From Paramacrobiotus metropolitanus (Eukaryota > Tardigrada > Eutardigrada > Parachela > Macrobiotidae), in assembly GCF_019649055.1 (NCBI RefSeq), contig NW_026570227.1:620001-684000 (forward strand): a stretch of DNA of 64,000 nt, in the 5' to 3' direction. The notes beneath the pieces were generated by a model. The model had not been told where the DNA came from and did no database searches. It saw nothing but the letters and a program-made list of their open reading frames with translations. Below are positions 1 through 64,000 of this stretch, piece after piece (within the stretch, counting starts at the first letter, position 1; each line of letters opens with the position of its first letter). Made by a program: the position numbers and the translations under genes.

Positions 1-1250
1 GACTACGAAACCGGCCGGTCTTACACCGCCGTGACCTTTCCTTTTATTTCGCTCTGCCAATTATTCATGTAACATAAGCATGCACGCAGTAGACCATCAG
101 ACTGCAAATAACTGTCAAAATTGATTACACAGTACAGTCATAGTGTACAGTAATAAAGAAAATAATATGTCATCGTACCTGTTAGTTTTCATGATTATAT
201 ATGTATAAATAAATTGAGAATAGAGCAGCTAGTAATATCCGCTGAAAAGCAATTATATTTCACTTACTGTGCGTTGAAAGGCTTTAACGAGCCAGATGCG
301 TTGAAGTGCTCCTCCATAGTGTAAAAGAATGTAAACAACTTGTTGAATCAAGCAGCGAAAGTGAACCAGTATAAATGTGCAGTGTACAGTAGTATCTATA
401 CAGTACATTGGGCTCATGTCGTGCACAATCCAGACAAGCAATTAAACTACACGGTAAGTTGACAAATAATTATGTTTATTATAAATACACATCATTACTA
501 CAAGTGTTTTAAATAATAAGAGACGCGCAAAGTGTGTATCACCATCGCTGACGAGCCAGCTGCGCTAATGTGCTAGTGCCGCTCCATGCGGTAAAAGAAT
601 GTAAACAACTTGTGTGTGTGTGTGAATATCAGTAAGTGAGTAAATTAGGTAGTGTACTTCTATACAGTATACATATGCAGTAATCATATGCTGCAGTTGT
701 GCTGAATCATATGCTGCAGTTGGGAGCTGCAAGTACAAAGTACAACCGGGAATTGTAACTAGAAAGTCCAGCTCCCAACTCCAGTTTTTGACGTAACCGA
801 CGCCATCTTGTGTTTATATAAGGTCCGTTTTCTTCTGTTATCCGCTATCCCTTGATGTAATAAGCAACAAGGGACTTTAAAGCAGCGTGAAAAACATAAT
901 TTGAACTCGTGTCTCATGTCAGCTAAGAACAACAGGTGCGGAAAAATCGCTAATTTCAAACTTTGTATACTATCGCAGGTCGTGCTAATTAACTACTTAG
1001 AGGATGAACAAATAAACCGGATACAAGTCAACAAAGTACAATTGATCGCGTTTTATTCAAGTAGAACCGTAGACGACCAAAGTCCGTCAAAAACTTGTAT
1101 CGTCTGCCAACGCCAATGCCCATGAAGAGGTTGCGAATACATGGGCGGGTGAGATTTCGACAGCTGTTCTGTATTATGTATGTACAGTAGATCAAGTTGC
1201 CACCGGTTTGGATGCAAAACCTGCGCCACGCGGTTCCCGTTGTCGCAACT
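1..1250. other. Intergenic, short direct repeats
   Basis: I see no gene in this stretch. It contains a direct repeat of about 60-70 bp (about 285-345 and 545-612) sharing ACGAGCCAG near the start and GTAAAAGAATGTAAACAACT near the end. An 18-bp repeat (AATCATATGCTGCAGTTG) occurs near 682 and 706, and a short TG run lies at 613-622. All open frames are short and look non-coding. Confidence 0.5.
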
Positions 1251-1252
1251 GT

Positions 1253-1860
1253 AGAGCCCTGCGCGAGCGCCAAGCCTCGGCTCGGCTCGTGAGCGCTCGC
1301 GGCTCGCGAGCCGAATGAGCGAGCTTTTACCGCTAATGGCGCGAGCCGAGTCGTGCCGAGCGGTCGTTTATCGATGGGCGAGCGAGCCGAGCGAGCGGCA
1401 GTCAGAGGTCACGAGCGAGCTGAGCACTGCTTTCTGTCTCCTACTATTTTTTATAGAATTTCTAGCGATTTTCTTGCAAAAATGCGCGTTGGCTTCGCGC
1501 TTCGCGCGAAATAAGCTGTCCCAAACTATTTTTTAGAGAATTTCTAGCGATTTTTCCTGTCAAAATGCGCGTTGGCCTCGCGCTTCGCGCGAAATAAACT
1601 TGTTTAAATTCATGCAGCGGTGCTGCCATAAAAAAAAACTACGTTTTATAATTAATCCGCATAAAATTTTGCTCGCGAGCGGTCCGAGCAGAAAAACATG
1701 AAATTGTCTACGAGCCGAGCGATCCGAGCAATAAGAAATCTGGATACGAGCCGAGCGAGCGAGCAGACGATTCAGCACGAGCGAGCTGAGAAAAATTTTG
1801 CAATAGTTAAAATGACGCGAGCGAGCGTGAGCCAAACATTTGACGCTCGCGCAGGGCTCT
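1253..1860. mobile_element. Non-autonomous TIR element, GAGCCGAGC-rich
   Basis: The ends form an inverted repeat: AGAGCCCTGCGCGAGCG at 1253-1269 is the exact reverse complement of 1844-1860, and pairing continues to 21 nt with one mismatch. The interior is built from irregular copies of GAGCCGAGC/GAGCGAGC on one side and the complement on the other, so most of the roughly 600 bp could fold back. There is no transposase frame; open frames inside are low-complexity. Size and TIRs suit a MITE, perhaps hAT-like (element ends reading TAGAG...), but I could not find a convincing 8-bp target duplication. GTCGCAA occurs just outside both ends but not at equal distances. Confidence 0.65.
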
Positions 1861-2492
1861 AGTCGCAAGCTGGCATAAAACGTTTTTTTTTTGACAAACA
1901 CTCTGGGCGGTTGGCAACAAAGCAAACTTTGCTTTGCAAGTTAGCATTTCCGAATAACAAAATGTTCAAGGACACATTGTTAAGTGGCTGCACAACACTA
2001 CACGCTGCCGCGTTTCCACCAACCATTCTAATGTATCGCTTGAGCAAGCGAGCGATTACGCCACTAGGCTTTAAAAACACATGCAAATTTGGAGTTTTGA
2101 CCAGCGTGAGCGATCGCAAAAGACAACGACTGCAAACTGTTTCGAGCACATTGGTGATTGTGACCTTTGCGGCCGGCAACTTGTGCATTGCCGGCCGGCA
2201 ATGCATTGGAAAAAGGGCTAGCGTGTGTGATTTGGCGCCAATCACCACAACAGCTAAACCGCTCCACGCCGCTTTTCCGACACGGGCAACTGCTGGCCTG
2301 CGGCCGCACCCGAAAAGTGCATGCGCGGGCCATGCAAGAAATGCACGAGCCGCTTGACGTGCCAGACGTGTAGCAATGGCAGTGATGAAATGCTAGAACA
2401 GCGCTACGCAAAGTGCCTTATGGGAGCGCAATGAAAGTTTTGAGAAAAAATATTGCTAGCTACGCTTGTTTTTGCGTCTTTGAACTTGTAGT

Positions 2493-3505
2493 ACGAGGAC
2501 ATTTGGGTGCTGTGAACATACCCTTCACGATTAGGGTGCGATGGACACCCGGGACCTAACTTTACAGAAAATTTTATTTGACAAAAATGTTACATCCAAG
2601 TATTTTCACTGTCTATTTCCGCAAATTACGATCCACAAAAAAAATATCGTATCTTCAAACCACATTTTAGAAGATCATAATGCTTCATAATCTCATGTAA
2701 GGGCGGGACGCCCCGCCCTCCTGAGTAGCTGTTCGCTGTTTCTGGGATTTCCACCCCGCACATTGCTGCGCTGTTTTGACGGACCTGCAGCACAGTTGCA
2801 CTGGCTGCAGGATCCTTCCTCATTAGTCGGGTGTTGCTGCGCCACGGTGCGCATTAGATTCGGCAATAAAGCCTCATCCGGGTTCACCGCTGTTCGCTGT
2901 CGAGGATACGCGTGGCGCCCATACGGCCCCGCGTTATACTCATAATGATTTTAAGTCACAGAACACGGTTTATTCAGAGGCACTCCAAGTCTTGCACAGC
3001 GCAGCATGGTGTTTGCAATGAAGTTCTCCTCAGGATCAGTACATATCCGCTGCCGTTGCCCCTTCTGTTGAGGCACAGTTTTCTTCAGTTGCCTTCCTAG
3101 TGTCGTGCAATTAACACTATAGACCTTCTGCGGCGGAAGCCTGCGATAAAATTCCCTCTTGACAGACCTGACTGCTGCGTCCATAGCAGCATTGTGAAAA
3201 GCTCTGGCGACTAGATCCATACTCGTAGCTGATATTTGTGGACAGTTGGATTTAGTACACGCAGCAAATCAGAATAATTAGTAAAAAAAGAGAAACAAAC
3301 ATCACTACAACGAATCTAGAACAACAAAATACTGGTAATAACAAATAATGTACGAGTACTCGTACTGGATGCTGTGCGTTTTAAACTTGGATTTAATTTT
3401 AAAATTTTGACCGTGATGCCAGTAGCGTTGCGAGCTGCAGAGCAGTCGGATGTTCATTGCACCCTAATCGGGGAGGGTATGTTCACAGCACCCAAATGTC
3501 CTCGT
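2493..3505 (-). mobile_element. TIR DNA transposon remnant, pogo/CENP-B-like
   Basis: Positions 2493-2539 and 3459-3505 are inverted repeats of 47 nt with about two mismatches, starting ACGAGGACATTTGGGTGCTG. AGT sits just outside both ends and may be a target duplication. The roughly 1-kb interior encodes, on the minus strand, a helix-turn-helix fragment of transposase type (2951-3220) followed by an unrecognised open stretch (2693-2887). The catalytic DDE domain of a full transposase (usually over 1.5 kb of coding sequence) is absent, so the copy is internally deleted. A GGGCGGGACGCCCCGCCC palindrome lies near 2701. Confidence 0.7.
2951..3220 (-). pseudogene. CENP-B/Tigger-type HTH fragment
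   Basis: This 89-residue frame shows the spacing typical of the psq/CENP-B double HTH found at the N terminus of pogo-superfamily transposases. A basic helix region is followed by KVYSVNCTTLGRQLK (turn and recognition helix, about residues 32-46), a Gly-Arg linker, an EE pair and LRCARLGVPL (about residues 73-82), which matches the usual A..G.PL segment. In intact transposases this part binds the terminal repeats. Here it ends at a stop soon after the HTH, inside a 1-kb TIR element, so it is a remnant. The family assignment is from motif spacing only. Confidence 0.5.
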
Positions 3506-3650
3506 AGTCATCAAAATTCATAAAACCGCGTTTTGGTAATTTTAAATTCTTGTGCTGATCAGTGGTTAATTTCTTGACCTCTGCTATACCCGTGTTTTAA
3601 AATACTTTTCCGTAGAACTATTTAATGAAGTAATTGCTTATACGTAATTT

Positions 3651-3773
3651 TTGTTCGCCTAATTATTACAACATTAATCATTTTTATGCTGCAGACCGTC
3701 CATGCCTCCATGGGCATTGGCGTTGGAAAACGACATTGTCACCAGTGCTGACCTATGGTCAGCACAAGCTAAC
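3651..3773 (+). repeat. Dispersed repeat, inverted partner at 53.6 kb
   Basis: This segment matches the reverse complement of about 53630-53736. Shared blocks include TTTATGCTGCAGACCGTCCATG, CATGGGCATTGGCGTT and GCTGACCTATGGTCAGCACAAGCT, with small indels between them. Shorter relatives of the CGCCAATGCCC core also occur near 1110 and 54957. It looks like part of an old, otherwise unrecognised interspersed repeat. Confidence 0.6.
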
Positions 3774-3891
3774 CGCTGGAGGGTTAATATGTTCCATCAA
3801 ACAGAAGACCGTGGCGATTGTTAACAGCGAATACTGTGGCGTAAGCGAAAGACGAGTATTTATAGACACCATGGACAATTAAGAACTGAAC

Positions 3892-4095
3892 CTAAATCAA
3901 GCCCGCAGTGAATCGTAAAGCACAACTTCCGCAGAGCATTGTCTTTCGTATCGTCAGCCAACAAAGTGTTCCGTGTTCTGTATCTGACCGTATCGTTGTT
4001 AACAGGCCCGATCCACTGCTCTACGGAGAAAGAATCTTTTGGAATCGTAACGGTAGCGTTGTTAAAGTTCAGCTGTCCGCTTCCGTCTTGATAAC
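3892..4095 (-). pseudogene. Orphan copy of membrane-protein exon 2
   Basis: On the minus strand this 204-nt block is a diverged copy of exon 2 of the gene at 55392-56666 (NNATVTIP, SFSVEQWIG and TKDNALRKLCFTI are shared or nearly so). An acceptor AG precedes it and a donor GT follows, and the frame is open in the same phase (1/1) as the parent exon. The N-glycosylation-type site (NNATV), Trp and Cys residues are kept, suggesting constraint at the time of duplication. I cannot find partner exons 1 or 3 nearby; the DUF3987-type gene occupies the upstream side. It is either an exon of an unseen rearranged gene or a relict. Confidence 0.6.
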
Positions 4096-4121
4096 CTGTA
4101 CCATCATTCCGAACCAGGCCG

Positions 4122-4185
4122 CGAAACTGCGGCAGCCTGCGAAACTGCGGCAGCCTACGAAACTGCGGCCTGTGAAGCTGAGACA
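4122..4185. repeat. 18-bp tandem repeat
   Basis: Three imperfect copies of an 18-bp unit around GCGAAACTGCGGCAGCCT, the third shortened, directly beside the orphan exon. No coding role is visible. Confidence 0.7.
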
Positions 4186-4371
4186 GGCTGCGAATGTGTC
4201 TATTTTAAATCGTGATCTTTTAACCTTTAAAAGGATACCTCATGGTTGTAATTCTGGTAACAGCAGGAAGCAAGTTTAATAGTAGGAAGCAAACTGTCGT
4301 CGAAAGTTAAGACTCGTAACATAAACGTAAATGTAAATTAAATGCGAGTGCACAGTATTTGGAATCGATGG

Positions 4372-6170
4372 TTAATAGATGTTTACTCCCATTGGATATT
4401 CATCGTCGGGCGCTACTCGTTTGGTCCCGCGTTCAGGTGAAGCTAAGCGCTTATAAGGATTTTGACTTTTCATTTGGTCAATTATTTCTGAGAGTTCCCG
4501 TTTCTTGGATGGAGGTAATGCAAAGTCCGCGTTGTAGGCACTTTCGTACACAGTGAAAATCAACCCGGCAGCGATCAATATCTGCTTGTCAATTTCAACA
4601 GGGGGGCATTTATACAGAACGTTTCCTTCTTTACCGCTGAACATAACAAAACTTTTTATAATGCCCAGGCCGACCTCTTGCATTTGTAGCGCCGCATCAG
4701 AAAACTCGGTTTCTGTCAGCCTCACAAATGCTTTTCTCGATCCATATGTGTCATTACATATACGACATGTTATAAATTCGCCCGGTGTAAGAGCAAGTGA
4801 GAAGTTTGTGGGTTTGACAGACGTTGCAGGCCGGATGTTCTCGTATTCACTGAAGGCACCTCCGCTGATATCAGCAAACTTGTATGACTTTTGCACTGTT
4901 TCCAAAGGTACTTTATCCGGAATACTGATTGCTTTGATAGTAAGCATACTCTGATAAGAGGAGCTTAATATGTGTGACAGCATTGAAACTTTTTGAATAT
5001 TGTCCTCCAACTTCGAAACAAAATCCGATCTATCCATAGATGACTCACCGTTGGAAATTTTCTGGTTGTGTAGAATACGCATTCGCTTAGCGTCCGAAGA
5101 TATTTTCGCAATAAATTCGAAAGCTTCTTCCGAATAAGTGAGTAATAAACCAGGATGTTTGTCGAAATATTCATGCATTTTGATAAACATTTTTTTCAAG
5201 TCAACCACCGGCTTTGGCAGACGCTGTTTTGCTTCTCTGCTTTCCGGAATATCAGTTACGATATTATCAACTGCAGTGACCAGCAACCGGTCTTCCAACC
5301 CGTTTCCGGCTGTCCAAGATTTTAGAATACTGCAGAACGGATGCGGATGCAAACTACCGAAAAACGCAGATGAACTGCGAGGCAGCTTCAACGATCCTGC
5401 TGTTTTATAGGACACATTTAAGCTTTGTCCTCCCCAGACTTTGTTCATCAGGCTTGCTGCGTTTTCCTCTGCCAGTGTTAGTGTACCGAGTGTTCCCGCT
5501 ATTTCGTCAGCAATGACAGAACCAAATCTTTTGGTGTCGGCAAGAAATGTACGATAAGCTAAAACAAAATTAAAGTTTGTAATACTGCATTTACAAATGT
5601 TAGTTAAAATGATTTAATTAAAAAAATAAAAGAAAACTTTAGATCGATAAATAAAATTAAAAATAATTTTTAGTATACTATTTTTAGTATATTTTAAGTA
5701 TACTATGCTAAAAATAAGTATTGTGACTAACAACTGTATGTAGATAAAAATATGTCAATATAAAATCTGTTACCTCCAAATGTATGCGGATTATCATAGA
5801 ACTTCTTGTTCTTTTTTTGTGAAATTGCATCCAAAAAGTCCGTACAGTAGTCCTGCAAAGCTGTACTTTTTCCACCACCAGGATTGCAAACAATAAGCAA
5901 GTTAATGGCTGGGCATTGTTTCTTGTAGTTATCTGTTATTTGTAACAGAACTTTCTCCGCAGAAATTGTTGCTGTTGTAGCCAACAACGAACCATAAACA
6001 GCCATCTCTTTTGTTCTGTTGGTCTGAGCATGATAGACTATGCAGTTCAACAAATCACCAGACACGTAGTCTTCAACTTGGTGGCTAAAATTCTTAATGC
6101 ACACTTCCTGCACGAACTTAGCCTCATGTTTCGACACGGCGGTCAACCATCCTTTCAATGAAGAGTTCAT
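4372..6170 (-). CDS. DUF3987-type P-loop ATPase, two exons
   Basis: Exon 1 is 6170-5774 and exon 2 is 5558-4372, with a 215-bp intron (5559-5773). The donor is GTAACA and the acceptor TTTTAG; phase 1 on both sides gives a continuous 527-residue frame. The start is the ATG at 6170 (MNSSLKG). Exon 1 has a Walker A motif, NPGGGKST, at about residues 95-102, preceded by a hydrophobic beta strand. After the splice comes an SVIADEIAG segment where this family carries its acidic Walker B-like motif. This layout matches the DUF3987 primase/helicase-associated ATPases best known from phages, plasmids and mobile elements; the role is presumably ATP-driven DNA handling, but the substrate is unknown. The C terminus is charged and ends MGVNIY. 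The spliced structure argues against bacterial contamination. A diverged animal transposon-derived ATPase is the main alternative. Confidence 0.7.
5559..5773 (-). other. Intron of the DUF3987-type gene
   Basis: AT-rich 215-bp intron on the minus strand, donor GTAACA at 5773 and acceptor TTTTAG at 5559. Splicing after phase 1 restores the frame, and exon-joined length is an exact multiple of three. Confidence 0.75.
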
Positions 6171-6179
6171 TTTCAATAA

Positions 6180-9100
6180 TAATATTTATAACGTAAGAAC
6201 AAAACTGAAAAATTTGTTATTTTGGAAAAACCTTTTAACTGGCGCACTGTAACTGATGCAACCGCAAACAGGGAAACAGGCGACGGTTTAATGCATTTCT
6301 GACTGCTGGTTGTTTCCTTCGGACTTGCAAGATAACTGCAGCTCTTGCGTTTCGATCAGTTATTGTTTTAACCAAACCAACTTCAAAATTTAGGAGAACA
6401 AGCTGCTTTCTGTGACAACTTTTGTCGGTGTCAAGAGATTTCAGTACATGCGGAAACACGCTTATGAAACATTATAAGTTCACTTTGAGTAAGTGATAAG
6501 AATGCAAAATCGTTTTTGTACGTTTTACTCCATAACCGCCGCTTGAAGTTTCTCTGGTGCTCGGGAACCGGTAATTACAATTTTGCCTTGACCGGTTTCA
6601 AATTAAAAGCCATATTCTATAGAAAATTTGCTGAATTTCTGATCCTGTATCTTTGTGCATGCATATAGGGCTTTTGCGTTAAATGTAATTGCTAATATCC
6701 TTACAAAGTCCATGCATGGGAGATTCAGCAAAATTGAATGAGTCGATTGCACTCAAAGCTAGCGTTCAGGTCGATATAGTCTGGAACACAACCAGCGGTC
6801 AGCGGCTTACTTAAGTAACTAAACCAACAACTGTGGATGGTTGCACAGTTACAATGCCAGCAATGCTAACCTATCCTCTTATAAGGTATTAACCGTTCAA
6901 AAACAAGCCGTATATACTTACAGTCTTTGTATTTTAACGTATAGAGTATCTTTATGTAATCTGCAGGGTTTTGCCCTCCGGAAAATACTGAACAACTCCC
7001 CTAAAATGGGCGAATCAATGGCGTGTAACATTTTGGTTACAGATCTCCATAGACAAACATAAAACTAGCCGTTAACACTATTCCTATGCGAAGACTAGTC
7101 TTCTTCTTTCATAGTGTTAAGTCTGCATCTGTGTGCAGCCGACGGAAAAAGCAATTCACGCAGTTCTACTTAATAAAGCCGTGTACGAAGGAAAAAAGCT
7201 ACCTAGCACGACAAGATTCCAAAAAGGTTAGCCAGTCCCAGTCGCTCAGGGACGTCATGAATTTTTAATTTCCGAAAAAAAAAGGTATCGCAGGCAGCAC
7301 GCTTATGAAATTTTGATGTAAAGTTTTTTCTGACCCGTTTTAGCAAGGCAGCCACGCTTTCCTGTAGGTCAATCACGTGACCGCGCTGCAGCAGTCCATC
7401 ATCCCCACCACATCCACCGCATTCCATGCGTTCACCCGTCGACTGCCGTCTTCGTACCAATGCAGCATGCCAGTGTCGGATTTTCTGGTAATTGTAAAAC
7501 AATATAGTTTACATGTTCTGTTATGCCTTGAATCTTCCGTTAAAACGTCGGCACAGCTATTGAGCTGCGACTCTTTAGTAGTGAAAATATTCCTGCTGCG
7601 ATAGACGAGTAGATAGGTGAATTTTGCCACCAACAGCCTAGTGTGGCTTACCTTCTGCTGTTGGTTTACTTAAGTTGACTGATATCGTTTGGTAAACTGT
7701 GAAAGAGCGATTTCAGATGGCCTGTAACTCGGTTAATAGTCCGGTTTCCGCACCTTATCTGCTTGTCAACTAGATTAATACACTTTGCCAGCTATGTAGT
7801 CGTGGAAGTCTGAAAGATTCTCATGGTCACAGTTTGCTTTTGTAGCAACTAGGATTTTTGCAGCAAACGTCCAAGATCGGATAACAGGCTAACACAAAGG
7901 ACATCCCAAAATTAATATCCCTAATGTAATGTGGTGCGGAAACAGTGTGAAAGCTTATCACACATTGCAAATTTCAATATCATTGCTTTTAAAAATTTAA
8001 AGTGTAAAAATCGATCCAGGGGTGGTGGGGCGGTGTCGCCCCTGAAAGTTTTCTGCTATAACTATTAAAGCCTACATCATATCAGAAAACGGTATATTTA
8101 ACAAGCCGGATCACTCAATAAATTAATGAAAATCTTTCGGTGTCAGGAATCTGTATTCTGTAGTATTCTTTAATACATTTCTTAGCTTTTCTTGAATTTG
8201 TTACACGCACCATAAAAAACTTATCAGTGTCACTGTGTGAGTGTTGCTATTTTGTAAATTAGCGGTGCAGCTTCCACTCTGAACAGATACATATCAGATT
8301 CTCTCTTTTTTTTGCGTTCATTCCAATTTTATTTTTCAAAGTAGGATTAAAAAGGAATATGGGAAGCAGGATCGGTGCACCGACGACGTTACTGCGCATA
8401 AATTGCAATTAAAAGCTGTTGTTCTTTACTTTCTTCTTGTGGTGAACGAGCGCTGAGGAAGTGACAAGTAACACCATATGGGTGTATAGTCATACTTCTA
8501 TCAGCAGAATCGGAGCTCTCTTCTCACTGGTTCTGAGGATTCGCTTAATTTCGCTATAATTCTTGATTACTGTGGCGAATGATGACACCAAAGTAATCGA
8601 TCAATCTACCAAAGCGGCGGGTGGGTCATATGTTTTCAGCGATTTAACTGGAACTGGTGGTTGCAGTTGTTAGCCGGTATCCGCAACCTGCAACGCTTCG
8701 GAGTACACAATTTTGGCAGCCGTATATATACAAGGCAATGATATTTTTGGTAAGCCCAGCTTGCTGGAATGTTTCAAGCAATATTATCACTCGTTGTTCT
8801 CCAAGAGTACCCGTAAGTACAGTTCGACAGACCGGCAATAAGCAGGAACTCATTTTTTTTCTTGCGCGAGAGAAATATTGACTGGCCGCTTCCGGCCGAG
8901 CCTAGGGCTTGTGTGAGTTTGATCTGCAGGTTGGTGTTTATGGTTTTTGGTTTTCGGTTTCTTACTGTAATTAGTGGGTTTATTCCTCGATCAATGATAA
9001 TTTGTTGGTTTTATGAACCTGCAGTTAGTAGTGAGGTATCGTCCATCGCTGTTTTTACTGCCCATAAATAAAGATATTGTACACGATTGTGTTCCTTAAC

Positions 9101-9610
9101 GAAATGTACAAGTTGCAGTATATGTGTAACAGTACGTTATGGATCAGTTTAAGCAACTTTTACGATCAATAATATTGCTATTGCTATAGGTACATACATA
9201 TTGCTATAGGTACGACCTATAAGAGTACCTAGTATGCTTCATCATTTCATCGCGTTATGGCTAGTTTTCTCTGCTTCGAATTCCTTATTTCTCTATTTGA
9301 TTGTGGCAAGTTTGTATCCCACAGTCGAAATACATATACGGTACGAGTATTCAAAGTAAAGTTTGTGGTATCTGTTGGTGGCAGTACGGATACAGATTCC
9401 AGTACAAGCGAGTGCATTTTTTATTTCGTATATTATTCGAGTACATACGAGAGGCAACCGATCGGTTTATAACAGATATAATTACTTCTTAAGTACTGGG
9501 GGTATAAGGTATTGGTAATTTGGTGGCACTACCGGGTGCCGTTGCTGCAACTCAGGTAACGAATGTAGGGTACCTTTTATGTACCTAATTCGTTGCAATT
9601 GGCACTATCC
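6180..9610. other. Intergenic region, no supported gene
   Basis: Only short open frames without recognisable domains or paired splice signals. Small features seen: a GC-rich island near 8020-8042 and a 17-bp direct repeat TATTGCTATAGGTAC near 9177 and 9198. Upstream control sequences of the DUF3987-type gene would lie at the left end (6171 onward), but I recognise no specific element. Confidence 0.4.
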
Positions 9611-9819
9611 TATATAGGGGGAATTCAACTGCTGAGGCTAGCACTCCTTGTACTTGCTGCGGTCACCCGGCTGGAGTTTTACGTTGTGGCTAAACATGGT
9701 GCTTATGTACCGCGCCCGATTTAACCGTATGTACTGTATTGCCGTATCGTCACACTCCAGGCGAGTGACGGCATCAAGTGCAGGGAGTGCTGGCCTCAGC
9801 AGGTAAATTCCCCTTATAT
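9611..9819. mobile_element. Short hairpin MITE-like element
   Basis: The left arm reads GGGGAATT, then GCTGAGGCTAGCACTCC, then TGTACTTG. The right arm carries the complementary series CAAGTGCA, GGAGTGCTGGCCTCAGC and AATTCCCC. Arms of about 45 nt with a few mismatches enclose about 110 bp, with TATA-type sequence at both outer ends. No open frame inside. Size and structure fit a small MITE with TA-type target preference. Confidence 0.6.
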
Positions 9820-9965
9820 CTTAGAACATTGTCACATTAAAAAAACAATAACTGCCAAAATCGTAAAGACAGTAGTAATCGCAAAATTTTAATAAATAGT
9901 AAGATGTGTGTATACACATTATTCTGCAAGCAAGAGTTATGTACCAACGTTCTTCGAATTCCAAA

Positions 9966-12900
9966 TTAACAAACCCGTGAATAAACGGTCTTTGTGTTCC
10001 AGCTACCCTTGATTGAAACTTCCTCTTTCAAAGTATCCCGAATTCTGCTATAAGACTTCATCCCTCGACATTGCGGATATCGGTCTCGAAGCCGCTGCAC
10101 AAGCTTACGGTTGGCTTTTCGTATCTCGATGTACCTAACCAGGTACACGATTGTCAATATCAGTAGGATTATCACAACCCCAACGGCCACCCAGAGCACC
10201 ATATCCATTAGCAGAGTGCCCTGTTGCTTTTCTCCGGACAAGAAGGACAACGTTGATGCTGGCAGTAAAGAACCGATAGCCGCTGGCGTGCTGCGGACAT
10301 AAACTTCAAGTTGTTCTCTGGGCTCTTGCCTTTGAGTGCGTGTAGATAAAAATCCACCTTGGTCGTCCCCAGTGTCGTCGCTGTTGATCCATGCATTTTT
10401 TGATACTATGTTATTATTCCCAATTGTGCAGAATCGTCGGGACGAACATCTGTAAAATCTATAAAGTAATATCCATTTACTGTAAAATCCATAAAACAAT
10501 ATCCATTTGCTAAGTGGAGGAATACGGCCTTCCCTTTTTCTATCAAGAAATATTGATATTTGCACAACACACCCGGACAACGGAGAGTGTGGCATTTTGT
10601 CGCGCTATGAACTCTACGTAGACTTATTGGTCCCACAGTCCCCCACCCACTGCGGGCGCTTTGATAGCTCGTATTACGACAAATTAGTTTAAGACTGCTT
10701 GACTTAGCAACAGTTCGCCGGGCATTGCTTCTGGTCGCACATAATCCGTCTTGGAACTTGGTCATGCGACAAATCTGCGCAAAGGCTGTCCACCCGCTGA
10801 GATTTCTCAGTCCTATTCGGTGAATTCGGTTACTTTTATCTTGGACTACTTAGTTTTGTTGTTTCTTGGGAATTTTGGCTTTACAGTTTTCTTAACTTTT
10901 TGCAGTTTTTTCGGTTTTGTAGCTGCTTTAGTTAGCGTCTTCTGTCAATAAATTTTTCAGGCTTTCTTTTGTACTCATCCTGTTTCTGTGACTTCTTATT
11001 TTTTGACGAGCAGCATGCGTCCCCATAAATACGACCGACTATTTGCCGCAATGAGTCGAGGACGAAGTGTTTTCCGGCATAATGTCCCACCGACCAAATG
11101 CCGCAGGACGAATTAAATTTGCGGTGGAGTGTCAGCGACCAAATGTGCTGTTATTAGTTGTCCTCGGCGAAATGTGGTGGTGCCGATCTGTACCGCGATA
11201 CCGCCAGTTTTCGCCGGGGACAACATGGATCGTACGCCAGCTTTTTTCACGCGTTGAATGGAACCAGTTAACCCAGAATTTAAAGATAGATCATCAACTT
11301 ACGTATCCGTGTACAATTCCGCTTTCAAGCGCAACCATTACCCAAGCTACACACGTGCACCGATTACCATTCTTTTTCTGCTGGGGCGAAGACACACACA
11401 CGAAGACACTCAAAATTTGGAGATTTGTTTTTTCACACGATGCCACTTCACCAGATTTTCATGCAACAACATTGACACAGCTCTTTCAGTTAAAAAACAC
11501 TCTCAATTTCACTTCGACGTTCAGATTCTATTATGGCTCACAAATATATTTCGGTAATTCGAAAGTATGCCACCTACTACTATATAGGTAATAATATAGA
11601 CATTTCGTTTACTTGCAGAATACGTTTTGATATTTTAGTTACCTGGTTTTAAAATTTCATAGGAAGCAGAAATACCAGGATTTCACAGTAAAATCTTCGC
11701 TTATAATTTCGAAGCATTAACTTTAAAAATTTCCACAAAACACCAATGAAGAAGAGGAACTTGACCGGGTGAAATGTAAAAGAACCGCTCTTTTACGTTT
11801 GCAGATTTCTTAAATTTTGAACCCCACATTCTCAGTTCTATTTCGATGGCAAAAAACCAGTGAGGAACATATCAAAACACACGTTGCGCGATCAGCAGCT
11901 ATTTAGATAGCGCGCCAATTGGTGACGGTGTAACTGACCGGTTACCAAAATATGAAGCCGCATATTTAAAGTTACCGAATTATGAGAAAACTCCTAGTTC
12001 TCGTTTTATGGTTCGTAGATAATTTTGTTCGCTGTCTTGTGGACGGTTTTAATGCGTTTCGCAGCATCGGTTACACAGAGCAGTTGACCCCTACCACCAA
12101 CTACCTTGTTCAAAACCAGAAGAGACCGTAGAATATATAGAATATTTATACTTTTCCCCTGGCTTTTACACTTCCATTACCGTATGACCGGTAACTAGTA
12201 AGTAATCACGATAGCTTGTATTACTGTGTACAAACCTGTTTGTGGAGGGACACCATCCACACTGGCTGGGATGGGATCCTAGACATTCGATGCGGTTCTT
12301 GAAACGGACGCACTTGTCGAGACTGACCAGGGCGATCTGCAACCGGGTTCTTTGTGAAAGTTGTCAATCTCCTCGACAATGATGACAATTGCATCTGTAT
12401 GTTTAATTTTGCACCGGTATGGTCAGCACGTAAGATTTTATTACGTCGTACAAAGTAGATAATCTGTTTTACGAAAGTTACCATAGAATCCGTAGAGACG
12501 TACACCTGACTGAAGTTGCCGTTCGGCTTCAGATCCACTATCAGCGGCGAATCCTTTACGGTTAAAAATGTATCGTCTTGGAATCCAAAACCATAATCTA
12601 ATATTTCTTCCGGTGGAATAGGGTTATTCGTTAAGGGCAAACATAACTAATAAAAAGACGCAGCAGGTTTTAATGCGAATTTCAGATGTCACAAAAGCAA
12701 CAGGTGGAAAACTCAGGATTTTATGCGGCAGCAAAGTTCACAATAACGTTACTGTGTTTTTCAGTTTTAAGAAGAAATGTTATCATCGTTTCTGTAAATA
12801 TTCTGTTCAGGAAGGCCTGCGTTCGGACATGGACCGGGGCTTACCTTCACTAGCACAACACATAACATCATGAACCGTACTTGTAGGTATCACGCTAGAT

Positions 12901-14648
12901 TACAGTAATATCTGTTATTGAATCACTGACCATCAGAATCTGGTTTTGTGCGAGCACTAACAAAACCTCCATTCCTTCAAAGCCAGTTTTGTACAGTTTC
13001 CTGGCCGCCGTGTGAAGAATCCGAGAAGCTGCGGATTGTTTCCAGGACTTGCAAAAGCAACGACATTGAAATGGTCGTAATTTGCAATAGAAATCGCAGT
13101 CATTTCTTACTTCATTAATGTTCGTGCTGTCGCTCCCCCACTGGTACTCGCACACGACAGACAGGTCTGCATGATTCGTAAAAAGGATAAATAGCGAGCT
13201 CGGGTTGCCGCTCGCAGTGTACAATACGGATTTTGGCTCATAGAACGGAATCGGCTTATTCCTGTCGTAGGATTTGCTTACGCAATTTACGGTGCGAATA
13301 AATTGTCGGTCACAGAGCTCCGTTGAATTCTTGTACCAAATCTGGGCTTCATTAACTTGATTACGAATTAAGTAGAAGGTGGTAGCCTTCGTAACGAAAG
13401 TGTAAATAATTTCCTTCCAGGCGTTATGCGGACAGTTCAACAGCACTGCAGTAGAATTATTTGGCGGAAGCGTCGACTGCATCCGATCAAACGCTGCACG
13501 AACAGAAGTATTCACACTCTCAAGGCATTCGTATCCAAACATTTGTGAATTTATTGTAAAACTTTCTGGTACCACAAACTCCTGCAATTAATATTAATTT
13601 TATTACTTATAAACGTATCATGAGCATTTTTCAAACTGTGACTTACTTTGTTCCCCAGCGTCCAGTAAAGTATTATGCCTATAACGGCCGATCTAGCATT
13701 CTGTTTTACACACAAGGGCTGATTTTTAGCGGCTACGCACGTCAGTACATAATAAGAGTACAAGCTTGTCGACAAATTGAGCATTCGTAAGAACAGCGAA
13801 CATTACAAATTTACGGGTTGCGCGTAAATCCGTACTACGGCGCGCCACGCCACACTAACATGCATTTGGCTGGCTGGTGGCTTGGTACGCGCCAGATATT
13901 TTAATGGGAATAATTGTAACTGTCTGGCGGAATGTTGCTAAAAACGCCTGGTGCAGTAAGGCGCAATCTGACTGCGAGGCTCGCACAGTTTGTTCAGTAA
14001 CGTTAAAACGTATGATGCGCCCGATGCGGTACACTGTCCATAGGCTACTGGTTTACAGCATAGTGTAGAATTTAGAATTTTTACTAAACAGTGTAGAATT
14101 TATTTTTTTGTTCTGGCCCCGCCCATTCATGACAGCAGCTGAAAAGAATTTTTTTGCTCATTCCATTCTTCCTCTATCTTCTGCAAAAGATCAAGTTTCT
14201 CTGAATTTATAGCCGGTGACGATGCCCTGGTTAGAGGTAACCTGCTAAACTTAAAAACGTATAAAGCTTTAAATTTACGGGTCACCGAAGCGGTCATTTT
14301 TCTTTGCATATACTGTATAGTGTATATGCACTACTGTACTGTCTTTTACGTATAGGTCTGGGTCTCCTCTTTTCCTGATACAGCAAAGTGAAAAGTACGG
14401 CAGAAGAGTTAGTAACAAACCTTTTCTGGCACCGTGGTCAACACTTGAAGGCTTGAATTTATCACCCAGATTCTGCCGCCGGTTTTGGCGTACAAATTGC
14501 CATTGGCGGCATTACGGACAAAGCAGTCGATTTTAACGGGGAAATGCACGGACTGCATAACATATCCATCAGCCGCACAATTTATCGTTGTACCCACTCT
14601 TATGGTATAAAGCACGACCCACCACGTCGGCGTCCACAGTGTTCCCAT
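9966..14648 (-). CDS. Semaphorin/plexin-like receptor (Sema-PSI-TM)
   Basis: Six exons join with consistent phase: 14648-14421, 13581-13111, 13047-12904, 12646-12482, 12336-12236 and 10380-9966 (about 507 residues). The start at 14648 gives a signal-peptide-like N terminus (TWWVVLYTI...CAA). The next segments resemble Sema propeller blades (NGNLYAKTGGRIWVIN; a late blade ending FSQVYVSTDSM). These run straight into a PSI cysteine knot with CVRFKNRIECLGSHPSQCGWC. The last exon has an S/T-rich stalk, one membrane helix (MDMVLWVAVGVVIILLILTI) and a roughly 65-residue basic tail. Semaphorins and plexins are axon-guidance ligands and receptors at the cell surface. The Sema part (about 330 residues) is shorter than the usual 500, and there is no plexin RasGAP domain, so a transmembrane semaphorin-like protein is the better reading. 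An alternative first exon with its own ATG lies at 13784-13647. Confidence 0.68.
10451..10510. repeat. 30-bp tandem duplication
   Basis: Two adjacent 30-bp copies differing at four positions, each starting TGTAAAATC and ending ATCCATTT plus two bases. It lies inside the last, long intron of the Sema-PSI gene. Confidence 0.75.
10765..12235. other. Long intron of the Sema-PSI gene
   Basis: The model above leaves 10381-12235 as an intron of about 1.85 kb. I found no recognisable IPT or Ig exon on the minus strand, and the phase (2 to 2) already fits without one. Open frames on the plus strand (for example 11067-11591) have no features I recognise. Confidence 0.45.
13647..13784 (-). CDS. Alternative first exon of Sema-PSI gene
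   Basis: An ATG at 13784 opens exactly 46 codons that end at a strong GTAAGT donor (13646-13641). Splicing to the acceptor at 13582 (65-bp intron) enters the next Sema exon in phase 0. The N terminus is mildly hydrophobic (MLNLSTSLYSYYVLTCVAA), compatible with a signal peptide. The same acceptor is also reached in phase 0 from the exon at 14648-14421, so either the gene has two alternative promoters or one of the two is not used. Confidence 0.5.
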
Positions 14649-15058
14649 TGAAACCAACTGAGAACTAAATTCGTACGCAAATAATTTCGTTTTGATCTTG
14701 AAATCACTGGGGTGGAGCGCTGAATCAATACAATTTAAGCGCATAGAATTTTGACACAAAAACTTCGGTACACTCATTGTATAAATAACGTAATATAAAT
14801 ATACGTGTGGCGTATGCAAAATATTTAACAGAAAACGCAGCAGTGGGCATCAGTGTTATTTAAATAGGACACCAATCGAACACAAGTGAGATAATCTCAT
14901 AATCAGTTTGAGCTCTGCATAATAAACTGCATAATTCTCTGCCTTATTTAATTGAGGTTTGGTTCGCTTTTGCGTTCGCCGTCCTCGTTGCATTGACCCT
15001 GACAAGAAGGCAGCTTTGACTGTTAATCAAGCAATGTAATATTGTCAGAACCATTAGA

Positions 15059-15703
15059 TTAAGGGATTTGGCCCGGTACATGGCACTAAATTCGTGTATA
15101 TTGGCGGGACCTTTCGCTGTCGCGCACTCCCAAACACTTTTTTGCATTGCTTTATGGTATTTTGTAGCCAGAAGAATTGTATACTCAGGTGAGAAAACTG
15201 TTTGCGCGCGCAACGTCCGGTTGCGGAGTTATGAGGGCAACAAAATTCCAAAAAGTTTAAATGCATTCAGGTGTACCAAAAGTCTCATTATGGACCGACC
15301 CCTTTCAAATTTTGCACGTAAATGCACATAACCATAAAGATTGTTTTGGTACGGATCCAGACTTCTATAATTTTTTTCGAATTTTAAAATTCATTTTAAA
15401 ATCTAAAAAAAATCCTAGAAGTCTGGTTCCGTACCAAAACAATCTTCATGGTTATGTGCATTTACGTGCAAAATTTGAAAGGGATCGGTCCATAATGAGA
15501 CTTTTGGTACACCTGAATGCATTTAAACTTTTGAATTTTGTTACCTCATAACTCCGCAACCGGATGTTGCGCGCAAACGGATTTCACAACTACGTGTACA
15601 ATTCTTTGGCTACAAAATACCATAAAAAAATAGAGCGCGCGACAGCGAAGGTTCCCGTGGATGTACACGAATTTGGTGCTATGTACCGGGCCAAATCCCT
15701 TAA
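15059..15703. mobile_element. Foldback element bounded by TTAA
   Basis: Two arms of about 300 bp are near-perfect reverse complements around a centre at about 15381. The left end reads TTAAGGGATTTGGCCCGG, the right end CCGGGCCAAATCCCTTAA. The arms differ by scattered substitutions and small indels, so they are older than a fresh insertion. There is no transposase. The TTAA at both ends is the target used by piggyBac-type elements, although the inner GGG..CCC ends are the reverse of the usual CCY...RGG pattern. Open frames crossing it are artefacts of the inverted repeat. Confidence 0.75.
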
Positions 15704-17400
15704 ACAGTGAGTGGTTTAAGATATTTAACAGATAATTATGACAGTAAAATATGCTGGTGTAAACCGTATCAGAACCAGGCGCTTCAGTACAGTTCTATAT
15801 TTCACGGTTAAAATGCCGAGTGATGGCAAACTACTGTACTTGAAAGACAAATTCGTTAATAGTTAGGCTCAAAATTTAGTCATGAAGATTTCAGCGAAAG
15901 AAATCTGTGACACACGCTAGAAAAAATCGTACTTCGAACCTCAAATAACTGAATGGCAATAATGCATCACATATCTTCATCGAGCGAACAATTTTGGGAG
16001 CGCAAAAACGTGCGACCTTTTGCTTTTAATACGGTGTGCTTTCATTCTAGTCTGTAACTTTACTTTGCAGTTTGCCCCTTGCTGCTGCCTATTATATACA
16101 TATTGCCTACCGAATTCAGTGTTTCGAATTAATTAAAAAAGTTACTATAATTAACGATTAATGTAAAATAGTTAATTAACGCTACCAGTTGCAAGCTAAT
16201 GAACGCCAGCCGGTCAGAGAACTGATTATTACTCTTTACCCCATTTATCCGCCAAATTTTTAATTCTAATGACCCGAAATTAATTAAGTAGTTTAAATTA
16301 GACATTTTAAGACGTCGTGGTAACTTAAAATTTCTTTTAGAGACATGTGCGCCCTAAGCGCACTTTCTGGTTTACGCTACCAGAACGTTTGGATAAGCAA
16401 TTAACACTAATTATAATGTTGTTGATTAGTTGTTAAGATTGTGCACGTAGCAGTGTTGATAATACCCGATAGGCGTTAGCAGTACTTATTAAAGGATTGT
16501 TATTGAAGTGTACAGTTACGGTATAGCGCAGTGAAATGTAAGCAATAAATTCTGTGCATATGAGTTTGTACTTTGTATGAGAATTAATACGACTTTGACG
16601 CTCGAATATGCTACTCTCGAGTATGTAGCTTTTTCTAAAGCAACGCTTATGAATATTTGGGGCGTGGATACAAACGTGCAAAAGACACATCATTGCAATA
16701 TGGACCAGTTATGAGCGCTTATCTTATCTCCTGCGTTACTCAGCTTTTGCAGAATTCCTAAATTTGCGGTCTATTTTGAACCGGACTAACATGTATATGG
16801 CAGATGCTCGTACAACCTACAGTATTGTCGCTTGTACACGGTATAGACAGAGCACTCGTATCGTATGCTTTTTGCAATTACAGTATTGTAATAGCGCTGC
16901 ATTTGGACGGCTTACGTATTGTACAGTCATCTATAATGAGTTGTAAAAGCGATTAAGATACCGCAAAGGGCCAATTTTGGCTGTCTGCTTGTTGGAAGAT
17001 ACTGTATGCCTTACTTATTAACTATTGTTAACCATGTTTCTCGGATCGATAACGATACGGAAATTCAATTCTGTGCAAACTGCAATCAAGTAATGATATC
17101 ATAGTTATCTTAATATTGCTGGGGGATTGATCAAAGTCGAACTTACTTACACTTGAAAGTTACATTTACCACACAGACGATGTTGTTGCATAGTTTGTCT
17201 GTATTATCTAGCTAAGAAACAAGAAATCCGTAGCAATAGGTTGTCTAAAATGTTGTTACGTGAATGTTGTGCAATATTTCTTCACATTTCTTTAAAGTAA
17301 TATTTGCGGTTAGCACTATTATTATAACACCGCAGTGCTATAATAGTACGTCTATTATTATAGCACTGCCAGCACAGATCAATTGACAGCCGCGCTTGTT
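15704..17400. other. Intergenic, AT-rich, no supported gene
   Basis: No coding region with recognisable features. Near 17331-17369 an imperfect palindrome (CAGTGCTATAATAG ... CTATTATTATAGCACTG) sits about 50 bp upstream of the Ig-like gene; it could be a hairpin or a small repeat. Confidence 0.4.
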
Positions 17401-17416
17401 TACCGCTGTGGCTTGA

Positions 17417-18588
17417 ATGATGTCACGACTTAATGTTTTTATGATTGCGGGAGTAATGGGATCCGTTAATGGAAGATGGACTGATGCCAGCGCCGGTACC
17501 ACTGCCTGCAACAGCCGGGCTGTTGATATTAATGCAGTGCACAAAGAATGTGTGGAAGCCAAACATATTGCCATGTGGTGCCCCGATCCATCTGTGCCGA
17601 TACGCCCCCCGTCCGCCGATTTTGTCAAAACTTTTCGAGGGACAAAAAACCCACGGGACCGTCTGAGTTCAAATAGACCAGAATATCTGATAACCAAAAA
17701 ATATGTAGAGGGCAAAAACGGCCAGTGCGAGCTAACGCGGGACATCGAACAAAATAACGTATCTATCAGAGGGGCATTCATCGAGTTAAAAGAAGCTAAC
17801 AATGGAATGTATTGCTGTTATGATGCAGGAAAAGATAAATATGGTAGCTGTTGGAATATTAATGTTACAGCGGAGAGCTGCACCGATATCACGCCAGCGA
17901 CCACAAATCTTATCCCACCAGCGCAGAGCTCCTACTTTACCGGCATCACGAAGGTACCCACTATTGCAACAACGGAAAATCTGGGCGTTGATATGGACAC
18001 TCATAACGCCCGAAACGATCTCTCAACACGAGATAATTTTCGTAAGCGCTGCAGAATTTTATAAATTTTTATTGCCTGTTACAAGAATCTCGACACTGAA
18101 GGGTCTTTAATGTTGTCTAATTGGTTCCAAACGATCATGTTCTGGTAGGATCATGTCACTTACTACCTGTAAATCGTGTTGTAACTTATAGGCTTCCTTA
18201 CAGTTGCGTAATGCGTACTACGGATGTTTTTGTAGCAGCAACCACGGATTCGGTCACTAAAGCATCCGCATTAACCGCATGTGAAGAGCGCATCGCGGAA
18301 TACGAATGGCGCGCCAGAAATCTAAAGACTGCGTTGGGCATAGTTGTAGGGCTCGTACTCTTGGTGTTCGTGTTGGCCGCCATAGCTTGGTTCTACAAGA
18401 AACGCCAACCTGATGGAGTAACAAGCGATACTACGAGTCCGAATCATACTACTTCGAATCAAAAGGAAAAGAAATACCATACGATTAAGGATGCGAGCAG
18501 TACAAAACAAAGATCTAGTAGCACTCCAGAAAGCCACGAGTTGAAGCAGCTTACGAGTAAGTATCACACAAGGGAGCCGCCGAGATGA
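17417..18588 (+). CDS. Ig-like type I membrane protein, two exons
   Basis: Exon 1 is 17417-18041 and exon 2 starts at 18239 (or 18236). The donor is CGTAAGC and the acceptor a tandem TAGCAG; phase 1 on both sides gives about 324 residues. The N terminus (MMSRLNVFMIAGVMGSVNG) is signal-peptide-like. The ectodomain has an Ig-V pattern: Cys near residue 54 (MWCPDP), then NNGMYCCYDAGKD near residue 130 with the usual Y.C before the last strand, and N-glycosylation sites (NNVS, INVT). A Thr/Pro-rich stalk follows, then one membrane helix (GIVVGLVLLVFVLAAIAWFY) and a Ser/Thr/Lys-rich tail of about 65 residues. It is probably a cell-surface recognition or adhesion molecule; I do not recognise an orthologue. 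The tandem acceptor could yield two isoforms differing by one residue. Confidence 0.6.
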
Positions 18589-18599
18589 TGTCAAGAAGC

Positions 18600-19670
18600 G
18601 CTACTGTCAGATTCAGTAAAGCATCAAATGAGAGCAGCACTTTCAAACAATCGCGGCCCATCGAACCAATCCCCATCTTGAAAGAGTAAAATTCCACGCA
18701 CAAGCAAAATTGGCAGCTTAGAAAAGATCAGTTCCAGTAGTATCTCGAATAGTGTGATAGAATGCGGAATATTGATTTTTTTATTGTGTTCAATAATTTT
18801 ATTATTTCCTTCTCTTCGCTTTCTCTGCAACAGGGCTTTGCAGTTTATTTAAATGACAAATATGACAGTCAAAATTATGACAAGATTTTTTTCATCTTCG
18901 GGACCTTTAAATGTGTAACGGTGGTGGTGAACACTGGACAATACCGAACATTAAGTAACGGAATTGTACCGAAGGACATACAGCTTTGCTTTTGCTCATA
19001 GGTTACGCATACCTATTGTTTTCTATCTCGATTGGCATGGTATATATATATTCGTGGGAAATACTCGTACATTTACTGTTACATTTTTGCTAGAATGCTC
19101 ACGTCATCGTTGAATGGGATCTTTACGACAATGCATAACTGTAATGGATGTCATAATACTTTGTATATTATGTAGTGCTTTTGCAGTTATTCGCCAGTAA
19201 GCCGGCTACTGCAAACCAGATGATATCTCTTCATTCCGCCCTTGTTTAAAATATGTTACGATTGTCGGTACCAATTATTACTGTGATGAGCAAGATACAG
19301 AGGATGTAGGAACCGCAAGGGAACGTCTTCCGCTTAACTGCACAATAGAGATCTATGCGTTAATCAATGAGCTATGATCAAATACACGTGGACCAATCTA
19401 ACCGACGCATGAACATACGTGGACCAATCAGAACAAGAGGGCTACTAATACAACTAGACAACTCGCGGTCAAAGCAAAATGGCAAGTCGCGGTCAAAGTT
19501 TTCTGCTGGGGGTTTCTAAGAAGTCGATACTGAGACTCGGGGTCATGACTCGAGAAGAGGAGTAGTAAGTCTAAGCCGTATCCGTAGGGGTAGACATAGT
19601 AAAGTAGTACCTGATGTGTACGTAGGAACGCCCGTACACGTCAAGTCTAATAATTTCCGTTTCCCGTAAT
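18600..19670. other. Intergenic, no supported gene
   Basis: No recognisable coding sequence. Presumably contains the 3' end of the Ig-like gene (AATAAT/ATTATG-type signals only) and the promoter of the DC-STAMP-like gene. TATATATA occurs near 19041. Confidence 0.35.
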
Positions 19671-19673
19671 ATT

Positions 19674-21443
19674 GTGTTCATGCGTGCAATAGTAACAGTA
19701 ATGTTGGAAAAGCTGCACCAAACTAAGTCCGCTAAAGGAAACTACCCATCACGCGTTGCTCCGAGCTTTTCAAGTCAGGACTGTTCATCCCTGCCTGGAC
19801 TGTCTGCTTTATTAAAACTTTATGGAAACATTCTGCTAGTTGTATTTCTATGGCAGCCCTTTATCGGCTACGATTGAAACCTTCAAATTATCGGGAATTC
19901 CTATTTGCTTGTCTATCTTCAGTCCGCGATTGAGGATTACTGGTATTCTGGTTGTGCCACACCTGGGCTGGCGACATGGTCGCTCCGTACTGTTGACGGT
20001 AGCGTTATGTACCCAGTTGGCCGAACCTGTGGATAACATGAGCGGGAATTCGAGCAGTATTGTTAACGCCACGGTGTGAATTGGTCAGCTGCTGAACAAC
20101 AAAACGTATGGTAAGAAAGGAAAGTTCAAAACAATGATCAATATTAAACGATACTGTAGCAAATGTAACCGGTTATGGGCAGAAAAAAGTGAATCAAATG
20201 ACTGTGTGAAGAGGTTACAAAGTGATATTTGGTTGTTCTCGTCTGAAATGCCGAATACAGATATATACTTTCCGTCGGGATGTTATTTCCGTTACATTTG
20301 GCACACAAAACGTTCTTGGAAAGTTTTTTCAGGTCACATAATACAGCAGAGTATTGTTGTCAACATTTGTCGTGCTTGCAGGTGTTGCGGCGGGTCACCC
20401 GGCCATCCGAAGGCGTTACAGAAAGAATTAATGCCACCTTCCTTCAGTGGAACATGGAAGCCGAAAAGTAGCGTCATATGATCAGCAACATGCTGAAGGC
20501 CATGTCCAAAAACATAGAGGGAAAAAATGACACACCAAACTATCAAACTATGATTGAGTACTATCAAATCCCGCTTACAGGCGGTGCGATTGCACAGTAC
20601 AAGCAGCATTCGTCTTGTAGCGGGTACCTCGAGCTCAGCGCAGCCTTTGGAAAACCAACTCGTCAATTATGCGTCTAATTTTACTGGCACCTACGGGAGA
20701 CTTCGCGATAACCCGGAGCAGGTGTTCCAGAAATCCAGAATGTCCAAAAAGTTGCAACTAACATAACCGCGAATTTCGATAAACTAAAGGATGTCACGCG
20801 ATATTTGCATTGCATGCTGAAAAGCATCAAGGACTTTCAAGCAGTAACCGGTGCGATCGAATACATCACGGATTTTGCCCTTCTTCTTCTGTATTTTAAA
20901 TGCTGGAGATGCATTGACCAGTATTTAACACCCAACAAGTTTGAAAACGTCTACATAACGCAAAATGTATGAACGGAGAATTACAAAAACAAGCGGAATG
21001 CAAAGAAATGGCGCGAAAGGGCAAATTAACGAAGAAACAAACAGTTAAACGGTTTGGTTGATATTACATCACCGCGCTTATTCCAGTAGGAACGCGCTGG
21101 TATATTGGAACTGGGAGTTTATGCTGTAATGACAGTAACTGTATTTCTGTGCAACTTTATGTGGGAATTGTTAATTAGGTTGATGCAGTATTCGTCGAAA
21201 GCCGGCGGTTGCGCAACCGAAAAGGAAGGACTGCAAGTTTCACTGAAAGGAAAAGGAGTAATGGCGGAAAGAGTATTTCCAAAGCTTTACGACGCATTAC
21301 CAAGCACTTCGTACAAGCCCAGTACTGACATGAAGAACTACGCACCGGTGCCCATCATCAGCTGGAAGGTCACGATTGTTACATTCCTGCTTGCATCCTC
21401 CTCTCGGTTATGGTTCTTCTGGTCTTGGAAGAATATTGTCTAA
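19674..21443 (+). CDS. DC-STAMP-domain protein (DCST-like), exons unresolved
   Basis: Several open segments on the plus strand match successive parts of DC-STAMP-like proteins. About 19930-20070 has VPHLGWRHGRSVLL followed by PVDNMSGNSSSIVNAT, like the family's P.L..+.GR..L and GP..N...N block. About 20720-20970 has a stretch ending YFKCWRCIDQYLTPN and FENVYIT, like the 'NiYIT' signature before the last loop. 21105-21443 has a membrane helix, then LKGKGVMAERVFPKLYDALPS and a final P.P motif. The family (DCST1/2, Drosophila sneaky, C. elegans spe-42/49) acts in sperm-egg interaction and cell fusion. Stops fall between the segments and I could not place every splice site, so this may be a multi-exon gene or a decaying copy. 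Confidence 0.5.
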
Positions 21444-21449
21444 AATTTC

Positions 21450-22770
21450 GGGGGATGATGTTAATGCATGAACGGAGATATCATACTGCCAGCAATTTAA
21501 ACTGCTCATATTATCTTATACTTTCGACAAAGGTCAGCACCATTCTTTTTAGCAACGACTACGAATTCGCCCAGTAATGTGACTGTAAGCATTGATTATC
21601 GTTGGGGCAGCACAACTTCGGTTACGAGCGGAATACTTTCATCAGTTTCATGCATCGCTCGCTGCACTGTAAACCACCCTTGTGCTGAAAAGTTATTGTA
21701 AGTTGCCAGTATGCCTGCTGGCATTGGTGTTACGGCGCTCTTTTCCGTATCTTGTGTGTGCTTCGTGTTTGGTCAGAGAGTACATCCAGAAAGAAAACAG
21801 CGAAAAGTTAAGTGAGCCGTTTGATGGCAACGATTGGACTATCGCGATATCGGCGGACGACCGGGTAATCTGACCCTCCGAATTGAATTGAATGAGAATG
21901 CTGCAGCATACTCTTTGTTACAGACCAAAACGATTCCAATGCAGAGCAATGGCAGTCATTGCGATGTTTTTTATGCTGAAGTTTGCGGATTATGTTGTTG
22001 CGGATTATTAAACGTCGCCCTTGCACAGATACAAGACCCAGTTTAATTTTCAAAAGAGCACACCAGACTTTCGCCGGCGTATGTGCTTGGGAGATCCTGC
22101 ATCAAGAACTCATGGGAGCGTGAGATTGTCGGTGCACTGGAAATGTCATTAACGCAGGACGAATCTTCCTGTTGCATGGAGTGAACGCGCGTGTGCATTT
22201 ACAGATCAAAATTCTATGGAACGCCCGTTTTAATCATGTCGAATGGATAGCGCGAGAATTTGTTAGAATGATCTAGAGGCATATTTGGGGGATGTGGAAT
22301 ACCGTCACTAACTCTGTTGTCTGAGAGCATTTAAACTGAAGGTCCGATGTCCCTAGTTCTGCGGACAAAAAAGAAATATAAAACTGTTTAACTTAAACCT
22401 TTCACTCGATTCCTTAACCTGCAATACCTTTCACTGGTATCGAACCTGCAATACCTTTCACTCTTCAGTATAATGATCCTGATTCGCTAGTCCTTTTAAG
22501 ACGCAATCGCCGTAAAGTTATTGCAAACAACAAATCCAGTCACAAGCTTTAAGAGGTTTTTGAAAATCCTATAGCCGTTTCTTTTTAAAATGAGGAAAAA
22601 AATACGATGATTCAGCCGCAGGCTGTCGCGTTAATGCTGAAACTCTGTTCCGCTACATAATTGCATTTCTATGTGCTATGTTAGTACATACTAAAAACTA
22701 CGAAAGAAGTGAACTGCACGTATGTACAACTGGGGAGAATGGAGAATGACATCTGAAGCGCAGCAGTGTA
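21450..22770. other. Intergenic, one 20-bp direct repeat
   Basis: No gene recognised. AACCTGCAATACCTTTCACT occurs twice (22416-22435 and 22443-22462), preceded by a partial third copy. Confidence 0.4.
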
Positions 22771-22773
22771 TAA

Positions 22774-23131
22774 TTACGGTAAATAAATTTTTGGAAGGCC
22801 GAGCGGGTTGTTTGTAGGCTGTCCCTTGTCAGCAACGCGCCAGGATCGACAGGCGGCTTCGGACCATCCCACCAGACTGAGGGAGATGGTACGCAACAAC
22901 TTCTCGAATCGACTAGCAGCCTCGGATGCCTTTCCTTCTCTCTCTAGTGCCATCTCGGCCAGCACGATGCAGGATTCGTAAACGGCGAAAGCGAGCTAAA
23001 AGACAATAAAATTAATGACTTTGTAAAAATTTGTTCAAAATCTATGAAGCCTTACTACTTACGGCCGACGCGAAGAGTCGCCAAACGAAACCGCGATGCC
23101 GCCTAACGTTAAAGCGGAGGGCGAACGCCAT
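22774..23131 (-). CDS. Small two-exon protein, 96 residues
   Basis: Exon 1 is 23131-23063 (69 nt, donor GTAAGT) and exon 2 is 22995-22774 (acceptor TTTTAG), joined in phase 0 across a 67-bp intron. The N terminus is short, basic and amphipathic (MAFALRFNVRRHRGFVWRLF), resembling a mitochondrial presequence. A hydrophobic stretch (ASALAFAVYESCIVLAEMAL) runs into a charged helix (EREGKASEAASRFEKLL). I do not recognise the family. It lies head to head with the plus-strand frame at 23457; the pair is repeated in inverted orientation at 25.6-26.95 kb, which supports this being a real unit. Confidence 0.5.
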
Positions 23132-23456
23132 TTACAATTTGCTGAACATGAGGCGCCTGTCATGTTTGGCTGTCGAAGCTGCGTACGAGCGGCAGTATAG
23201 CGTCCATCTGAGAAAGGGTTCAGAAAACGTCACCGTAAAAATCGAGTAACAATTTAGTTGCTTGTCTCAGGTTACTCTTTTACCAGTCGGGCTTATTGAA
23301 TTAACACAGCTGCCCTTCGAGTTCAGGTTAACCGTTTCGTGGTGTCGCTGCATGGATACAGAAGTCGACGTGTTGCTTTTATTTGGTAACCCTTTGAAAA
23401 AACTTTGAAAATGCGCGAATAGAACATTATATAGACAGTAACCTCAAAGAAACGGC

Positions 23457-23675
23457 GTGGTATTAGTCCAACAGGTAAATCTCGGCAGTTGTACAAATAA
23501 TCACGACTTCTTCCGGGCCGGTTTAGAAGTGGTACGTGTGCAAGTGAACATAAAGAATTATAAACTTGCCAGGTGTACACCCTGCTTTTACATTCACAGG
23601 TATTGTATTTTGAGGACAATAAAACCTGCACTGCTAAATCATCAAATGTGCCCGGCGAGCTTGACACATCTGTAA
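23457..23675 (+). CDS. Unknown exon, paralogue at 25.6-26.2 kb
   Basis: A 72-residue open frame whose core (FFRAGLEVVRVQVNIKNYKL) matches FYRPGLAVVRLQVILKTYKL in the minus-strand frame at 25630-26172. Conservation at the protein level, with many silent or conservative differences, suggests a coding exon, probably one of several. No domain recognised. Confidence 0.4.
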   Translation: MVLVQQVNLGSCTNNHDFFRAGLEVVRVQVNIKNYKLARCTPCFYIHRYCILRTIKPALLNHQMCPASLTHL

Positions 23676-23762
23676 CAAACTATTCGCAGATTCAAGCATA
23701 ATTGAAGATAGCTTTACCCGGAGGTGATATGTACTGATCTACATCACTATCCACTAAACTGC

Positions 23763-23932
23763 ACCTTTAATAAGTATCACGATACGAGTACAAACTATGC
23801 ACCAGAACAAAACCGAATTTACAAAAGAAACACTTCCTCTATGCAATCCTGATCAGGGATCGTACCCATTACACAAATCGCGTTTCCCCGTTGTATTTGC
23901 ATAGATATTCGCTGTTTAAAAAGCTCTTTCGC
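23763..23932 (-). mobile_element. 5'-truncated non-LTR 3' end
   Basis: The minus strand of this 170-bp block matches about 60030-60198, the 3' end of the non-LTR element at 58.3 kb, including the stop codon region and the common terminus ATACTTATTAAAGGT. It is a typical target-primed insertion truncated at its 5' side. There is no poly(A); both copies stop at the same TTAAAGGT. Confidence 0.8.
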
Positions 23933-24153
23933 TTATCTTCATTAAGATTCAGGAAAAACAGTGATGCCGATAATCGGATATCTCTGAAAACCATCGTCAG
24001 AAAATGCAGGAAATCGAGTTTTTTTTAATTATCGGCCAGTTTCTGACCACCTAGATATGCTGCCAGCTTCCTACTTGTGTATCATGATTTTTTACTAAAT
24101 ACTGTGATTATGAATATTTAATAAATATGAATATTTACTAAATACTGTGTTCT

Positions 24154-24456
24154 GTGAATATGAGTAAAGCGAGAATAGCATTTATCCAAAACAGAGGTTG
24201 TCCAAAGTCGCGATTTGCCTATCTGGTCCGGTATGGTATATCGCGATTCTGGCCAAAGCTTCTACCTTCTTTCGGATTGCTTCTTTTCATAACCGGTATT
24301 CTGGGCTTCGCGGCCCGAGCCGTTATTCAGGAAATCCGCAAGGCAAGGAGAAAATCTGACTCAGAGCCATGTATCTGTCTTACGCTCCAGTCTGGAGCGT
24401 TAAACAAATATCTGACGCTGCATCATGACTCAGGGTGTCAAAGCTACTTCTCGTGA
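24154..24456 (+). CDS. Possible small membrane protein
   Basis: An open frame of 100 residues with a basic N terminus and one clear membrane-helix-like stretch (LLPSFGLLLFITGILGFAARAV) followed by a basic segment. No homologue recognised. An antisense frame (24655-24380) with a basic, Ser-rich N terminus overlaps its 3' part, so at most one is likely to be real. Confidence 0.25.
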   Translation: MNMSKARIAFIQNRGCPKSRFAYLVRYGISRFWPKLLPSFGLLLFITGILGFAARAVIQEIRKARRKSDSEPCICLTLQSGALNKYLTLHHDSGCQSYFS

Positions 24457-25629
24457 TGAAGACAGAGATGTCGATTGTCAGAATTAAAGACAAGGTAGCC
24501 CCGCATTGCCCGCAAGACCATGTAAAAAGTAGTCCAATAATTACCACCGTAGTTTTCGTACTGAAAAAACGGCTGAGCTGTGGCCATTTGCCATAAGACG
24601 TTGCCGGCTTTGAAAGCATAACTGCGGCTTTTCTGCACATAATTCTGGACGCCATCTTTATGACATACAGTGACTGTAAATCATAATGGCGGAATCCAGA
24701 ATATCAGTTAAAAATAGAACAACATCGGCAAAGGCGTCGAACGAGTGCTCTACCAAAACACCGCACAGTGCGGTATAACAATTTGGGCAGGCACAATGGA
24801 GACTGCGTTTAATCGGCCCAGTTTTTCAAGTACACAAAGTGTAAAAGATCGTGATGGTTCCAGCTTGGGGGAAAAGCGGTGCATCCCAGTCCGCAGAGCA
24901 CCGTTATCCACCTCCAAAAAGCGGTTGTGTAAAGCGCCATAACTAAAATCACCCAAACCGCTTGGCATTAAAATATTGTTAACACAGGAATTTGAATTTA
25001 TGTAGAGCGTAATGAGGGTGGCGCGGCACGTCGTAGTATACAGCTTGACTTAACCAGTGAGTTTGTATTTGTTGATGTTTTGATGCGATAGAAATTACGG
25101 TCAAGTTTGCACAAATACAGCAGTCGATACACTCCTAGCGCCGGAGGTTGTGCTGGACTTAATTTTGCAGGCAAACTGCGTAAAATCAACAGTGGATCAG
25201 TGCAAAACTAGTGCGTGAGACATCTACGTAATTGTATAATCCAGAGAGAGCATTTGCCGGAAAGGGGACACTGCAGATGCTGATGCAGGGGCTTTTTACC
25301 AAAGCTGGCTCTGCAGCTTATCCGACCTGAGAAATTGCACCAGATAGGGTTCGGTTGAAACGGAGCCAGCTCACGTCTCGAGGATCGATACTTGCCCAAC
25401 GATGAGGAAACAGCGGTGTTGACAAAGTGGAAACTTAAGCGGGCAGCACCAACTGTTTTATTCTACAGCATTTAAACTTTAAGGCCTGATGCTGTCAGTT
25501 CTGCGAAAAGCAAGATTTGTTTAAAACTGTTGACCTTTATTAGCGAGACAATGTTTTTAAATTTTTTCGGGTTCGAGGAAAATTTGGATAAATGCTCTCG
25601 CTTTAGCTTCTTATTCACGTATCAAGATA

Positions 25630-26172
25630 TTATTTTGGCAAATATCCGGGTACAGAAGTAGGAAGCTGACAGCATATGTGATCCAAAATTTGGCCGGTAA
25701 TCATAAACTCGATATATGACTGACATGACATGAAATCCAGTTTGTGATTATCGGCAAAATTTACATAGTACATTGCACTTTGTGACAATGATAAACGGGG
25801 CTTTCCAATTATCGTCATCAATGTTTTTCCTGATACATCAGGAAGGGTAAGTGGATAGTGATGTGACATAACATATCCGGCTAGAGCTGCCTTCAGCTTA
25901 ACGTAATGTGAGGAGAGAAGCGGCTCATATACAGACGTACAGCGACAAAGTGTTTCAAAGGATTTCAAAACTTTGCGCCGTGGGGCAGTGGTACAGCCTA
26001 TAGTGGTACAGCAAAAACTGAGTAAGCACCTGCCAAGTTTATAAGTCTTCAAGATTACTTGCAGACGAACCACTGCTAAACCAGGGCGGTAAAAGTCTTG
26101 ATTGATTATTTGTACTTGATCGCATGCTTCCGAAATTGTCTGCAAAAACTGTTTGAAAAAACAAAAAAGCAA
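25630..26172 (-). CDS. Unknown protein, second copy of divergent pair
   Basis: A 180-residue minus-strand frame. Its N-terminal third (about residues 20-50) is paralogous to the plus-strand frame at 23457-23675. The rest (Cys-rich CCTTIGC, then a Leu/Tyr-rich part) is unrecognised and may include intron sequence. Together with the plus-strand fragments at 26375-26955 it forms an inverted copy of the 22.8-23.7 kb gene pair. Confidence 0.4.
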   Translation of the reverse strand: MLFCFFKQFLQTISEACDQVQIINQDFYRPGLAVVRLQVILKTYKLGRCLLSFCCTTIGCTTAPRRKVLKSFETLCRCTSVYEPLLSSHYVKLKAALAGYVMSHHYPLTLPDVSGKTLMTIIGKPRLSLSQSAMYYVNFADNHKLDFMSCQSYIEFMITGQILDHICCQLPTSVPGYLPK

Positions 26173-26374
26173 TACGCCCGGTTCTGTGTCCGTGCGGCGA
26201 CAGCACGAAACGTTTAATCGGAGCGCGACGACCAGCTTTGTTATATAAATGAGCCCGAATGGTAAAAGAACAACCTTGAAAAAAATAAAGTTGTAATTCC
26301 AGTCGTTTTCCGGTGACGTTTCTGAACCCTTTCACAGATGAACGCTGTGAGGAGTTTTGACAGCCAACTAGACA

Positions 26375-26955
26375 GGGGCCTCATGTTCAGGAAATTGCTA
26401 CTTTCAGACGCTCGCGCTCCGTGAATAACGAAGTGCAACTATACAAATTGCATATCAATAGGTGTAGAAAAAAATTTTAAACTGTTGATACTAAACTTGT
26501 GGCTGTTTACGGCGAACAAAACAAATTTTAGCCATTGTACTTTCTCATGGACACAGCATAGGAGCTGTGCACAAAACCGTTTGGCTTGCAACCTATGCTT
26601 AAGTCTATGAGAAAAACAAACACTGCTAATTTGTTTCATATCCCATGATTTGCCACTTATTTGGAATCCAAAATCTCGTAATTTTTTTCTGGATCTTTTG
26701 GGATATTGGTTGAGTGATTCTGTTTCGGAGTTCACGAGAAATGGGTGGTAGAATGACTTTCCACACACGCATGAACAAAGATCAGTTTGCAACAGGGAAA
26801 ACAGCCAGTGCGCACAATCTGTTTTAAAGCCGAGTCATCAACTTCTTTTTGTCGTACATTGTACGGAAGCAAGCCATTGCAGAACGAGAACTGTTTCTTA
26901 AAAGACATTATTATATTAATTATTGTCCTTTAGCTCGCTTTCGCCGTTTACGCTG
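26375..26955 (+). pseudogene. Inverted copy fragments of the 96-residue gene
   Basis: The segment around 26377-26395 (GGGCCTCATGTTCAG) resembles sequence just upstream of exon 1 of the minus-strand gene at 23131. Positions 26929-26952 (TAGCTCGCTTTCGCCGTTTAC) repeat its splice acceptor and first exon-2 codons, now on the plus strand. The sequence between is not conserved and I see no complete frame, so this copy looks broken. Confidence 0.45.
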
Positions 26956-27566
26956 AAATCTTGTGTCGTTAATGACGACACAGAGTTTTCAGGAACTGCG
27001 CCAAAAAAAATGTAGAAATGCCAAAGGGTAATTCGTTTTTCATATTGCAAAGTCTTTTACAGATGGCGTTCTGATACGACAAATTGGAATGCCAACGGCT
27101 TTTTCGACGGTAAAGATAGAGCTGCAAACTGGAACGGCAAAGGCAAATGGACGGCAAAGGCGAAGATGGCCGACCATTTATTTCGTCATCACCTTCTGCT
27201 TCACGCGTTAAAAAAGTAGCAAACTGTTTTGCCAACCATTCTGTGTCACCAGTTGATCGGACAAAAATCTGACAGTCGTCGCGCCCTTGTCATTATTCAA
27301 AAAAAATCGACAGTGCCTAAAATACACAAATAGTCTAAAATAAACAAGTGCATCAATCAAACTTCTAAAAGCAATTTTAATGTTTTCATGCGACCAGCAA
27401 TGCTGTTGATTTCGTAAATCTCCACAAACAACAGGGAATAAGCCGCTGCAATCAAATGATCTTAAAGCGCTATCAAAACTACGGCCTACACAACGTGCAC
27501 CGAATAAGAAGGGCCTATTGTTCACTAAGCAATGCAACATTTTTGAAGAAAGGATGGCGGGGATAT
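26956..27566. other. Intergenic, 5' flank of giant element
   Basis: No gene recognised. Ends at the target-site duplication TACAGT (27567-27572). Confidence 0.4.
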
Positions 27567-27572
27567 TACAGT

Positions 27573-27900
27573 TGTGAGCCATGGCTGTACTCACGTCCAC
27601 CCTCACGCCTGTGGCGTTAAGCGGATGACGTGTCAGTGTTGTGTCTCCTCTGATTGGTTGTATGTGCCTTGTGTGGGCTCGCCTATGTGCGCTGCGAAGA
27701 GCGTTGATTTAGCTCTTCGCTTGGCAGATTTGCCAGTGTTCAGAGAGTTGAGTAGAGATTTGGTTTTTCACTCAATAAAGTGTGTCCATGCTAGCGGATG
27801 CCGTGCGTTGTGCATTTATCCCGTATCGATAGCATTTCACACAACGCAGAATCTTGTCAGTCTAGATCACTGTCCTGGACTCTTCCAGAGTACCACATTA
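27573..27900 (+). repeat. 5' LTR
   Basis: Starts TGTGAGCCATGG; the exact 3' end is ambiguous by two bases (27900-27902). Contains the polyadenylation signal AATAAA at 27774-27779, so transcripts would end in the R region shortly after. It differs from the 3' LTR at four sites (T/G near 27679, C/T near 27826, A/G near 27850, C/T near 27893). Ends CACATTA rather than the canonical CA. Confidence 0.93.
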
Positions 27901-27902
27901 TA

Positions 27903-27913
27903 TGGTAGCAGAG
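27903..27913 (+). promoter_or_regulatory. Primer binding site, initiator tRNA-Met type
   Basis: TGGTAGCAGAG begins two bases after the LTR. It is complementary to the 3' end (CTCTGCTACCA) of animal initiator tRNA-Met, 11 nt. This would prime minus-strand synthesis, as in Ty1 and Ty3. Confidence 0.85.
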
Positions 27914-27936
27914 CCCGTAATCTGCGGTGCTCGAGT

Positions 27937-28008
27937 TTAATCTGTTGGCGAACGGCCATATTAATCTGTTGGCGAACGGCCATATTGATCTGTTTGACGA
28001 ACGGCCAC
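27937..28008 (+). repeat. 24-bp repeat, three copies
   Basis: Three head-to-tail 24-bp units around CTGTTGGCGAACGGCCATAT; the first two are identical, the third has several changes. Lies just downstream of the PBS, in the leader. Confidence 0.85.
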
Positions 28009-29273
28009 GTGGAATCTGGATCGATCGATATTGATCGACTGCACCAGTAAGGCACTGGTTTTCCTCATCTGACAGCAAGGCGAATCTCATCGGATTGCCA
28101 GCAGGAGCGGCAACACTGAGTCAAGTATCTCCTGTGGAGAACTTGTCTCGTGTTTTCATCGAGTCAGACGGCAGCTGGCCGCGGTGCAGGTTTCTCCTGT
28201 GGAGAACTTGTGCTGTTTCCACTGCTAAGCAGCGAGATCCTCTGTAGAGGACAAGGCTGCTGGGCACAGGCGCCGAGAAGCCACAAGCTGGCAGCACCGA
28301 AGGAGGTGCAGGATCAGTTCTAACGCGCTCCACCAAAATAGGCTGTAGAGCGACCTGCTGGTAGGCTTGACAAGCCCAGCAGAAGGCTGAATAGGTCGGA
28401 TCAGGAAGGCGCCAAAACCGTGCGGAATACGGCTGCGCGGGATCGGATCGTGGAGAAGAAAATCGCGATCATCTGGATCACTTTGGCGGAAATCGGATCG
28501 GTAAAACAGGTAAAACCCGTTATTAATTATCGGATTGGTCAGCGCGTAAAAAGCGCAATTCTTATTGGTCCTGACTGAGCTGAGCTAGACGTAGGCGGAG
28601 ATTTTGCACACGGCGCGCAAGTCCGGCCGTCGATCTGTGACGTCACGTAGGTCAGAAAATTTAACGAGTTCACGTGATTGGTCAGTTATATGAGCTGTGA
28701 TTGGTCTAAAATTTTACCGGTAAAATTGAACTAAACGATCTCATAACGAGCTCCCAAGTATCTTAAACGAACTTTTATCAACATAATTGATCTAATACGA
28801 GCTGGTATGAGCTGTTTCTAACCGAAATAAGTTGAGTAAAAAGTTGACCAGTCGAACCTGAGATCGATCTCTGACCTTGAGCTGAGCTGATAATGACCTA
28901 CTCAGATGAGCTGAGATGATCTAATCCGATTTTTTAAATGATCTTTTTCATCGAAAACGAGCTGATTTCAATTGAATCGAGCTAATTTTAATCGAAACGA
29001 GCTGAGTAAAAGATGACATGAGCTGAGCTGAGATCGATCAGCTGATCTAAAACGAACTCGAAACGAACTTTTAGCAGCTCAGTTGATATCCGTAGCTGAT
29101 CATCAGCATCTCCGAAGTGAGCTTATCGAACTCTTTATTGAAAAAGTGATCTTTTAAAACGAATTTGAGCTTATCTAACGAGCTCAAAAGTGATCTATAG
29201 GGATCATAACGATCGTATTATAACGCGTGTGTGAGCATAACCGACAGGTGCGTCCAGTTATCCGATCATCACA
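28009..29273 (+). promoter_or_regulatory. Untranslated leader with repeated hairpins
   Basis: About 1.26 kb without a long frame. Near its start are three short hairpins: TCTCCTGTGGAGA at 28128-28140 and again at 28193-28205 (both followed by ACTTGT) and TCCTCTGTAGAGGA at 28238-28251. The rest is rich in AGCTGA, CGAGCT and GATC words, especially 28860-29130. The position between PBS and gag is where packaging and dimerisation signals lie in other retroelements; that role is inferred. Confidence 0.55.
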
Positions 29274-32200
29274 ATGGACAAAGAGATCATCGAACCAACA
29301 TCTAATAGCAGTCAGGGGAGCCGAGGCTCTCGCGGATCTCAGCAAGGCGCACCTAATCCGTACAAAAAGGATTTGAACTCATACACACGACCAGTCGCAC
29401 ATGAAAGGAGCACCCGGGCACCTAAAGCCTTTGAGAGGAAGGACTCTCGAGGTTCGGATGCGACCTACCAAAAGGCACTCGAAGCAGTGTCAGGTCAAGA
29501 GAGCTCCAGCGATGACCGGAAACGATCTCCCGCGTCTGCAGCGGGAAGCAACGAGGTGAACCAGCAGGTCATCAACGAAGGAACGAGCTCACAACGAGCA
29601 AAGGAGATGGATGTGACATCACAAAAGGATGTCAGGATCAGCCCCGTCATATCAGAGCAGGTCAAAGATTCTAATCTGACTAAACCGGACCTCGTCGAAC
29701 AGTCAAATGATGAAAAACTTGATGAGCAAAAACTCGGTGATGTCTCACTTGACGATGATGTCACAGTAGAGGATCTGTTTGAGAGCCCAATGCAGTATGA
29801 AGAGATGATGCGAAGTCACAAGTTCAGCAATGAAGAATCGTACCTCACCGATGACGATGTGACGATGAACATGTCATTTAGGACCGCGATGAAAGATGCC
29901 GTTCGAGCTGAAGGGGTGACAGCGTTCAGTGATATACCTGAACACCGAATCGAACGAACTCAGACAGGGAAGATCATCAATGTCCGGTCCCCATCTCCGA
30001 ACAGCCCCACCTCAAATCTGTGGAGGCAGATCAGGGAGTTACAAACGTCACTGGAAGGTAAAGAATGTCAACTCCTACAGAAGAAGCAGGAATATCAGAG
30101 GAGGATAAGCTCACTCGAAACTCATGTATACGAGATGGAGCAACAGCAGGGCATTCTGGAAAATGCGGCGACCGAATGGAAAATCAGATATGAACGTCAG
30201 AAGGAGATCGCCGAAGAAGCCCAGAAGGTGGCTGATGATAAAGAAGTGGAAAAGTTCATCGCGGTAGACGAGCTCAATGAGAGCATGTCCGAAGAGACAG
30301 CTGAGAAATCAAGACGTCTCGCCGAACTGAAAGATCAATGTGATGAGCTTCGCAAGAAGGCAAACGAAGCTGAGATCAAGCGGAATGAATATGCAAACAA
30401 GTTAGCTGAGGCCACACAAAGATTGGCAATGATGTCAACCGACATGTTGAAGCTCAGAAATGATCTGAAGCTGAAAGAGGAGAACATCGGCATCCTCCAA
30501 AAGGAATCACAAGCACATCAGAAACGAGCTGATGATGCACTCCAAGTGGCGAAGGAGCTCACGGAGCTCGGAGCTACCGAAGGAGAACGACTCAAGAATG
30601 AGATCAAAAAGGTCATCGAAGAGAATAATCAGCTCACTGAAGATGGAAAAAAAGCAGCTGAAGAGGGTCTGAAATGGCGACAACAAGCGCTCCGGCTGGA
30701 CACAATGGTCACAGCGCTCGAAATAGCGGAAAAAGAAAATCAACAAAAAGTTCATGAGCAGCTCGAAGAGAACATAAGGCTAAATACGGAGCTAACCGCA
30801 ATGGCGACTACGGCAATGTTGAGAGAAGATGAAGCCACGGAGGTGAGAAACCAGCTAATATCGGCAGGGCAGGCATACACCGAGCTGGAGCAGCAGGTAA
30901 ATCAGCTCGCCGAACGGATGATCACACTAAAAGATGAAACACACAAAGAGATGGATAATCGAACCATCAAACTTCAGAATGAGATGCTGAAGATCAAACA
31001 GGACAATGATCGATTGAGGAAAGAGAGAGATGAGCTCAACTTGAAGAACAGACGCCTCGAGGATGAGAATATCGCTCTCCAGGTGACAAATAAACACAAG
31101 GATGAGCAACTTTTGCAGTTCGGTGCTAAGAAAGATACCGACGTAACACCCCCGCCCAGTTACAGTAAGACACAAGGAACAGGAGCTGGCGGGAGTGCTC
31201 ACTTCGAGATGCCGCTACGAACGGGTGGCGGCAGAGGTGATTTCAAAACGGAAAAAGATGATGAAGTCGCCGATAAACGGAACCCATCGGGTAGTCACCA
31301 GCCACAGATGAGCTCTGGTGACCCATCGCAGTATCAACAGCCTATCGAAACAGCAATTAAAGAGGATGCAAATCGAGATGCCCGGTCCCCTCGACATGAA
31401 CACGACGGGAGATATTTCAGAGAGATCCCAAATGAACGAAACCAACGGAATGAGCGAAACGACCGAAACGAAGACCGTGTCCAAAGGGAATTCAATAGGA
31501 CGCTCAAAAACATGGGCCGAAAAACTGACCTGGCAATCTTTGATGGTAATCCTGATGCGGTGAATGGGTGGATTCGCATCGTAAAAGAAACACAACGAAC
31601 ATATGATCTGACCGATGAACAGATCATGATCGACATAGCCAGTGCCGTGAGAGGACCAGCCAAGATCTGGTTCGACAGTGAAAGAGACATCGAAGAGGCG
31701 GAAGAAGAAGTCTACACGGTCACAGAATGGCTAAATAAGTTCAAAGATGAGTACAGTGACCGCAACGAGGAAGTCCTGGGCTTTCGTGAGGCCATGGCTA
31801 GGAAATTTAAACCTGGAAAAGAAACACTGGAACAATTCTATCAGGCCATCATGAAATTTAAAGCGAAGAAAGCGATCACTGAATTGCAAGCGGTTGCATT
31901 CCTCATAGACGGATGCAGAGTGGATAACAACCTCTACAACGCCTTGAAAACGAAGGGGTTCAAGACGCCAGCGGAAATAAAGGCTTTTTTCAGATCGTGG
32001 GCAGCTGGTGAAGATAAATACAAAGTGGTGGAAGGTCAACGAAATCAACCGGATATCGTCACCATCCGCTCGGGCCAGGTTGAGATGGCACCGAGGCAAT
32101 ACGCAGCTGCACCAGTTCAACAAGTGGAATATCGGCCGAGATCACCAGTCCCGGTTCAGAATCAAGTGACTTTCAATGATAGTCAAACCGGACAACCTAT

Positions 32201-32513
32201 CACGTATGCCATGGTTGCTGCGATACAAGCGCAGGCACAGGCCAGACCGGTGGCGCCGGCTAACGTGATGCCGCACCCCCTGAACGTAGAGGCGCCACCT
32301 CAGCAAGGAAGGCCAAATAACGGAAATCAATATGGAAACGGAAACAATTGGAATAATGGTCAAGGTAATGGAAACGCCAACTTGAACAATGACCAGGGAA
32401 ATGGCAATTTTAATCAGAATCGGAAACAAGGGAACTACCAGCAGAACCGCGGCAACTATCAGCCACAGCAGGGTTCCCGAACTGAATGGAAATTCGGCCA
32501 AATTGATGGATAG
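29274..32513 (+). CDS. gag: Gag with long coiled coil
   Basis: 1079 residues from ATG 29274 to TAG 32511-32513. Residues 1-235 are charged and disordered. About 245-620 is one long Glu/Lys/Leu-rich coiled coil (for example LKDQCDELRKKANEAEIKRN). A disordered Pro/Asn/Arg-rich linker follows. About 745-930 matches the Ty3-type capsid fold (WIRIVKETQRTYDLTDEQ; AKIWFDS; LNKFKDEY; GKETLEQFYQAI). The C terminus is Gln/Asn/Gly-rich low complexity. Gag would assemble the virus-like particle around the RNA. At this length it is two to three times a usual Ty3 Gag because of the coiled coil. Uninterrupted in this copy. The zinc knuckle is missing from this frame and follows after the stop. Confidence 0.9.
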   Translation: MDKEIIEPTSNSSQGSRGSRGSQQGAPNPYKKDLNSYTRPVAHERSTRAPKAFERKDSRGSDATYQKALEAVSGQESSSDDRKRSPASAAGSNEVNQQVINEGTSSQRAKEMDVTSQKDVRISPVISEQVKDSNLTKPDLVEQSNDEKLDEQKLGDVSLDDDVTVEDLFESPMQYEEMMRSHKFSNEESYLTDDDVTMNMSFRTAMKDAVRAEGVTAFSDIPEHRIERTQTGKIINVRSPSPNSPTSNLWRQIRELQTSLEGKECQLLQKKQEYQRRISSLETHVYEMEQQQGILENAATEWKIRYERQKEIAEEAQKVADDKEVEKFIAVDELNESMSEETAEKSRRLAELKDQCDELRKKANEAEIKRNEYANKLAEATQRLAMMSTDMLKLRNDLKLKEENIGILQKESQAHQKRADDALQVAKELTELGATEGERLKNEIKKVIEENNQLTEDGKKAAEEGLKWRQQALRLDTMVTALEIAEKENQQKVHEQLEENIRLNTELTAMATTAMLREDEATEVRNQLISAGQAYTELEQQVNQLAERMITLKDETHKEMDNRTIKLQNEMLKIKQDNDRLRKERDELNLKNRRLEDENIALQVTNKHKDEQLLQFGAKKDTDVTPPPSYSKTQGTGAGGSAHFEMPLRTGGGRGDFKTEKDDEVADKRNPSGSHQPQMSSGDPSQYQQPIETAIKEDANRDARSPRHEHDGRYFREIPNERNQRNERNDRNEDRVQREFNRTLKNMGRKTDLAIFDGNPDAVNGWIRIVKETQRTYDLTDEQIMIDIASAVRGPAKIWFDSERDIEEAEEEVYTVTEWLNKFKDEYSDRNEEVLGFREAMARKFKPGKETLEQFYQAIMKFKAKKAITELQAVAFLIDGCRVDNNLYNALKTKGFKTPAEIKAFFRSWAAGEDKYKVVEGQRNQPDIVTIRSGQVEMAPRQYAAAPVQQVEYRPRSPVPVQNQVTFNDSQTGQPITYAMVAAIQAQAQARPVAPANVMPHPLNVEAPPQQGRPNNGNQYGNGNNWNNGQGNGNANLNNDQGNGNFNQNRKQGNYQQNRGNYQPQQGSRTEWKFGQIDG

Positions 32514-32966
32514 GTGAACCAAGGCGTGCAACTGTGCCAAAATTGTGGATTCGGTAACCACAATGCACAGAATTGCATGTTCGCCAACATGCCGTTGAAC
32601 CGGAACCCGAACTTGTTCGCCACCCAAGAGTGGGAACGACTCCGCAATCAAGGCGGTTGGCGACAGGCAGTAGCGAACGGCTACGACCTGGTTGCAGCTT
32701 GGCGCCAGTTCAAGCAGCAGAACGGCGGTAACCAAGGAGGTGGCCAGGGTGGCGGATATAACGGCGGCGGCAGAGGAGGCTTCCGCGGGCGAGGTCGCGG
32801 CAACGGACGCGGCAACTACGCCAACCGGAACTGGCGCGCCAACAATAACGGGGGTGGCGGCGACCAGAATAATGGCATCGGCGGCGCGAACGGCGCTGGC
32901 CAGGGGCAGCAAAACGAGCAAGCCCCGCAGCAGAATATGGATCAGGGAAACGGTCAAGATCAGTAG
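32514..32966 (+). CDS. Nucleocapsid segment with CCHC zinc knuckle
   Basis: The frame continues without interruption in the same phase after the Gag TAG and has no ATG near its start. Seven codons in comes CQNCGFGNHNAQNC (32535-32576), a textbook CX2CX4HX4C zinc knuckle that binds retroelement RNA. The remainder is Gly/Asn/Arg-rich with RGG-like repeats (GGRGGFRGRGRGNGRGN), also RNA-binding in character. It ends at TAG 32964-32966. Either the Gag stop is a nonsense mutation or this domain is made by stop-codon readthrough (context GGA TAG GTG). Confidence 0.85.
   Translation: MNQGVQLCQNCGFGNHNAQNCMFANMPLNRNPNLFATQEWERLRNQGGWRQAVANGYDLVAAWRQFKQQNGGNQGGGQGGGYNGGGRGGFRGRGRGNGRGNYANRNWRANNNGGGGDQNNGIGGANGAGQGQQNEQAPQQNMDQGNGQDQ
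32945..32951 (+). promoter_or_regulatory. GGGAAAC -1 ribosomal frameshift site
   Basis: The heptamer sits in the X XXY YYZ phase of the nucleocapsid frame (G GGA AAC), 12 nt before its TAG. A -1 shift here enters a frame that stays open to 33247 and reads a Pro-rich sequence (PPEPKPPDK) and then the 66-bp repeats. GGGAAAC is an established retroviral shift heptamer. Downstream RNA structure was not tested. Confidence 0.75.
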
Positions 32967-33022
32967 GCGCCGGTGAGCCTACTGATCCTCCCGAACCGAA
33001 ACCACCGGATAAAGGAGGAACG

Positions 33023-33335
33023 CAGAATCGGACTGCGAACGAGATGGCTAAAAAGACGCCATCCCAAGTGGGCAAAGGACCACAGCTGCAGAATCGGACT
33101 GCAGCCGACATGGCTCATAAGATGCCATTATCAGTGGGCAAAGTACCACAGCCGCAGAATCAGACTGCAGGCGATACGGCTAATAAGACGCCGTCACATC
33201 AGCTGAAGGAGATGGCTCAAAAGATGCCATCACAAGTGGGCAAATGACCACCACTGCAGAATCGGACTGCAAATGACATGGCTCAAAAGATGCCATCACA
33301 GGTGGGCAAGGACCACTGCCGCAGGACAGTACTGC
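33023..33335 (+). repeat. 66-bp coding tandem repeat, about 4.5 units
   Basis: Units start at 33023, 33089, 33155 and 33257, with a partial unit between and another near 33320. The consensus begins CAGAATCGGACTGC. In the shifted frame each unit reads QNRTA.(D/E)MA.K.PSQVGKGP-like peptide. Relative to the other units, the unit near 33245 has GGA changed to TGA (stop), and the one near 33307 lacks one A, which shifts the frame. Confidence 0.85.
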
Positions 33336-34533
33336 GAGCAACAAGGTGAACAATAAGGCGAGATCACCTTACTGCAGCGAAGAGAAGCTGAAAGAACGGC
33401 GAGCTCAACGTAACGAGATCATCCGAAAAGCTAACCTGAAAAAGAAAATGGAGGAAGAGAAAGAAACGGATGAGCATCGCTCGAGATTCCGACAACATGT
33501 TGAAGAGAACGGTATACCGAACCGACAGAAGTCACCACCTTCCGCACCAGTGAGAGATAAAGAAGCATGTGCAGTCGCTAAAAGCAACGACAAAAAGGTC
33601 GTCCCAACAGGTCAGGCAAAGGAACTGACGCTGCGAAAAGTGCAGCTAAAGGAAAGCGAACGAGCACAGCAGGTCTCCGATGACTCACTGGATGACGCAA
33701 ACGCATTGCAAGAGAAGCAGATGTGGCAAAAGGTGGCATATCGACCCAATGGGAATCATGGGATGTGGATACCGGTTACACCAAAAGCGAAACTGAAAGG
33801 GCAAATGTCGCAAGAAGATTACTGGCACATCAAACAAATACAAACGGACGCTGCGAGGATACAACTCGAGGAGTTGGTTACCGGGAAACCAGCTCCAGGG
33901 TCAAAGAAGCCAGTTCCAGTGTATAAGAAGACACCCGCCGACTTTTGCAACCCGAGTAATGCACCACCGGTAGATAAGCCGCCGAATTACGGAGAAAAAG
34001 TTCCGTTACAAAAGTTGCCAAACGGCGGATTTACCATAAAGAAGAAAGAGAAGCCACGGGACTTCTTACAAGCTCTACAGGATGACGCCAACAGGTCACC
34101 AGCCAGAACAGATGGGATGTCCTCGCAAATTTACCCAACTCGAACGAATAACGAATGGGCAAAGAAGATAACTGACTGGATGAAGGACAACGAGCACAAG
34201 ATGATCATTTATGAGAGATCAGCAGAAGAGTTGAAAGATAGCGAAGAAGATGAGCTGACACTGGCTGAGCAGATCACAAGAGAAGTCATCGAGAAGCTGC
34301 GTGAGACATCGAAAGATGATGCGAAAGGCACCAAGTTATATCAAACCATCACTGAGGTGACAAAAAGTCACCAGGAAGTTGCGAAGGGGCAACTAAACGA
34401 GGTCAAAAGGACAACCAGTGATATAAAAGCTGCATCGAAAAATGAATGTGAGGTGTTAAAAGGCTTAAAAGAGATGAAAAAAGAGAATTTTACGATATCC
34501 GAACTGACTTGCCACATCGTATCGACCATTTGA
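33277..34533 (+). CDS. Gag-Pro linker region, Lys/Glu-rich
   Basis: A frame of about 400 residues following the repeats, highly charged (KLKERRAQRNEIIRKANLKKKMEEEKE) with a Pro-rich centre. It has helical stretches near the C terminus but no known domain. It is the natural continuation of the repeat-encoded frame once the 1-nt loss near 33308 is allowed for. It overlaps the protease frame at 34452-34533. Two near-consensus shift words (GTTAAAA at 34455-34461, CTTAAAA at 34464-34470) and an A6 run lie in the overlap, so the step to the protease frame could be programmed or a lesion. Confidence 0.6.
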   Translation, partial: HGSKDAITGGQGPLPQDSTASNKVNNKARSPYCSEEKLKERRAQRNEIIRKANLKKKMEEEKETDEHRSRFRQHVEENGIPNRQKSPPSAPVRDKEACAVAKSNDKKVVPTGQAKELTLRKVQLKESERAQQVSDDSLDDANALQEKQMWQKVAYRPNGNHGMWIPVTPKAKLKGQMSQEDYWHIKQIQTDAARIQLEELVTGKPAPGSKKPVPVYKKTPADFCNPSNAPPVDKPPNYGEKVPLQKLPNGGFTIKKKEKPRDFLQALQDDANRSPARTDGMSSQIYPTRTNNEWAKKITDWMKDNEHKMIIYERSAEELKDSEEDELTLAEQITREVIEKLRETSKDDAKGTKLYQTITEVTKSHQEVAKGQLNEVKRTTSDIKAASKNECEVLKGLKEMKKENFTISELTCHIVSTI

Positions 34534-36581
34534 GCTCAATACTGAAGAACAAAAGCACTTATGCGAATGGGCAGGTGCTCTCTCCGACGGCAGACATGGA
34601 TCCGGGACCAGTATCACTGATACCAGTCAAATGTACGGTCCGGAAGCTGAAAGTTCAAAATGGGAACTTACCGAAAAGGATCGAAGCGTATACACATGAG
34701 GTCAAAATCGGAGATATAAAAGTGATGGCGATGTTGAATACTGGAGCAGAGACATCGTTGATCAGTAAACCGTTCTGTGAGAAAAATGGTCTCCACATGG
34801 TACCGCTGCCACCAGATAAGTTGGTGAAGATAAATGGGATCAGCGGCACATCGGGCTTCGTCGTCACACACTACTGTGTGGCACCTGTAACACTAAGAAA
34901 ACGAACTACAGAACACTCCTTCTATGTGCGACCAAAGACGGATGACGTACAAGTCTTACTGGGACATGATTTCCTGGCGACAAAGTTCGTCCTAATCGAT
35001 AATCACGGAGAGGAGGAAGTCGAAGATGAACCGAAGCCAACTGCCAAAGTTCAAGCTGGAAAAGTCGCTGAACTCGCAAAAGGAGCAGTAAAAGCTGAAG
35101 CGGAGCAAAGGGCTATCCCAGTACCAGAGGCACTGGGATCAAAAGAGATGAACATAAAAAGGGGAGGTTCATCTGCCCAGCTGTCGATAGTTGAACGGAT
35201 GACAGCTATCCAGCGGGAGATCTCTACCAGGTTGGGGAGATCATCAGTTAAACCGACAGAACGGGCAAACGTCGTTATCCCAGTACCAGAGGCACGGGAA
35301 ACGACGAAAGATGATCGAAAAGGAGCTGGTCAAGGAGCTATCCCAGTACCAGAGGCACTGGGAACACAAGATGAAACTCCCGCAACATTGGACCAGATCG
35401 TAGCTACCCAAAAGGAAGCAGCTATCGAAGCGAAACGAGCTCTCGTACCCGGCATGGAATGGGCGAAGCTTATCCCAGTACCAGAGGCACTGGGAATAAA
35501 AGCTATCAAAGTTTGGAACGATATAAAGTTCGAAAAAGTACGAGAAGTTCCGAAAAAGATGACAGAAGCTGAGCAAATACTCACAAGTGAGATCCGAGAT
35601 AAAGCGATCGAACAGCTGAAAATTCATCAGGACAAAAAGGAACCGGAGATCATCGAAATCTCATCTGATGAGCTCAATGTGAAACCGAGATATGGAGGCT
35701 GGCTCAACGCAGATAACGACAGCACCAATCCGTTTGCTTGCCTCAACTTCATGACTCTGGAAGAACGTATCAGCAGTTGTCATCACGGGTATAATGAGGA
35801 CCCGTGCATAGTGCAACCTCAACAGGAATGTAAGGAATGCTTACTAGAAGCTCATCAAGATGATCCCTCTGAATGGCCAAAGTGCAATGCGGCAATCGAA
35901 GACATGAAAGGGCATGTCCAAAAGGAAGTGAAAAGTATAAACCGGACAAATCCGATGTGGAATCAGCACATCGAGCGATACCATTGGCAACGATACAAAG
36001 AATGGCTATCATGTGTCCGAAACTTCATCGAAACAAGAGGGAAATGGATACGTCACTGGGAAGATTGTTCCGACCAGCAGCAGTTGGACTCCCCAGAGGC
36101 TAAACGATATCAAGCAAAGTTTTACAGAGAGATACATGAGATATTTGATGAAGGAAAATTGTGGGAAGACGTGAGATGTGAGCTGTTCTGGGACTTCCGC
36201 ACCAACCGCTTGTACAAAGATAAAGGAAAGACGGTCATATTCCCCACTGGACTTGGTGAACCGGTGTACGAGCTATTTGAAAAGTTCCATGACGCACTGG
36301 TGAAGGGAGATGAGGGATCCTTCGACAAGTACTGGAAAAAGTTGGAAGCAGAGTTCCCACCCCCACCAGATAACGACATACTTGAGCTGAAAGTATATCG
36401 GAAACGAAGAGAAATCGGAGCAACTGGTCTTCCACAGAAGAAGGTGACTTTCGCATCAGCACCAGATGAAGCTGATTTCTCTCAACGAGGAGATGATAAA
36501 TGGTGCATCTACGAGATGACCCCGAATAACGAGCTGCTCACCGATAACTTGAAGGCGAATATGCGTCTTCATTGGGGCTAA
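34452..36581 (+). CDS. Aspartic protease region, motif altered to NTGA
   Basis: The frame opens at 34452. About 34600-35010 is a retropepsin domain: IKVMAMLNTGAETSLIS at the active site, then a flap region and VLLGHDFLA (the family's LLG.D/N.L element). The catalytic residue normally Asp (DTGA/DSGA) is Asn, codon AAT at 34737-34739. The protease would cut the Gag-Pol polyprotein. The remaining 500 residues are a linker with four IPVPEA(L/R) repeats and a conserved Trp/Cys-rich part (SSCHHGYNEDPCIVQPQQECKEC region, about 35770-35850). A stop at 36579-36581 follows a GGGG run where the next frame takes over. Confidence 0.8.
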   Translation, partial: GVKRLKRDEKREFYDIRTDLPHRIDHLSSILKNKSTYANGQVLSPTADMDPGPVSLIPVKCTVRKLKVQNGNLPKRIEAYTHEVKIGDIKVMAMLNTGAETSLISKPFCEKNGLHMVPLPPDKLVKINGISGTSGFVVTHYCVAPVTLRKRTTEHSFYVRPKTDDVQVLLGHDFLATKFVLIDNHGEEEVEDEPKPTAKVQAGKVAELAKGAVKAEAEQRAIPVPEALGSKEMNIKRGGSSAQLSIVERMTAIQREISTRLGRSSVKPTERANVVIPVPEARETTKDDRKGAGQGAIPVPEALGTQDETPATLDQIVATQKEAAIEAKRALVPGMEWAKLIPVPEALGIKAIKVWNDIKFEKVREVPKKMTEAEQILTSEIRDKAIEQLKIHQDKKEPEIIEISSDELNVKPRYGGWLNADNDSTNPFACLNFMTLEERISSCHHGYNEDPCIVQPQQECKECLLEAHQDDPSEWPKCNAAIEDMKGHVQKEVKSINRTNPMWNQHIERYHWQRYKEWLSCVRNFIETRGKWIRHWEDCSDQQQLDSPEAKRYQAKFYREIHEIFDEGKLWEDVRCELFWDFRTNRLYKDKGKTVIFPTGLGEPVYELFEKFHDALVKGDEGSFDKYWKKLEAEFPPPPDNDILELKVYRKRREIGATGLPQKKVTFASAPDEADFSQRGDDKWCIYEMTPNNELLTDNLKANMRLHWG
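35116..35495 (+). repeat. Four IPVPEALG repeats forming hairpins
   Basis: A 23-nt coding word occurs at 35116-35138, 35278-35299, 35341-35363 and 35473-35495. Three copies have perfectly paired ends (TCCCAGT with ACTGGGA, 9-nt loop); the second is imperfect. Each encodes IPVPEA(L/R). The sequence between copies is unrelated. Confidence 0.85.
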
Positions 36582-36612
36582 AAGACCCATCGGATATGAG
36601 GAAGATGCTGAT

Positions 36613-38508
36613 GTGAAGGTGATCGAAAATGAAGAACATAGATCGCCAACAGCATTTGAAATCGCACAAATGTTAACGGAAAGAGGAAAGATGTGGGAAA
36701 AGTTCAACGAGGATCTCCAAAAGATCTCTGAGGGGCATCAAAACCCAGTAACAAAGGCAAAAGGGGACGAGGAGATACTCGATAACGGTGAGGAAGGTCC
36801 ACCGATCGAGAAAAGTCGATTAATGAGCCTCGAGGAGCTCGATGAGCTGGAAGGAACAGCTCCCAACGATGAGAGGTCCGCCTTAGATGAACGAAGGTCA
36901 TCGGCGAAAGTACGAGTAACACGTACCCATCCGAGAATCGCAGCGAAATGTGGAAGAAAAACGATGGAAACGGGCAAACCTCTGCCCAAAAATGCGAAGA
37001 TGAAAAAACTTAGCGATTCACGAGGTGATGAAGATGACGTCTCATCTGAAAAAGGAGCTGATGAGCGACCACTTGAACAGAGAGCCGCAAAGGATGATGA
37101 TGGCAGCAACTCAGATTCAGATTGGACGAGCTCAAGTGATAATTCAACGACCTCAGAAGACTCGGGAGTAAACGACCTCTCAGAACAAGAGAACCTGCTC
37201 GACCTTGATGAAGATGATGAGGTCGATGAAGAAAAGGAGCAGAAGATCAAAGTGCGAAGAACGAAGGTGCAACGGATGAGATTAAACCGAGAGACCATTA
37301 GAGTCTACAGTGATCAAAGGATCTTCCTGAAACCATCTGTTTGCACACGAGTCAAAGTCAAGATGGCACGATTTGTACCAGCTAACGAGAAGCTGATGTT
37401 CACACCAGTCTTCCAAGTGGAAACCGATGTCCAACCGCTAGCAGGAGTGACAGATCATAAAGGTAAGCACTTTGATCTGGTCATCGCTAATCATAGCATT
37501 AAACGGCAAGTTGTTAAAAAAGGACAGTTCCTTGGATACGTGGAGCCATACGATCATATGGAGAACGTCCAGGTCAATAGTGGCACAGTAAGGAACGTGC
37601 TCTCTAATCCAACAGTTGATGACGTAACGAAGGCTGAGCTGACAAAGATTATCGGGAACCTGAAACTCGGACCTGATCTGACACAGGAACAGAAGAATGA
37701 TGTGTATAATGCATTCTGGGAGTTCTGGAAGGTGTTGCCGACATCAAAGAAACCGTACGGAGATGTCAAAGGGATCACCCACGTGATTGATACGGGAGAT
37801 GCGAAACCGGTAAAGTGCAATCCCGCCAGAACCAGCTGGACAGGTCGAGAGTTCATAACAAAGCACATCGAAGAGATGCTGGCGCAGGACGTCATCGAGC
37901 CATCAGATGCCGACTGGAGCTTTCCAGTCGTGCTGGCAGCAAAAAAGAATGGTGACGGAACAATGGGAACCAGATTCTGCGTCAACTACATCATGCTGAA
38001 CAAGTTAACGAAGAAAAATAACTACCCCTTACCGAACCCGGATGAGTTGCTGGATGCATGTGCAGGCAACAAGTACTATGGGAAAATGGACCTGCAAAGT
38101 GGATTCTGGCAGATTCCCATGGATCCGGAGTCGATTAATAAAACGACATTCGTGACTCAAGATGGCATGTATCGGTTCAAAAGGATGCCGTTCGGAGTCT
38201 GTAATGGACCCGCAACGTTTCAACTCTGCATGGACAGAGTTTTATCCAAGGCGAAGCGAAAGGGCTGCGTCTTTGGATACATCGATGATGTCATTTTCGC
38301 TGGAAAGACTTGGGAGATTTTCATGCAAAATATGAGAAACGTACTTCAGAGTTTGGTGGAAGCAGGTTTCACCATTAAACCAACGAAATGTGAAATTGGA
38401 ATGCGGGAGATGGGATTCCTGGGTCACATACTCAGTGAGAACGGAGTTCGAATGGATCCCGAAAAAATCACCGCAGTATCGGACGACCTCAGACTGAACG
38501 ACAGCTGA
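36613..38508 (+). CDS. pol: Reverse transcriptase domain of Pol
   Basis: The frame is already open upstream at about 36575. The N-terminal 230 residues are acidic and Ser-rich. A pre-RT domain (KPSVCTRVKVKM to KKGQFLGYVEP) as seen in gypsy elements follows. RT spans about residues 375-625: PSDADWSFPVVLAAKK, RFCVNYIMLNKLT, YGKMDLQSGFWQIP, FKRMPFGVCNGPATFQ and the catalytic YIDD at 38278-38289, all expected residues present. RT copies the RNA into DNA. The frame stops at 38506-38508, where the RNase H frame continues in another phase; the expected continuity places a 1-nt loss near 38481-38487. Confidence 0.92.
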   Translation: MKVIENEEHRSPTAFEIAQMLTERGKMWEKFNEDLQKISEGHQNPVTKAKGDEEILDNGEEGPPIEKSRLMSLEELDELEGTAPNDERSALDERRSSAKVRVTRTHPRIAAKCGRKTMETGKPLPKNAKMKKLSDSRGDEDDVSSEKGADERPLEQRAAKDDDGSNSDSDWTSSSDNSTTSEDSGVNDLSEQENLLDLDEDDEVDEEKEQKIKVRRTKVQRMRLNRETIRVYSDQRIFLKPSVCTRVKVKMARFVPANEKLMFTPVFQVETDVQPLAGVTDHKGKHFDLVIANHSIKRQVVKKGQFLGYVEPYDHMENVQVNSGTVRNVLSNPTVDDVTKAELTKIIGNLKLGPDLTQEQKNDVYNAFWEFWKVLPTSKKPYGDVKGITHVIDTGDAKPVKCNPARTSWTGREFITKHIEEMLAQDVIEPSDADWSFPVVLAAKKNGDGTMGTRFCVNYIMLNKLTKKNNYPLPNPDELLDACAGNKYYGKMDLQSGFWQIPMDPESINKTTFVTQDGMYRFKRMPFGVCNGPATFQLCMDRVLSKAKRKGCVFGYIDDVIFAGKTWEIFMQNMRNVLQSLVEAGFTIKPTKCEIGMREMGFLGHILSENGVRMDPEKITAVSDDLRLNDS

Positions 38509-39683
38509 GATCATTTTTGGGACTGGCGAACTACTATCGGAAGTTCATAGCCGGCTACGCACAACACACCTGCCATTTATATGAGCTGTTGCGCAATGAT
38601 AAACACGTCAGAAAAGACTGGACAGAAGTTCACACGAAGGAGTTTGAGAACTTAAAAAAGTTGCTTTGTGAAGGTCCAGTGCTGGCAAAATTTGATCCAG
38701 CTAAACCGACAGTCATCGAATGCGACGCGAGCAAAGAAGGAATTGGAGCAGTATTATCCCAAGAAGGTCATCCAATTGCCTATGCGAGCCGCGTCCTACA
38801 CGGAGCTGAAAGGAACTACGGTGTTACTGAATGGGAGTGTCTGGCGGTCGTATTCGCCGTCAGAAAATTCAAACCGTATATCGATTACTCCGAGTTCACC
38901 GTACGTACTGATCATCAGGCACTGACGAATCTGCTGAGATCGGAAACGAATAAAGTTGGCATGAATCCGCGATTAACGAGATGGGCAATGGCATTACAAG
39001 GCCACCAGTTCAAGATCGAGTACAAACCGGGAAAGTACTGCGATAACGCGGATGCTCTATCGAGAGCACCTATTGAAGGTCCAACATGCCACGATGAGGA
39101 GTTTGACGAAATTCCGAACTTCGAGGATATCAAAAAAGAGTACAACATAAAGGAACCAGCTATCGAAGTCTGGCAGCTGTTCGTTCAGATGGCCGAAGAG
39201 AGAGAAAAGCGAATAAAGATCAACTCAGTTACGGCGAAAGAGTCGGCTGAGACATCGATCAACGTTAACCGTCTTAAAAGTGGATCTGGACCCGACTCGG
39301 CAGGAATTGGACCTGACTCGGCGAGGGCTGGACCTGACTCGGCAGCTCAGAGAGCTGAGCCTAGCGAGCGAAGTAAAGATCGAGATGATCTCAGGGAACC
39401 AGATAAAGTTGCGCAGGCATTACACGAGTGCCCTATAAAGTTGCTGAAGTTCCCTAATAAACCGACAAATCGACATAAACCGCTGCCAAGATGCAAAATC
39501 ATCTCCGATTGGAACGAGCTCAGCACTGCAACAGTGCGTATCGTCAACTTGCAAGGAGATGAGGAAGAAGTAGATGATTCGAATCTACAACTGCGAAACA
39601 AGCAGCTTAAAGATCCTCACCTTGCGATGATTATCGACGAACTGGAGCACCTACCGGATGCGGAAACGAGATCAAAATTTTGA
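38490..39683 (+). CDS. pol: RNase H domain of Pol
   Basis: Begins with the RT thumb/connection motif LRSFLGLANYYRKF and continues into a Ty3-type RNase H: VIECDASKEGIGAVLSQ (first Asp), HPIAYASRVL, NYGVTEWECLAVVFA (Glu), VRTDHQALTNLL (Asp) and NADALSRAP (last Asp). It degrades the RNA strand during reverse transcription. A disordered linker with a threefold GPDSA repeat (39287-39345) follows. The frame is cut by an in-frame TGA at 39681-39683, after which the same frame goes on into the integrase N terminus, so this looks like a nonsense change. Confidence 0.9.
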   Translation, partial: QTERQLRSFLGLANYYRKFIAGYAQHTCHLYELLRNDKHVRKDWTEVHTKEFENLKKLLCEGPVLAKFDPAKPTVIECDASKEGIGAVLSQEGHPIAYASRVLHGAERNYGVTEWECLAVVFAVRKFKPYIDYSEFTVRTDHQALTNLLRSETNKVGMNPRLTRWAMALQGHQFKIEYKPGKYCDNADALSRAPIEGPTCHDEEFDEIPNFEDIKKEYNIKEPAIEVWQLFVQMAEEREKRIKINSVTAKESAETSINVNRLKSGSGPDSAGIGPDSARAGPDSAAQRAEPSERSKDRDDLREPDKVAQALHECPIKLLKFPNKPTNRHKPLPRCKIISDWNELSTATVRIVNLQGDEEEVDDSNLQLRNKQLKDPHLAMIIDELEHLPDAETRSKF

Positions 39684-40277
39684 GTTCATTATCAGCTGTG
39701 GAACGGAATCTTATACCGGGTAAAGGATAATAAAGGCAGATTGGAAAGGACATACGTCGTACCACTGTCGATGAGAAGAGCGATCATCCATGCGCTGCAT
39801 GATGAAAAAGCAGCAGGTCACCTTGGATTTGAAAAGACGTTGGCAGCTATCAGACTGCGATATTATTGGAACAGAATGAGTACGGACGTGAAAAATTATA
39901 TATTGGCATGTCAAGGATGTCAGTTCCACAAGACACCACGGAAGTGTCCACCTGGCAAGTTACAGGAGATCAAAGTGGGACATCCTTTCTTCCGAGTATA
40001 TGCCGATCTGAAAGGACCATTATTGCCAACAAAGAAGCGGGGATATAAGTACATAGCGGTCTTCATCGACCAGCTGACAATATGTGATTGCGGTACCAAT
40101 GAAGACGGCGACAGCGAAGGAGTTCGCCAAAGTCTTCGTAAAACACGTGATATTGGTACATGGAGCACCGCACATCCTCCACACGGATCGTGGAAGGCAC
40201 TTCACAGCGGAAGTTTTATCGAAAGTCACCAACATGTTCAAGATAAAACACACGTTTGGAACGGCGTATCACCCTGA
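39684..40277 (+). CDS. pol: Integrase N-terminal zinc domain and core start
   Basis: Same frame as the RNase H segment after its TGA. It has the integrase HHCC zinc module: ALHDEKAAGHLGF followed by CQGCQFHKTP. The core then starts with VYADLKGPL (first catalytic Asp) and YIAVFIDQLT. Near 40080 the meaningful reading moves to the +1 frame, so the residues coded after about 40080 in this frame are not integrase. Integrase inserts the cDNA into the host genome. Confidence 0.85.
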   Translation, partial: VHYQLWNGILYRVKDNKGRLERTYVVPLSMRRAIIHALHDEKAAGHLGFEKTLAAIRLRYYWNRMSTDVKNYILACQGCQFHKTPRKCPPGKLQEIKVGHPFFRVYADLKGPLLPTKKRGYKYIAVFIDQLTICDCGTNEDGDSEGVRQSLRKTRDIGTWSTAHPPHGSWKALHSGSFIESHQHVQDKTHVWNGVSP

Positions 40278-40548
40278 AGGCCAGGATCAAGTAGAACGGC
40301 AGATGCAGATCATCGGAGATGGTCTAGCACAGTACATGAAGGCAGGAAATGAACGGAAATTTAACAAGTACCTGCCATATGTGGTCTCAGGGATGAACAG
40401 AGCTGTACACGCCACAACCGGTTACTCAGCATATTATATGCTGCATGGAAGAGAGATGACCATGCCAGAAGATGTGGTGACCAGAACGAACTTACCGGAT
40501 GATTATGGTACTCCAGACGAATGGGTCGAGACCATGAAAAGAATCTGA
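40084..40548 (+). CDS. pol: Integrase catalytic core, second part
   Basis: Continues the core in the +1 frame: AVPMKTATAKEFAKVF, then HTDRGRHFTAEVL (second catalytic Asp) and GQDQVERQMQ (catalytic Glu), followed by the usual HATTGYSAYYMLHGREM segment. The DDE residues are therefore all present across the two frames. TGA at 40546-40548 ends it; the C-terminal domain resumes in the next frame from 40559. Confidence 0.88.
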   Translation: MIAVPMKTATAKEFAKVFVKHVILVHGAPHILHTDRGRHFTAEVLSKVTNMFKIKHTFGTAYHPEGQDQVERQMQIIGDGLAQYMKAGNERKFNKYLPYVVSGMNRAVHATTGYSAYYMLHGREMTMPEDVVTRTNLPDDYGTPDEWVETMKRI

Positions 40549-40558
40549 CTTTCGCTGA

Positions 40559-41407
40559 AGAAGTGCAAAATGTAACATAAAAGATGCCTATGAGAAGAAT
40601 GCGGAGATCTACAATAAGAAGAAGTCGGAACCGAACTTCAAAGTAGGCGACTTCGTACTCATACGACTTCCCAAAGATACGAAACAGGGAAGGAAGGAAA
40701 ATCAATCAGACTTTAAAGCGAAATACGATAAAGTGTGGAAAATCCTCAGCTTCCCACGAGCAAACAAAGCAGAAGTAATCGAACAGAACCCGACAAAAGA
40801 GGCGGACTTGAAAGTGGTGTCCATAGACCGATTAAAGCCCTGGCACCCGCTATTGACAAAAAAGTTATCAGAACGAGATCCCCAAAGAGATTCGGAACCA
40901 GAGCGTGGTATGCAAAACGATTGGGATGTACACGACAAATCATTTTCCGAACCACCTCTGCTACCTGAAACGGAAGATGATGCAGCAGAGCGCGCTCCTT
41001 TCAAACCACGCTCTGACACCGAAGTGTCAAAAGATACGGACGAGGTTGGGCCGAAAAAGAGAAGAGGCAGACCTCGAAAAGACGATAAGGACTTTGAAAC
41101 GGCAATGACCATTAAGTTAAGCGAAGAAGCTGGAAACCTAACAGAGATCGCAACTGGACTAGCAGATCGTGATCTTCCAGAAGCCTTGAATCAGTCCTCT
41201 CCCAAACCGCGCCCTGAAGTAGCAGAGCATACTTTGAAAAAGCTTTTCAAACCACGCACTGCTACCAAAGAAAATCAGCCGAAGGTGGCTGTAGAAAAAG
41301 ATTGTGCTCCGCGCGACGCTACCGATCAGCGGGCGCAGCAGCTTGAGACATCTAAGGCAACAGCCGCACAATTGGGGCGTGACATTGCCGCTGCCATCGA
41401 GCAATGA
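40559..41407 (+). CDS. pol: Integrase C-terminal domain with AT-hook tail
   Basis: Open from 40559. It starts with the conserved Ty3 integrase C-terminal region (NFKVGDFVLIRLPKD ... ISIDRLKPWHP-like end). A long polar tail of about 190 residues follows. It holds KKRRGRPRK (41055-41081), a consensus AT-hook that binds the minor groove of AT-rich DNA, and repeated FKPR(S/T) peptides. There is no chromodomain. The tail could direct integration or tether the complex to chromatin; this is inference. Ends at TGA 41405-41407, but the same frame is open again to 41645. Confidence 0.75.
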   Translation, partial: RSAKCNIKDAYEKNAEIYNKKKSEPNFKVGDFVLIRLPKDTKQGRKENQSDFKAKYDKVWKILSFPRANKAEVIEQNPTKEADLKVVSIDRLKPWHPLLTKKLSERDPQRDSEPERGMQNDWDVHDKSFSEPPLLPETEDDAAERAPFKPRSDTEVSKDTDEVGPKKRRGRPRKDDKDFETAMTIKLSEEAGNLTEIATGLADRDLPEALNQSSPKPRPEVAEHTLKKLFKPRTATKENQPKVAVEKDCAPRDATDQRAQQLETSKATAAQLGRDIAAAIEQ

Positions 41408-41647
41408 AAGGTGAAAAAGAAGAAGTCACGACCCACTCCCACGGAAATCCTCACAAGCAAAGAAGAAGAGGAAGACGCCGCCGAAAAAGAACTCTTTGAT
41501 CGGATAACTAAAGGACGCAGGGATATTAACCCAAAAATAAGGCTTATGGGCGTTTATGATATTATGAACGGGAGTTGGGAAGGCGTAAAAGTCATTCGGC
41601 GAAAACCGGCTAACAGATATCGTTTTCATTGTTCTAACAGGTATTAA
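41408..41647 (+). CDS. In-frame Lys/Glu-rich continuation
   Basis: An 80-codon stretch in the same frame between TGA 41405 and TAA 41645, starting KVKKKKSRPTPTEI and ending in a folded-looking part (IRLMGVYDIMNGSWEGVKVI). The next frame (41654) is also in this phase, so the two stops may be nonsense changes inside one longer protein. Confidence 0.5.
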   Translation, partial: KVKKKKSRPTPTEILTSKEEEEDAAEKELFDRITKGRRDINPKIRLMGVYDIMNGSWEGVKVIRRKPANRYRFHCSNRY

Positions 41648-41653
41648 GAGTTG

Positions 41654-43369
41654 ATGGAACGATTGGAACGACAGAACTCAGATAATTCTGATTCTGAGAG
41701 CATCGGAAACCCGTTAAAAGCACCGATAAGAATGGAAGGTGATCAGGGTTATGACCCTGACTTTGGAGAAGAATCGAATTCATCCGCAGGAACGGTTCAG
41801 AATGATCCAGGCGTATCGAACCAGCCAGTTTATGCGGGAGGCACAGTCTTTTATCCGCACCCACAGGATCCAACGAGTTACCAGAATACGCAGAACTGGG
41901 TGTCGGATCACTACGGCACAAATGTCGGACCACCCCAGTTCCCAGGACAAAATGTTCCTTTCTCGGGACAACAATTCCCAGCGTATGGCTCAGCACAAGT
42001 TGCAATGGAATCACCGGCATTATTGATGCCACCACCACAGCAGGTGGTATCGAATTTCCCTGTTGGAATCCAAACGGCACCCGTACGATTACCCGGATTT
42101 GGTGGGATACCGGTAGTACCTGGCGGACACGGAGGATTCAGCGGCATGTCCCCAGTCCGAACACCAGGTATCGGTGGAACTTCGCCCAGATCAGTATACG
42201 GGGGACATGGCGGAACGTCGCCTGCCCCATCTATGTCCCAAGGAGGCTTAAATTTACCACCGTTATTTCCGGACTGGACCGTAACGACGCCAGGACCATT
42301 TGGCACATCCGTGCTACCACGTCCACATCGACGATTTGATCGCGGAGGCATATCCCCACATAAAAGAGGAGGCAGATCATATGGACGAGGAAACCGATTT
42401 GAATCACCCCGATTGAGAGGAGTGTTGCCCTCGTTGGGACCACAGTTAGAAGGATTACCGAAAACCCCTCCAGGCGAACCCTCAGTATCCGAATACTCTC
42501 CACGATTGACGGTTAATATAAGAGAAGATGATGACCGCCTGAACGTGATCGTGGATGAACATGAGACGATTACGGAGGAACACAGGAGAGTCATACATGA
42601 CTTCAACCGAATATGCCACGATTTTTACCGGATTCATGAACGCGTCGATGACCAACATGCGTTCTACGGCAAATTGATGTCGGTGGCAGGGATGTCTCAT
42701 CCCACACACGAGGCATTGAAAGAGAAGACAGCAGTTCTTATTCAGAAGAGAAAAGAAATCGGAATCCAAATTGTAACGATGAAAAGGTGTCATCCAGCCT
42801 TGGTGCATCGAAACTGGCCGGATATGGTGGAAAAGATCCTCCGTTTTATCAGAAAATATCCAGAAGAAAGGTCCCGATCGGTAGATGCTGCACCGACTTC
42901 ATCAAAAGAAAAAACGGGGACACCGTTGACGAAAACTGTAGAAGAGATGACAGATGAAGAAATATTGGCAGAAAAGAAGAAGTTGGATGAAGCTTTGAAA
43001 CAGCGCACGAGATCACGGACAAGCTCGACAGCAGAGTCGTCCAGCTATGGCACATCAAAACGTGCGAGAGCGGTGACGAAAAGTCCGAAATCAGGAGACG
43101 CAACTGGTCAGAAGGCAAAAAAGCCTACGGTGAGTAAGGAACCACCGCAGGCGCACGAAATGCCCGTACCAGTTGTACCGGTGGCCAAGAAGGTTCATCA
43201 ACCATCGGTACCAGCTCCAACTCAACCGATTCCACCACTACCAGTGGCACCCAATCAACCGACACCCGCAGCTGAGATCCCACCAGTCAAAGCTTATTGC
43301 GTAAACTTCCCTGGAACAGATGGACAAGAGAAGAAGGTGTCCGGCGCTGTCCGCTCGACTAGTGGATAA
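41654..43369 (+). CDS. Gly/Pro-rich accessory protein, unknown
   Basis: 571 residues from ATG 41654. Residues 1-290 are disordered and rich in Gly, Pro, Gln and Tyr, with repeated GGHGG and TPG(I/F)GG peptides, then an RGG-like patch (HKRGGRSYGRGNRF). About 305-420 is a helical domain with His, Cys and Trp (IHDFNRICHDFYRIHERVDD ... HRNWPDMVEKILRF). A Ser/Lys-rich linker and a Pro-rich end (PVVPVAKKVHQPSVPAPTQP) follow. No homologue recognised. The composition suggests an RNA-binding, phase-separating or structural protein. It is not an envelope: no signal or membrane segment. Confidence 0.7.
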   Translation: MERLERQNSDNSDSESIGNPLKAPIRMEGDQGYDPDFGEESNSSAGTVQNDPGVSNQPVYAGGTVFYPHPQDPTSYQNTQNWVSDHYGTNVGPPQFPGQNVPFSGQQFPAYGSAQVAMESPALLMPPPQQVVSNFPVGIQTAPVRLPGFGGIPVVPGGHGGFSGMSPVRTPGIGGTSPRSVYGGHGGTSPAPSMSQGGLNLPPLFPDWTVTTPGPFGTSVLPRPHRRFDRGGISPHKRGGRSYGRGNRFESPRLRGVLPSLGPQLEGLPKTPPGEPSVSEYSPRLTVNIREDDDRLNVIVDEHETITEEHRRVIHDFNRICHDFYRIHERVDDQHAFYGKLMSVAGMSHPTHEALKEKTAVLIQKRKEIGIQIVTMKRCHPALVHRNWPDMVEKILRFIRKYPEERSRSVDAAPTSSKEKTGTPLTKTVEEMTDEEILAEKKKLDEALKQRTRSRTSSTAESSSYGTSKRARAVTKSPKSGDATGQKAKKPTVSKEPPQAHEMPVPVVPVAKKVHQPSVPAPTQPIPPLPVAPNQPTPAAEIPPVKAYCVNFPGTDGQEKKVSGAVRSTSG

Positions 43370-44167
43370 AAATACGAACCAGGAGATCCCATCTTGCGCA
43401 GATAAGGGAAATAAAGAGTTGAAGAAAATGATCAATACGGCATCACGGGAGCAGGCAGAAGCGGCCTTAGCAGCTATCCCGAATGAGGTGGATCGCAGAA
43501 ATCCCCGAATTCTCATCCGAATGATGAAAGAGCTGATAGCGAAAAAGGCGAAAGAAGAGGACGCCTGGATTCATATACGGGTGGGCACGAACGAGGACCA
43601 CATGTTATATACCTACACAGCCGAAGGGCAGATATTGGCGGTCGAAAGAAAAACGTTAAAACTAGAAGAAGAAGATACAGGCGGGAAGAGAAAACGACAA
43701 CCCGATTACGACACAGTGTACCTGTATACTGAGCCAGTCTGCAGACTGCTTACGATCGGATACGAATACGCAGCTGATGTACCAGGAATAGCGATAGTGG
43801 AAATTGTCGATCCCTTATCGGGAGATCCGATCCCCTTCGCACCGATGTGCATATCGAAGGAAGACAGAGAACATGCTGACAAGGAATCAAGAAAAGCCCT
43901 CAAAGTACTATACAAAATGTTACCACCCGAGGTGAAGAATAACGCGGTAGCATTGACGGCAGCGGTGCTTAGTCTGGTGCAACAGCGCGCGGAGGCGGAT
44001 CAGGCTTTCATTCGATTGACATTTAACCACGATGATGGAACGCTCCGAACTGCCTGTTATGATCACCGAAAAACACCGCTGTACTGGGATATTACACCTC
44101 CGGAACATATAAAAAAGCTGCAAATGAACAGCTTGCCAAACAGCAGCAAGCTCAAGCCCAGGCTTAG
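43320..44167 (+). CDS. Accessory protein with a duplicated domain
   Basis: The frame overlaps the preceding one by 50 nt. Two related units of about 70 residues follow each other: about residues 40-110 (AIPNEV...ILIRMMKELIAKKAKEEDAWIHIRV) and about 195-265 (MLPPEVKNNAVALTAAVLSLVQQRAEADQAFIRLTF), sharing P.EV, a helix, a (K/R)AE.D(A/Q)(W/F)I(H/R) turn and a strand ending in Tyr. A beta-rich part (VYLYTEPVCRLLTIGYEY) lies between them. Past an A6 run at about 44109 the sensible reading leaves this frame and reaches a TAG at 44165. No known family. Confidence 0.6.
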
Positions 44168-45176
44168 CTCGCGGCACAGGAAGGTCCTGCCGGAGAAGCT
44201 GATGAGGAAATGGAAGATGACGGAGCTCCCGAAGCAGGAGATGATGATCCGGAAGACGAAGAAGAGAACCGGAGTCGGAAGAGGAACAGGTTGATGAGGA
44301 TAACCCTAAACGATCGCTGGCTAGAGTTTTCGAGATCGTCAAAGGAGCGGTACATAAGCCGTGTAAAGATGTGAATTGTCCTCATTGTTTCCCATCTCGA
44401 AATTCAGACGACTCTGAAGAAGATGACGGATCATCTGACGAAGATTCGGAAGATGAAAAGCCGAAGACAAGATCGTCCAAAACGGATACAAAGCCCAAGA
44501 AAGCTGAAAAACCTGGGCAGAAATCGGGTACAAGTTCGAAGGAAGAATTAAAACCAAGAAAGAAAAGGGGGAAACTCAACAGAAGAAAAGGGGACACAAA
44601 AAGGAGGAGTCCTCACCGGATGTTGATGTCGAAATTGATTATGAAGATGTGGTCGTTACAGATGATAGCCCATCAACGGTCACAACACCGAAGAAAATTG
44701 TCATTGAATCAGCGACATCAACCGCGTTTAAGTCGAAACCAATTGCATTGAAGAAAGTATTCCCGCTCGGACAAATCATGTCAGCATCGACTCAGAAAGA
44801 GCGCAAGGAGAAAGCTGAAACTGATAAGAAGAAACGCGAATCATCTCGCGAGTCGACGGCATTATCTGAAGCAAGTAGCCGCCCAAGCACATCGACAATC
44901 ATGTCAAAATCAGTCTCGGTAGGACGAACTACACGAGGCAAAACGGCTGAACCGAAGGTGGCGCCGAGCTTGGAGTCGACATTGGAAAAACAGAAACAGC
45001 TGGCCTTAGAAAAACAAAAGAAAGGAGGGAAGAAGAGTGGTGAAAAGAAATCAAAACCTCCAGCGGTCCGGAGAATTGACGCCCCTGGCATGGCAGGATA
45101 CGCCAGAATTCTAGGCGACAGTGAACTCGAATATTCGGAACCAGAAAACTCTGAGCCATTTCCCGAGTTTGATTAA
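44168..45176 (+). CDS. Acidic and Lys-rich region, frames broken
   Basis: The protein-like reading passes through three phases: acidic (EADEEMEDDGAPEAGDDDPED) to about 44265; then a second frame with CKDVNCPHC (a possible zinc-binding half site, about 44365-44392), DDGSSDEDSEDE and basic KKAEKPGQKSG blocks; then from about 44590 a third frame to TAA 45174-45176, with Ser/Lys-rich sequence. Alternating acidic and basic disordered blocks resemble chromatin or histone-chaperone tails. The phase changes fall in purine runs and look like small indels. Confidence 0.5.
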
Positions 45177-46412
45177 CCAGACGGCGAAGATCTAACGGAA
45201 GATGATATGATCGAAATCACTAAGAAAATAGTGAATAGGATGCGTACCAGGGATACATCGATCACATTAAAATTCCGCAGGGAAGCGAAGGAAAAGATGG
45301 AGGCACGAGGTCACTCCTTCACAGCTCGAAAGTTTTATACGCTGGTGGAATATGCCATGAATGTCGGGAAATTGACGAAAAAACATCTCGAATGGAAACT
45401 GGGAGCGAAGTTGGTCAGAACGGGAGGAATCGATAAACAGCTGTTCGATCAACATGCTGATAAAAGGAGACAGATCGAGTTAGCTATAGCCGGAATGCGC
45501 AGCCCCATCGGCTCGACTCGACACCGTATTACGCAGTATATTAACGGCTTATGGCATGGTGGAAACGGTAATTTTGCAGAACTTGAAGCGGGAAATGCTA
45601 CAACGCTAACAAAGATGATTAAAGAAGGAAAAGTCATTACCACCAACGCCCATATGGGATCTCCAATTAGATACACCTCGTTTGGACTAATACCGGTGGA
45701 AATCGAGAATCAGAACCATTACTCCGAAAGTGACGATTCGACGCTGCTTGATGTTAAAAAGCGAGATGACCCGGCTACACCTATACTAAATGTTCTCCAT
45801 CGAAAGGGAGATCAATTGAGAGCAGCGGAAGCGAAACTTGCAGCAGACAGGTCCAAAAAGAAGCCGTTAGAGGACAGAGGTATCATGGATGCCGACTCTG
45901 AAACGGATGATGAAGATGATGATTTAGCAGCAGCTCCCGCAAAGCCGGTAGAGAAAACTACGACAACTCGAGTAGAGGATGAGCGGAAGGTCGTTCTCCC
46001 TACCGATAAATTGGTACAACAGGCTGAAGCTGAACTTGCCGCCATGCGGGAAAGACGAAAGACGTCGGGACTTGCGCTACCTAAGACCAGTGGGGCTGAA
46101 GTAGCAAGCCAAAAGACGACAAAGCGGACTCGACACCCTCCCAGAGCAACGAACCGAAATCGACAAAGTCATCAACAAGCTCGATGGCGAAACTCACCAT
46201 CGACGAGAAAGCATCCGGAACTGTCCCTATTGACTCAGCGGAAAGTTCAGACACCGGAGCGAAATCCGAAGACCGAGAATATATGCTCGGAATACCGTTG
46301 GACAACGCCAATCAAATCTGGTGCGAACTTAAACGTTTCCTGGGAAGTCAACAAAACCAGACAATGGGCCACAGGGAGCTCAAATCGGCTATGTGCACCA
46401 ATAAAGCTCTGA
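45177..46412 (+). CDS. H15-like winged-helix protein, part 1
   Basis: Same frame as the preceding segment, after TAA 45174; the first ATG is at 45207. Two globular regions precede a disordered tail. Residues 20-85 (HSFTARKFYTLVEYAMNVGKLTKKHLEW) are helical. About 90-155 resembles the globular domain of linker histones: RRQIELAIAGM (helix 1), GSTRHRITQYI against the GSSRQSIQKYI type helix 2, then L.KMIKEGKVITT and the wing G.PIRYTSF. Linker histones bind nucleosomal DNA. The tail is Ala/Lys/Glu-rich. The last 70 residues (from about 46184) are out of phase with the next frame and probably not real. Confidence 0.6.
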   Translation, partial: PDGEDLTEDDMIEITKKIVNRMRTRDTSITLKFRREAKEKMEARGHSFTARKFYTLVEYAMNVGKLTKKHLEWKLGAKLVRTGGIDKQLFDQHADKRRQIELAIAGMRSPIGSTRHRITQYINGLWHGGNGNFAELEAGNATTLTKMIKEGKVITTNAHMGSPIRYTSFGLIPVEIENQNHYSESDDSTLLDVKKRDDPATPILNVLHRKGDQLRAAEAKLAADRSKKKPLEDRGIMDADSETDDEDDDLAAAPAKPVEKTTTTRVEDERKVVLPTDKLVQQAEAELAAMRERRKTSGLALPKTSGAEVASQKTTKRTRHPPRATNRNRQSHQQARWRNSPSTRKHPELSLLTQRKVQTPERNPKTENICSEYRWTTPIKSGANLNVSWEVNKTRQWATGSSNRLCAPIKL

Positions 46413-46996
46413 AATTATCGGGAAACAGTTTTGACCGGATGACTAAACGAGCCTATAAAGAAGGGAAATTAGGCTTTAGTTATACGGAGACGAATAAATG
46501 GGTATATTATCTACCACCTCCAACACGCACTCCCCGACTAAAGATGGATCTGAAGTTTTGGAAGATCGCTATGACCGACGCGGCGATACCAAGACTCGGC
46601 GGAACTCACGGAGTGACATGGGATGACCTGTCGAACTTTTTCGCCGTCAACTACGAAGTAGGCGAATTTAGCATCGAAAAAGATCGAGAGTGGATCAAGA
46701 AGGCAGTTGAGAGCCTGGTCGATGAAAATATACTGGAGATAAAAGATGACAGAATTCACCCAAAACCGGAAGATTTGTCAGATGATACACCACAAATTGG
46801 AGAAGCTGTTCAAGAAATAACTTCGGAAAAAGTTGATTCTACTCCGCAGGAGCTGCCACCAACTGAGACGAAAGCAGCTGAACCTGATCCGAAGTCAACG
46901 GCAACTAACCCGAACGAATCGAAAACTGATGAAATTGAACTGAAGTCAACTGAGACTGTGTCAGCTGCTCCAGCTGACACATCGCAAAAAGAATAG
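46184..46996 (+). CDS. H15-like winged-helix protein, part 2
   Basis: Continues in another phase. About residues 38-110 form a second winged-helix-like unit (QIWCELKRFLGSQ, MGHRELKSAM, FDRMTKRAYKEGKLGFS, wing ending KWVYYLP). About 118-190 may be a third (KFWKIAMTDAAIP, VTWDDLSNFF, WIKKAVESLVDENILEI). The C-terminal 80 residues are acidic and Thr/Pro/Glu-rich. The helix-helix-(K/E)-G/N-wing order is that of H15/H1-type domains, but sequence identity is low and the call rests on pattern. Ends TAG 46994-46996; a further frame continues. Confidence 0.5.
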   Translation: MAKLTIDEKASGTVPIDSAESSDTGAKSEDREYMLGIPLDNANQIWCELKRFLGSQQNQTMGHRELKSAMCTNKALKLSGNSFDRMTKRAYKEGKLGFSYTETNKWVYYLPPPTRTPRLKMDLKFWKIAMTDAAIPRLGGTHGVTWDDLSNFFAVNYEVGEFSIEKDREWIKKAVESLVDENILEIKDDRIHPKPEDLSDDTPQIGEAVQEITSEKVDSTPQELPPTETKAAEPDPKSTATNPNESKTDEIELKSTETVSAAPADTSQKE

Positions 46997-47138
46997 CGAT
47001 TGAGAGATGTGTGATATGCGGTCAGGAAGGTCCACCGTATGTCACAGCAAAACATCATCAGTTCAGATTAAAAGAAGGCGATATGGCAGTGATTGAAGTT
47101 AAAACCGGAAAATTTAGCGAAAGTGCTAAACAGATGTG
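46997..47138 (+). CDS. Short Cys/His module after the H15-like part
   Basis: Open in the next phase for about 47 codons: CVICGQEGPPYVTAKHHQF, then a charged strand/helix segment, ending TGA 47136-47138. CVIC...HH could bind zinc. It probably ends the long pol-derived frame. Confidence 0.45.
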
Positions 47139-47378
47139 AAACGAGATGTGAAAAGTCAACAGATTAGGCGAATGAGCTTAAGACTTGGCAGGCATAAGAA
47201 GTGCGTTATGAGCTAGGAAGGTCTCAGCTCAGTGCAGGAATAGCCTAAAAATAGGCGTAAAATGATAAGAAGGACTTCATGGGATAGCGATGAGATGATG
47301 AGATGTAAATTGACATGTTCTGATTACAGATTAAAGTGGAAAAATGGCTCAAAAAAGTCAAGCCAACCGGAAAGTTAG
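47139..47378 (+). other. Stop-rich gap between the two coding blocks
   Basis: About 240 bp with stops in all three forward frames, unlike the rest of the element's coding part. It ends near a splice-acceptor-like TTCTGATTACAG (47321-47332), followed by an ATG at 47344 (12 codons) and the ATG at 47379. A spliced or internal-promoter transcript for the last protein is plausible. Confidence 0.4.
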
Positions 47379-49538
47379 ATGACGAAACAGATCCAAGCCA
47401 GATCGACTCAAGCAAGATCGACAGCTCAACCAGCACCTCTGGCCGTGAGTAGCCAAGCAGCACCTTCGCCGGCAAGACATCAGGCAGTACCGGCACCCTC
47501 AACGAGTCAGGTGACACCTGCGATGACACCAGCGCAACGTCTTATCGATTCGGAAATTGATCGGTTTACGGGCTTTAATCCTAAGTGTCCGGACTGTATC
47601 CGAAATAACAAGGCTGTTAATGGGAAATTTCCATGTTGGAATTGCTTAATGCTGCTACCACCAGCTGAACGAAGTCTTGTGGCATATACGGAAGCCGCAC
47701 GGGGCAATAAAGACGTGTTCCGAAACGTCATCTACGCCGATAATTGGCAGCATGTTCCACCGAAAGAGAAGATGTTAATCGAAGATCGTTACCGACAAGC
47801 TATTCAGAAAAGCGAAATTGGTTGGGACGCGACTTTGGAACCTCCACAAGATGATACATGTGACGCATATCGAAGAAAGTTCGATGCGGACATGGAACAG
47901 ATGATGCGAGACAAGCGGCGTCAAGAGTTGGAAGCTGAAGCTATAGCCAGCCGCAAACGTGCAGAGGAACAAATCGCGCATGAGCATCGAGCAAAGTTGG
48001 CACAAAAAGGAAAGGAGCCAATAACCGTCTCTAAATTGAACGAAGATGAGGCATGTGCCAGGGTTCAATCGTTAACAATACAGATTGATGCGCTGATAAA
48101 GAACCCCCTGGACATTCGAAAAAACTTATTTGAAGCTCTTCTGCGGGAGAAGCTCAGGTTAGAAAGAGGTGAAGCACCGAAACCGGAGACGCAGATGCTA
48201 ATCGAAAAGATGACTGAAGAAGCTCGCAAGGCACGTCAACGAGAGTCTGAGGCGATGAAAGCGTTTCAGAGCTTTAAACGAGATGACGGGTTTAGACGAC
48301 CTCAATCACCTGCCAGACGAAGCGAAAGATCACGCGAATATTCACGAGAGAGGAATTATGACTCCCGAAATGAGAGATCACGGGAATACTCTCGTGAACG
48401 AACTCGGGACTATCATAAGGAACGAGATGATAGACCTCGTGAACGATCTCGTGATCGAGATTACCGTGGCCCGAGAGGATGGGAGCGTCACGGAGATGAA
48501 GTGGTCGAAGTCGGAACTCGACGTAAACCAGCTCTGGATAATATAGAGCGACGACCGGAACCACGACGATCGGAACCTGAACAGGAAAGACGTCAGGAAC
48601 CGATGGGATGTGCGTTTGTTCATCAAAAAGTCAGGGGATTCACGCCTGAACGATCTCGAGATCAGAGAAGAGAGCGTAGAAATCGAAGTCCCGACCCACA
48701 TGACAAGATGTGGCAGGAAGATGTGGCATTCTTCAATACATTCGAGTTGCCGACTAAACGATCTTCCAGTGGAGAGCGGGAAAACAGTCCACCGAAGTAC
48801 ACTCGAATGCAGTCAACAGTTCACGGGGTGGATCCGTTAATTGTGACATTACCGGGAGACGAACCGATGGACACATCGATACCACAAGATAACGTTGTCC
48901 ATAAAAGACAGGTGCTTCTCGACAGTGATCTTCAGCCGTCGACATCGGCGAGTAAGGCACCGCCGCGACGTGAGCAAGACGTCCGTCACATAATCGAAGA
49001 AAGGCGACAACAAGATAATCGACGAGAACCGGAACCGCGACATGAACCAGAAAGTCGTCGCGAAATGAATAAACCGTCCCGGTTTAATAACCCGCAGAGA
49101 CGTCCACAGTTCATCCGTAAGACGTTCAATATGGACGACCTGGAAGATCAAAGAGCTGAAATATGTCGTTACTTGGGACTGGACATCGAATCGGAACAGT
49201 CAGGAATCATCTTGACTCAGTTGCAGCACCTGCGACAGTTCCTTATTGACTCGAACTATGCGGAAGAAATTCGAGAGAGCAGACTTGGGCGATTGGAGAT
49301 CACCACCGAAGAGGCGAATGCGTATTATACATCGATCAGACAGTGTGGTCTGCCAAGTCTGTTGGACTTGAATCTACTGGGAGTTCCGTTGGATACCGTC
49401 GATACCACGGGATGGACCCAAATCCGAATACCAAGAGATAAAAGAGCGACGAGAATACGTGGCGCAATTTGTGTTACGACATGTGAATCCGGCATTCAAA
49501 GTGCTGGCAGCGAGAGCAGCGATCGGCCTGGTAGTTGA
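47379..49538 (+). CDS. RS-rich accessory protein with CxxC zinc module
   Basis: Separate ATG right after a TAG in the same frame. Residues 1-65 are Ala/Gln/Pro-rich. CPDCIRNNKAVNGKFPCWNC (about 71-90) is a C2...C2 zinc-binding arrangement. A long Lys/Glu helical region (about 150-305) precedes an RS/RE-rich tract (about 310-400: RSREYSRERNYDSRNERSRE and more), as in SR-type splicing factors. A second Arg-rich stretch and a helical C-terminal domain with FNMDDLEDQRAEICRYLGL follow. RS tracts mediate RNA-processing and nuclear-speckle contacts, so nuclear RNA handling is likely. The last 25-30 residues lie past a phase change; the reading continues at 49459. Confidence 0.65.
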   Translation: MTKQIQARSTQARSTAQPAPLAVSSQAAPSPARHQAVPAPSTSQVTPAMTPAQRLIDSEIDRFTGFNPKCPDCIRNNKAVNGKFPCWNCLMLLPPAERSLVAYTEAARGNKDVFRNVIYADNWQHVPPKEKMLIEDRYRQAIQKSEIGWDATLEPPQDDTCDAYRRKFDADMEQMMRDKRRQELEAEAIASRKRAEEQIAHEHRAKLAQKGKEPITVSKLNEDEACARVQSLTIQIDALIKNPLDIRKNLFEALLREKLRLERGEAPKPETQMLIEKMTEEARKARQRESEAMKAFQSFKRDDGFRRPQSPARRSERSREYSRERNYDSRNERSREYSRERTRDYHKERDDRPRERSRDRDYRGPRGWERHGDEVVEVGTRRKPALDNIERRPEPRRSEPEQERRQEPMGCAFVHQKVRGFTPERSRDQRRERRNRSPDPHDKMWQEDVAFFNTFELPTKRSSSGERENSPPKYTRMQSTVHGVDPLIVTLPGDEPMDTSIPQDNVVHKRQVLLDSDLQPSTSASKAPPRREQDVRHIIEERRQQDNRREPEPRHEPESRREMNKPSRFNNPQRRPQFIRKTFNMDDLEDQRAEICRYLGLDIESEQSGIILTQLQHLRQFLIDSNYAEEIRESRLGRLEITTEEANAYYTSIRQCGLPSLLDLNLLGVPLDTVDTTGWTQIRIPRDKRATRIRGAICVTTCESGIQSAGSESSDRPGS

Positions 49539-50259
49539 TCCTACCAGCCATGACGCAAGAACGTGGGGTCAGAAGATCTTTGCTGCACGATTGGCACATT
49601 ACTCATCGATCAGCCAATTGAGCTCGGACATGCCGAAGAATAAAGTCCCGCTCGTATTCCGGGATAAAGCTGCCAAAATGGGATCAGCCGCTAAACATCA
49701 GGCAATAGCCAAGAAAGCGGATGATGATCTGAAGAGTGTTACGGGCAGACTGGAATATGATAATCTTCGGACGATTTTCGACTCTCATTATCAGGAGATG
49801 CTCGACCGAATCCGTTATACGATGGACACCCATTATGTGGAACCAAAAGATCATGTCCATAAATACATCAAGGAGCATCTCAGAGGACATCGATCCCAAA
49901 ATACGGCACCTCCTCAAGCCCCTAACGCACCCGGCAAACGAGCTGCCAGGAATCAGCAGATCCGCGATCATTACGAGGATGTCAGACAACGGTTGGCCGA
50001 TGATCCTCGTAACCGGGACTTGCAGCTTGAGGAAGATGACGCCCGTCATCTACTTGAGGCGATCAAGCGAAGTCGCCAAGTAAAAGGACGTGGACCACGC
50101 CATGTCGCCGTCCGGATTGCACAAGCAGAGCAGGATGCAGAAGTCGCACCAGCGGAACCGGCAGACCGAACTTCTGACCGAAATCAGCCAGCCTCAACTC
50201 GAAAACGTCAGCCGCGAGATGGTGGCGACGGAGATGAGTCGAACGAGATGATGGAATAA
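49459..50259 (+). CDS. C-terminal part of the RS-rich protein
   Basis: The frame is open upstream of its first ATG (REYVAQFVLRHVNP), and the switch from the previous frame fits near an A4 run at about 49440. It has a helical domain (NPAFKVLAARAAIGLVVDP ... IRYTMDTHYVEPKDHVHKYI), then Arg/Glu/Asp-rich helices and a polar end (GGDGDESNEMME). No domain recognised and no membrane segment. Last coding sequence of the element; TAA at 50257-50259. Confidence 0.6.
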   Translation: MAQFVLRHVNPAFKVLAARAAIGLVVDPTSHDARTWGQKIFAARLAHYSSISQLSSDMPKNKVPLVFRDKAAKMGSAAKHQAIAKKADDDLKSVTGRLEYDNLRTIFDSHYQEMLDRIRYTMDTHYVEPKDHVHKYIKEHLRGHRSQNTAPPQAPNAPGKRAARNQQIRDHYEDVRQRLADDPRNRDLQLEEDDARHLLEAIKRSRQVKGRGPRHVAVRIAQAEQDAEVAPAEPADRTSDRNQPASTRKRQPRDGGDGDESNEMME

Positions 50260-51109
50260 CGTAAATGATTGAAAAGGAGTTGCTACGGCTTAAAGTCGGC
50301 TCTGTTGCAGTTCATCAACTCAGCTCATCTTAAAGTGTGAGAAATCTACGGTAATTAGCCGGATCTTTAAACGGAGTTGCTACGGTATAACTTGCCGGCT
50401 CTCTGTAACAAGGTTGAGATGTGCGACAGATGAACTTTACCAGGGAGGCAAGCTGAAATGAGCTTGAAAGTCGATATCAAAACGACTGAAGTACCTCCAT
50501 GACCAGGATGAAGATGAATTATTACGATGTCGCACATCCGAAATCATCTAAAAGATGATCTCACCAGGGAGGAAGCGAACTTCGCTTGTCTACATGACGT
50601 CCCTCCATGACCAATACGGATCTCATCTGACCGAAGTCGTACAATAGATACGCAAATATTCCAAAGATGAAGCAGTATTCATAAGTCGTACGATGATACG
50701 CACCTGATCCTCAAGCGGATCTGATGTGATGAAAGTCGCACTATAAAAGCAAGGTGCTCAAGCGGAGCGGCGTTGCTCAATGGAGCGGAATTGGACCAAA
50801 AAGTTCCTAACGGTGGACAGGATACCTGTGACCAGATGAGTGGAGGATCCTAGTCTACGGATTTGATTAATACTTCTGTTGATCTGTTCATAACTGTTGA
50901 TGTTATAGTATTTTTGATACAGATCTCTTTATTTTCACATCGTGGAATGGAAATTGTCTATGTATAGACTAGATGTGATAAATGGACTAAAAGAGATGAT
51001 GTTTTTATTAGCATTTTTATGAGCACACACAGGCCGTCCGCCAAACGATCGGATTCGACACGGAGATGGATGCAGCCTCGAACGGAGCTCGGCATCCCTC
51101 CCAGAGGCA
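50260..51109 (+). promoter_or_regulatory. 3' untranslated region with repeated RNA modules
   Basis: 850 bp without a coding frame. It contains GGAGTTGCTACGG twice (50276, 50373); two modules bounded by ACCAGGGAGG and CCTCCATGACC (50439-50507 and 50563-50613); an inverted pair GATGTGCGACA/TGTCGCACATC (50418-50428, 50527-50537); and AGTCGTAC..ATACGCA twice (near 50635 and 50684). TATAAAAG occurs at 50742-50749. No polypurine tract adjoins the 3' LTR. RNA export, packaging or plus-strand priming roles are possible but not shown. Confidence 0.55.
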
Positions 51110-51437
51110 TGTGAGCCATGGCTGTACTCACGTCCACCCTCACGCCTGTGGCGTTAAGCGGATGACGTGTCAGTGTTGTGTCTCCTCTGATTGGTTGTAT
51201 GTGCCTTGTGTGGGCGCGCCTATGTGCGCTGCGAAGAGCGTTGATTTAGCTCTTCGCTTGGCAGATTTGCCAGTGTTCAGAGAGTTGAGTAGAGATTTGG
51301 TTTTTCACTCAATAAAGTGTGTCCATGCTAGCGGATGCCGTGCGTTGTGCATTTATCCCGTATTGATAGCATTTCACACAACGCAGGATCTTGTCAGTCT
51401 AGATCACTGTCCTGGACTCTTCCAGAGTATCACATTA
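51110..51437 (+). repeat. 3' LTR
   Basis: Direct copy of the 5' LTR with four visible substitutions and no indel; AATAAA at 51311-51316. It is followed by the target duplication TACAGT (51438-51443), which abuts the displaced flank. Confidence 0.93.
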
Positions 51438-51443
51438 TACAGT

Positions 51444-53629
51444 ATTGGCAGACATCATCACGAGTTCACAACGAGCGTCTTGCGCTCATTATTTTTATGC
51501 ACAGTAGTAATTTTTGTGATTCGTAAAGGACAAAAATTTCGATTTTAATCTTTGTTTGCAGAACTGGGAACATTAAGCCATAAAATTCAAATATTGTAAT
51601 ATAAACCAGTAAGTGCACCCGCCTGAACAAGCCGCCGCTTTCGAAACCGATGTTTCACATTGAAGGTGGCAAACCGTAATCGGGCACGCACAGGCAAATG
51701 GGTTCATCTAAATCGGGTGTATTCAATCAGGTGGTTCTCATATTCAAGCAAAAAGTTTTCTAAACGTTGTTTTTCGTTTTCATTAAACACGCATGTAGAA
51801 AGGGTTGCTGTTGAATCGGAAAACTGAATCTGAAAAGAAGTGATTCTTACTTCGCAGAAAAATTCGCACCTGAGCCAAAATTCGCTGCCACACTGCCGAA
51901 TTGCCATTTGTTCACCAACCGGAAGCGCTTGGAAATCGTAGTTTTAAACTTTTCATTTCATACTAACTTTTTGAATAAGTAAAAAGCAACCAAATTATCT
52001 CAGAAATTTTGGGTAAGTAGGAAACGTCTATTGTCAGTGTGACGTTCCATGAATTTCCGAATGATTAAATGTGCCTATCGGGCACATGGACGAGGGCGAG
52101 TGTTAATCGCAGTTATTGTATTAACACGCACTGCGCATACTTCTTAAAAGTTGCTTACCAACGGGTTACCACACAAAAGCGTTACGCTCACATCTGTACC
52201 TATTAGGAGATGTCACGAAACAGCGAATCTGAGCACGACGGGCAACATTGTTAACACTTCGTCGACTGGCAGTTGTGAGCAACGAGGTCTACTTTCATGG
52301 TGTAAGCCACCAGAAGAGCACGATTGGTCATTAACTTTTTCTGCCCAATGGTGCCTTTTGTTTAAAGGATGTTTGACCAATTCCATGAAGTGAGAAAACA
52401 AAAGAAACAGAGTAAGACAGGTGCGCCAGATTTACTTGTGATGAAAGGAGGACCTCCTTTCAGTGCTATCTCTTTCATCAGCCCAGATGACCCGGATCGA
52501 CCGTATATGAGAGCACCGGCTTGCGGTATGCTCACCTGTGCTGCGTCTTCTCGGCTGCTCTAGTTGTCTTCCTTGTATGCCTTTTTGTCGAGCAAGGGAA
52601 TCATTGGGCAGTCTTCTCAAACTTCCCAATGCTTCCCGTTTTTTTGTTGGGTAACGGCACAACATATATCGCTGAAAATTTACCAGTTACATACGAATGC
52701 TGTTTAGTACAAGGCCTGATTTTCTCGAAACCTTTCATTCACGCAGCAGGACGGTGAGGCCCGTTGAATGCGCATGTCCCAAAAGGATGGTGACTCACAC
52801 CATCTCAATTCTTGACTTCCGGTAGCACGGAGAAGGTCAAACACAACACTATCAAAAACTAGACCCGTTTTCATGCACATAGCCAAAAAGTTTTGTTAAA
52901 AAATTATTTTTTTGAAATTTGTTACTGAACTAATAAAGTCACTTCTGGTGTGAGTAACCGCGCTAGTAGACGAAGTGTTAATCAATTTGGCAAGCCTTTA
53001 ATTCGACCAACGCTCGTTTCGGCACCTAAACATTTCGGTCGCTTTGCTTTTCTTTCCGAATTCTTGTTTTAGTAATGTTTCTCATGGTTTTTATATTCTT
53101 TTACTTTTATTAACTGTTTTTTATTATGTCCATCTTCGCACCCGGACGTTTGGGTGTATGATATTTCGCGGCACCCTAACTGGACGCGCGACTTTTCACA
53201 GTAAAGCATAGCGTCGCGGGACACACGGACGCAGGGACATTTCGGTTTTGTGACATAACTATTGGTCTGAGACATCTTCCCTTTGCGACTTTACCGGTTT
53301 GGTAAGATTAGTTATCGTTTTGCCGGAAGGGCTGGAATGTATGTTCGAAAACATTTTCTCGAGACGAAATGTCTTTCGTCGGAATGTCCTGCCGACATAT
53401 TGTCCCGCGATGTAAAGGGGGATGTATGCTACCAAATGTCCTGCGGGGAATCGACCTCGGCAAAATACCGGGATGCCGTTTTAGCCTTCCATTGATCGTT
53501 ACGTAAAATGCGGAAATTTAATTAACACTCCAGCGGGCGGTACCCGAAGGAGCGCGAGTATCCTATTGAAAATCGGGATTTCCCGATGAAAAAATTCAAT
53601 TAAGAAAGGGAATTTTTTGTGAGCTTGTA
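51444..53629. other. Intergenic, no supported gene
   Basis: No recognisable coding region. A perfect 19-bp palindrome GAAAGGAGGACCTCCTTTC lies at 52443-52461. Open frames are short and featureless. Confidence 0.4.
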
Positions 53630-53736
53630 CTGACCATAGGTCAGCGGTGGTAACTATGTCGCCTGCTAAACGCCAATGCCCATGGACGGTCTACAGCATA
53701 AAAGCGTTAAATTATGTAATAACTAGACGAACAGGA
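53630..53736 (-). repeat. Dispersed repeat, partner of 3.65 kb copy
   Basis: The minus strand matches 3651-3773 (see there), with the shared GACCGTCCATG and GACCTATGGTCAG words. Just downstream, 53796-53880 holds an imperfect hairpin around GTGGTCAA/TTGACCAC. Confidence 0.6.
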
Positions 53737-53889
53737 ATTACGTAAAACTAATAACTTCATTGAATAGCACAAAAGAAGTACTTTAAAACAAAAGTATAGA
53801 AGTGGTCAACAAACTGACCACTGGTCAGCAAAAAATTAAAAACGCCTAAAAGCCGTTTTCATGTGTTTTGACCACTGCTACAAATAGAA

Positions 53890-55390
53890 TACTGAAAATA
53901 GGCGATGCTAAGGATGTTTCTTTCCACACCTATCAATATACTCTCATATGAGACTGCACGAAGCATTATTTATGACCTTCAGCCTTACATTTCTGTCGCT
54001 TTTATACTCGCCCATTGTCCGTGTCTGCGCTTTTCCCGGGTGTTACCGCAGGTGCCAGTGTCTAAAACGGCGGGGAAGGTCCAGCTGGAATGGTCGTTAG
54101 CGCCCAATCAGATAATAGTGGTTACTAACACTTTTTAGAACGCACTAGCGGTCGGAAGTAATAGTGATGCCGCCGCCAAGGTCAACATCATCAATGTGCC
54201 CGCTTGCAGTTGCATACTGTAGTTTGCAACGGCCCGAAACTGATCAAAACTCAGAACACATGTTTCTTCAAAGCTGCGCAGCGTTCTCCCTTAGCTTACC
54301 CAAGCGATGCATCGATGTGTACAAACGCGGCAAAGCACACGGTGCTGTGCCGCCATTTCACAGTGTTATTGCAGTTGCAGTAGAATTGCTGTAGTCAGGA
54401 CGGTTCCCTAAAGGTTCTGTTTTCCGGAAGCCGACCGCCCGGGGTGTTGATTAGCGACAGCGGTTTGCGCCAGCTTCCGATAAACGGAACCGCGTGGCAC
54501 ATGGTTTGCGTCCGAAGCGACAGTAACTTATTCCGTTTACGTAATAAACAGAATCTGTCGAAAGTGCGCCCGCCCGTGTTTTCGAAACCTTTCGTGCGCA
54601 ATGGCGTTTAGCAAGCAACACGGGTTTTTGACGGACAGTGGCCTTGTACAGTGTGACTTTCAGATGCCATGACGGACATTTCTGAATAAAGCAATTTATC
54701 AATTGTACCTTGCAGATTTATTTCAAATTTATCGAATCATCGACTAGAAAGTTATTCACCAAGGCATCGGAGAGCTCAGACAGGTCGAAATAAGTCGACT
54801 TTTGCGCACCTGTAGTTTTTAAATAACTTGAGACACAAGATTGAATAATGTTTTTATAGCTGCTTTAAAGTCCCTTATTGCATATTACGTTATGGAATAA
54901 CGGATAACTGTTGGCGATCGCTGGGAAAAAATCCCAAACACCTTGTCGCCTCCTGAACGCCAATGCCCGTCAACGGGTTAAAATTAACGATCAAACGAGT
55001 TTCTTTCACCGCGTCAATACGGCACGCATCCAGTCAGCGGTGTGATGAGCCACTCCTGCTTGCGTTTTACTTGGAACGAGTTTTAACAAAACGAGGCTAC
55101 GTATAACTGCCGTTCTCGCGTACAGTAGCGCTTTCGGTGTTACTTACTGATGCTTTTGCTAGCGGCGACACAAACATGATTTGATAGATTATGTTGTGGC
55201 AGACTGTAGTAGTACCACTGGAATAGGAGTTCCAGAATGAACAGAAGTACAAAATTAACTATTTTCATTGGTATAAGGTAGATAATTGGTGTGAGGTTCT
55301 TGGCTTCCTGCTTCACAATAACATAACCACTAAATAAGTGAACGTGAATTAAGAGTGAGGACAGCTGTATGCAGAAAGTTTTCGGCTTGG
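53890..55390. other. Intergenic, no supported gene
   Basis: No gene recognised. A relative of the CGCCAATGCCC repeat word occurs near 54957. This is the 3' side of the membrane-protein gene. Confidence 0.4.
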
Positions 55391-55391
55391 G

Positions 55392-56666
55392 TTAGCTCAA
55401 CAAGCCGTAAAAAATATGCGCTACAGGAGCGAAATCAGCTATTACAAAGAAAAAGATAACCAGAGATAAACAGAAACCGACACCATACAACAACGGACAT
55501 ACAAAAACCCCAATCATGCCGAAAATAAAGATACCGATGCGTATACGTAGCCATCTGTCAACCGCGATCGAGATCCAGAATAAGCCAAACGATGTTAACG
55601 ATCCAATCATTCCAACAACTTGAGCCCAAAAAGACCACAAACCCCAAATGGCGTTTCTATAGGCTGGTGTTCTCCATAGCCATCGTTCAACCTGTGTTCG
55701 CGGGCAGTTGCTTATGTCAACGAGTTCCAAGGCTGGAAATCAGCATGCGCTTGCATTAACATTACAGTGGAAGACGTGAAAATAATGAGCAGTTGGAAGC
55801 AAACCTGAATCAGGTACGCCACTGCAAGCAATCGTAAAGCAGAGCTTCCGCAGGGCAGTGTCCTTCGTATCGTTGGCAGACACCGCATTCCAGTAGACGT
55901 ATGTGACCGAATCGTTGTTATCAGCCCCGATCCACTGCTCTACTGAGAAGTTATCTTCTGGAATCGTAACGGTGGCGTTGTTATAGCGTAGATATCCGCT
56001 TCCGTCATCATGACCTGACGATCATTCCAAACAATCAGTAAACAAAATCAGGCTAACGTAATTCTATAATAAGCCGACTGCAAGGCTGGAAGGGACTACA
56101 GCATTAATATCTTCCAGAACAACGTTCACTTACACGTCAAAAGAGAAACAGAAACATTTCCCCTTAAATTAAGCCAGTTGGCTTATTATAGGTCATAAAG
56201 CCCCGAGGGACTCACATGCCGTTGTGATCATACGGATGGTCCAAGTGGCCAACGTGCCTTGCAGGATCGCACACACGGGGTATGGAAATAAACAGAGCAC
56301 GATAAACAGAGCACGTTCAAGAGACATCTTTGCATCATCAGACAACGGTCGGCAGAAAGACGAGTTACGATTAACAGCACGTTTCAAAAACCGAAGAGGA
56401 AGCCTTCCGTAGAGGCCGCATTTCACTGGCAGCATGACATCATTTCCGATGTGATGCTGCGCATGGTTGACGTCAGGTTTCTTCAGCAAGTCTCTGGCTT
56501 TCCCTTGCACGACATCCAGGAGACGGTCTCCGTAATGATTCGCCAGCTTACACAGCCGCCATGCTGGGCCTATAGGTTGTTCTTCGCTGTCGTCGTTGAC
56601 AGCGATCTGGAATTGTGCTACACGCGGAGCGACTGTCCGGGCGGGCGCGTTTGCATTTGGCTCCAT
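55392..56666 (-). CDS. Multi-pass membrane protein, three exons
   Basis: Exons 56666-56216 (donor GTGAGT), 56014-55805 (acceptor CGTCAG, donor GTTTGC) and 55732-55392 (acceptor TTCCAG) join in phase 1/1 to a 333-residue frame. Exon 1: disordered MEPNANAPARTVAP start, then two adjacent hydrophobic helices (about 120-145). Exon 2: a lumenal or extracellular loop with glycosylation-type sites (NNATV, NDSV, NDTK), Trp and two Cys. Exon 3: WGLWSFWAQVVGMIGSLTSFG, GIFIFGMIGVFVCPLLYG and FCLSLVIFFFVIADFAP, three helices. Probably four or five membrane passes. I do not recognise the family. The middle exon has a paralogue at 3892-4095. An upstream ATG at 56774 is also in frame. Confidence 0.6.
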
Positions 56667-56779
56667 GGCAGCAATAAAGCGGACGATTATAATTTTGGTA
56701 TCACTATTTAAATTGCGATACTGCTTTTGAAAAGCGTAGACAAAGTCAAAAAAGTTATAGCTCTCAGTAATCATGCACT

Positions 56780-58255
56780 TGACTATTTTAGAAACGAGAA
56801 TCAGTTAAGCTTGGCTGTATGATGAAATTTGTTGATGGCTTGCTTGGTATGTTGTGCGAGCTCGTGTTTCGCCATATCACATAGCAGTCAAACTAGATCA
56901 CCGTGGGCCGCGCATGGCTGCGGAGCCTGCGGGCTAATTCCGTTCCTTAACACCACGTAGCAAGCACTGTACCGCAAGCTCGTTTCAGAAGCCGGTGAAC
57001 ACTTTAAGCGAGCAGCCAACAGCAACTACGTAAAACATCGTATAGTGCGGATGGAAATGTGTGGCCACTGACCTCAGTATTGTGTTATACCGGATGCAGC
57101 GAACACTTGTATGCGCAGCGCATAAAACTGTCGTACTGTACGCAGGTTTTGCTGAAAGATCATACGAAATAAACGACCGAGCACTTTCTGAAGACTGTAT
57201 AGTATATACACGAAACGTGGTTATAACACATAATAGCAGTCACTACACATAATAACACATAATAGCAGTATAGTCACTACTTCTTACTTGCGCCGGCTGA
57301 CTACAATAAATACAGGGAGGGCTGGAATGCGCTACTAGCATCCATTCGTATACTTATACTATGCAGGTTTAAGAAACGAAAAGTCGTTCACGCAAGCTTG
57401 TCGACAGAACTCACAGACGTGTAACGCAGCCAGTGGTCGGACGTGCACTAGAGTCCGGTTTTCGGACGAAAGTGCCGCATTACTCGACGTTCTGACAATG
57501 CGTGCGGAGGCCAGCAAGCAGCAGCCAGCGATGGGACCCGACAGAGGCGGAAGTTCGTCAACCGACAACAATAAGGGAGAAAGAACACCTTGCTGGCTCA
57601 TAGTAGCCCTTTTGACGGCACCGGAAATATGGAGTGCCCTGCTCCAAGAAAACAATTACGAGACGCCAAATGACTTCTTTTCCAGCTGATATGAAAACTA
57701 TTTTTGTCTGCTAGATGATTTCAGTGCCGTTAAAAACAGCGAAATTGTTTAATGAATTAAATAGCCTAGACTCCTCGAAATCGAGTGTCTCTGTTGGAAC
57801 GAAAATGCTTCGTACCGATTTTCTGCCGTATTTGTAAGACGAGCCTGTAAAGGCGTGTATGCCCTTGTTAAGGAAAATAAAAATATGAAAACCTATTGGA
57901 ATGCCCTTTGTATTAAATAATGCCCAGTACTCCGCGAACTTTTCATAAGATGAGAGATTTATTGGCACCGCATTTCTGCCAATGCACCAATCGGAGCATT
58001 TCTCAGTGTTCCATTACTTCATTAAAATCGTATGCCAGCCGGCATTAGTACGTGGATGCCCTTTAACTCCATGTACACTCGAAACAGTTGGCGGTATTGC
58101 CTCCAAACCGCCATCTAACCGACTTGATCCTACGGATTCTGCGACCAGTGCTTCTGTGGTGCAGGTCTGCATAAAAAGCATAAAACGTAGGCTGAAAAGG
58201 TTCCGCAAACACTGACCCGCAAACAACCCACAAAATAACGCGCAAGCAAAGACTT
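56780..58255. other. Intergenic, no supported gene
   Basis: No gene recognised with confidence. CACATAATAGCAGT repeats occur at 57228-57270. A short frame at 57498-57689 (63 residues, one hydrophobic stretch) cannot be supported further. Confidence 0.35.
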
Positions 58256-60198
58256 TTCTGTGTTCAAAGAGGCAGATCCGTTACTGGCCATCGGTCGGCT
58301 GGTATCACCACTTGGACCTTACGCATTTTCCGACGAACCATCGGCCGATATCTCGAACGAATGAGGAAAACATATCAAGAATTCTGATACCAAACAAGCT
58401 GTTCTTTATGAGATCTACTAGAAAACTGGCGCATCAAAAGTTTCTCGAACGCATAACGTCATCCCGGAATATTACGCCTTTATTAAAATATGTTACGGTG
58501 CACATTCTTCGCTGTTACTGGGAGAAACAGTCATTTCCTCGCAGTCCGGCGTACAGCAAGGGGATCCTCTCGGACCGGTTTTGTTTTGCTTGGTACTGCA
58601 GTTCATCATCTACAAACTGAACACTTACCTGAATGCGTGGTATATGGATGATGGGACGCTAGGAAGATCACCATCGGAAGTAATCCGTAACTTCCTGCTG
58701 CTGATAGAAGAAGCTAAAAAGATCGGCCTGGAAGTTAATATTGCGAAGTGCGAAGTTTTTCTGTGCGGGGGCACCGAAGCACAGCGTGCATCGGCCGCTA
58801 ACGACTTCTCCACATTATTCCCCGGAATAGCTGTAGTGACGGCTGGTAATCTGAATTTGCTCGGAACCCTTTCTTACCAGCCGCCGTAACCCCGATGATC
58901 AACGAGAAGATCAGCCAGTTGGGAATTATGTGCAGCCGCTTGCAGCTTATCCCTAAACACCAAGCGTTGTTCCTGTTGAAGAACTGCCTTGGAGTGCCAA
59001 AAATTGTGCACATATTGCGCACCTCCCTCGCATGGATGTTCCCACAAGAGTTGAACAGGCTGGACCAAGTATTTCGCGAGACGGCGGAGATCATCACCAA
59101 TGTGAAGATGGACCACCCAACGTGGCTCCAGGCCTCCCTTCCCGTTCGTTTCGGTGGTTTGGGGATCAGACGCACTGAGAAGCTGGCTCCTTCTGCCTAC
59201 TTGGCATCGGCTTCCTCGTTGCATCCACCGATTTCCAGATTATGCCCGACACTGATGGCCACGGATGTCGTTACCGTCACGCGCGCCTGGAAGTTGGAAG
59301 CAGACACTGACGAACTTCCGGTGGAAGTTTTCCGACACGTCCAGAAAGCATGGGACACTCCCACGACACTGCAGACATTTTCAAGGCTGACCGCACTACG
59401 GACTTCACAGGAGGAAGTTGCGCATCTTAAGGCGGTATCAGTCCCGGAAGCAGGCTTGTGGATCCATGCATTACCGGCAGCTTGCCTTGGTAATCTGTTA
59501 GATGACAACGCTTTTCGCATAAGTGTCGCGCTGCGTTTGGGAGCACCGATCGTCACTCCACACGTACGCGTTTGTGGTGGGCTGGTCGACGAGTTCGGCC
59601 GGCACGGACTTCGCTGTAAACGGTCTGCTGGAAGATTACCACGACACGACGGAATCAGCGCGGAGTTCACCCGGGGCCTAAAATCAGCTGGCTTTCCTTC
59701 GAGAATGGAACCAAAAGGTTTATCCTTGAAAGATAAGAAGAGGCCGGATGTGATCACCCTCATTCCGTGGAAGCGCGGAAAACCGCTGGCAGTGGATGTT
59801 ACCTGCGTGGACACGCTGGCAGCCTCGTATATCGACCGCACTTCCGTGAATGCCAGCGCAGCAGCCGAACTCGCTGAAAGGAAGAAACTAGCGAAACACG
59901 CTTGGATGCAAACAAGATACGATTTCGTTGCCGCAGCCTTCGAAATTTACGGACCTTTTGGAGACGGTACTAAAAAGCTAGTGGAAACGGTTGGAAACGG
60001 TATTGCGGCTTCAACTGGTCAAAAGCGGGCGAAAGAGTTTTTTAAACAGCGAATATCTATGCAAATACAACGGGGAAACGCGATTTGTGTAATGGGTACG
60101 ATCCCCGACCAGGATAGCATAGAGGAAGTGTTTCTTTTGCAAATGCCGTTTTGTTCTGGTGCATAGTTTGCACTCGTACCATGATACTTATTAAAGGT
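58256..60198 (+). mobile_element. 5'-truncated non-LTR retrotransposon, RLE type
   Basis: The 5' half is decayed. From about 58460 RT motifs can be read: SGVQQGDPLGPVLF (about 58536-58580) and WYMDDG (catalytic YMDD at 58641-58652). The C-terminal half (58895-60166) is intact and carries a restriction-like endonuclease. The 3' end is fixed at TTATTAAAGGT (60198) because the copy at 23763 stops at the same base; neither copy has poly(A). RLE elements (R2, NeSL, Hero, Utopia and relatives) insert by target-primed reverse transcription, often at specific sites. Confidence 0.85.
58895..60166 (+). pseudogene. Non-LTR ORF C-terminal half (RT thumb, RLE)
   Basis: 423 residues. The N-terminal part is the post-RT region with LPVRFGGLGIRRTEKLAPSA (about 86-105), common in this lineage. 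A knuckle-like segment follows, VCGGLVDEFGRHGLRC (227 onward), with Cys, His and Cys in place, but the first Cys of the usual CCHC is replaced (HVRVCGG). The endonuclease has RPD at 283-285 and the paired Asp at 301 (KPLAVDVTC), the PD-(D/E)XK core. It ends with an RISMQIQRGNAICVMGT tail. An upstream frame (58581-58889) holds YMDD and is out of phase, so the element is inactive. Confidence 0.8.
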
Positions 60199-60568
60199 TA
60201 CCGTATTTATAACACTGAGTCGGCGAAAACGGATGAAAAACATAGTTGGACGTAGAAAGCTTTTCGGCACAAAGGTTGCTCTGTTTCCCAGGGGGAATCG
60301 TACCTGAAGTCCTCTATTTGATCTCTTCTTCTTTCATGTCCACGACCTAAAGTTCGACCTTGTCCGATCGAAGTAGACGTCATCCAAAAACAGGTACATG
60401 ACGCTTTTTGTATTCCGGACATTTTCGTAACACAGATTTCCGCACCCGGCACCGGGCATTTCCAGGTGATAGATTTTTTTTATCTCGTCTATGTGCTCGT
60501 TTAAGAATAATAACTTTGTAATCAGTTGTAGTTTGCAGAGAAGTTTTTGTCACTTGAAATAGCGCGGT
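60199..60568. other. Spacer between two mobile elements
   Basis: 370 bp with no feature that I recognise. Confidence 0.4.
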
Positions 60569-61534
60569 TAAGGCCATGGCTATTTTGGCTTTAATCGTTA
60601 CGAAGTGAGCAGTTTGTCCTTTTGCTTCGAAACGTACGTAGCATTTAGGTCTATATATGTATCCAGTGGAAAATAAGAAAAAATCAGTATGAACTAGCCC
60701 AAACGCAACTTAAACGATGCAGTTTAAAATTTGAAATAAGATAATTCCACTAAAAAACTAACTAGTCTACACACGCTAGTGGGAAAATTCCATGTAAGCA
60801 ACCACAAAATCCAGAACATAGTCCTCTTGCACCTTGCGAGGGCTTTTTTCGAAAAACAAATTTTTGAATTTGCCGCCTTTAAAAAACGATTTTACAAATG
60901 CTGGTTATCGTTATAACTCCAGTGAAACCGAATATTTTTAAATTCGCTCTCGCAATTAAGCTTTTGAGATGTTCTCGCATCTGTTGCCTGAGTTTCAAAA
61001 AAGTTTTATAACTCCGAAATTAGAAGTTAATTTTCAAAGTTGTTTGGCTGCATTTTTAGCGGCACCTTTCGAAAGTTCATGCAAGTTTATGTCTCCTGTG
61101 CACATGTTGGCTGATTCCACTCACCACATGTATCCGGCCACATAGACTATCCAGACAGCCGAGTGTTCGCTTTAGCCACACCTGCGTTTGATCACAGCCT
61201 ATTGTCTTTCTGTGTTTGCTTTCATTCTACCGATGTCCAGCGACGTTTTATGGCTCGACATGACAAAAGATGTATATTGCAAATTTATGCTTCCATTGAC
61301 TTTATATCACATCTTCGCTAGCTTGCAATCACTAACGTAATGGTTAGCCGGGCCAGTCATTAGATGCAGTGTCGACCACTTTAGGTCGCATACTTTAAAA
61401 ATTCATATTTCGATGTCTACTGATGTTATAGGTTTGAACTTTCTTCCAATTAATAGAGCAGTCTTCATTTAGTATGTATGAGTTTTTACGGAAAATGCCA
61501 TTTTAGCATTAAAGCCAAAATAGCCATGGCCTTA
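60569..61534. mobile_element. TIR element with TA ends, non-autonomous
   Basis: AAGGCCATGGCTATTTTGG... at 60570-60595 is the exact reverse complement of 61508-61533 (26 bp). TA lies at both outer ends (60569-60570, 61533-61534), as for Tc1/mariner-type insertions. The interior of about 910 bp has no transposase frame. Internal AT-rich sequence includes several TTTTTCGAAAAA-like words. Confidence 0.75.
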
Positions 61535-63470
61535 GTATACTGTTGCAGCGCGGAATGTTTCTGTGTCTGGTACAGGAATCCAAGAAACTTCCGCAGGGCG
61601 GAGATACGCTTCTTTCTAAGCTCTGACGCTTATGGCGGAAACCGGTGCTGCTGAGTTCAGACACAGTGTCACGTATTTACTGAGCGGCAATACCCACTTT
61701 ATTAGCAGCTCAGGCGCTGCGCTTTGGCAGACTAAACAACAAAAATGCAAGAACGTACGTACAGGTATTACTAGTAATACGAGGTACAACACTAAGTACA
61801 AGGAACAAAATCTGCATTCTGCACATTATCAATCACAACTTCACAATTAAGAAACCTTTACTATACACAAAGCATAATGCTATTGCTGACGATATGTGCG
61901 CAATGACAGCGATACATTTGCCCACTGTTTGTTGATTTTTGACCAAAGCGTAGCGTAGGTGCTCTATGTTGTGACTAATGCGAAATGTGATGCTCATATC
62001 CACAACGGCGTAGCCGACATTTGCACAAACATGAATGTACGACCATGGTTGTAAATACGCGGAGCATTAAATTAACTGAATCGCATTTATACGTAACTGA
62101 GTTTATTTAGAGCCATAAACCATTTTTGAGATATGACACTGGTTGCTGGCAACTTGGCACTGAAAATACCAAACATTATTTTTATACAGTATACCAAATA
62201 TAGATGGGAGACTATGGGGAGACTGTGCAACCGATGCTCAAAAAAATTATTAAATTTTCTGCCATCAATCGCTCGCAAAAGCTGAGAACATCTGGATTTT
62301 AAACTGAACTTCTGTCAGAAAAAGCAGTTAAATTGCACCCGCCCGGACAAGCTGCCCTTTTGTCAACCATGGTCGTACATTCCGCTAACTAAACTTACTC
62401 TGCTGCCACCTCGCGTGCCGGTTCCGTTGCAAAGCAAACGTTGGTTGAAAGCACCCATATCGCTGTCTGCAGTGTATCCTTTCTGGTGCGTGTTCTCTTT
62501 GGGATTAAACAATTTTGCAAGTGCTGTTGCTCCTACTCTTTTCCTCCACAGCTGCACGGTTGATTTCACGCTGTTTGCCTAGGAAATTCAATCATGCACC
62601 AGTCTGCAGCGTTAAGGGTATTTCCCCAAGTGTATTTGTACAAACTTGTCCCGTTATTCAATCTCATCACCACAGAGACAAATACAAATTCTCGGGTTAA
62701 GCCAAATTTCATACTACTACGCAGTAAGCACCGCGTCGCACTATTTACGCTCTACATGAATTCGGCATGGCTGATGCATGCCAAATATCGATCTAAACTA
62801 TGAGCTAGCCATATAAGCTATATAATATTAATTTAATTTTATCCTTCTTAGTCACCATGAGTATTGAAAGGAGTGAATTTGTCGTTGCAGTGGACTAACT
62901 GATGTTCATAAAGCAACTTTGCTCTTCCATAGATCAACTTTCTGCTAGATACATGCTATATATTGACGATAGAAATTACGGGCAAGGTTGTACAGAATTA
63001 CCCGTACACGATCAAAGCATGGTACACGTAATGCTCAGCAAACGTATCGGATGCTCGAGAATGCTTCCAGATTACTACTTAATTACTAGCGGTAGTCATT
63101 CGTCCGGCAGCAGTTTCATCTGTCTAGTGATTAAATGATGGTGCTTATTGCTTGGTTAAAAGTAGAGTATCATGTGTTTACTGACGTTTTAAATGCTAAC
63201 TGGTTTGGGTATTTTACAACCAAAATCAAGATCCGGAAGATGTTTATGAACAATTCCATAATTATGGCGTTTTTCACAAACGTTTTTCCGATTGGGATAT
63301 TGTTGTTGAATGGATTGGGATTAGGCTCTTTTCCACCGCGCAATCACCATCACGATCTTCTTGGACGACATATACATAAAAAAACTGGGCATATAAATCG
63401 CTCTCTACATTCTGTCTACTCAAATTGGCATATTATCTAATTTTTCCTTTTCTGTTGAGATAATATTAAT
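61535..63470. other. Intergenic, no supported gene
   Basis: No coding region that I recognise. Confidence 0.4.
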
Positions 63471-63473
63471 ATA

Positions 63474-63600
63474 TATCGAGATATTTGATATATATCTCGA
63501 TATATATCAAGATATATATCAAATATCTTGATACGTGATATCAAATATCTTGATATCACGTATCAAGATATTTGATATATTTCAAGATACATATTTCCTA
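63474..63600. repeat. AT-rich nested palindrome
   Basis: Built from ATATC/GATAT words. Its core, 63518-63544 and 63550-63576, is a perfect 27-bp inverted repeat (arm starting ATCAAATATCTTGATACG) with a 5-nt loop. It could extrude as a cruciform. No gene nearby. Confidence 0.8.
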
Positions 63601-64000
63601 TATATACTAAATCCTGGTGTGTGTATGGGAGCAGAAAACAGTTGTGTTATCAGCTTATGTATGTAGTTGGTCAGAAATCCGCTGATAATCACGCACTCAA
63701 TATCTCGCAGGTTGGGACGATGATTAACGGACTTAACAAGAAAAATAGTGATGTCGCCGATAGTCGGATTCCGGAGCTGCGATTATCGGCGATAACAACA
63801 TTTTCATTGTGTCTTTACGTTAGCAAATATATCTTATAGACAGGATAAGTATATAGTGATGTATAACAGAAAAGTATATCGTATCCGGCTGAAATTATCT
63901 TCGACTAAAGCGACTATTTGCGAATCGTATGCCACGCGTGTGTCAGGCTCGCTGGGCACTTGCACATTCCATGATTTGGCCGCGCCAGTATTTAATTTTT
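63601..64000. other. Window end, no supported gene
   Basis: One short open frame (63621-63839) without features. Nothing further recognised. Confidence 0.35.

Follow-up and report, generated by a model that had tools for sequence, protein, structure and literature searches.

A giant Ty3-type retroelement of the tardigrade Paramacrobiotus metropolitanus with two putative accessory proteins encoded beyond integrase

To our knowledge, the known giant Ty3 elements are Burro and Ogre. LTR elements whose internal sequence exceeds 20 kb are few, according to the accessible part of PMC6431247, which describes Burro as a planarian giant Ty3/gypsy element exceeding 30 kb with its LTRs and encoding an ORF1 polyprotein of 4,873 aa with BIR, ankyrin, MATH, BCL2-like and Env-like parts, and which attributes the size of the plant Ogre elements largely to LTRs of 1.9-6.5 kb. 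Accessory proteins are described in other LTR elements. In the accessible text on Cer1, a Ty3-type element of C. elegans, the accessory protein CERV is made from a spliced mRNA, with cerv exons 1-3 in the gag frame, and helps the unspliced Cer1 genomic RNA to leave the nucleus (PMC10309623). The Drosophila MDG1 group, as covered by the part of the source available, comprises LTR elements that have no envelope and carry accessory ORFs, such as the short, transmembrane sORF2 (PMC11952523). A paper on the curation of tardigrade repeats deals with two other species, and the word Paramacrobiotus is absent from its accessible part (PMC11071193). Our literature search, in which subscription journals were thinly covered, returned no giant tardigrade Ty3 element and no linker-histone domain in an LTR element among the matches listed, and no paper with both 'Paramacrobiotus' and 'retrotransposon'.

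We analysed a stretch of 64,000 nucleotides of P. metropolitanus DNA (the window; contig NW_026570227.1, positions 620,001 to 684,000), in which an earlier reading made from the letters (the sequence-only reading) had recognised a giant Ty3-type retroelement. That identification is confirmed. The copy in the window is decayed and very probably belongs to an autonomous giant Ty3 family with recent activity that, to judge from its open frames, makes Gag, Pol and two further proteins, ORF3 and ORF4; the data document its anatomy, conservation, selection and recent insertions. Like Burro, as the accessible text presents it, this is an animal gypsy-like element with an internal region of more than 20 kb, large extra coding capacity and many copies (PMC6431247), but it has 330-bp LTRs and two extra ORFs 3' of integrase. 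None of the Burro domains (BIR, ankyrin, MATH, BCL2-like) gave a Pfam match in 17 frame pieces of the window, with Env likeness judged by hydropathy only. Unlike that of Ogre, its size is coding and its LTRs are far shorter. The interpretation in the sequence-only reading, a giant Ty3 element with a gene content not familiar from Ogre or Burro, is supported. We file it among the Ty3 elements, set apart from the descriptions of Burro and Ogre by its short LTRs and two post-integrase proteins. This family reaches more than 20 kb in an animal whose genome is small (170 Mb), its two large, previously unknown proteins are under selection, and some copies have identical LTRs; it offers a test case for the handling of 24-kb RNA and DNA by retroelements and for the use of a histone-like fold in a mobile element.

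All genes and motifs of the element lie on the plus strand. It is bounded by two 330-bp LTRs, at 27573..27902 (5', TG...TTATA) and 51110..51439 (3'), which differ by 4 mismatches and are flanked by the target-site duplication CAGT (27569..27572 and 51440..51443); a 4-bp duplication was readable by eye in 6/6 fully aligned copies. The sequence-only reading had claimed LTRs, a target duplication and a primer site, and all were located; its end coordinate, 51438, was wrong, the element ending at 51439. Directly abutting the 5' LTR is the primer-binding-site-like TGGTAGCAGAGC (27903..27914), identical in 7/7 copies aligned, which we take to resemble an initiator-Met tRNA primer site. A tRNA search of the genome gave 0 matches to the initiator pattern, and 4 to a general 3'-end pattern against 2 in the reversed control, too close to read. 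Immediately ahead of the 3' LTR, 25 bases (51085-51109) are identical in 6/6 fully aligned copies, yet they are not polypurine. No second terminal-repeat pair was found inside the element. AT skew per kilobase is 0.12-0.45 across 29-51 kb (coding strand A-rich), the accessory block included, and falls to -0.05 in the kilobase right after 51 kb, some host windows reaching 0.13. Shortly past the primer site, a 24-bp tandem repeat (27937-28007) differs in repeat number among copies; at a guess, it might be a signal for RNA packaging or dimer formation.

Gag, protease, RT, RNase H and integrase had also been claimed, and Pfam matches stand in the Ty3 order PR-RT-RNase H-integrase. PR, RT, RNase H and the integrase zinc domain exceed their cut-offs, and the integrase core, which a frame change breaks in the window copy, falls just below (29.2 bits versus 32.6). 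The gag gene (29274..32963, stop-interrupted here) includes a capsid-like part at 31527-31991 and a CCHC knuckle, CX2CX4HX4C, at 32535-32576. No Pfam gag model matched in the window frames, and the putative identity of Gag rests on gene order, the knuckle and a Ty3-like capsid motif. Gag has about 1,230 aa in copies C74 (1,236) and C44, the latter read across a piece border. The pol gene (33277..41404, interrupted here) contains PR (34728-34976), a spacer that we label dUTPase-like (37300-37548), RT (37810-38304), RNase H (38685-39065), integrase (39789-40302) and a tail with RGRPRK motifs, presumably AT-hooks (41054-41092). The AT-hook had been noticed before but assigned to the extra block, whereas it sits on the tail of Pol. 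RGRPRK is found in the window, C44, C97, C103 and the annotated proteins P0003 and P0004; C73 has RGRQKK instead, and the annotated P0001 has no such motif. Where uninterrupted, Pol is 2,828 (C44) or 2,982 aa (C97) long. Two repeats were seen in pol: a tandem 66/102-bp repeat at its start (33021-33309), apparently with more units in C97, and, between protease and RT (35099-35503), a peptide repeat of IPVPEALG/ARE-like type in four copies, which might, as a guess, be protease cleavage sites.

The top database match of pol is an annotated P. metropolitanus protein (88%), and the RT groups with Ty3 RTs: named matches outside the host, among the 120 listed of 4,388, include Ty3-G and Ty3-I Gag-Pol proteins. 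A nematode host had been considered and was dropped when the pol and ORF4 matches pointed to a tardigrade; searches for SL1 RNA and the TTR-52 family gave no match, but their controls were silent as well, so that these searches say nothing about the host. An RT tree, proposed in the sequence-only reading as a check, was built from 49 of 121 usable rows, with no outgroup from other superfamilies and with C167 excluded as too short. A single clade (100/100) with a long branch unites the window, C97, C44, P0001, P0003 and P0004, and support for its sister group is weak (80/89).

Integrase had been said to end near 40.9 kb with coding sequence beyond, and open frames, with gaps, do run up to 50,256. 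Apart from the AT-hook, the parts claimed for this accessory block lie in it, but in better-preserved copies they belong to two proteins, not to many small ones. ORF3 (41654..46993, interrupted here) is open over 1,782 aa in C44 and 1,780 aa in C97, and carries a Gly/Pro-rich part (41837-42394), an apparently duplicated domain (43353-43661 and 43737-44111), a Cys motif (44362-44388), a possible winged helix of low model confidence (45471-45695) and two winged helices (46304-46519 and 46538-46756). For the last domain, structure prediction gives a linker-histone-like winged-helix fold, in agreement with the H15-like helices of the sequence-only reading. The duplicated domain is apparently alpha/beta in the models, a fold with no known match. 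Foldseek listed nothing for ORF3 at E <= 0.001, Pfam nothing consistent for the duplicated domain or the first, doubtful winged helix, and sequence searches against solved structures nothing convincing. When ORF3 residues 490-1680 were compared with 5.8 billion proteins, none of the 7,994 scored reached E <= 0.001; only proteins of similar length were candidates in this search, which missed the host models too.

ORF4 (47344..50256, interrupted here) is open over 964 aa in C44 and 966 aa in C97. It has a paired-Cys domain (47586-47855) with invariant CX2C pairs, a confidently predicted helical N-terminal domain, a disordered middle with the RS-rich stretch claimed before (48330-48470), and a conserved C-terminal part modelled at low confidence. 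A structure search of ORF4 gave no known fold, and its protein search gave 12 matches among 7,996 scored, 12/12 from P. metropolitanus. Four relatives (P0126, P0127, P0128, P0130) carry host-gene annotations in RefSeq ('RNA-binding protein 25-like', 'fray2-like'), a caution that genes of this element are annotated as ordinary host genes.

Other copies had been proposed as the next thing to look for. Our LTR search of the genome gave 38 matches and, read by hand, 10 same-strand pairs at 18.6-24.7 kb, two wider pairs (C179, 34.7 kb; C95, 38.6 kb) being omitted. An ORF3 marker domain (query, window 43305-44291) lies inside 9/10 pairs and ORF4 likewise inside 9/10, the pair without an ORF4 row being C95:346927-365695. 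Since the pair without the marker, C7:729777-748375, keeps gag, pol, the ORF3 end and ORF4, it is an internal deletion. The C179 pair was rejected as such an element, with only a short ORF3 fragment found in the 19.8 of 34.7 kb examined. Genome-wide there are at least 122 rows for the ORF3 domain (a few loci account for two each), of which 22 fall in frames of 1,600 aa or longer without a stop; at least 63 for ORF4 (scoring covered 62 of 602 candidates), with 32 in frames of 900 aa or longer without a stop; and at least 147 for RT (scoring covered 147 of 1,512 candidates).

C44 has all four proteins open, its Gag being joined over a piece border; C97 has Pol, ORF3 and ORF4 open and gag divided between two frames, C167 has ORF3 and ORF4 open, and C74, C204 and C58 are broken in several genes. 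In the window copy all four genes are broken, through decay to which assembly errors may contribute. Gaps aside, the LTRs differ at 0 positions in C44, C97, C74 and C58, at 1 in C204 and at 4 in the window, the comparison for C167 covering the last 130 bp; identical or nearly identical LTRs indicate that these insertions are recent. C58 (L023-L025) and C74 (L017-L019) have identical LTRs yet interrupted frames, which could reflect trans mobilisation, error-prone copying or assembly errors.

At unsaturated dS, dN/dS (Nei-Gojobori) ranges over 0.07-0.12 (gag), 0.09-0.24 (pol), 0.12-0.22 (ORF3) and 0.11-0.16 (ORF4); a single ORF3 value from distant copies, close to saturation, was 0.31. Accessory gene order is unchanged in divergent copies. 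The element is not a chance arrangement: LTR pairs recur at similar spacing, and the accessory ORFs show both conservation and purifying selection. ORF3 diverges far more than pol: protein identity is 41% versus 85% between C97 and C103 (dN 0.57 versus 0.10) and 26% versus 74% between C97 and C73, with synonymous sites saturated in both genes of both comparisons. In C167 (L026-L028, C167:28500-53000), pol has a dS of 0.89 to C97 and ORF3 and ORF4 are saturated, an apparent mosaic that suggests template switching between families. Recombination was dropped as a general cause of the pol/ORF3 contrast, since pol synonymous sites are saturated for C97-C103 and C97-C73 too, C167 alone having a pol clearly younger than its ORF3 and ORF4.

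The placement of splice-like signals points to a scheme in which Gag and Pol would probably be translated from unspliced genomic RNA, and ORF3 and ORF4 from mRNAs spliced from a leader donor to acceptors just 5' of each ATG. A candidate donor, ACAG/GTAAAA (28506..28515, GT at 28510), lies in the leader, and CAG/GTAAAA is present in 7/7 leaders aligned. The candidate 3' splice site before ORF3 is TTTTCATTGTTCTAACAG (41623..41640); an acceptor-like sequence ending in AG occurs within about 35 bases 5' of the ORF3 ATG in 8/8 copies examined (C74 left out). Before ORF4 the candidate is CTGATTACAG (47320..47329), and acceptor-like sequences precede the ORF4 ATG in 10/11 copies, nine found by script (TTACAG-, TTTCAG- or TTCAG-like motif) and two read separately (C73, with the sequence; C167, without it). 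The RefSeq gene model P0124 fuses the end of ORF3 with ORF4 precisely at the predicted acceptor CTGATTACAG.

The last ORF3 domain shares its predicted winged-helix fold with the linker histones H1/H5 (PF00538), and a Pfam-significant domain of this kind occurs in a second Ty3 lineage; unlike host H1, the ORF3 domain is embedded in a long retroelement protein and has no long lysine/alanine-rich tail. Against PF00538, ORF3 of C97 scores 14.6 bits, below the gathering cut-off of 22.4, and in the genome scan other window-family members reach at most 21.2, also below. That scan (E <= 1) returned 55 rows, of which one is a plain H1 of the host (C33, 104.9 bits), 7 more lie above the cut-off and 47 below; among 14 control genomes E. 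coli matched, below the cut-off. The seven non-H1 loci above the cut-off carry closely related winged-helix ORFs, which as whole ORFs score 33.0-41.3 bits in 6/6 tested (the seventh locus, L049, is not among these). At L053 (contig C13) an integrase-like frame is followed by the winged-helix ORF and a Cys-rich ORF, and L051 (contig C296) is arranged likewise with a shorter integrase frame. The L053 frame gives 22.3 bits against the integrase core, below the cut-off of 32.6, and matches window-family integrases at about 42% identity (E near 1e-62). These sequences are suggestive of ORF3 homology between the window family and the second lineage. A comparison of the Cys-rich ORF with ORF4 gave no support for homology (hhalign E 0.22, probability 0.3%). 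A same-strand upstream Ty3 integrase (within 9 kb), RT (within 14 kb) or window-family ORF3 (within 5 kb) accompanies 40/55 rows, our own arithmetic giving a chance expectation of about 0.1 row near 75 integrase places, and hand reading places the second-lineage Cys-rich ORF just downstream of 3 of the other 15 (C112 twice, C63 once). It is conceivable, if rather speculative, that a Ty3 clade long ago acquired a linker-histone fold and has retained it in a separate protein encoded after integrase and devoted to packaging or chromatinising its own giant cDNA; most linker-histone-like domains of this tardigrade genome would then be owned by retroelements, not by the host.

What the two proteins might do is proposed from fold likeness, composition and analogy with CERV as the accessible text describes it (PMC10309623). 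ORF3 would act in the nucleus by binding DNA or chromatin. Through its winged helices, of which the last resembles the globular domain of a linker histone, and jointly with the AT-hook integrase tail, it would cover or condense the very long cDNA, anchor it to chromatin ahead of integration, or both, a tentative reading of the models that we hold at slightly under even odds. More tentatively still, ORF4, with its paired-cysteine domain and RS-rich stretch, may bind the genomic RNA so that the unspliced 24-kb RNA avoids splicing and exits the nucleus; CERV of Cer1 would be the analogue by description, although cerv exons 1-3 lie in the gag frame and ORF4 lies 3' of pol (PMC10309623, accessible part). 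The whole explanation, a four-protein family with spliced ORF3 and ORF4, a chromatin-type ORF3 and an RNA-export ORF4, we put at a probability of about 0.6.

The strongest alternative is that ORF3 mimics a linker histone at integrated copies and counters silencing of host chromatin rather than serving its own cDNA. Its linker-histone-like winged helix would suit such a role, as would divergence between families much faster than that of pol, as in a host conflict, but long disordered linkers may explain that divergence, and we regard this as rather unlikely. Less probable again is that ORF3 and ORF4 are extra structural proteins of an unusually large particle packing a 24-kb genome; the apparently duplicated alpha/beta domain, the Gly/Pro-rich part and the very large Gag would fit, whereas the winged helices and the RS stretch indicate nucleic-acid and nuclear roles. 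Very unlikely, in our view, is that both replace an envelope as transmission or entry factors, in the manner of sORF2 of the MDG1 group (PMC11952523, accessible part). Both ORFs lie downstream of pol, with spliced expression likely, and ORF3 diverges far beyond pol between families; however, sORF2 is short and transmembrane, and ORF3 and ORF4 are long and highly charged, with no 19-residue segment of mean hydropathy 1.6 in two ORF3 and four ORF4 proteins, and the three small TM-like ORFs vary among copies and sit in LTR, leader or flank. By hydropathy, one Gag, one Pol and the same numbers of ORF3 and ORF4 proteins have no strong hydrophobic segment, as expected from the earlier claim that no envelope-like protein is encoded. 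Capture of host genes or nested passenger insertions, which the sequence-only reading had named as a possible refutation, is hardly credible: host H1 is a conceivable remote source of one domain, but accessory dN/dS is about as low as that of gag and pol, the order is constant in divergent copies, no second terminal-repeat pair was found inside, and Pfam gives no host-gene match for the accessory frames of the window.

Our preferred reading, an autonomous giant Ty3 family with two nuclear accessory proteins, concerns the element at 27573..51439; elsewhere in the window, at 4372-6176 on the minus strand, fragments weakly resembling DUF3987 (E about 0.002, below cut-off) are perhaps an old mobile element.
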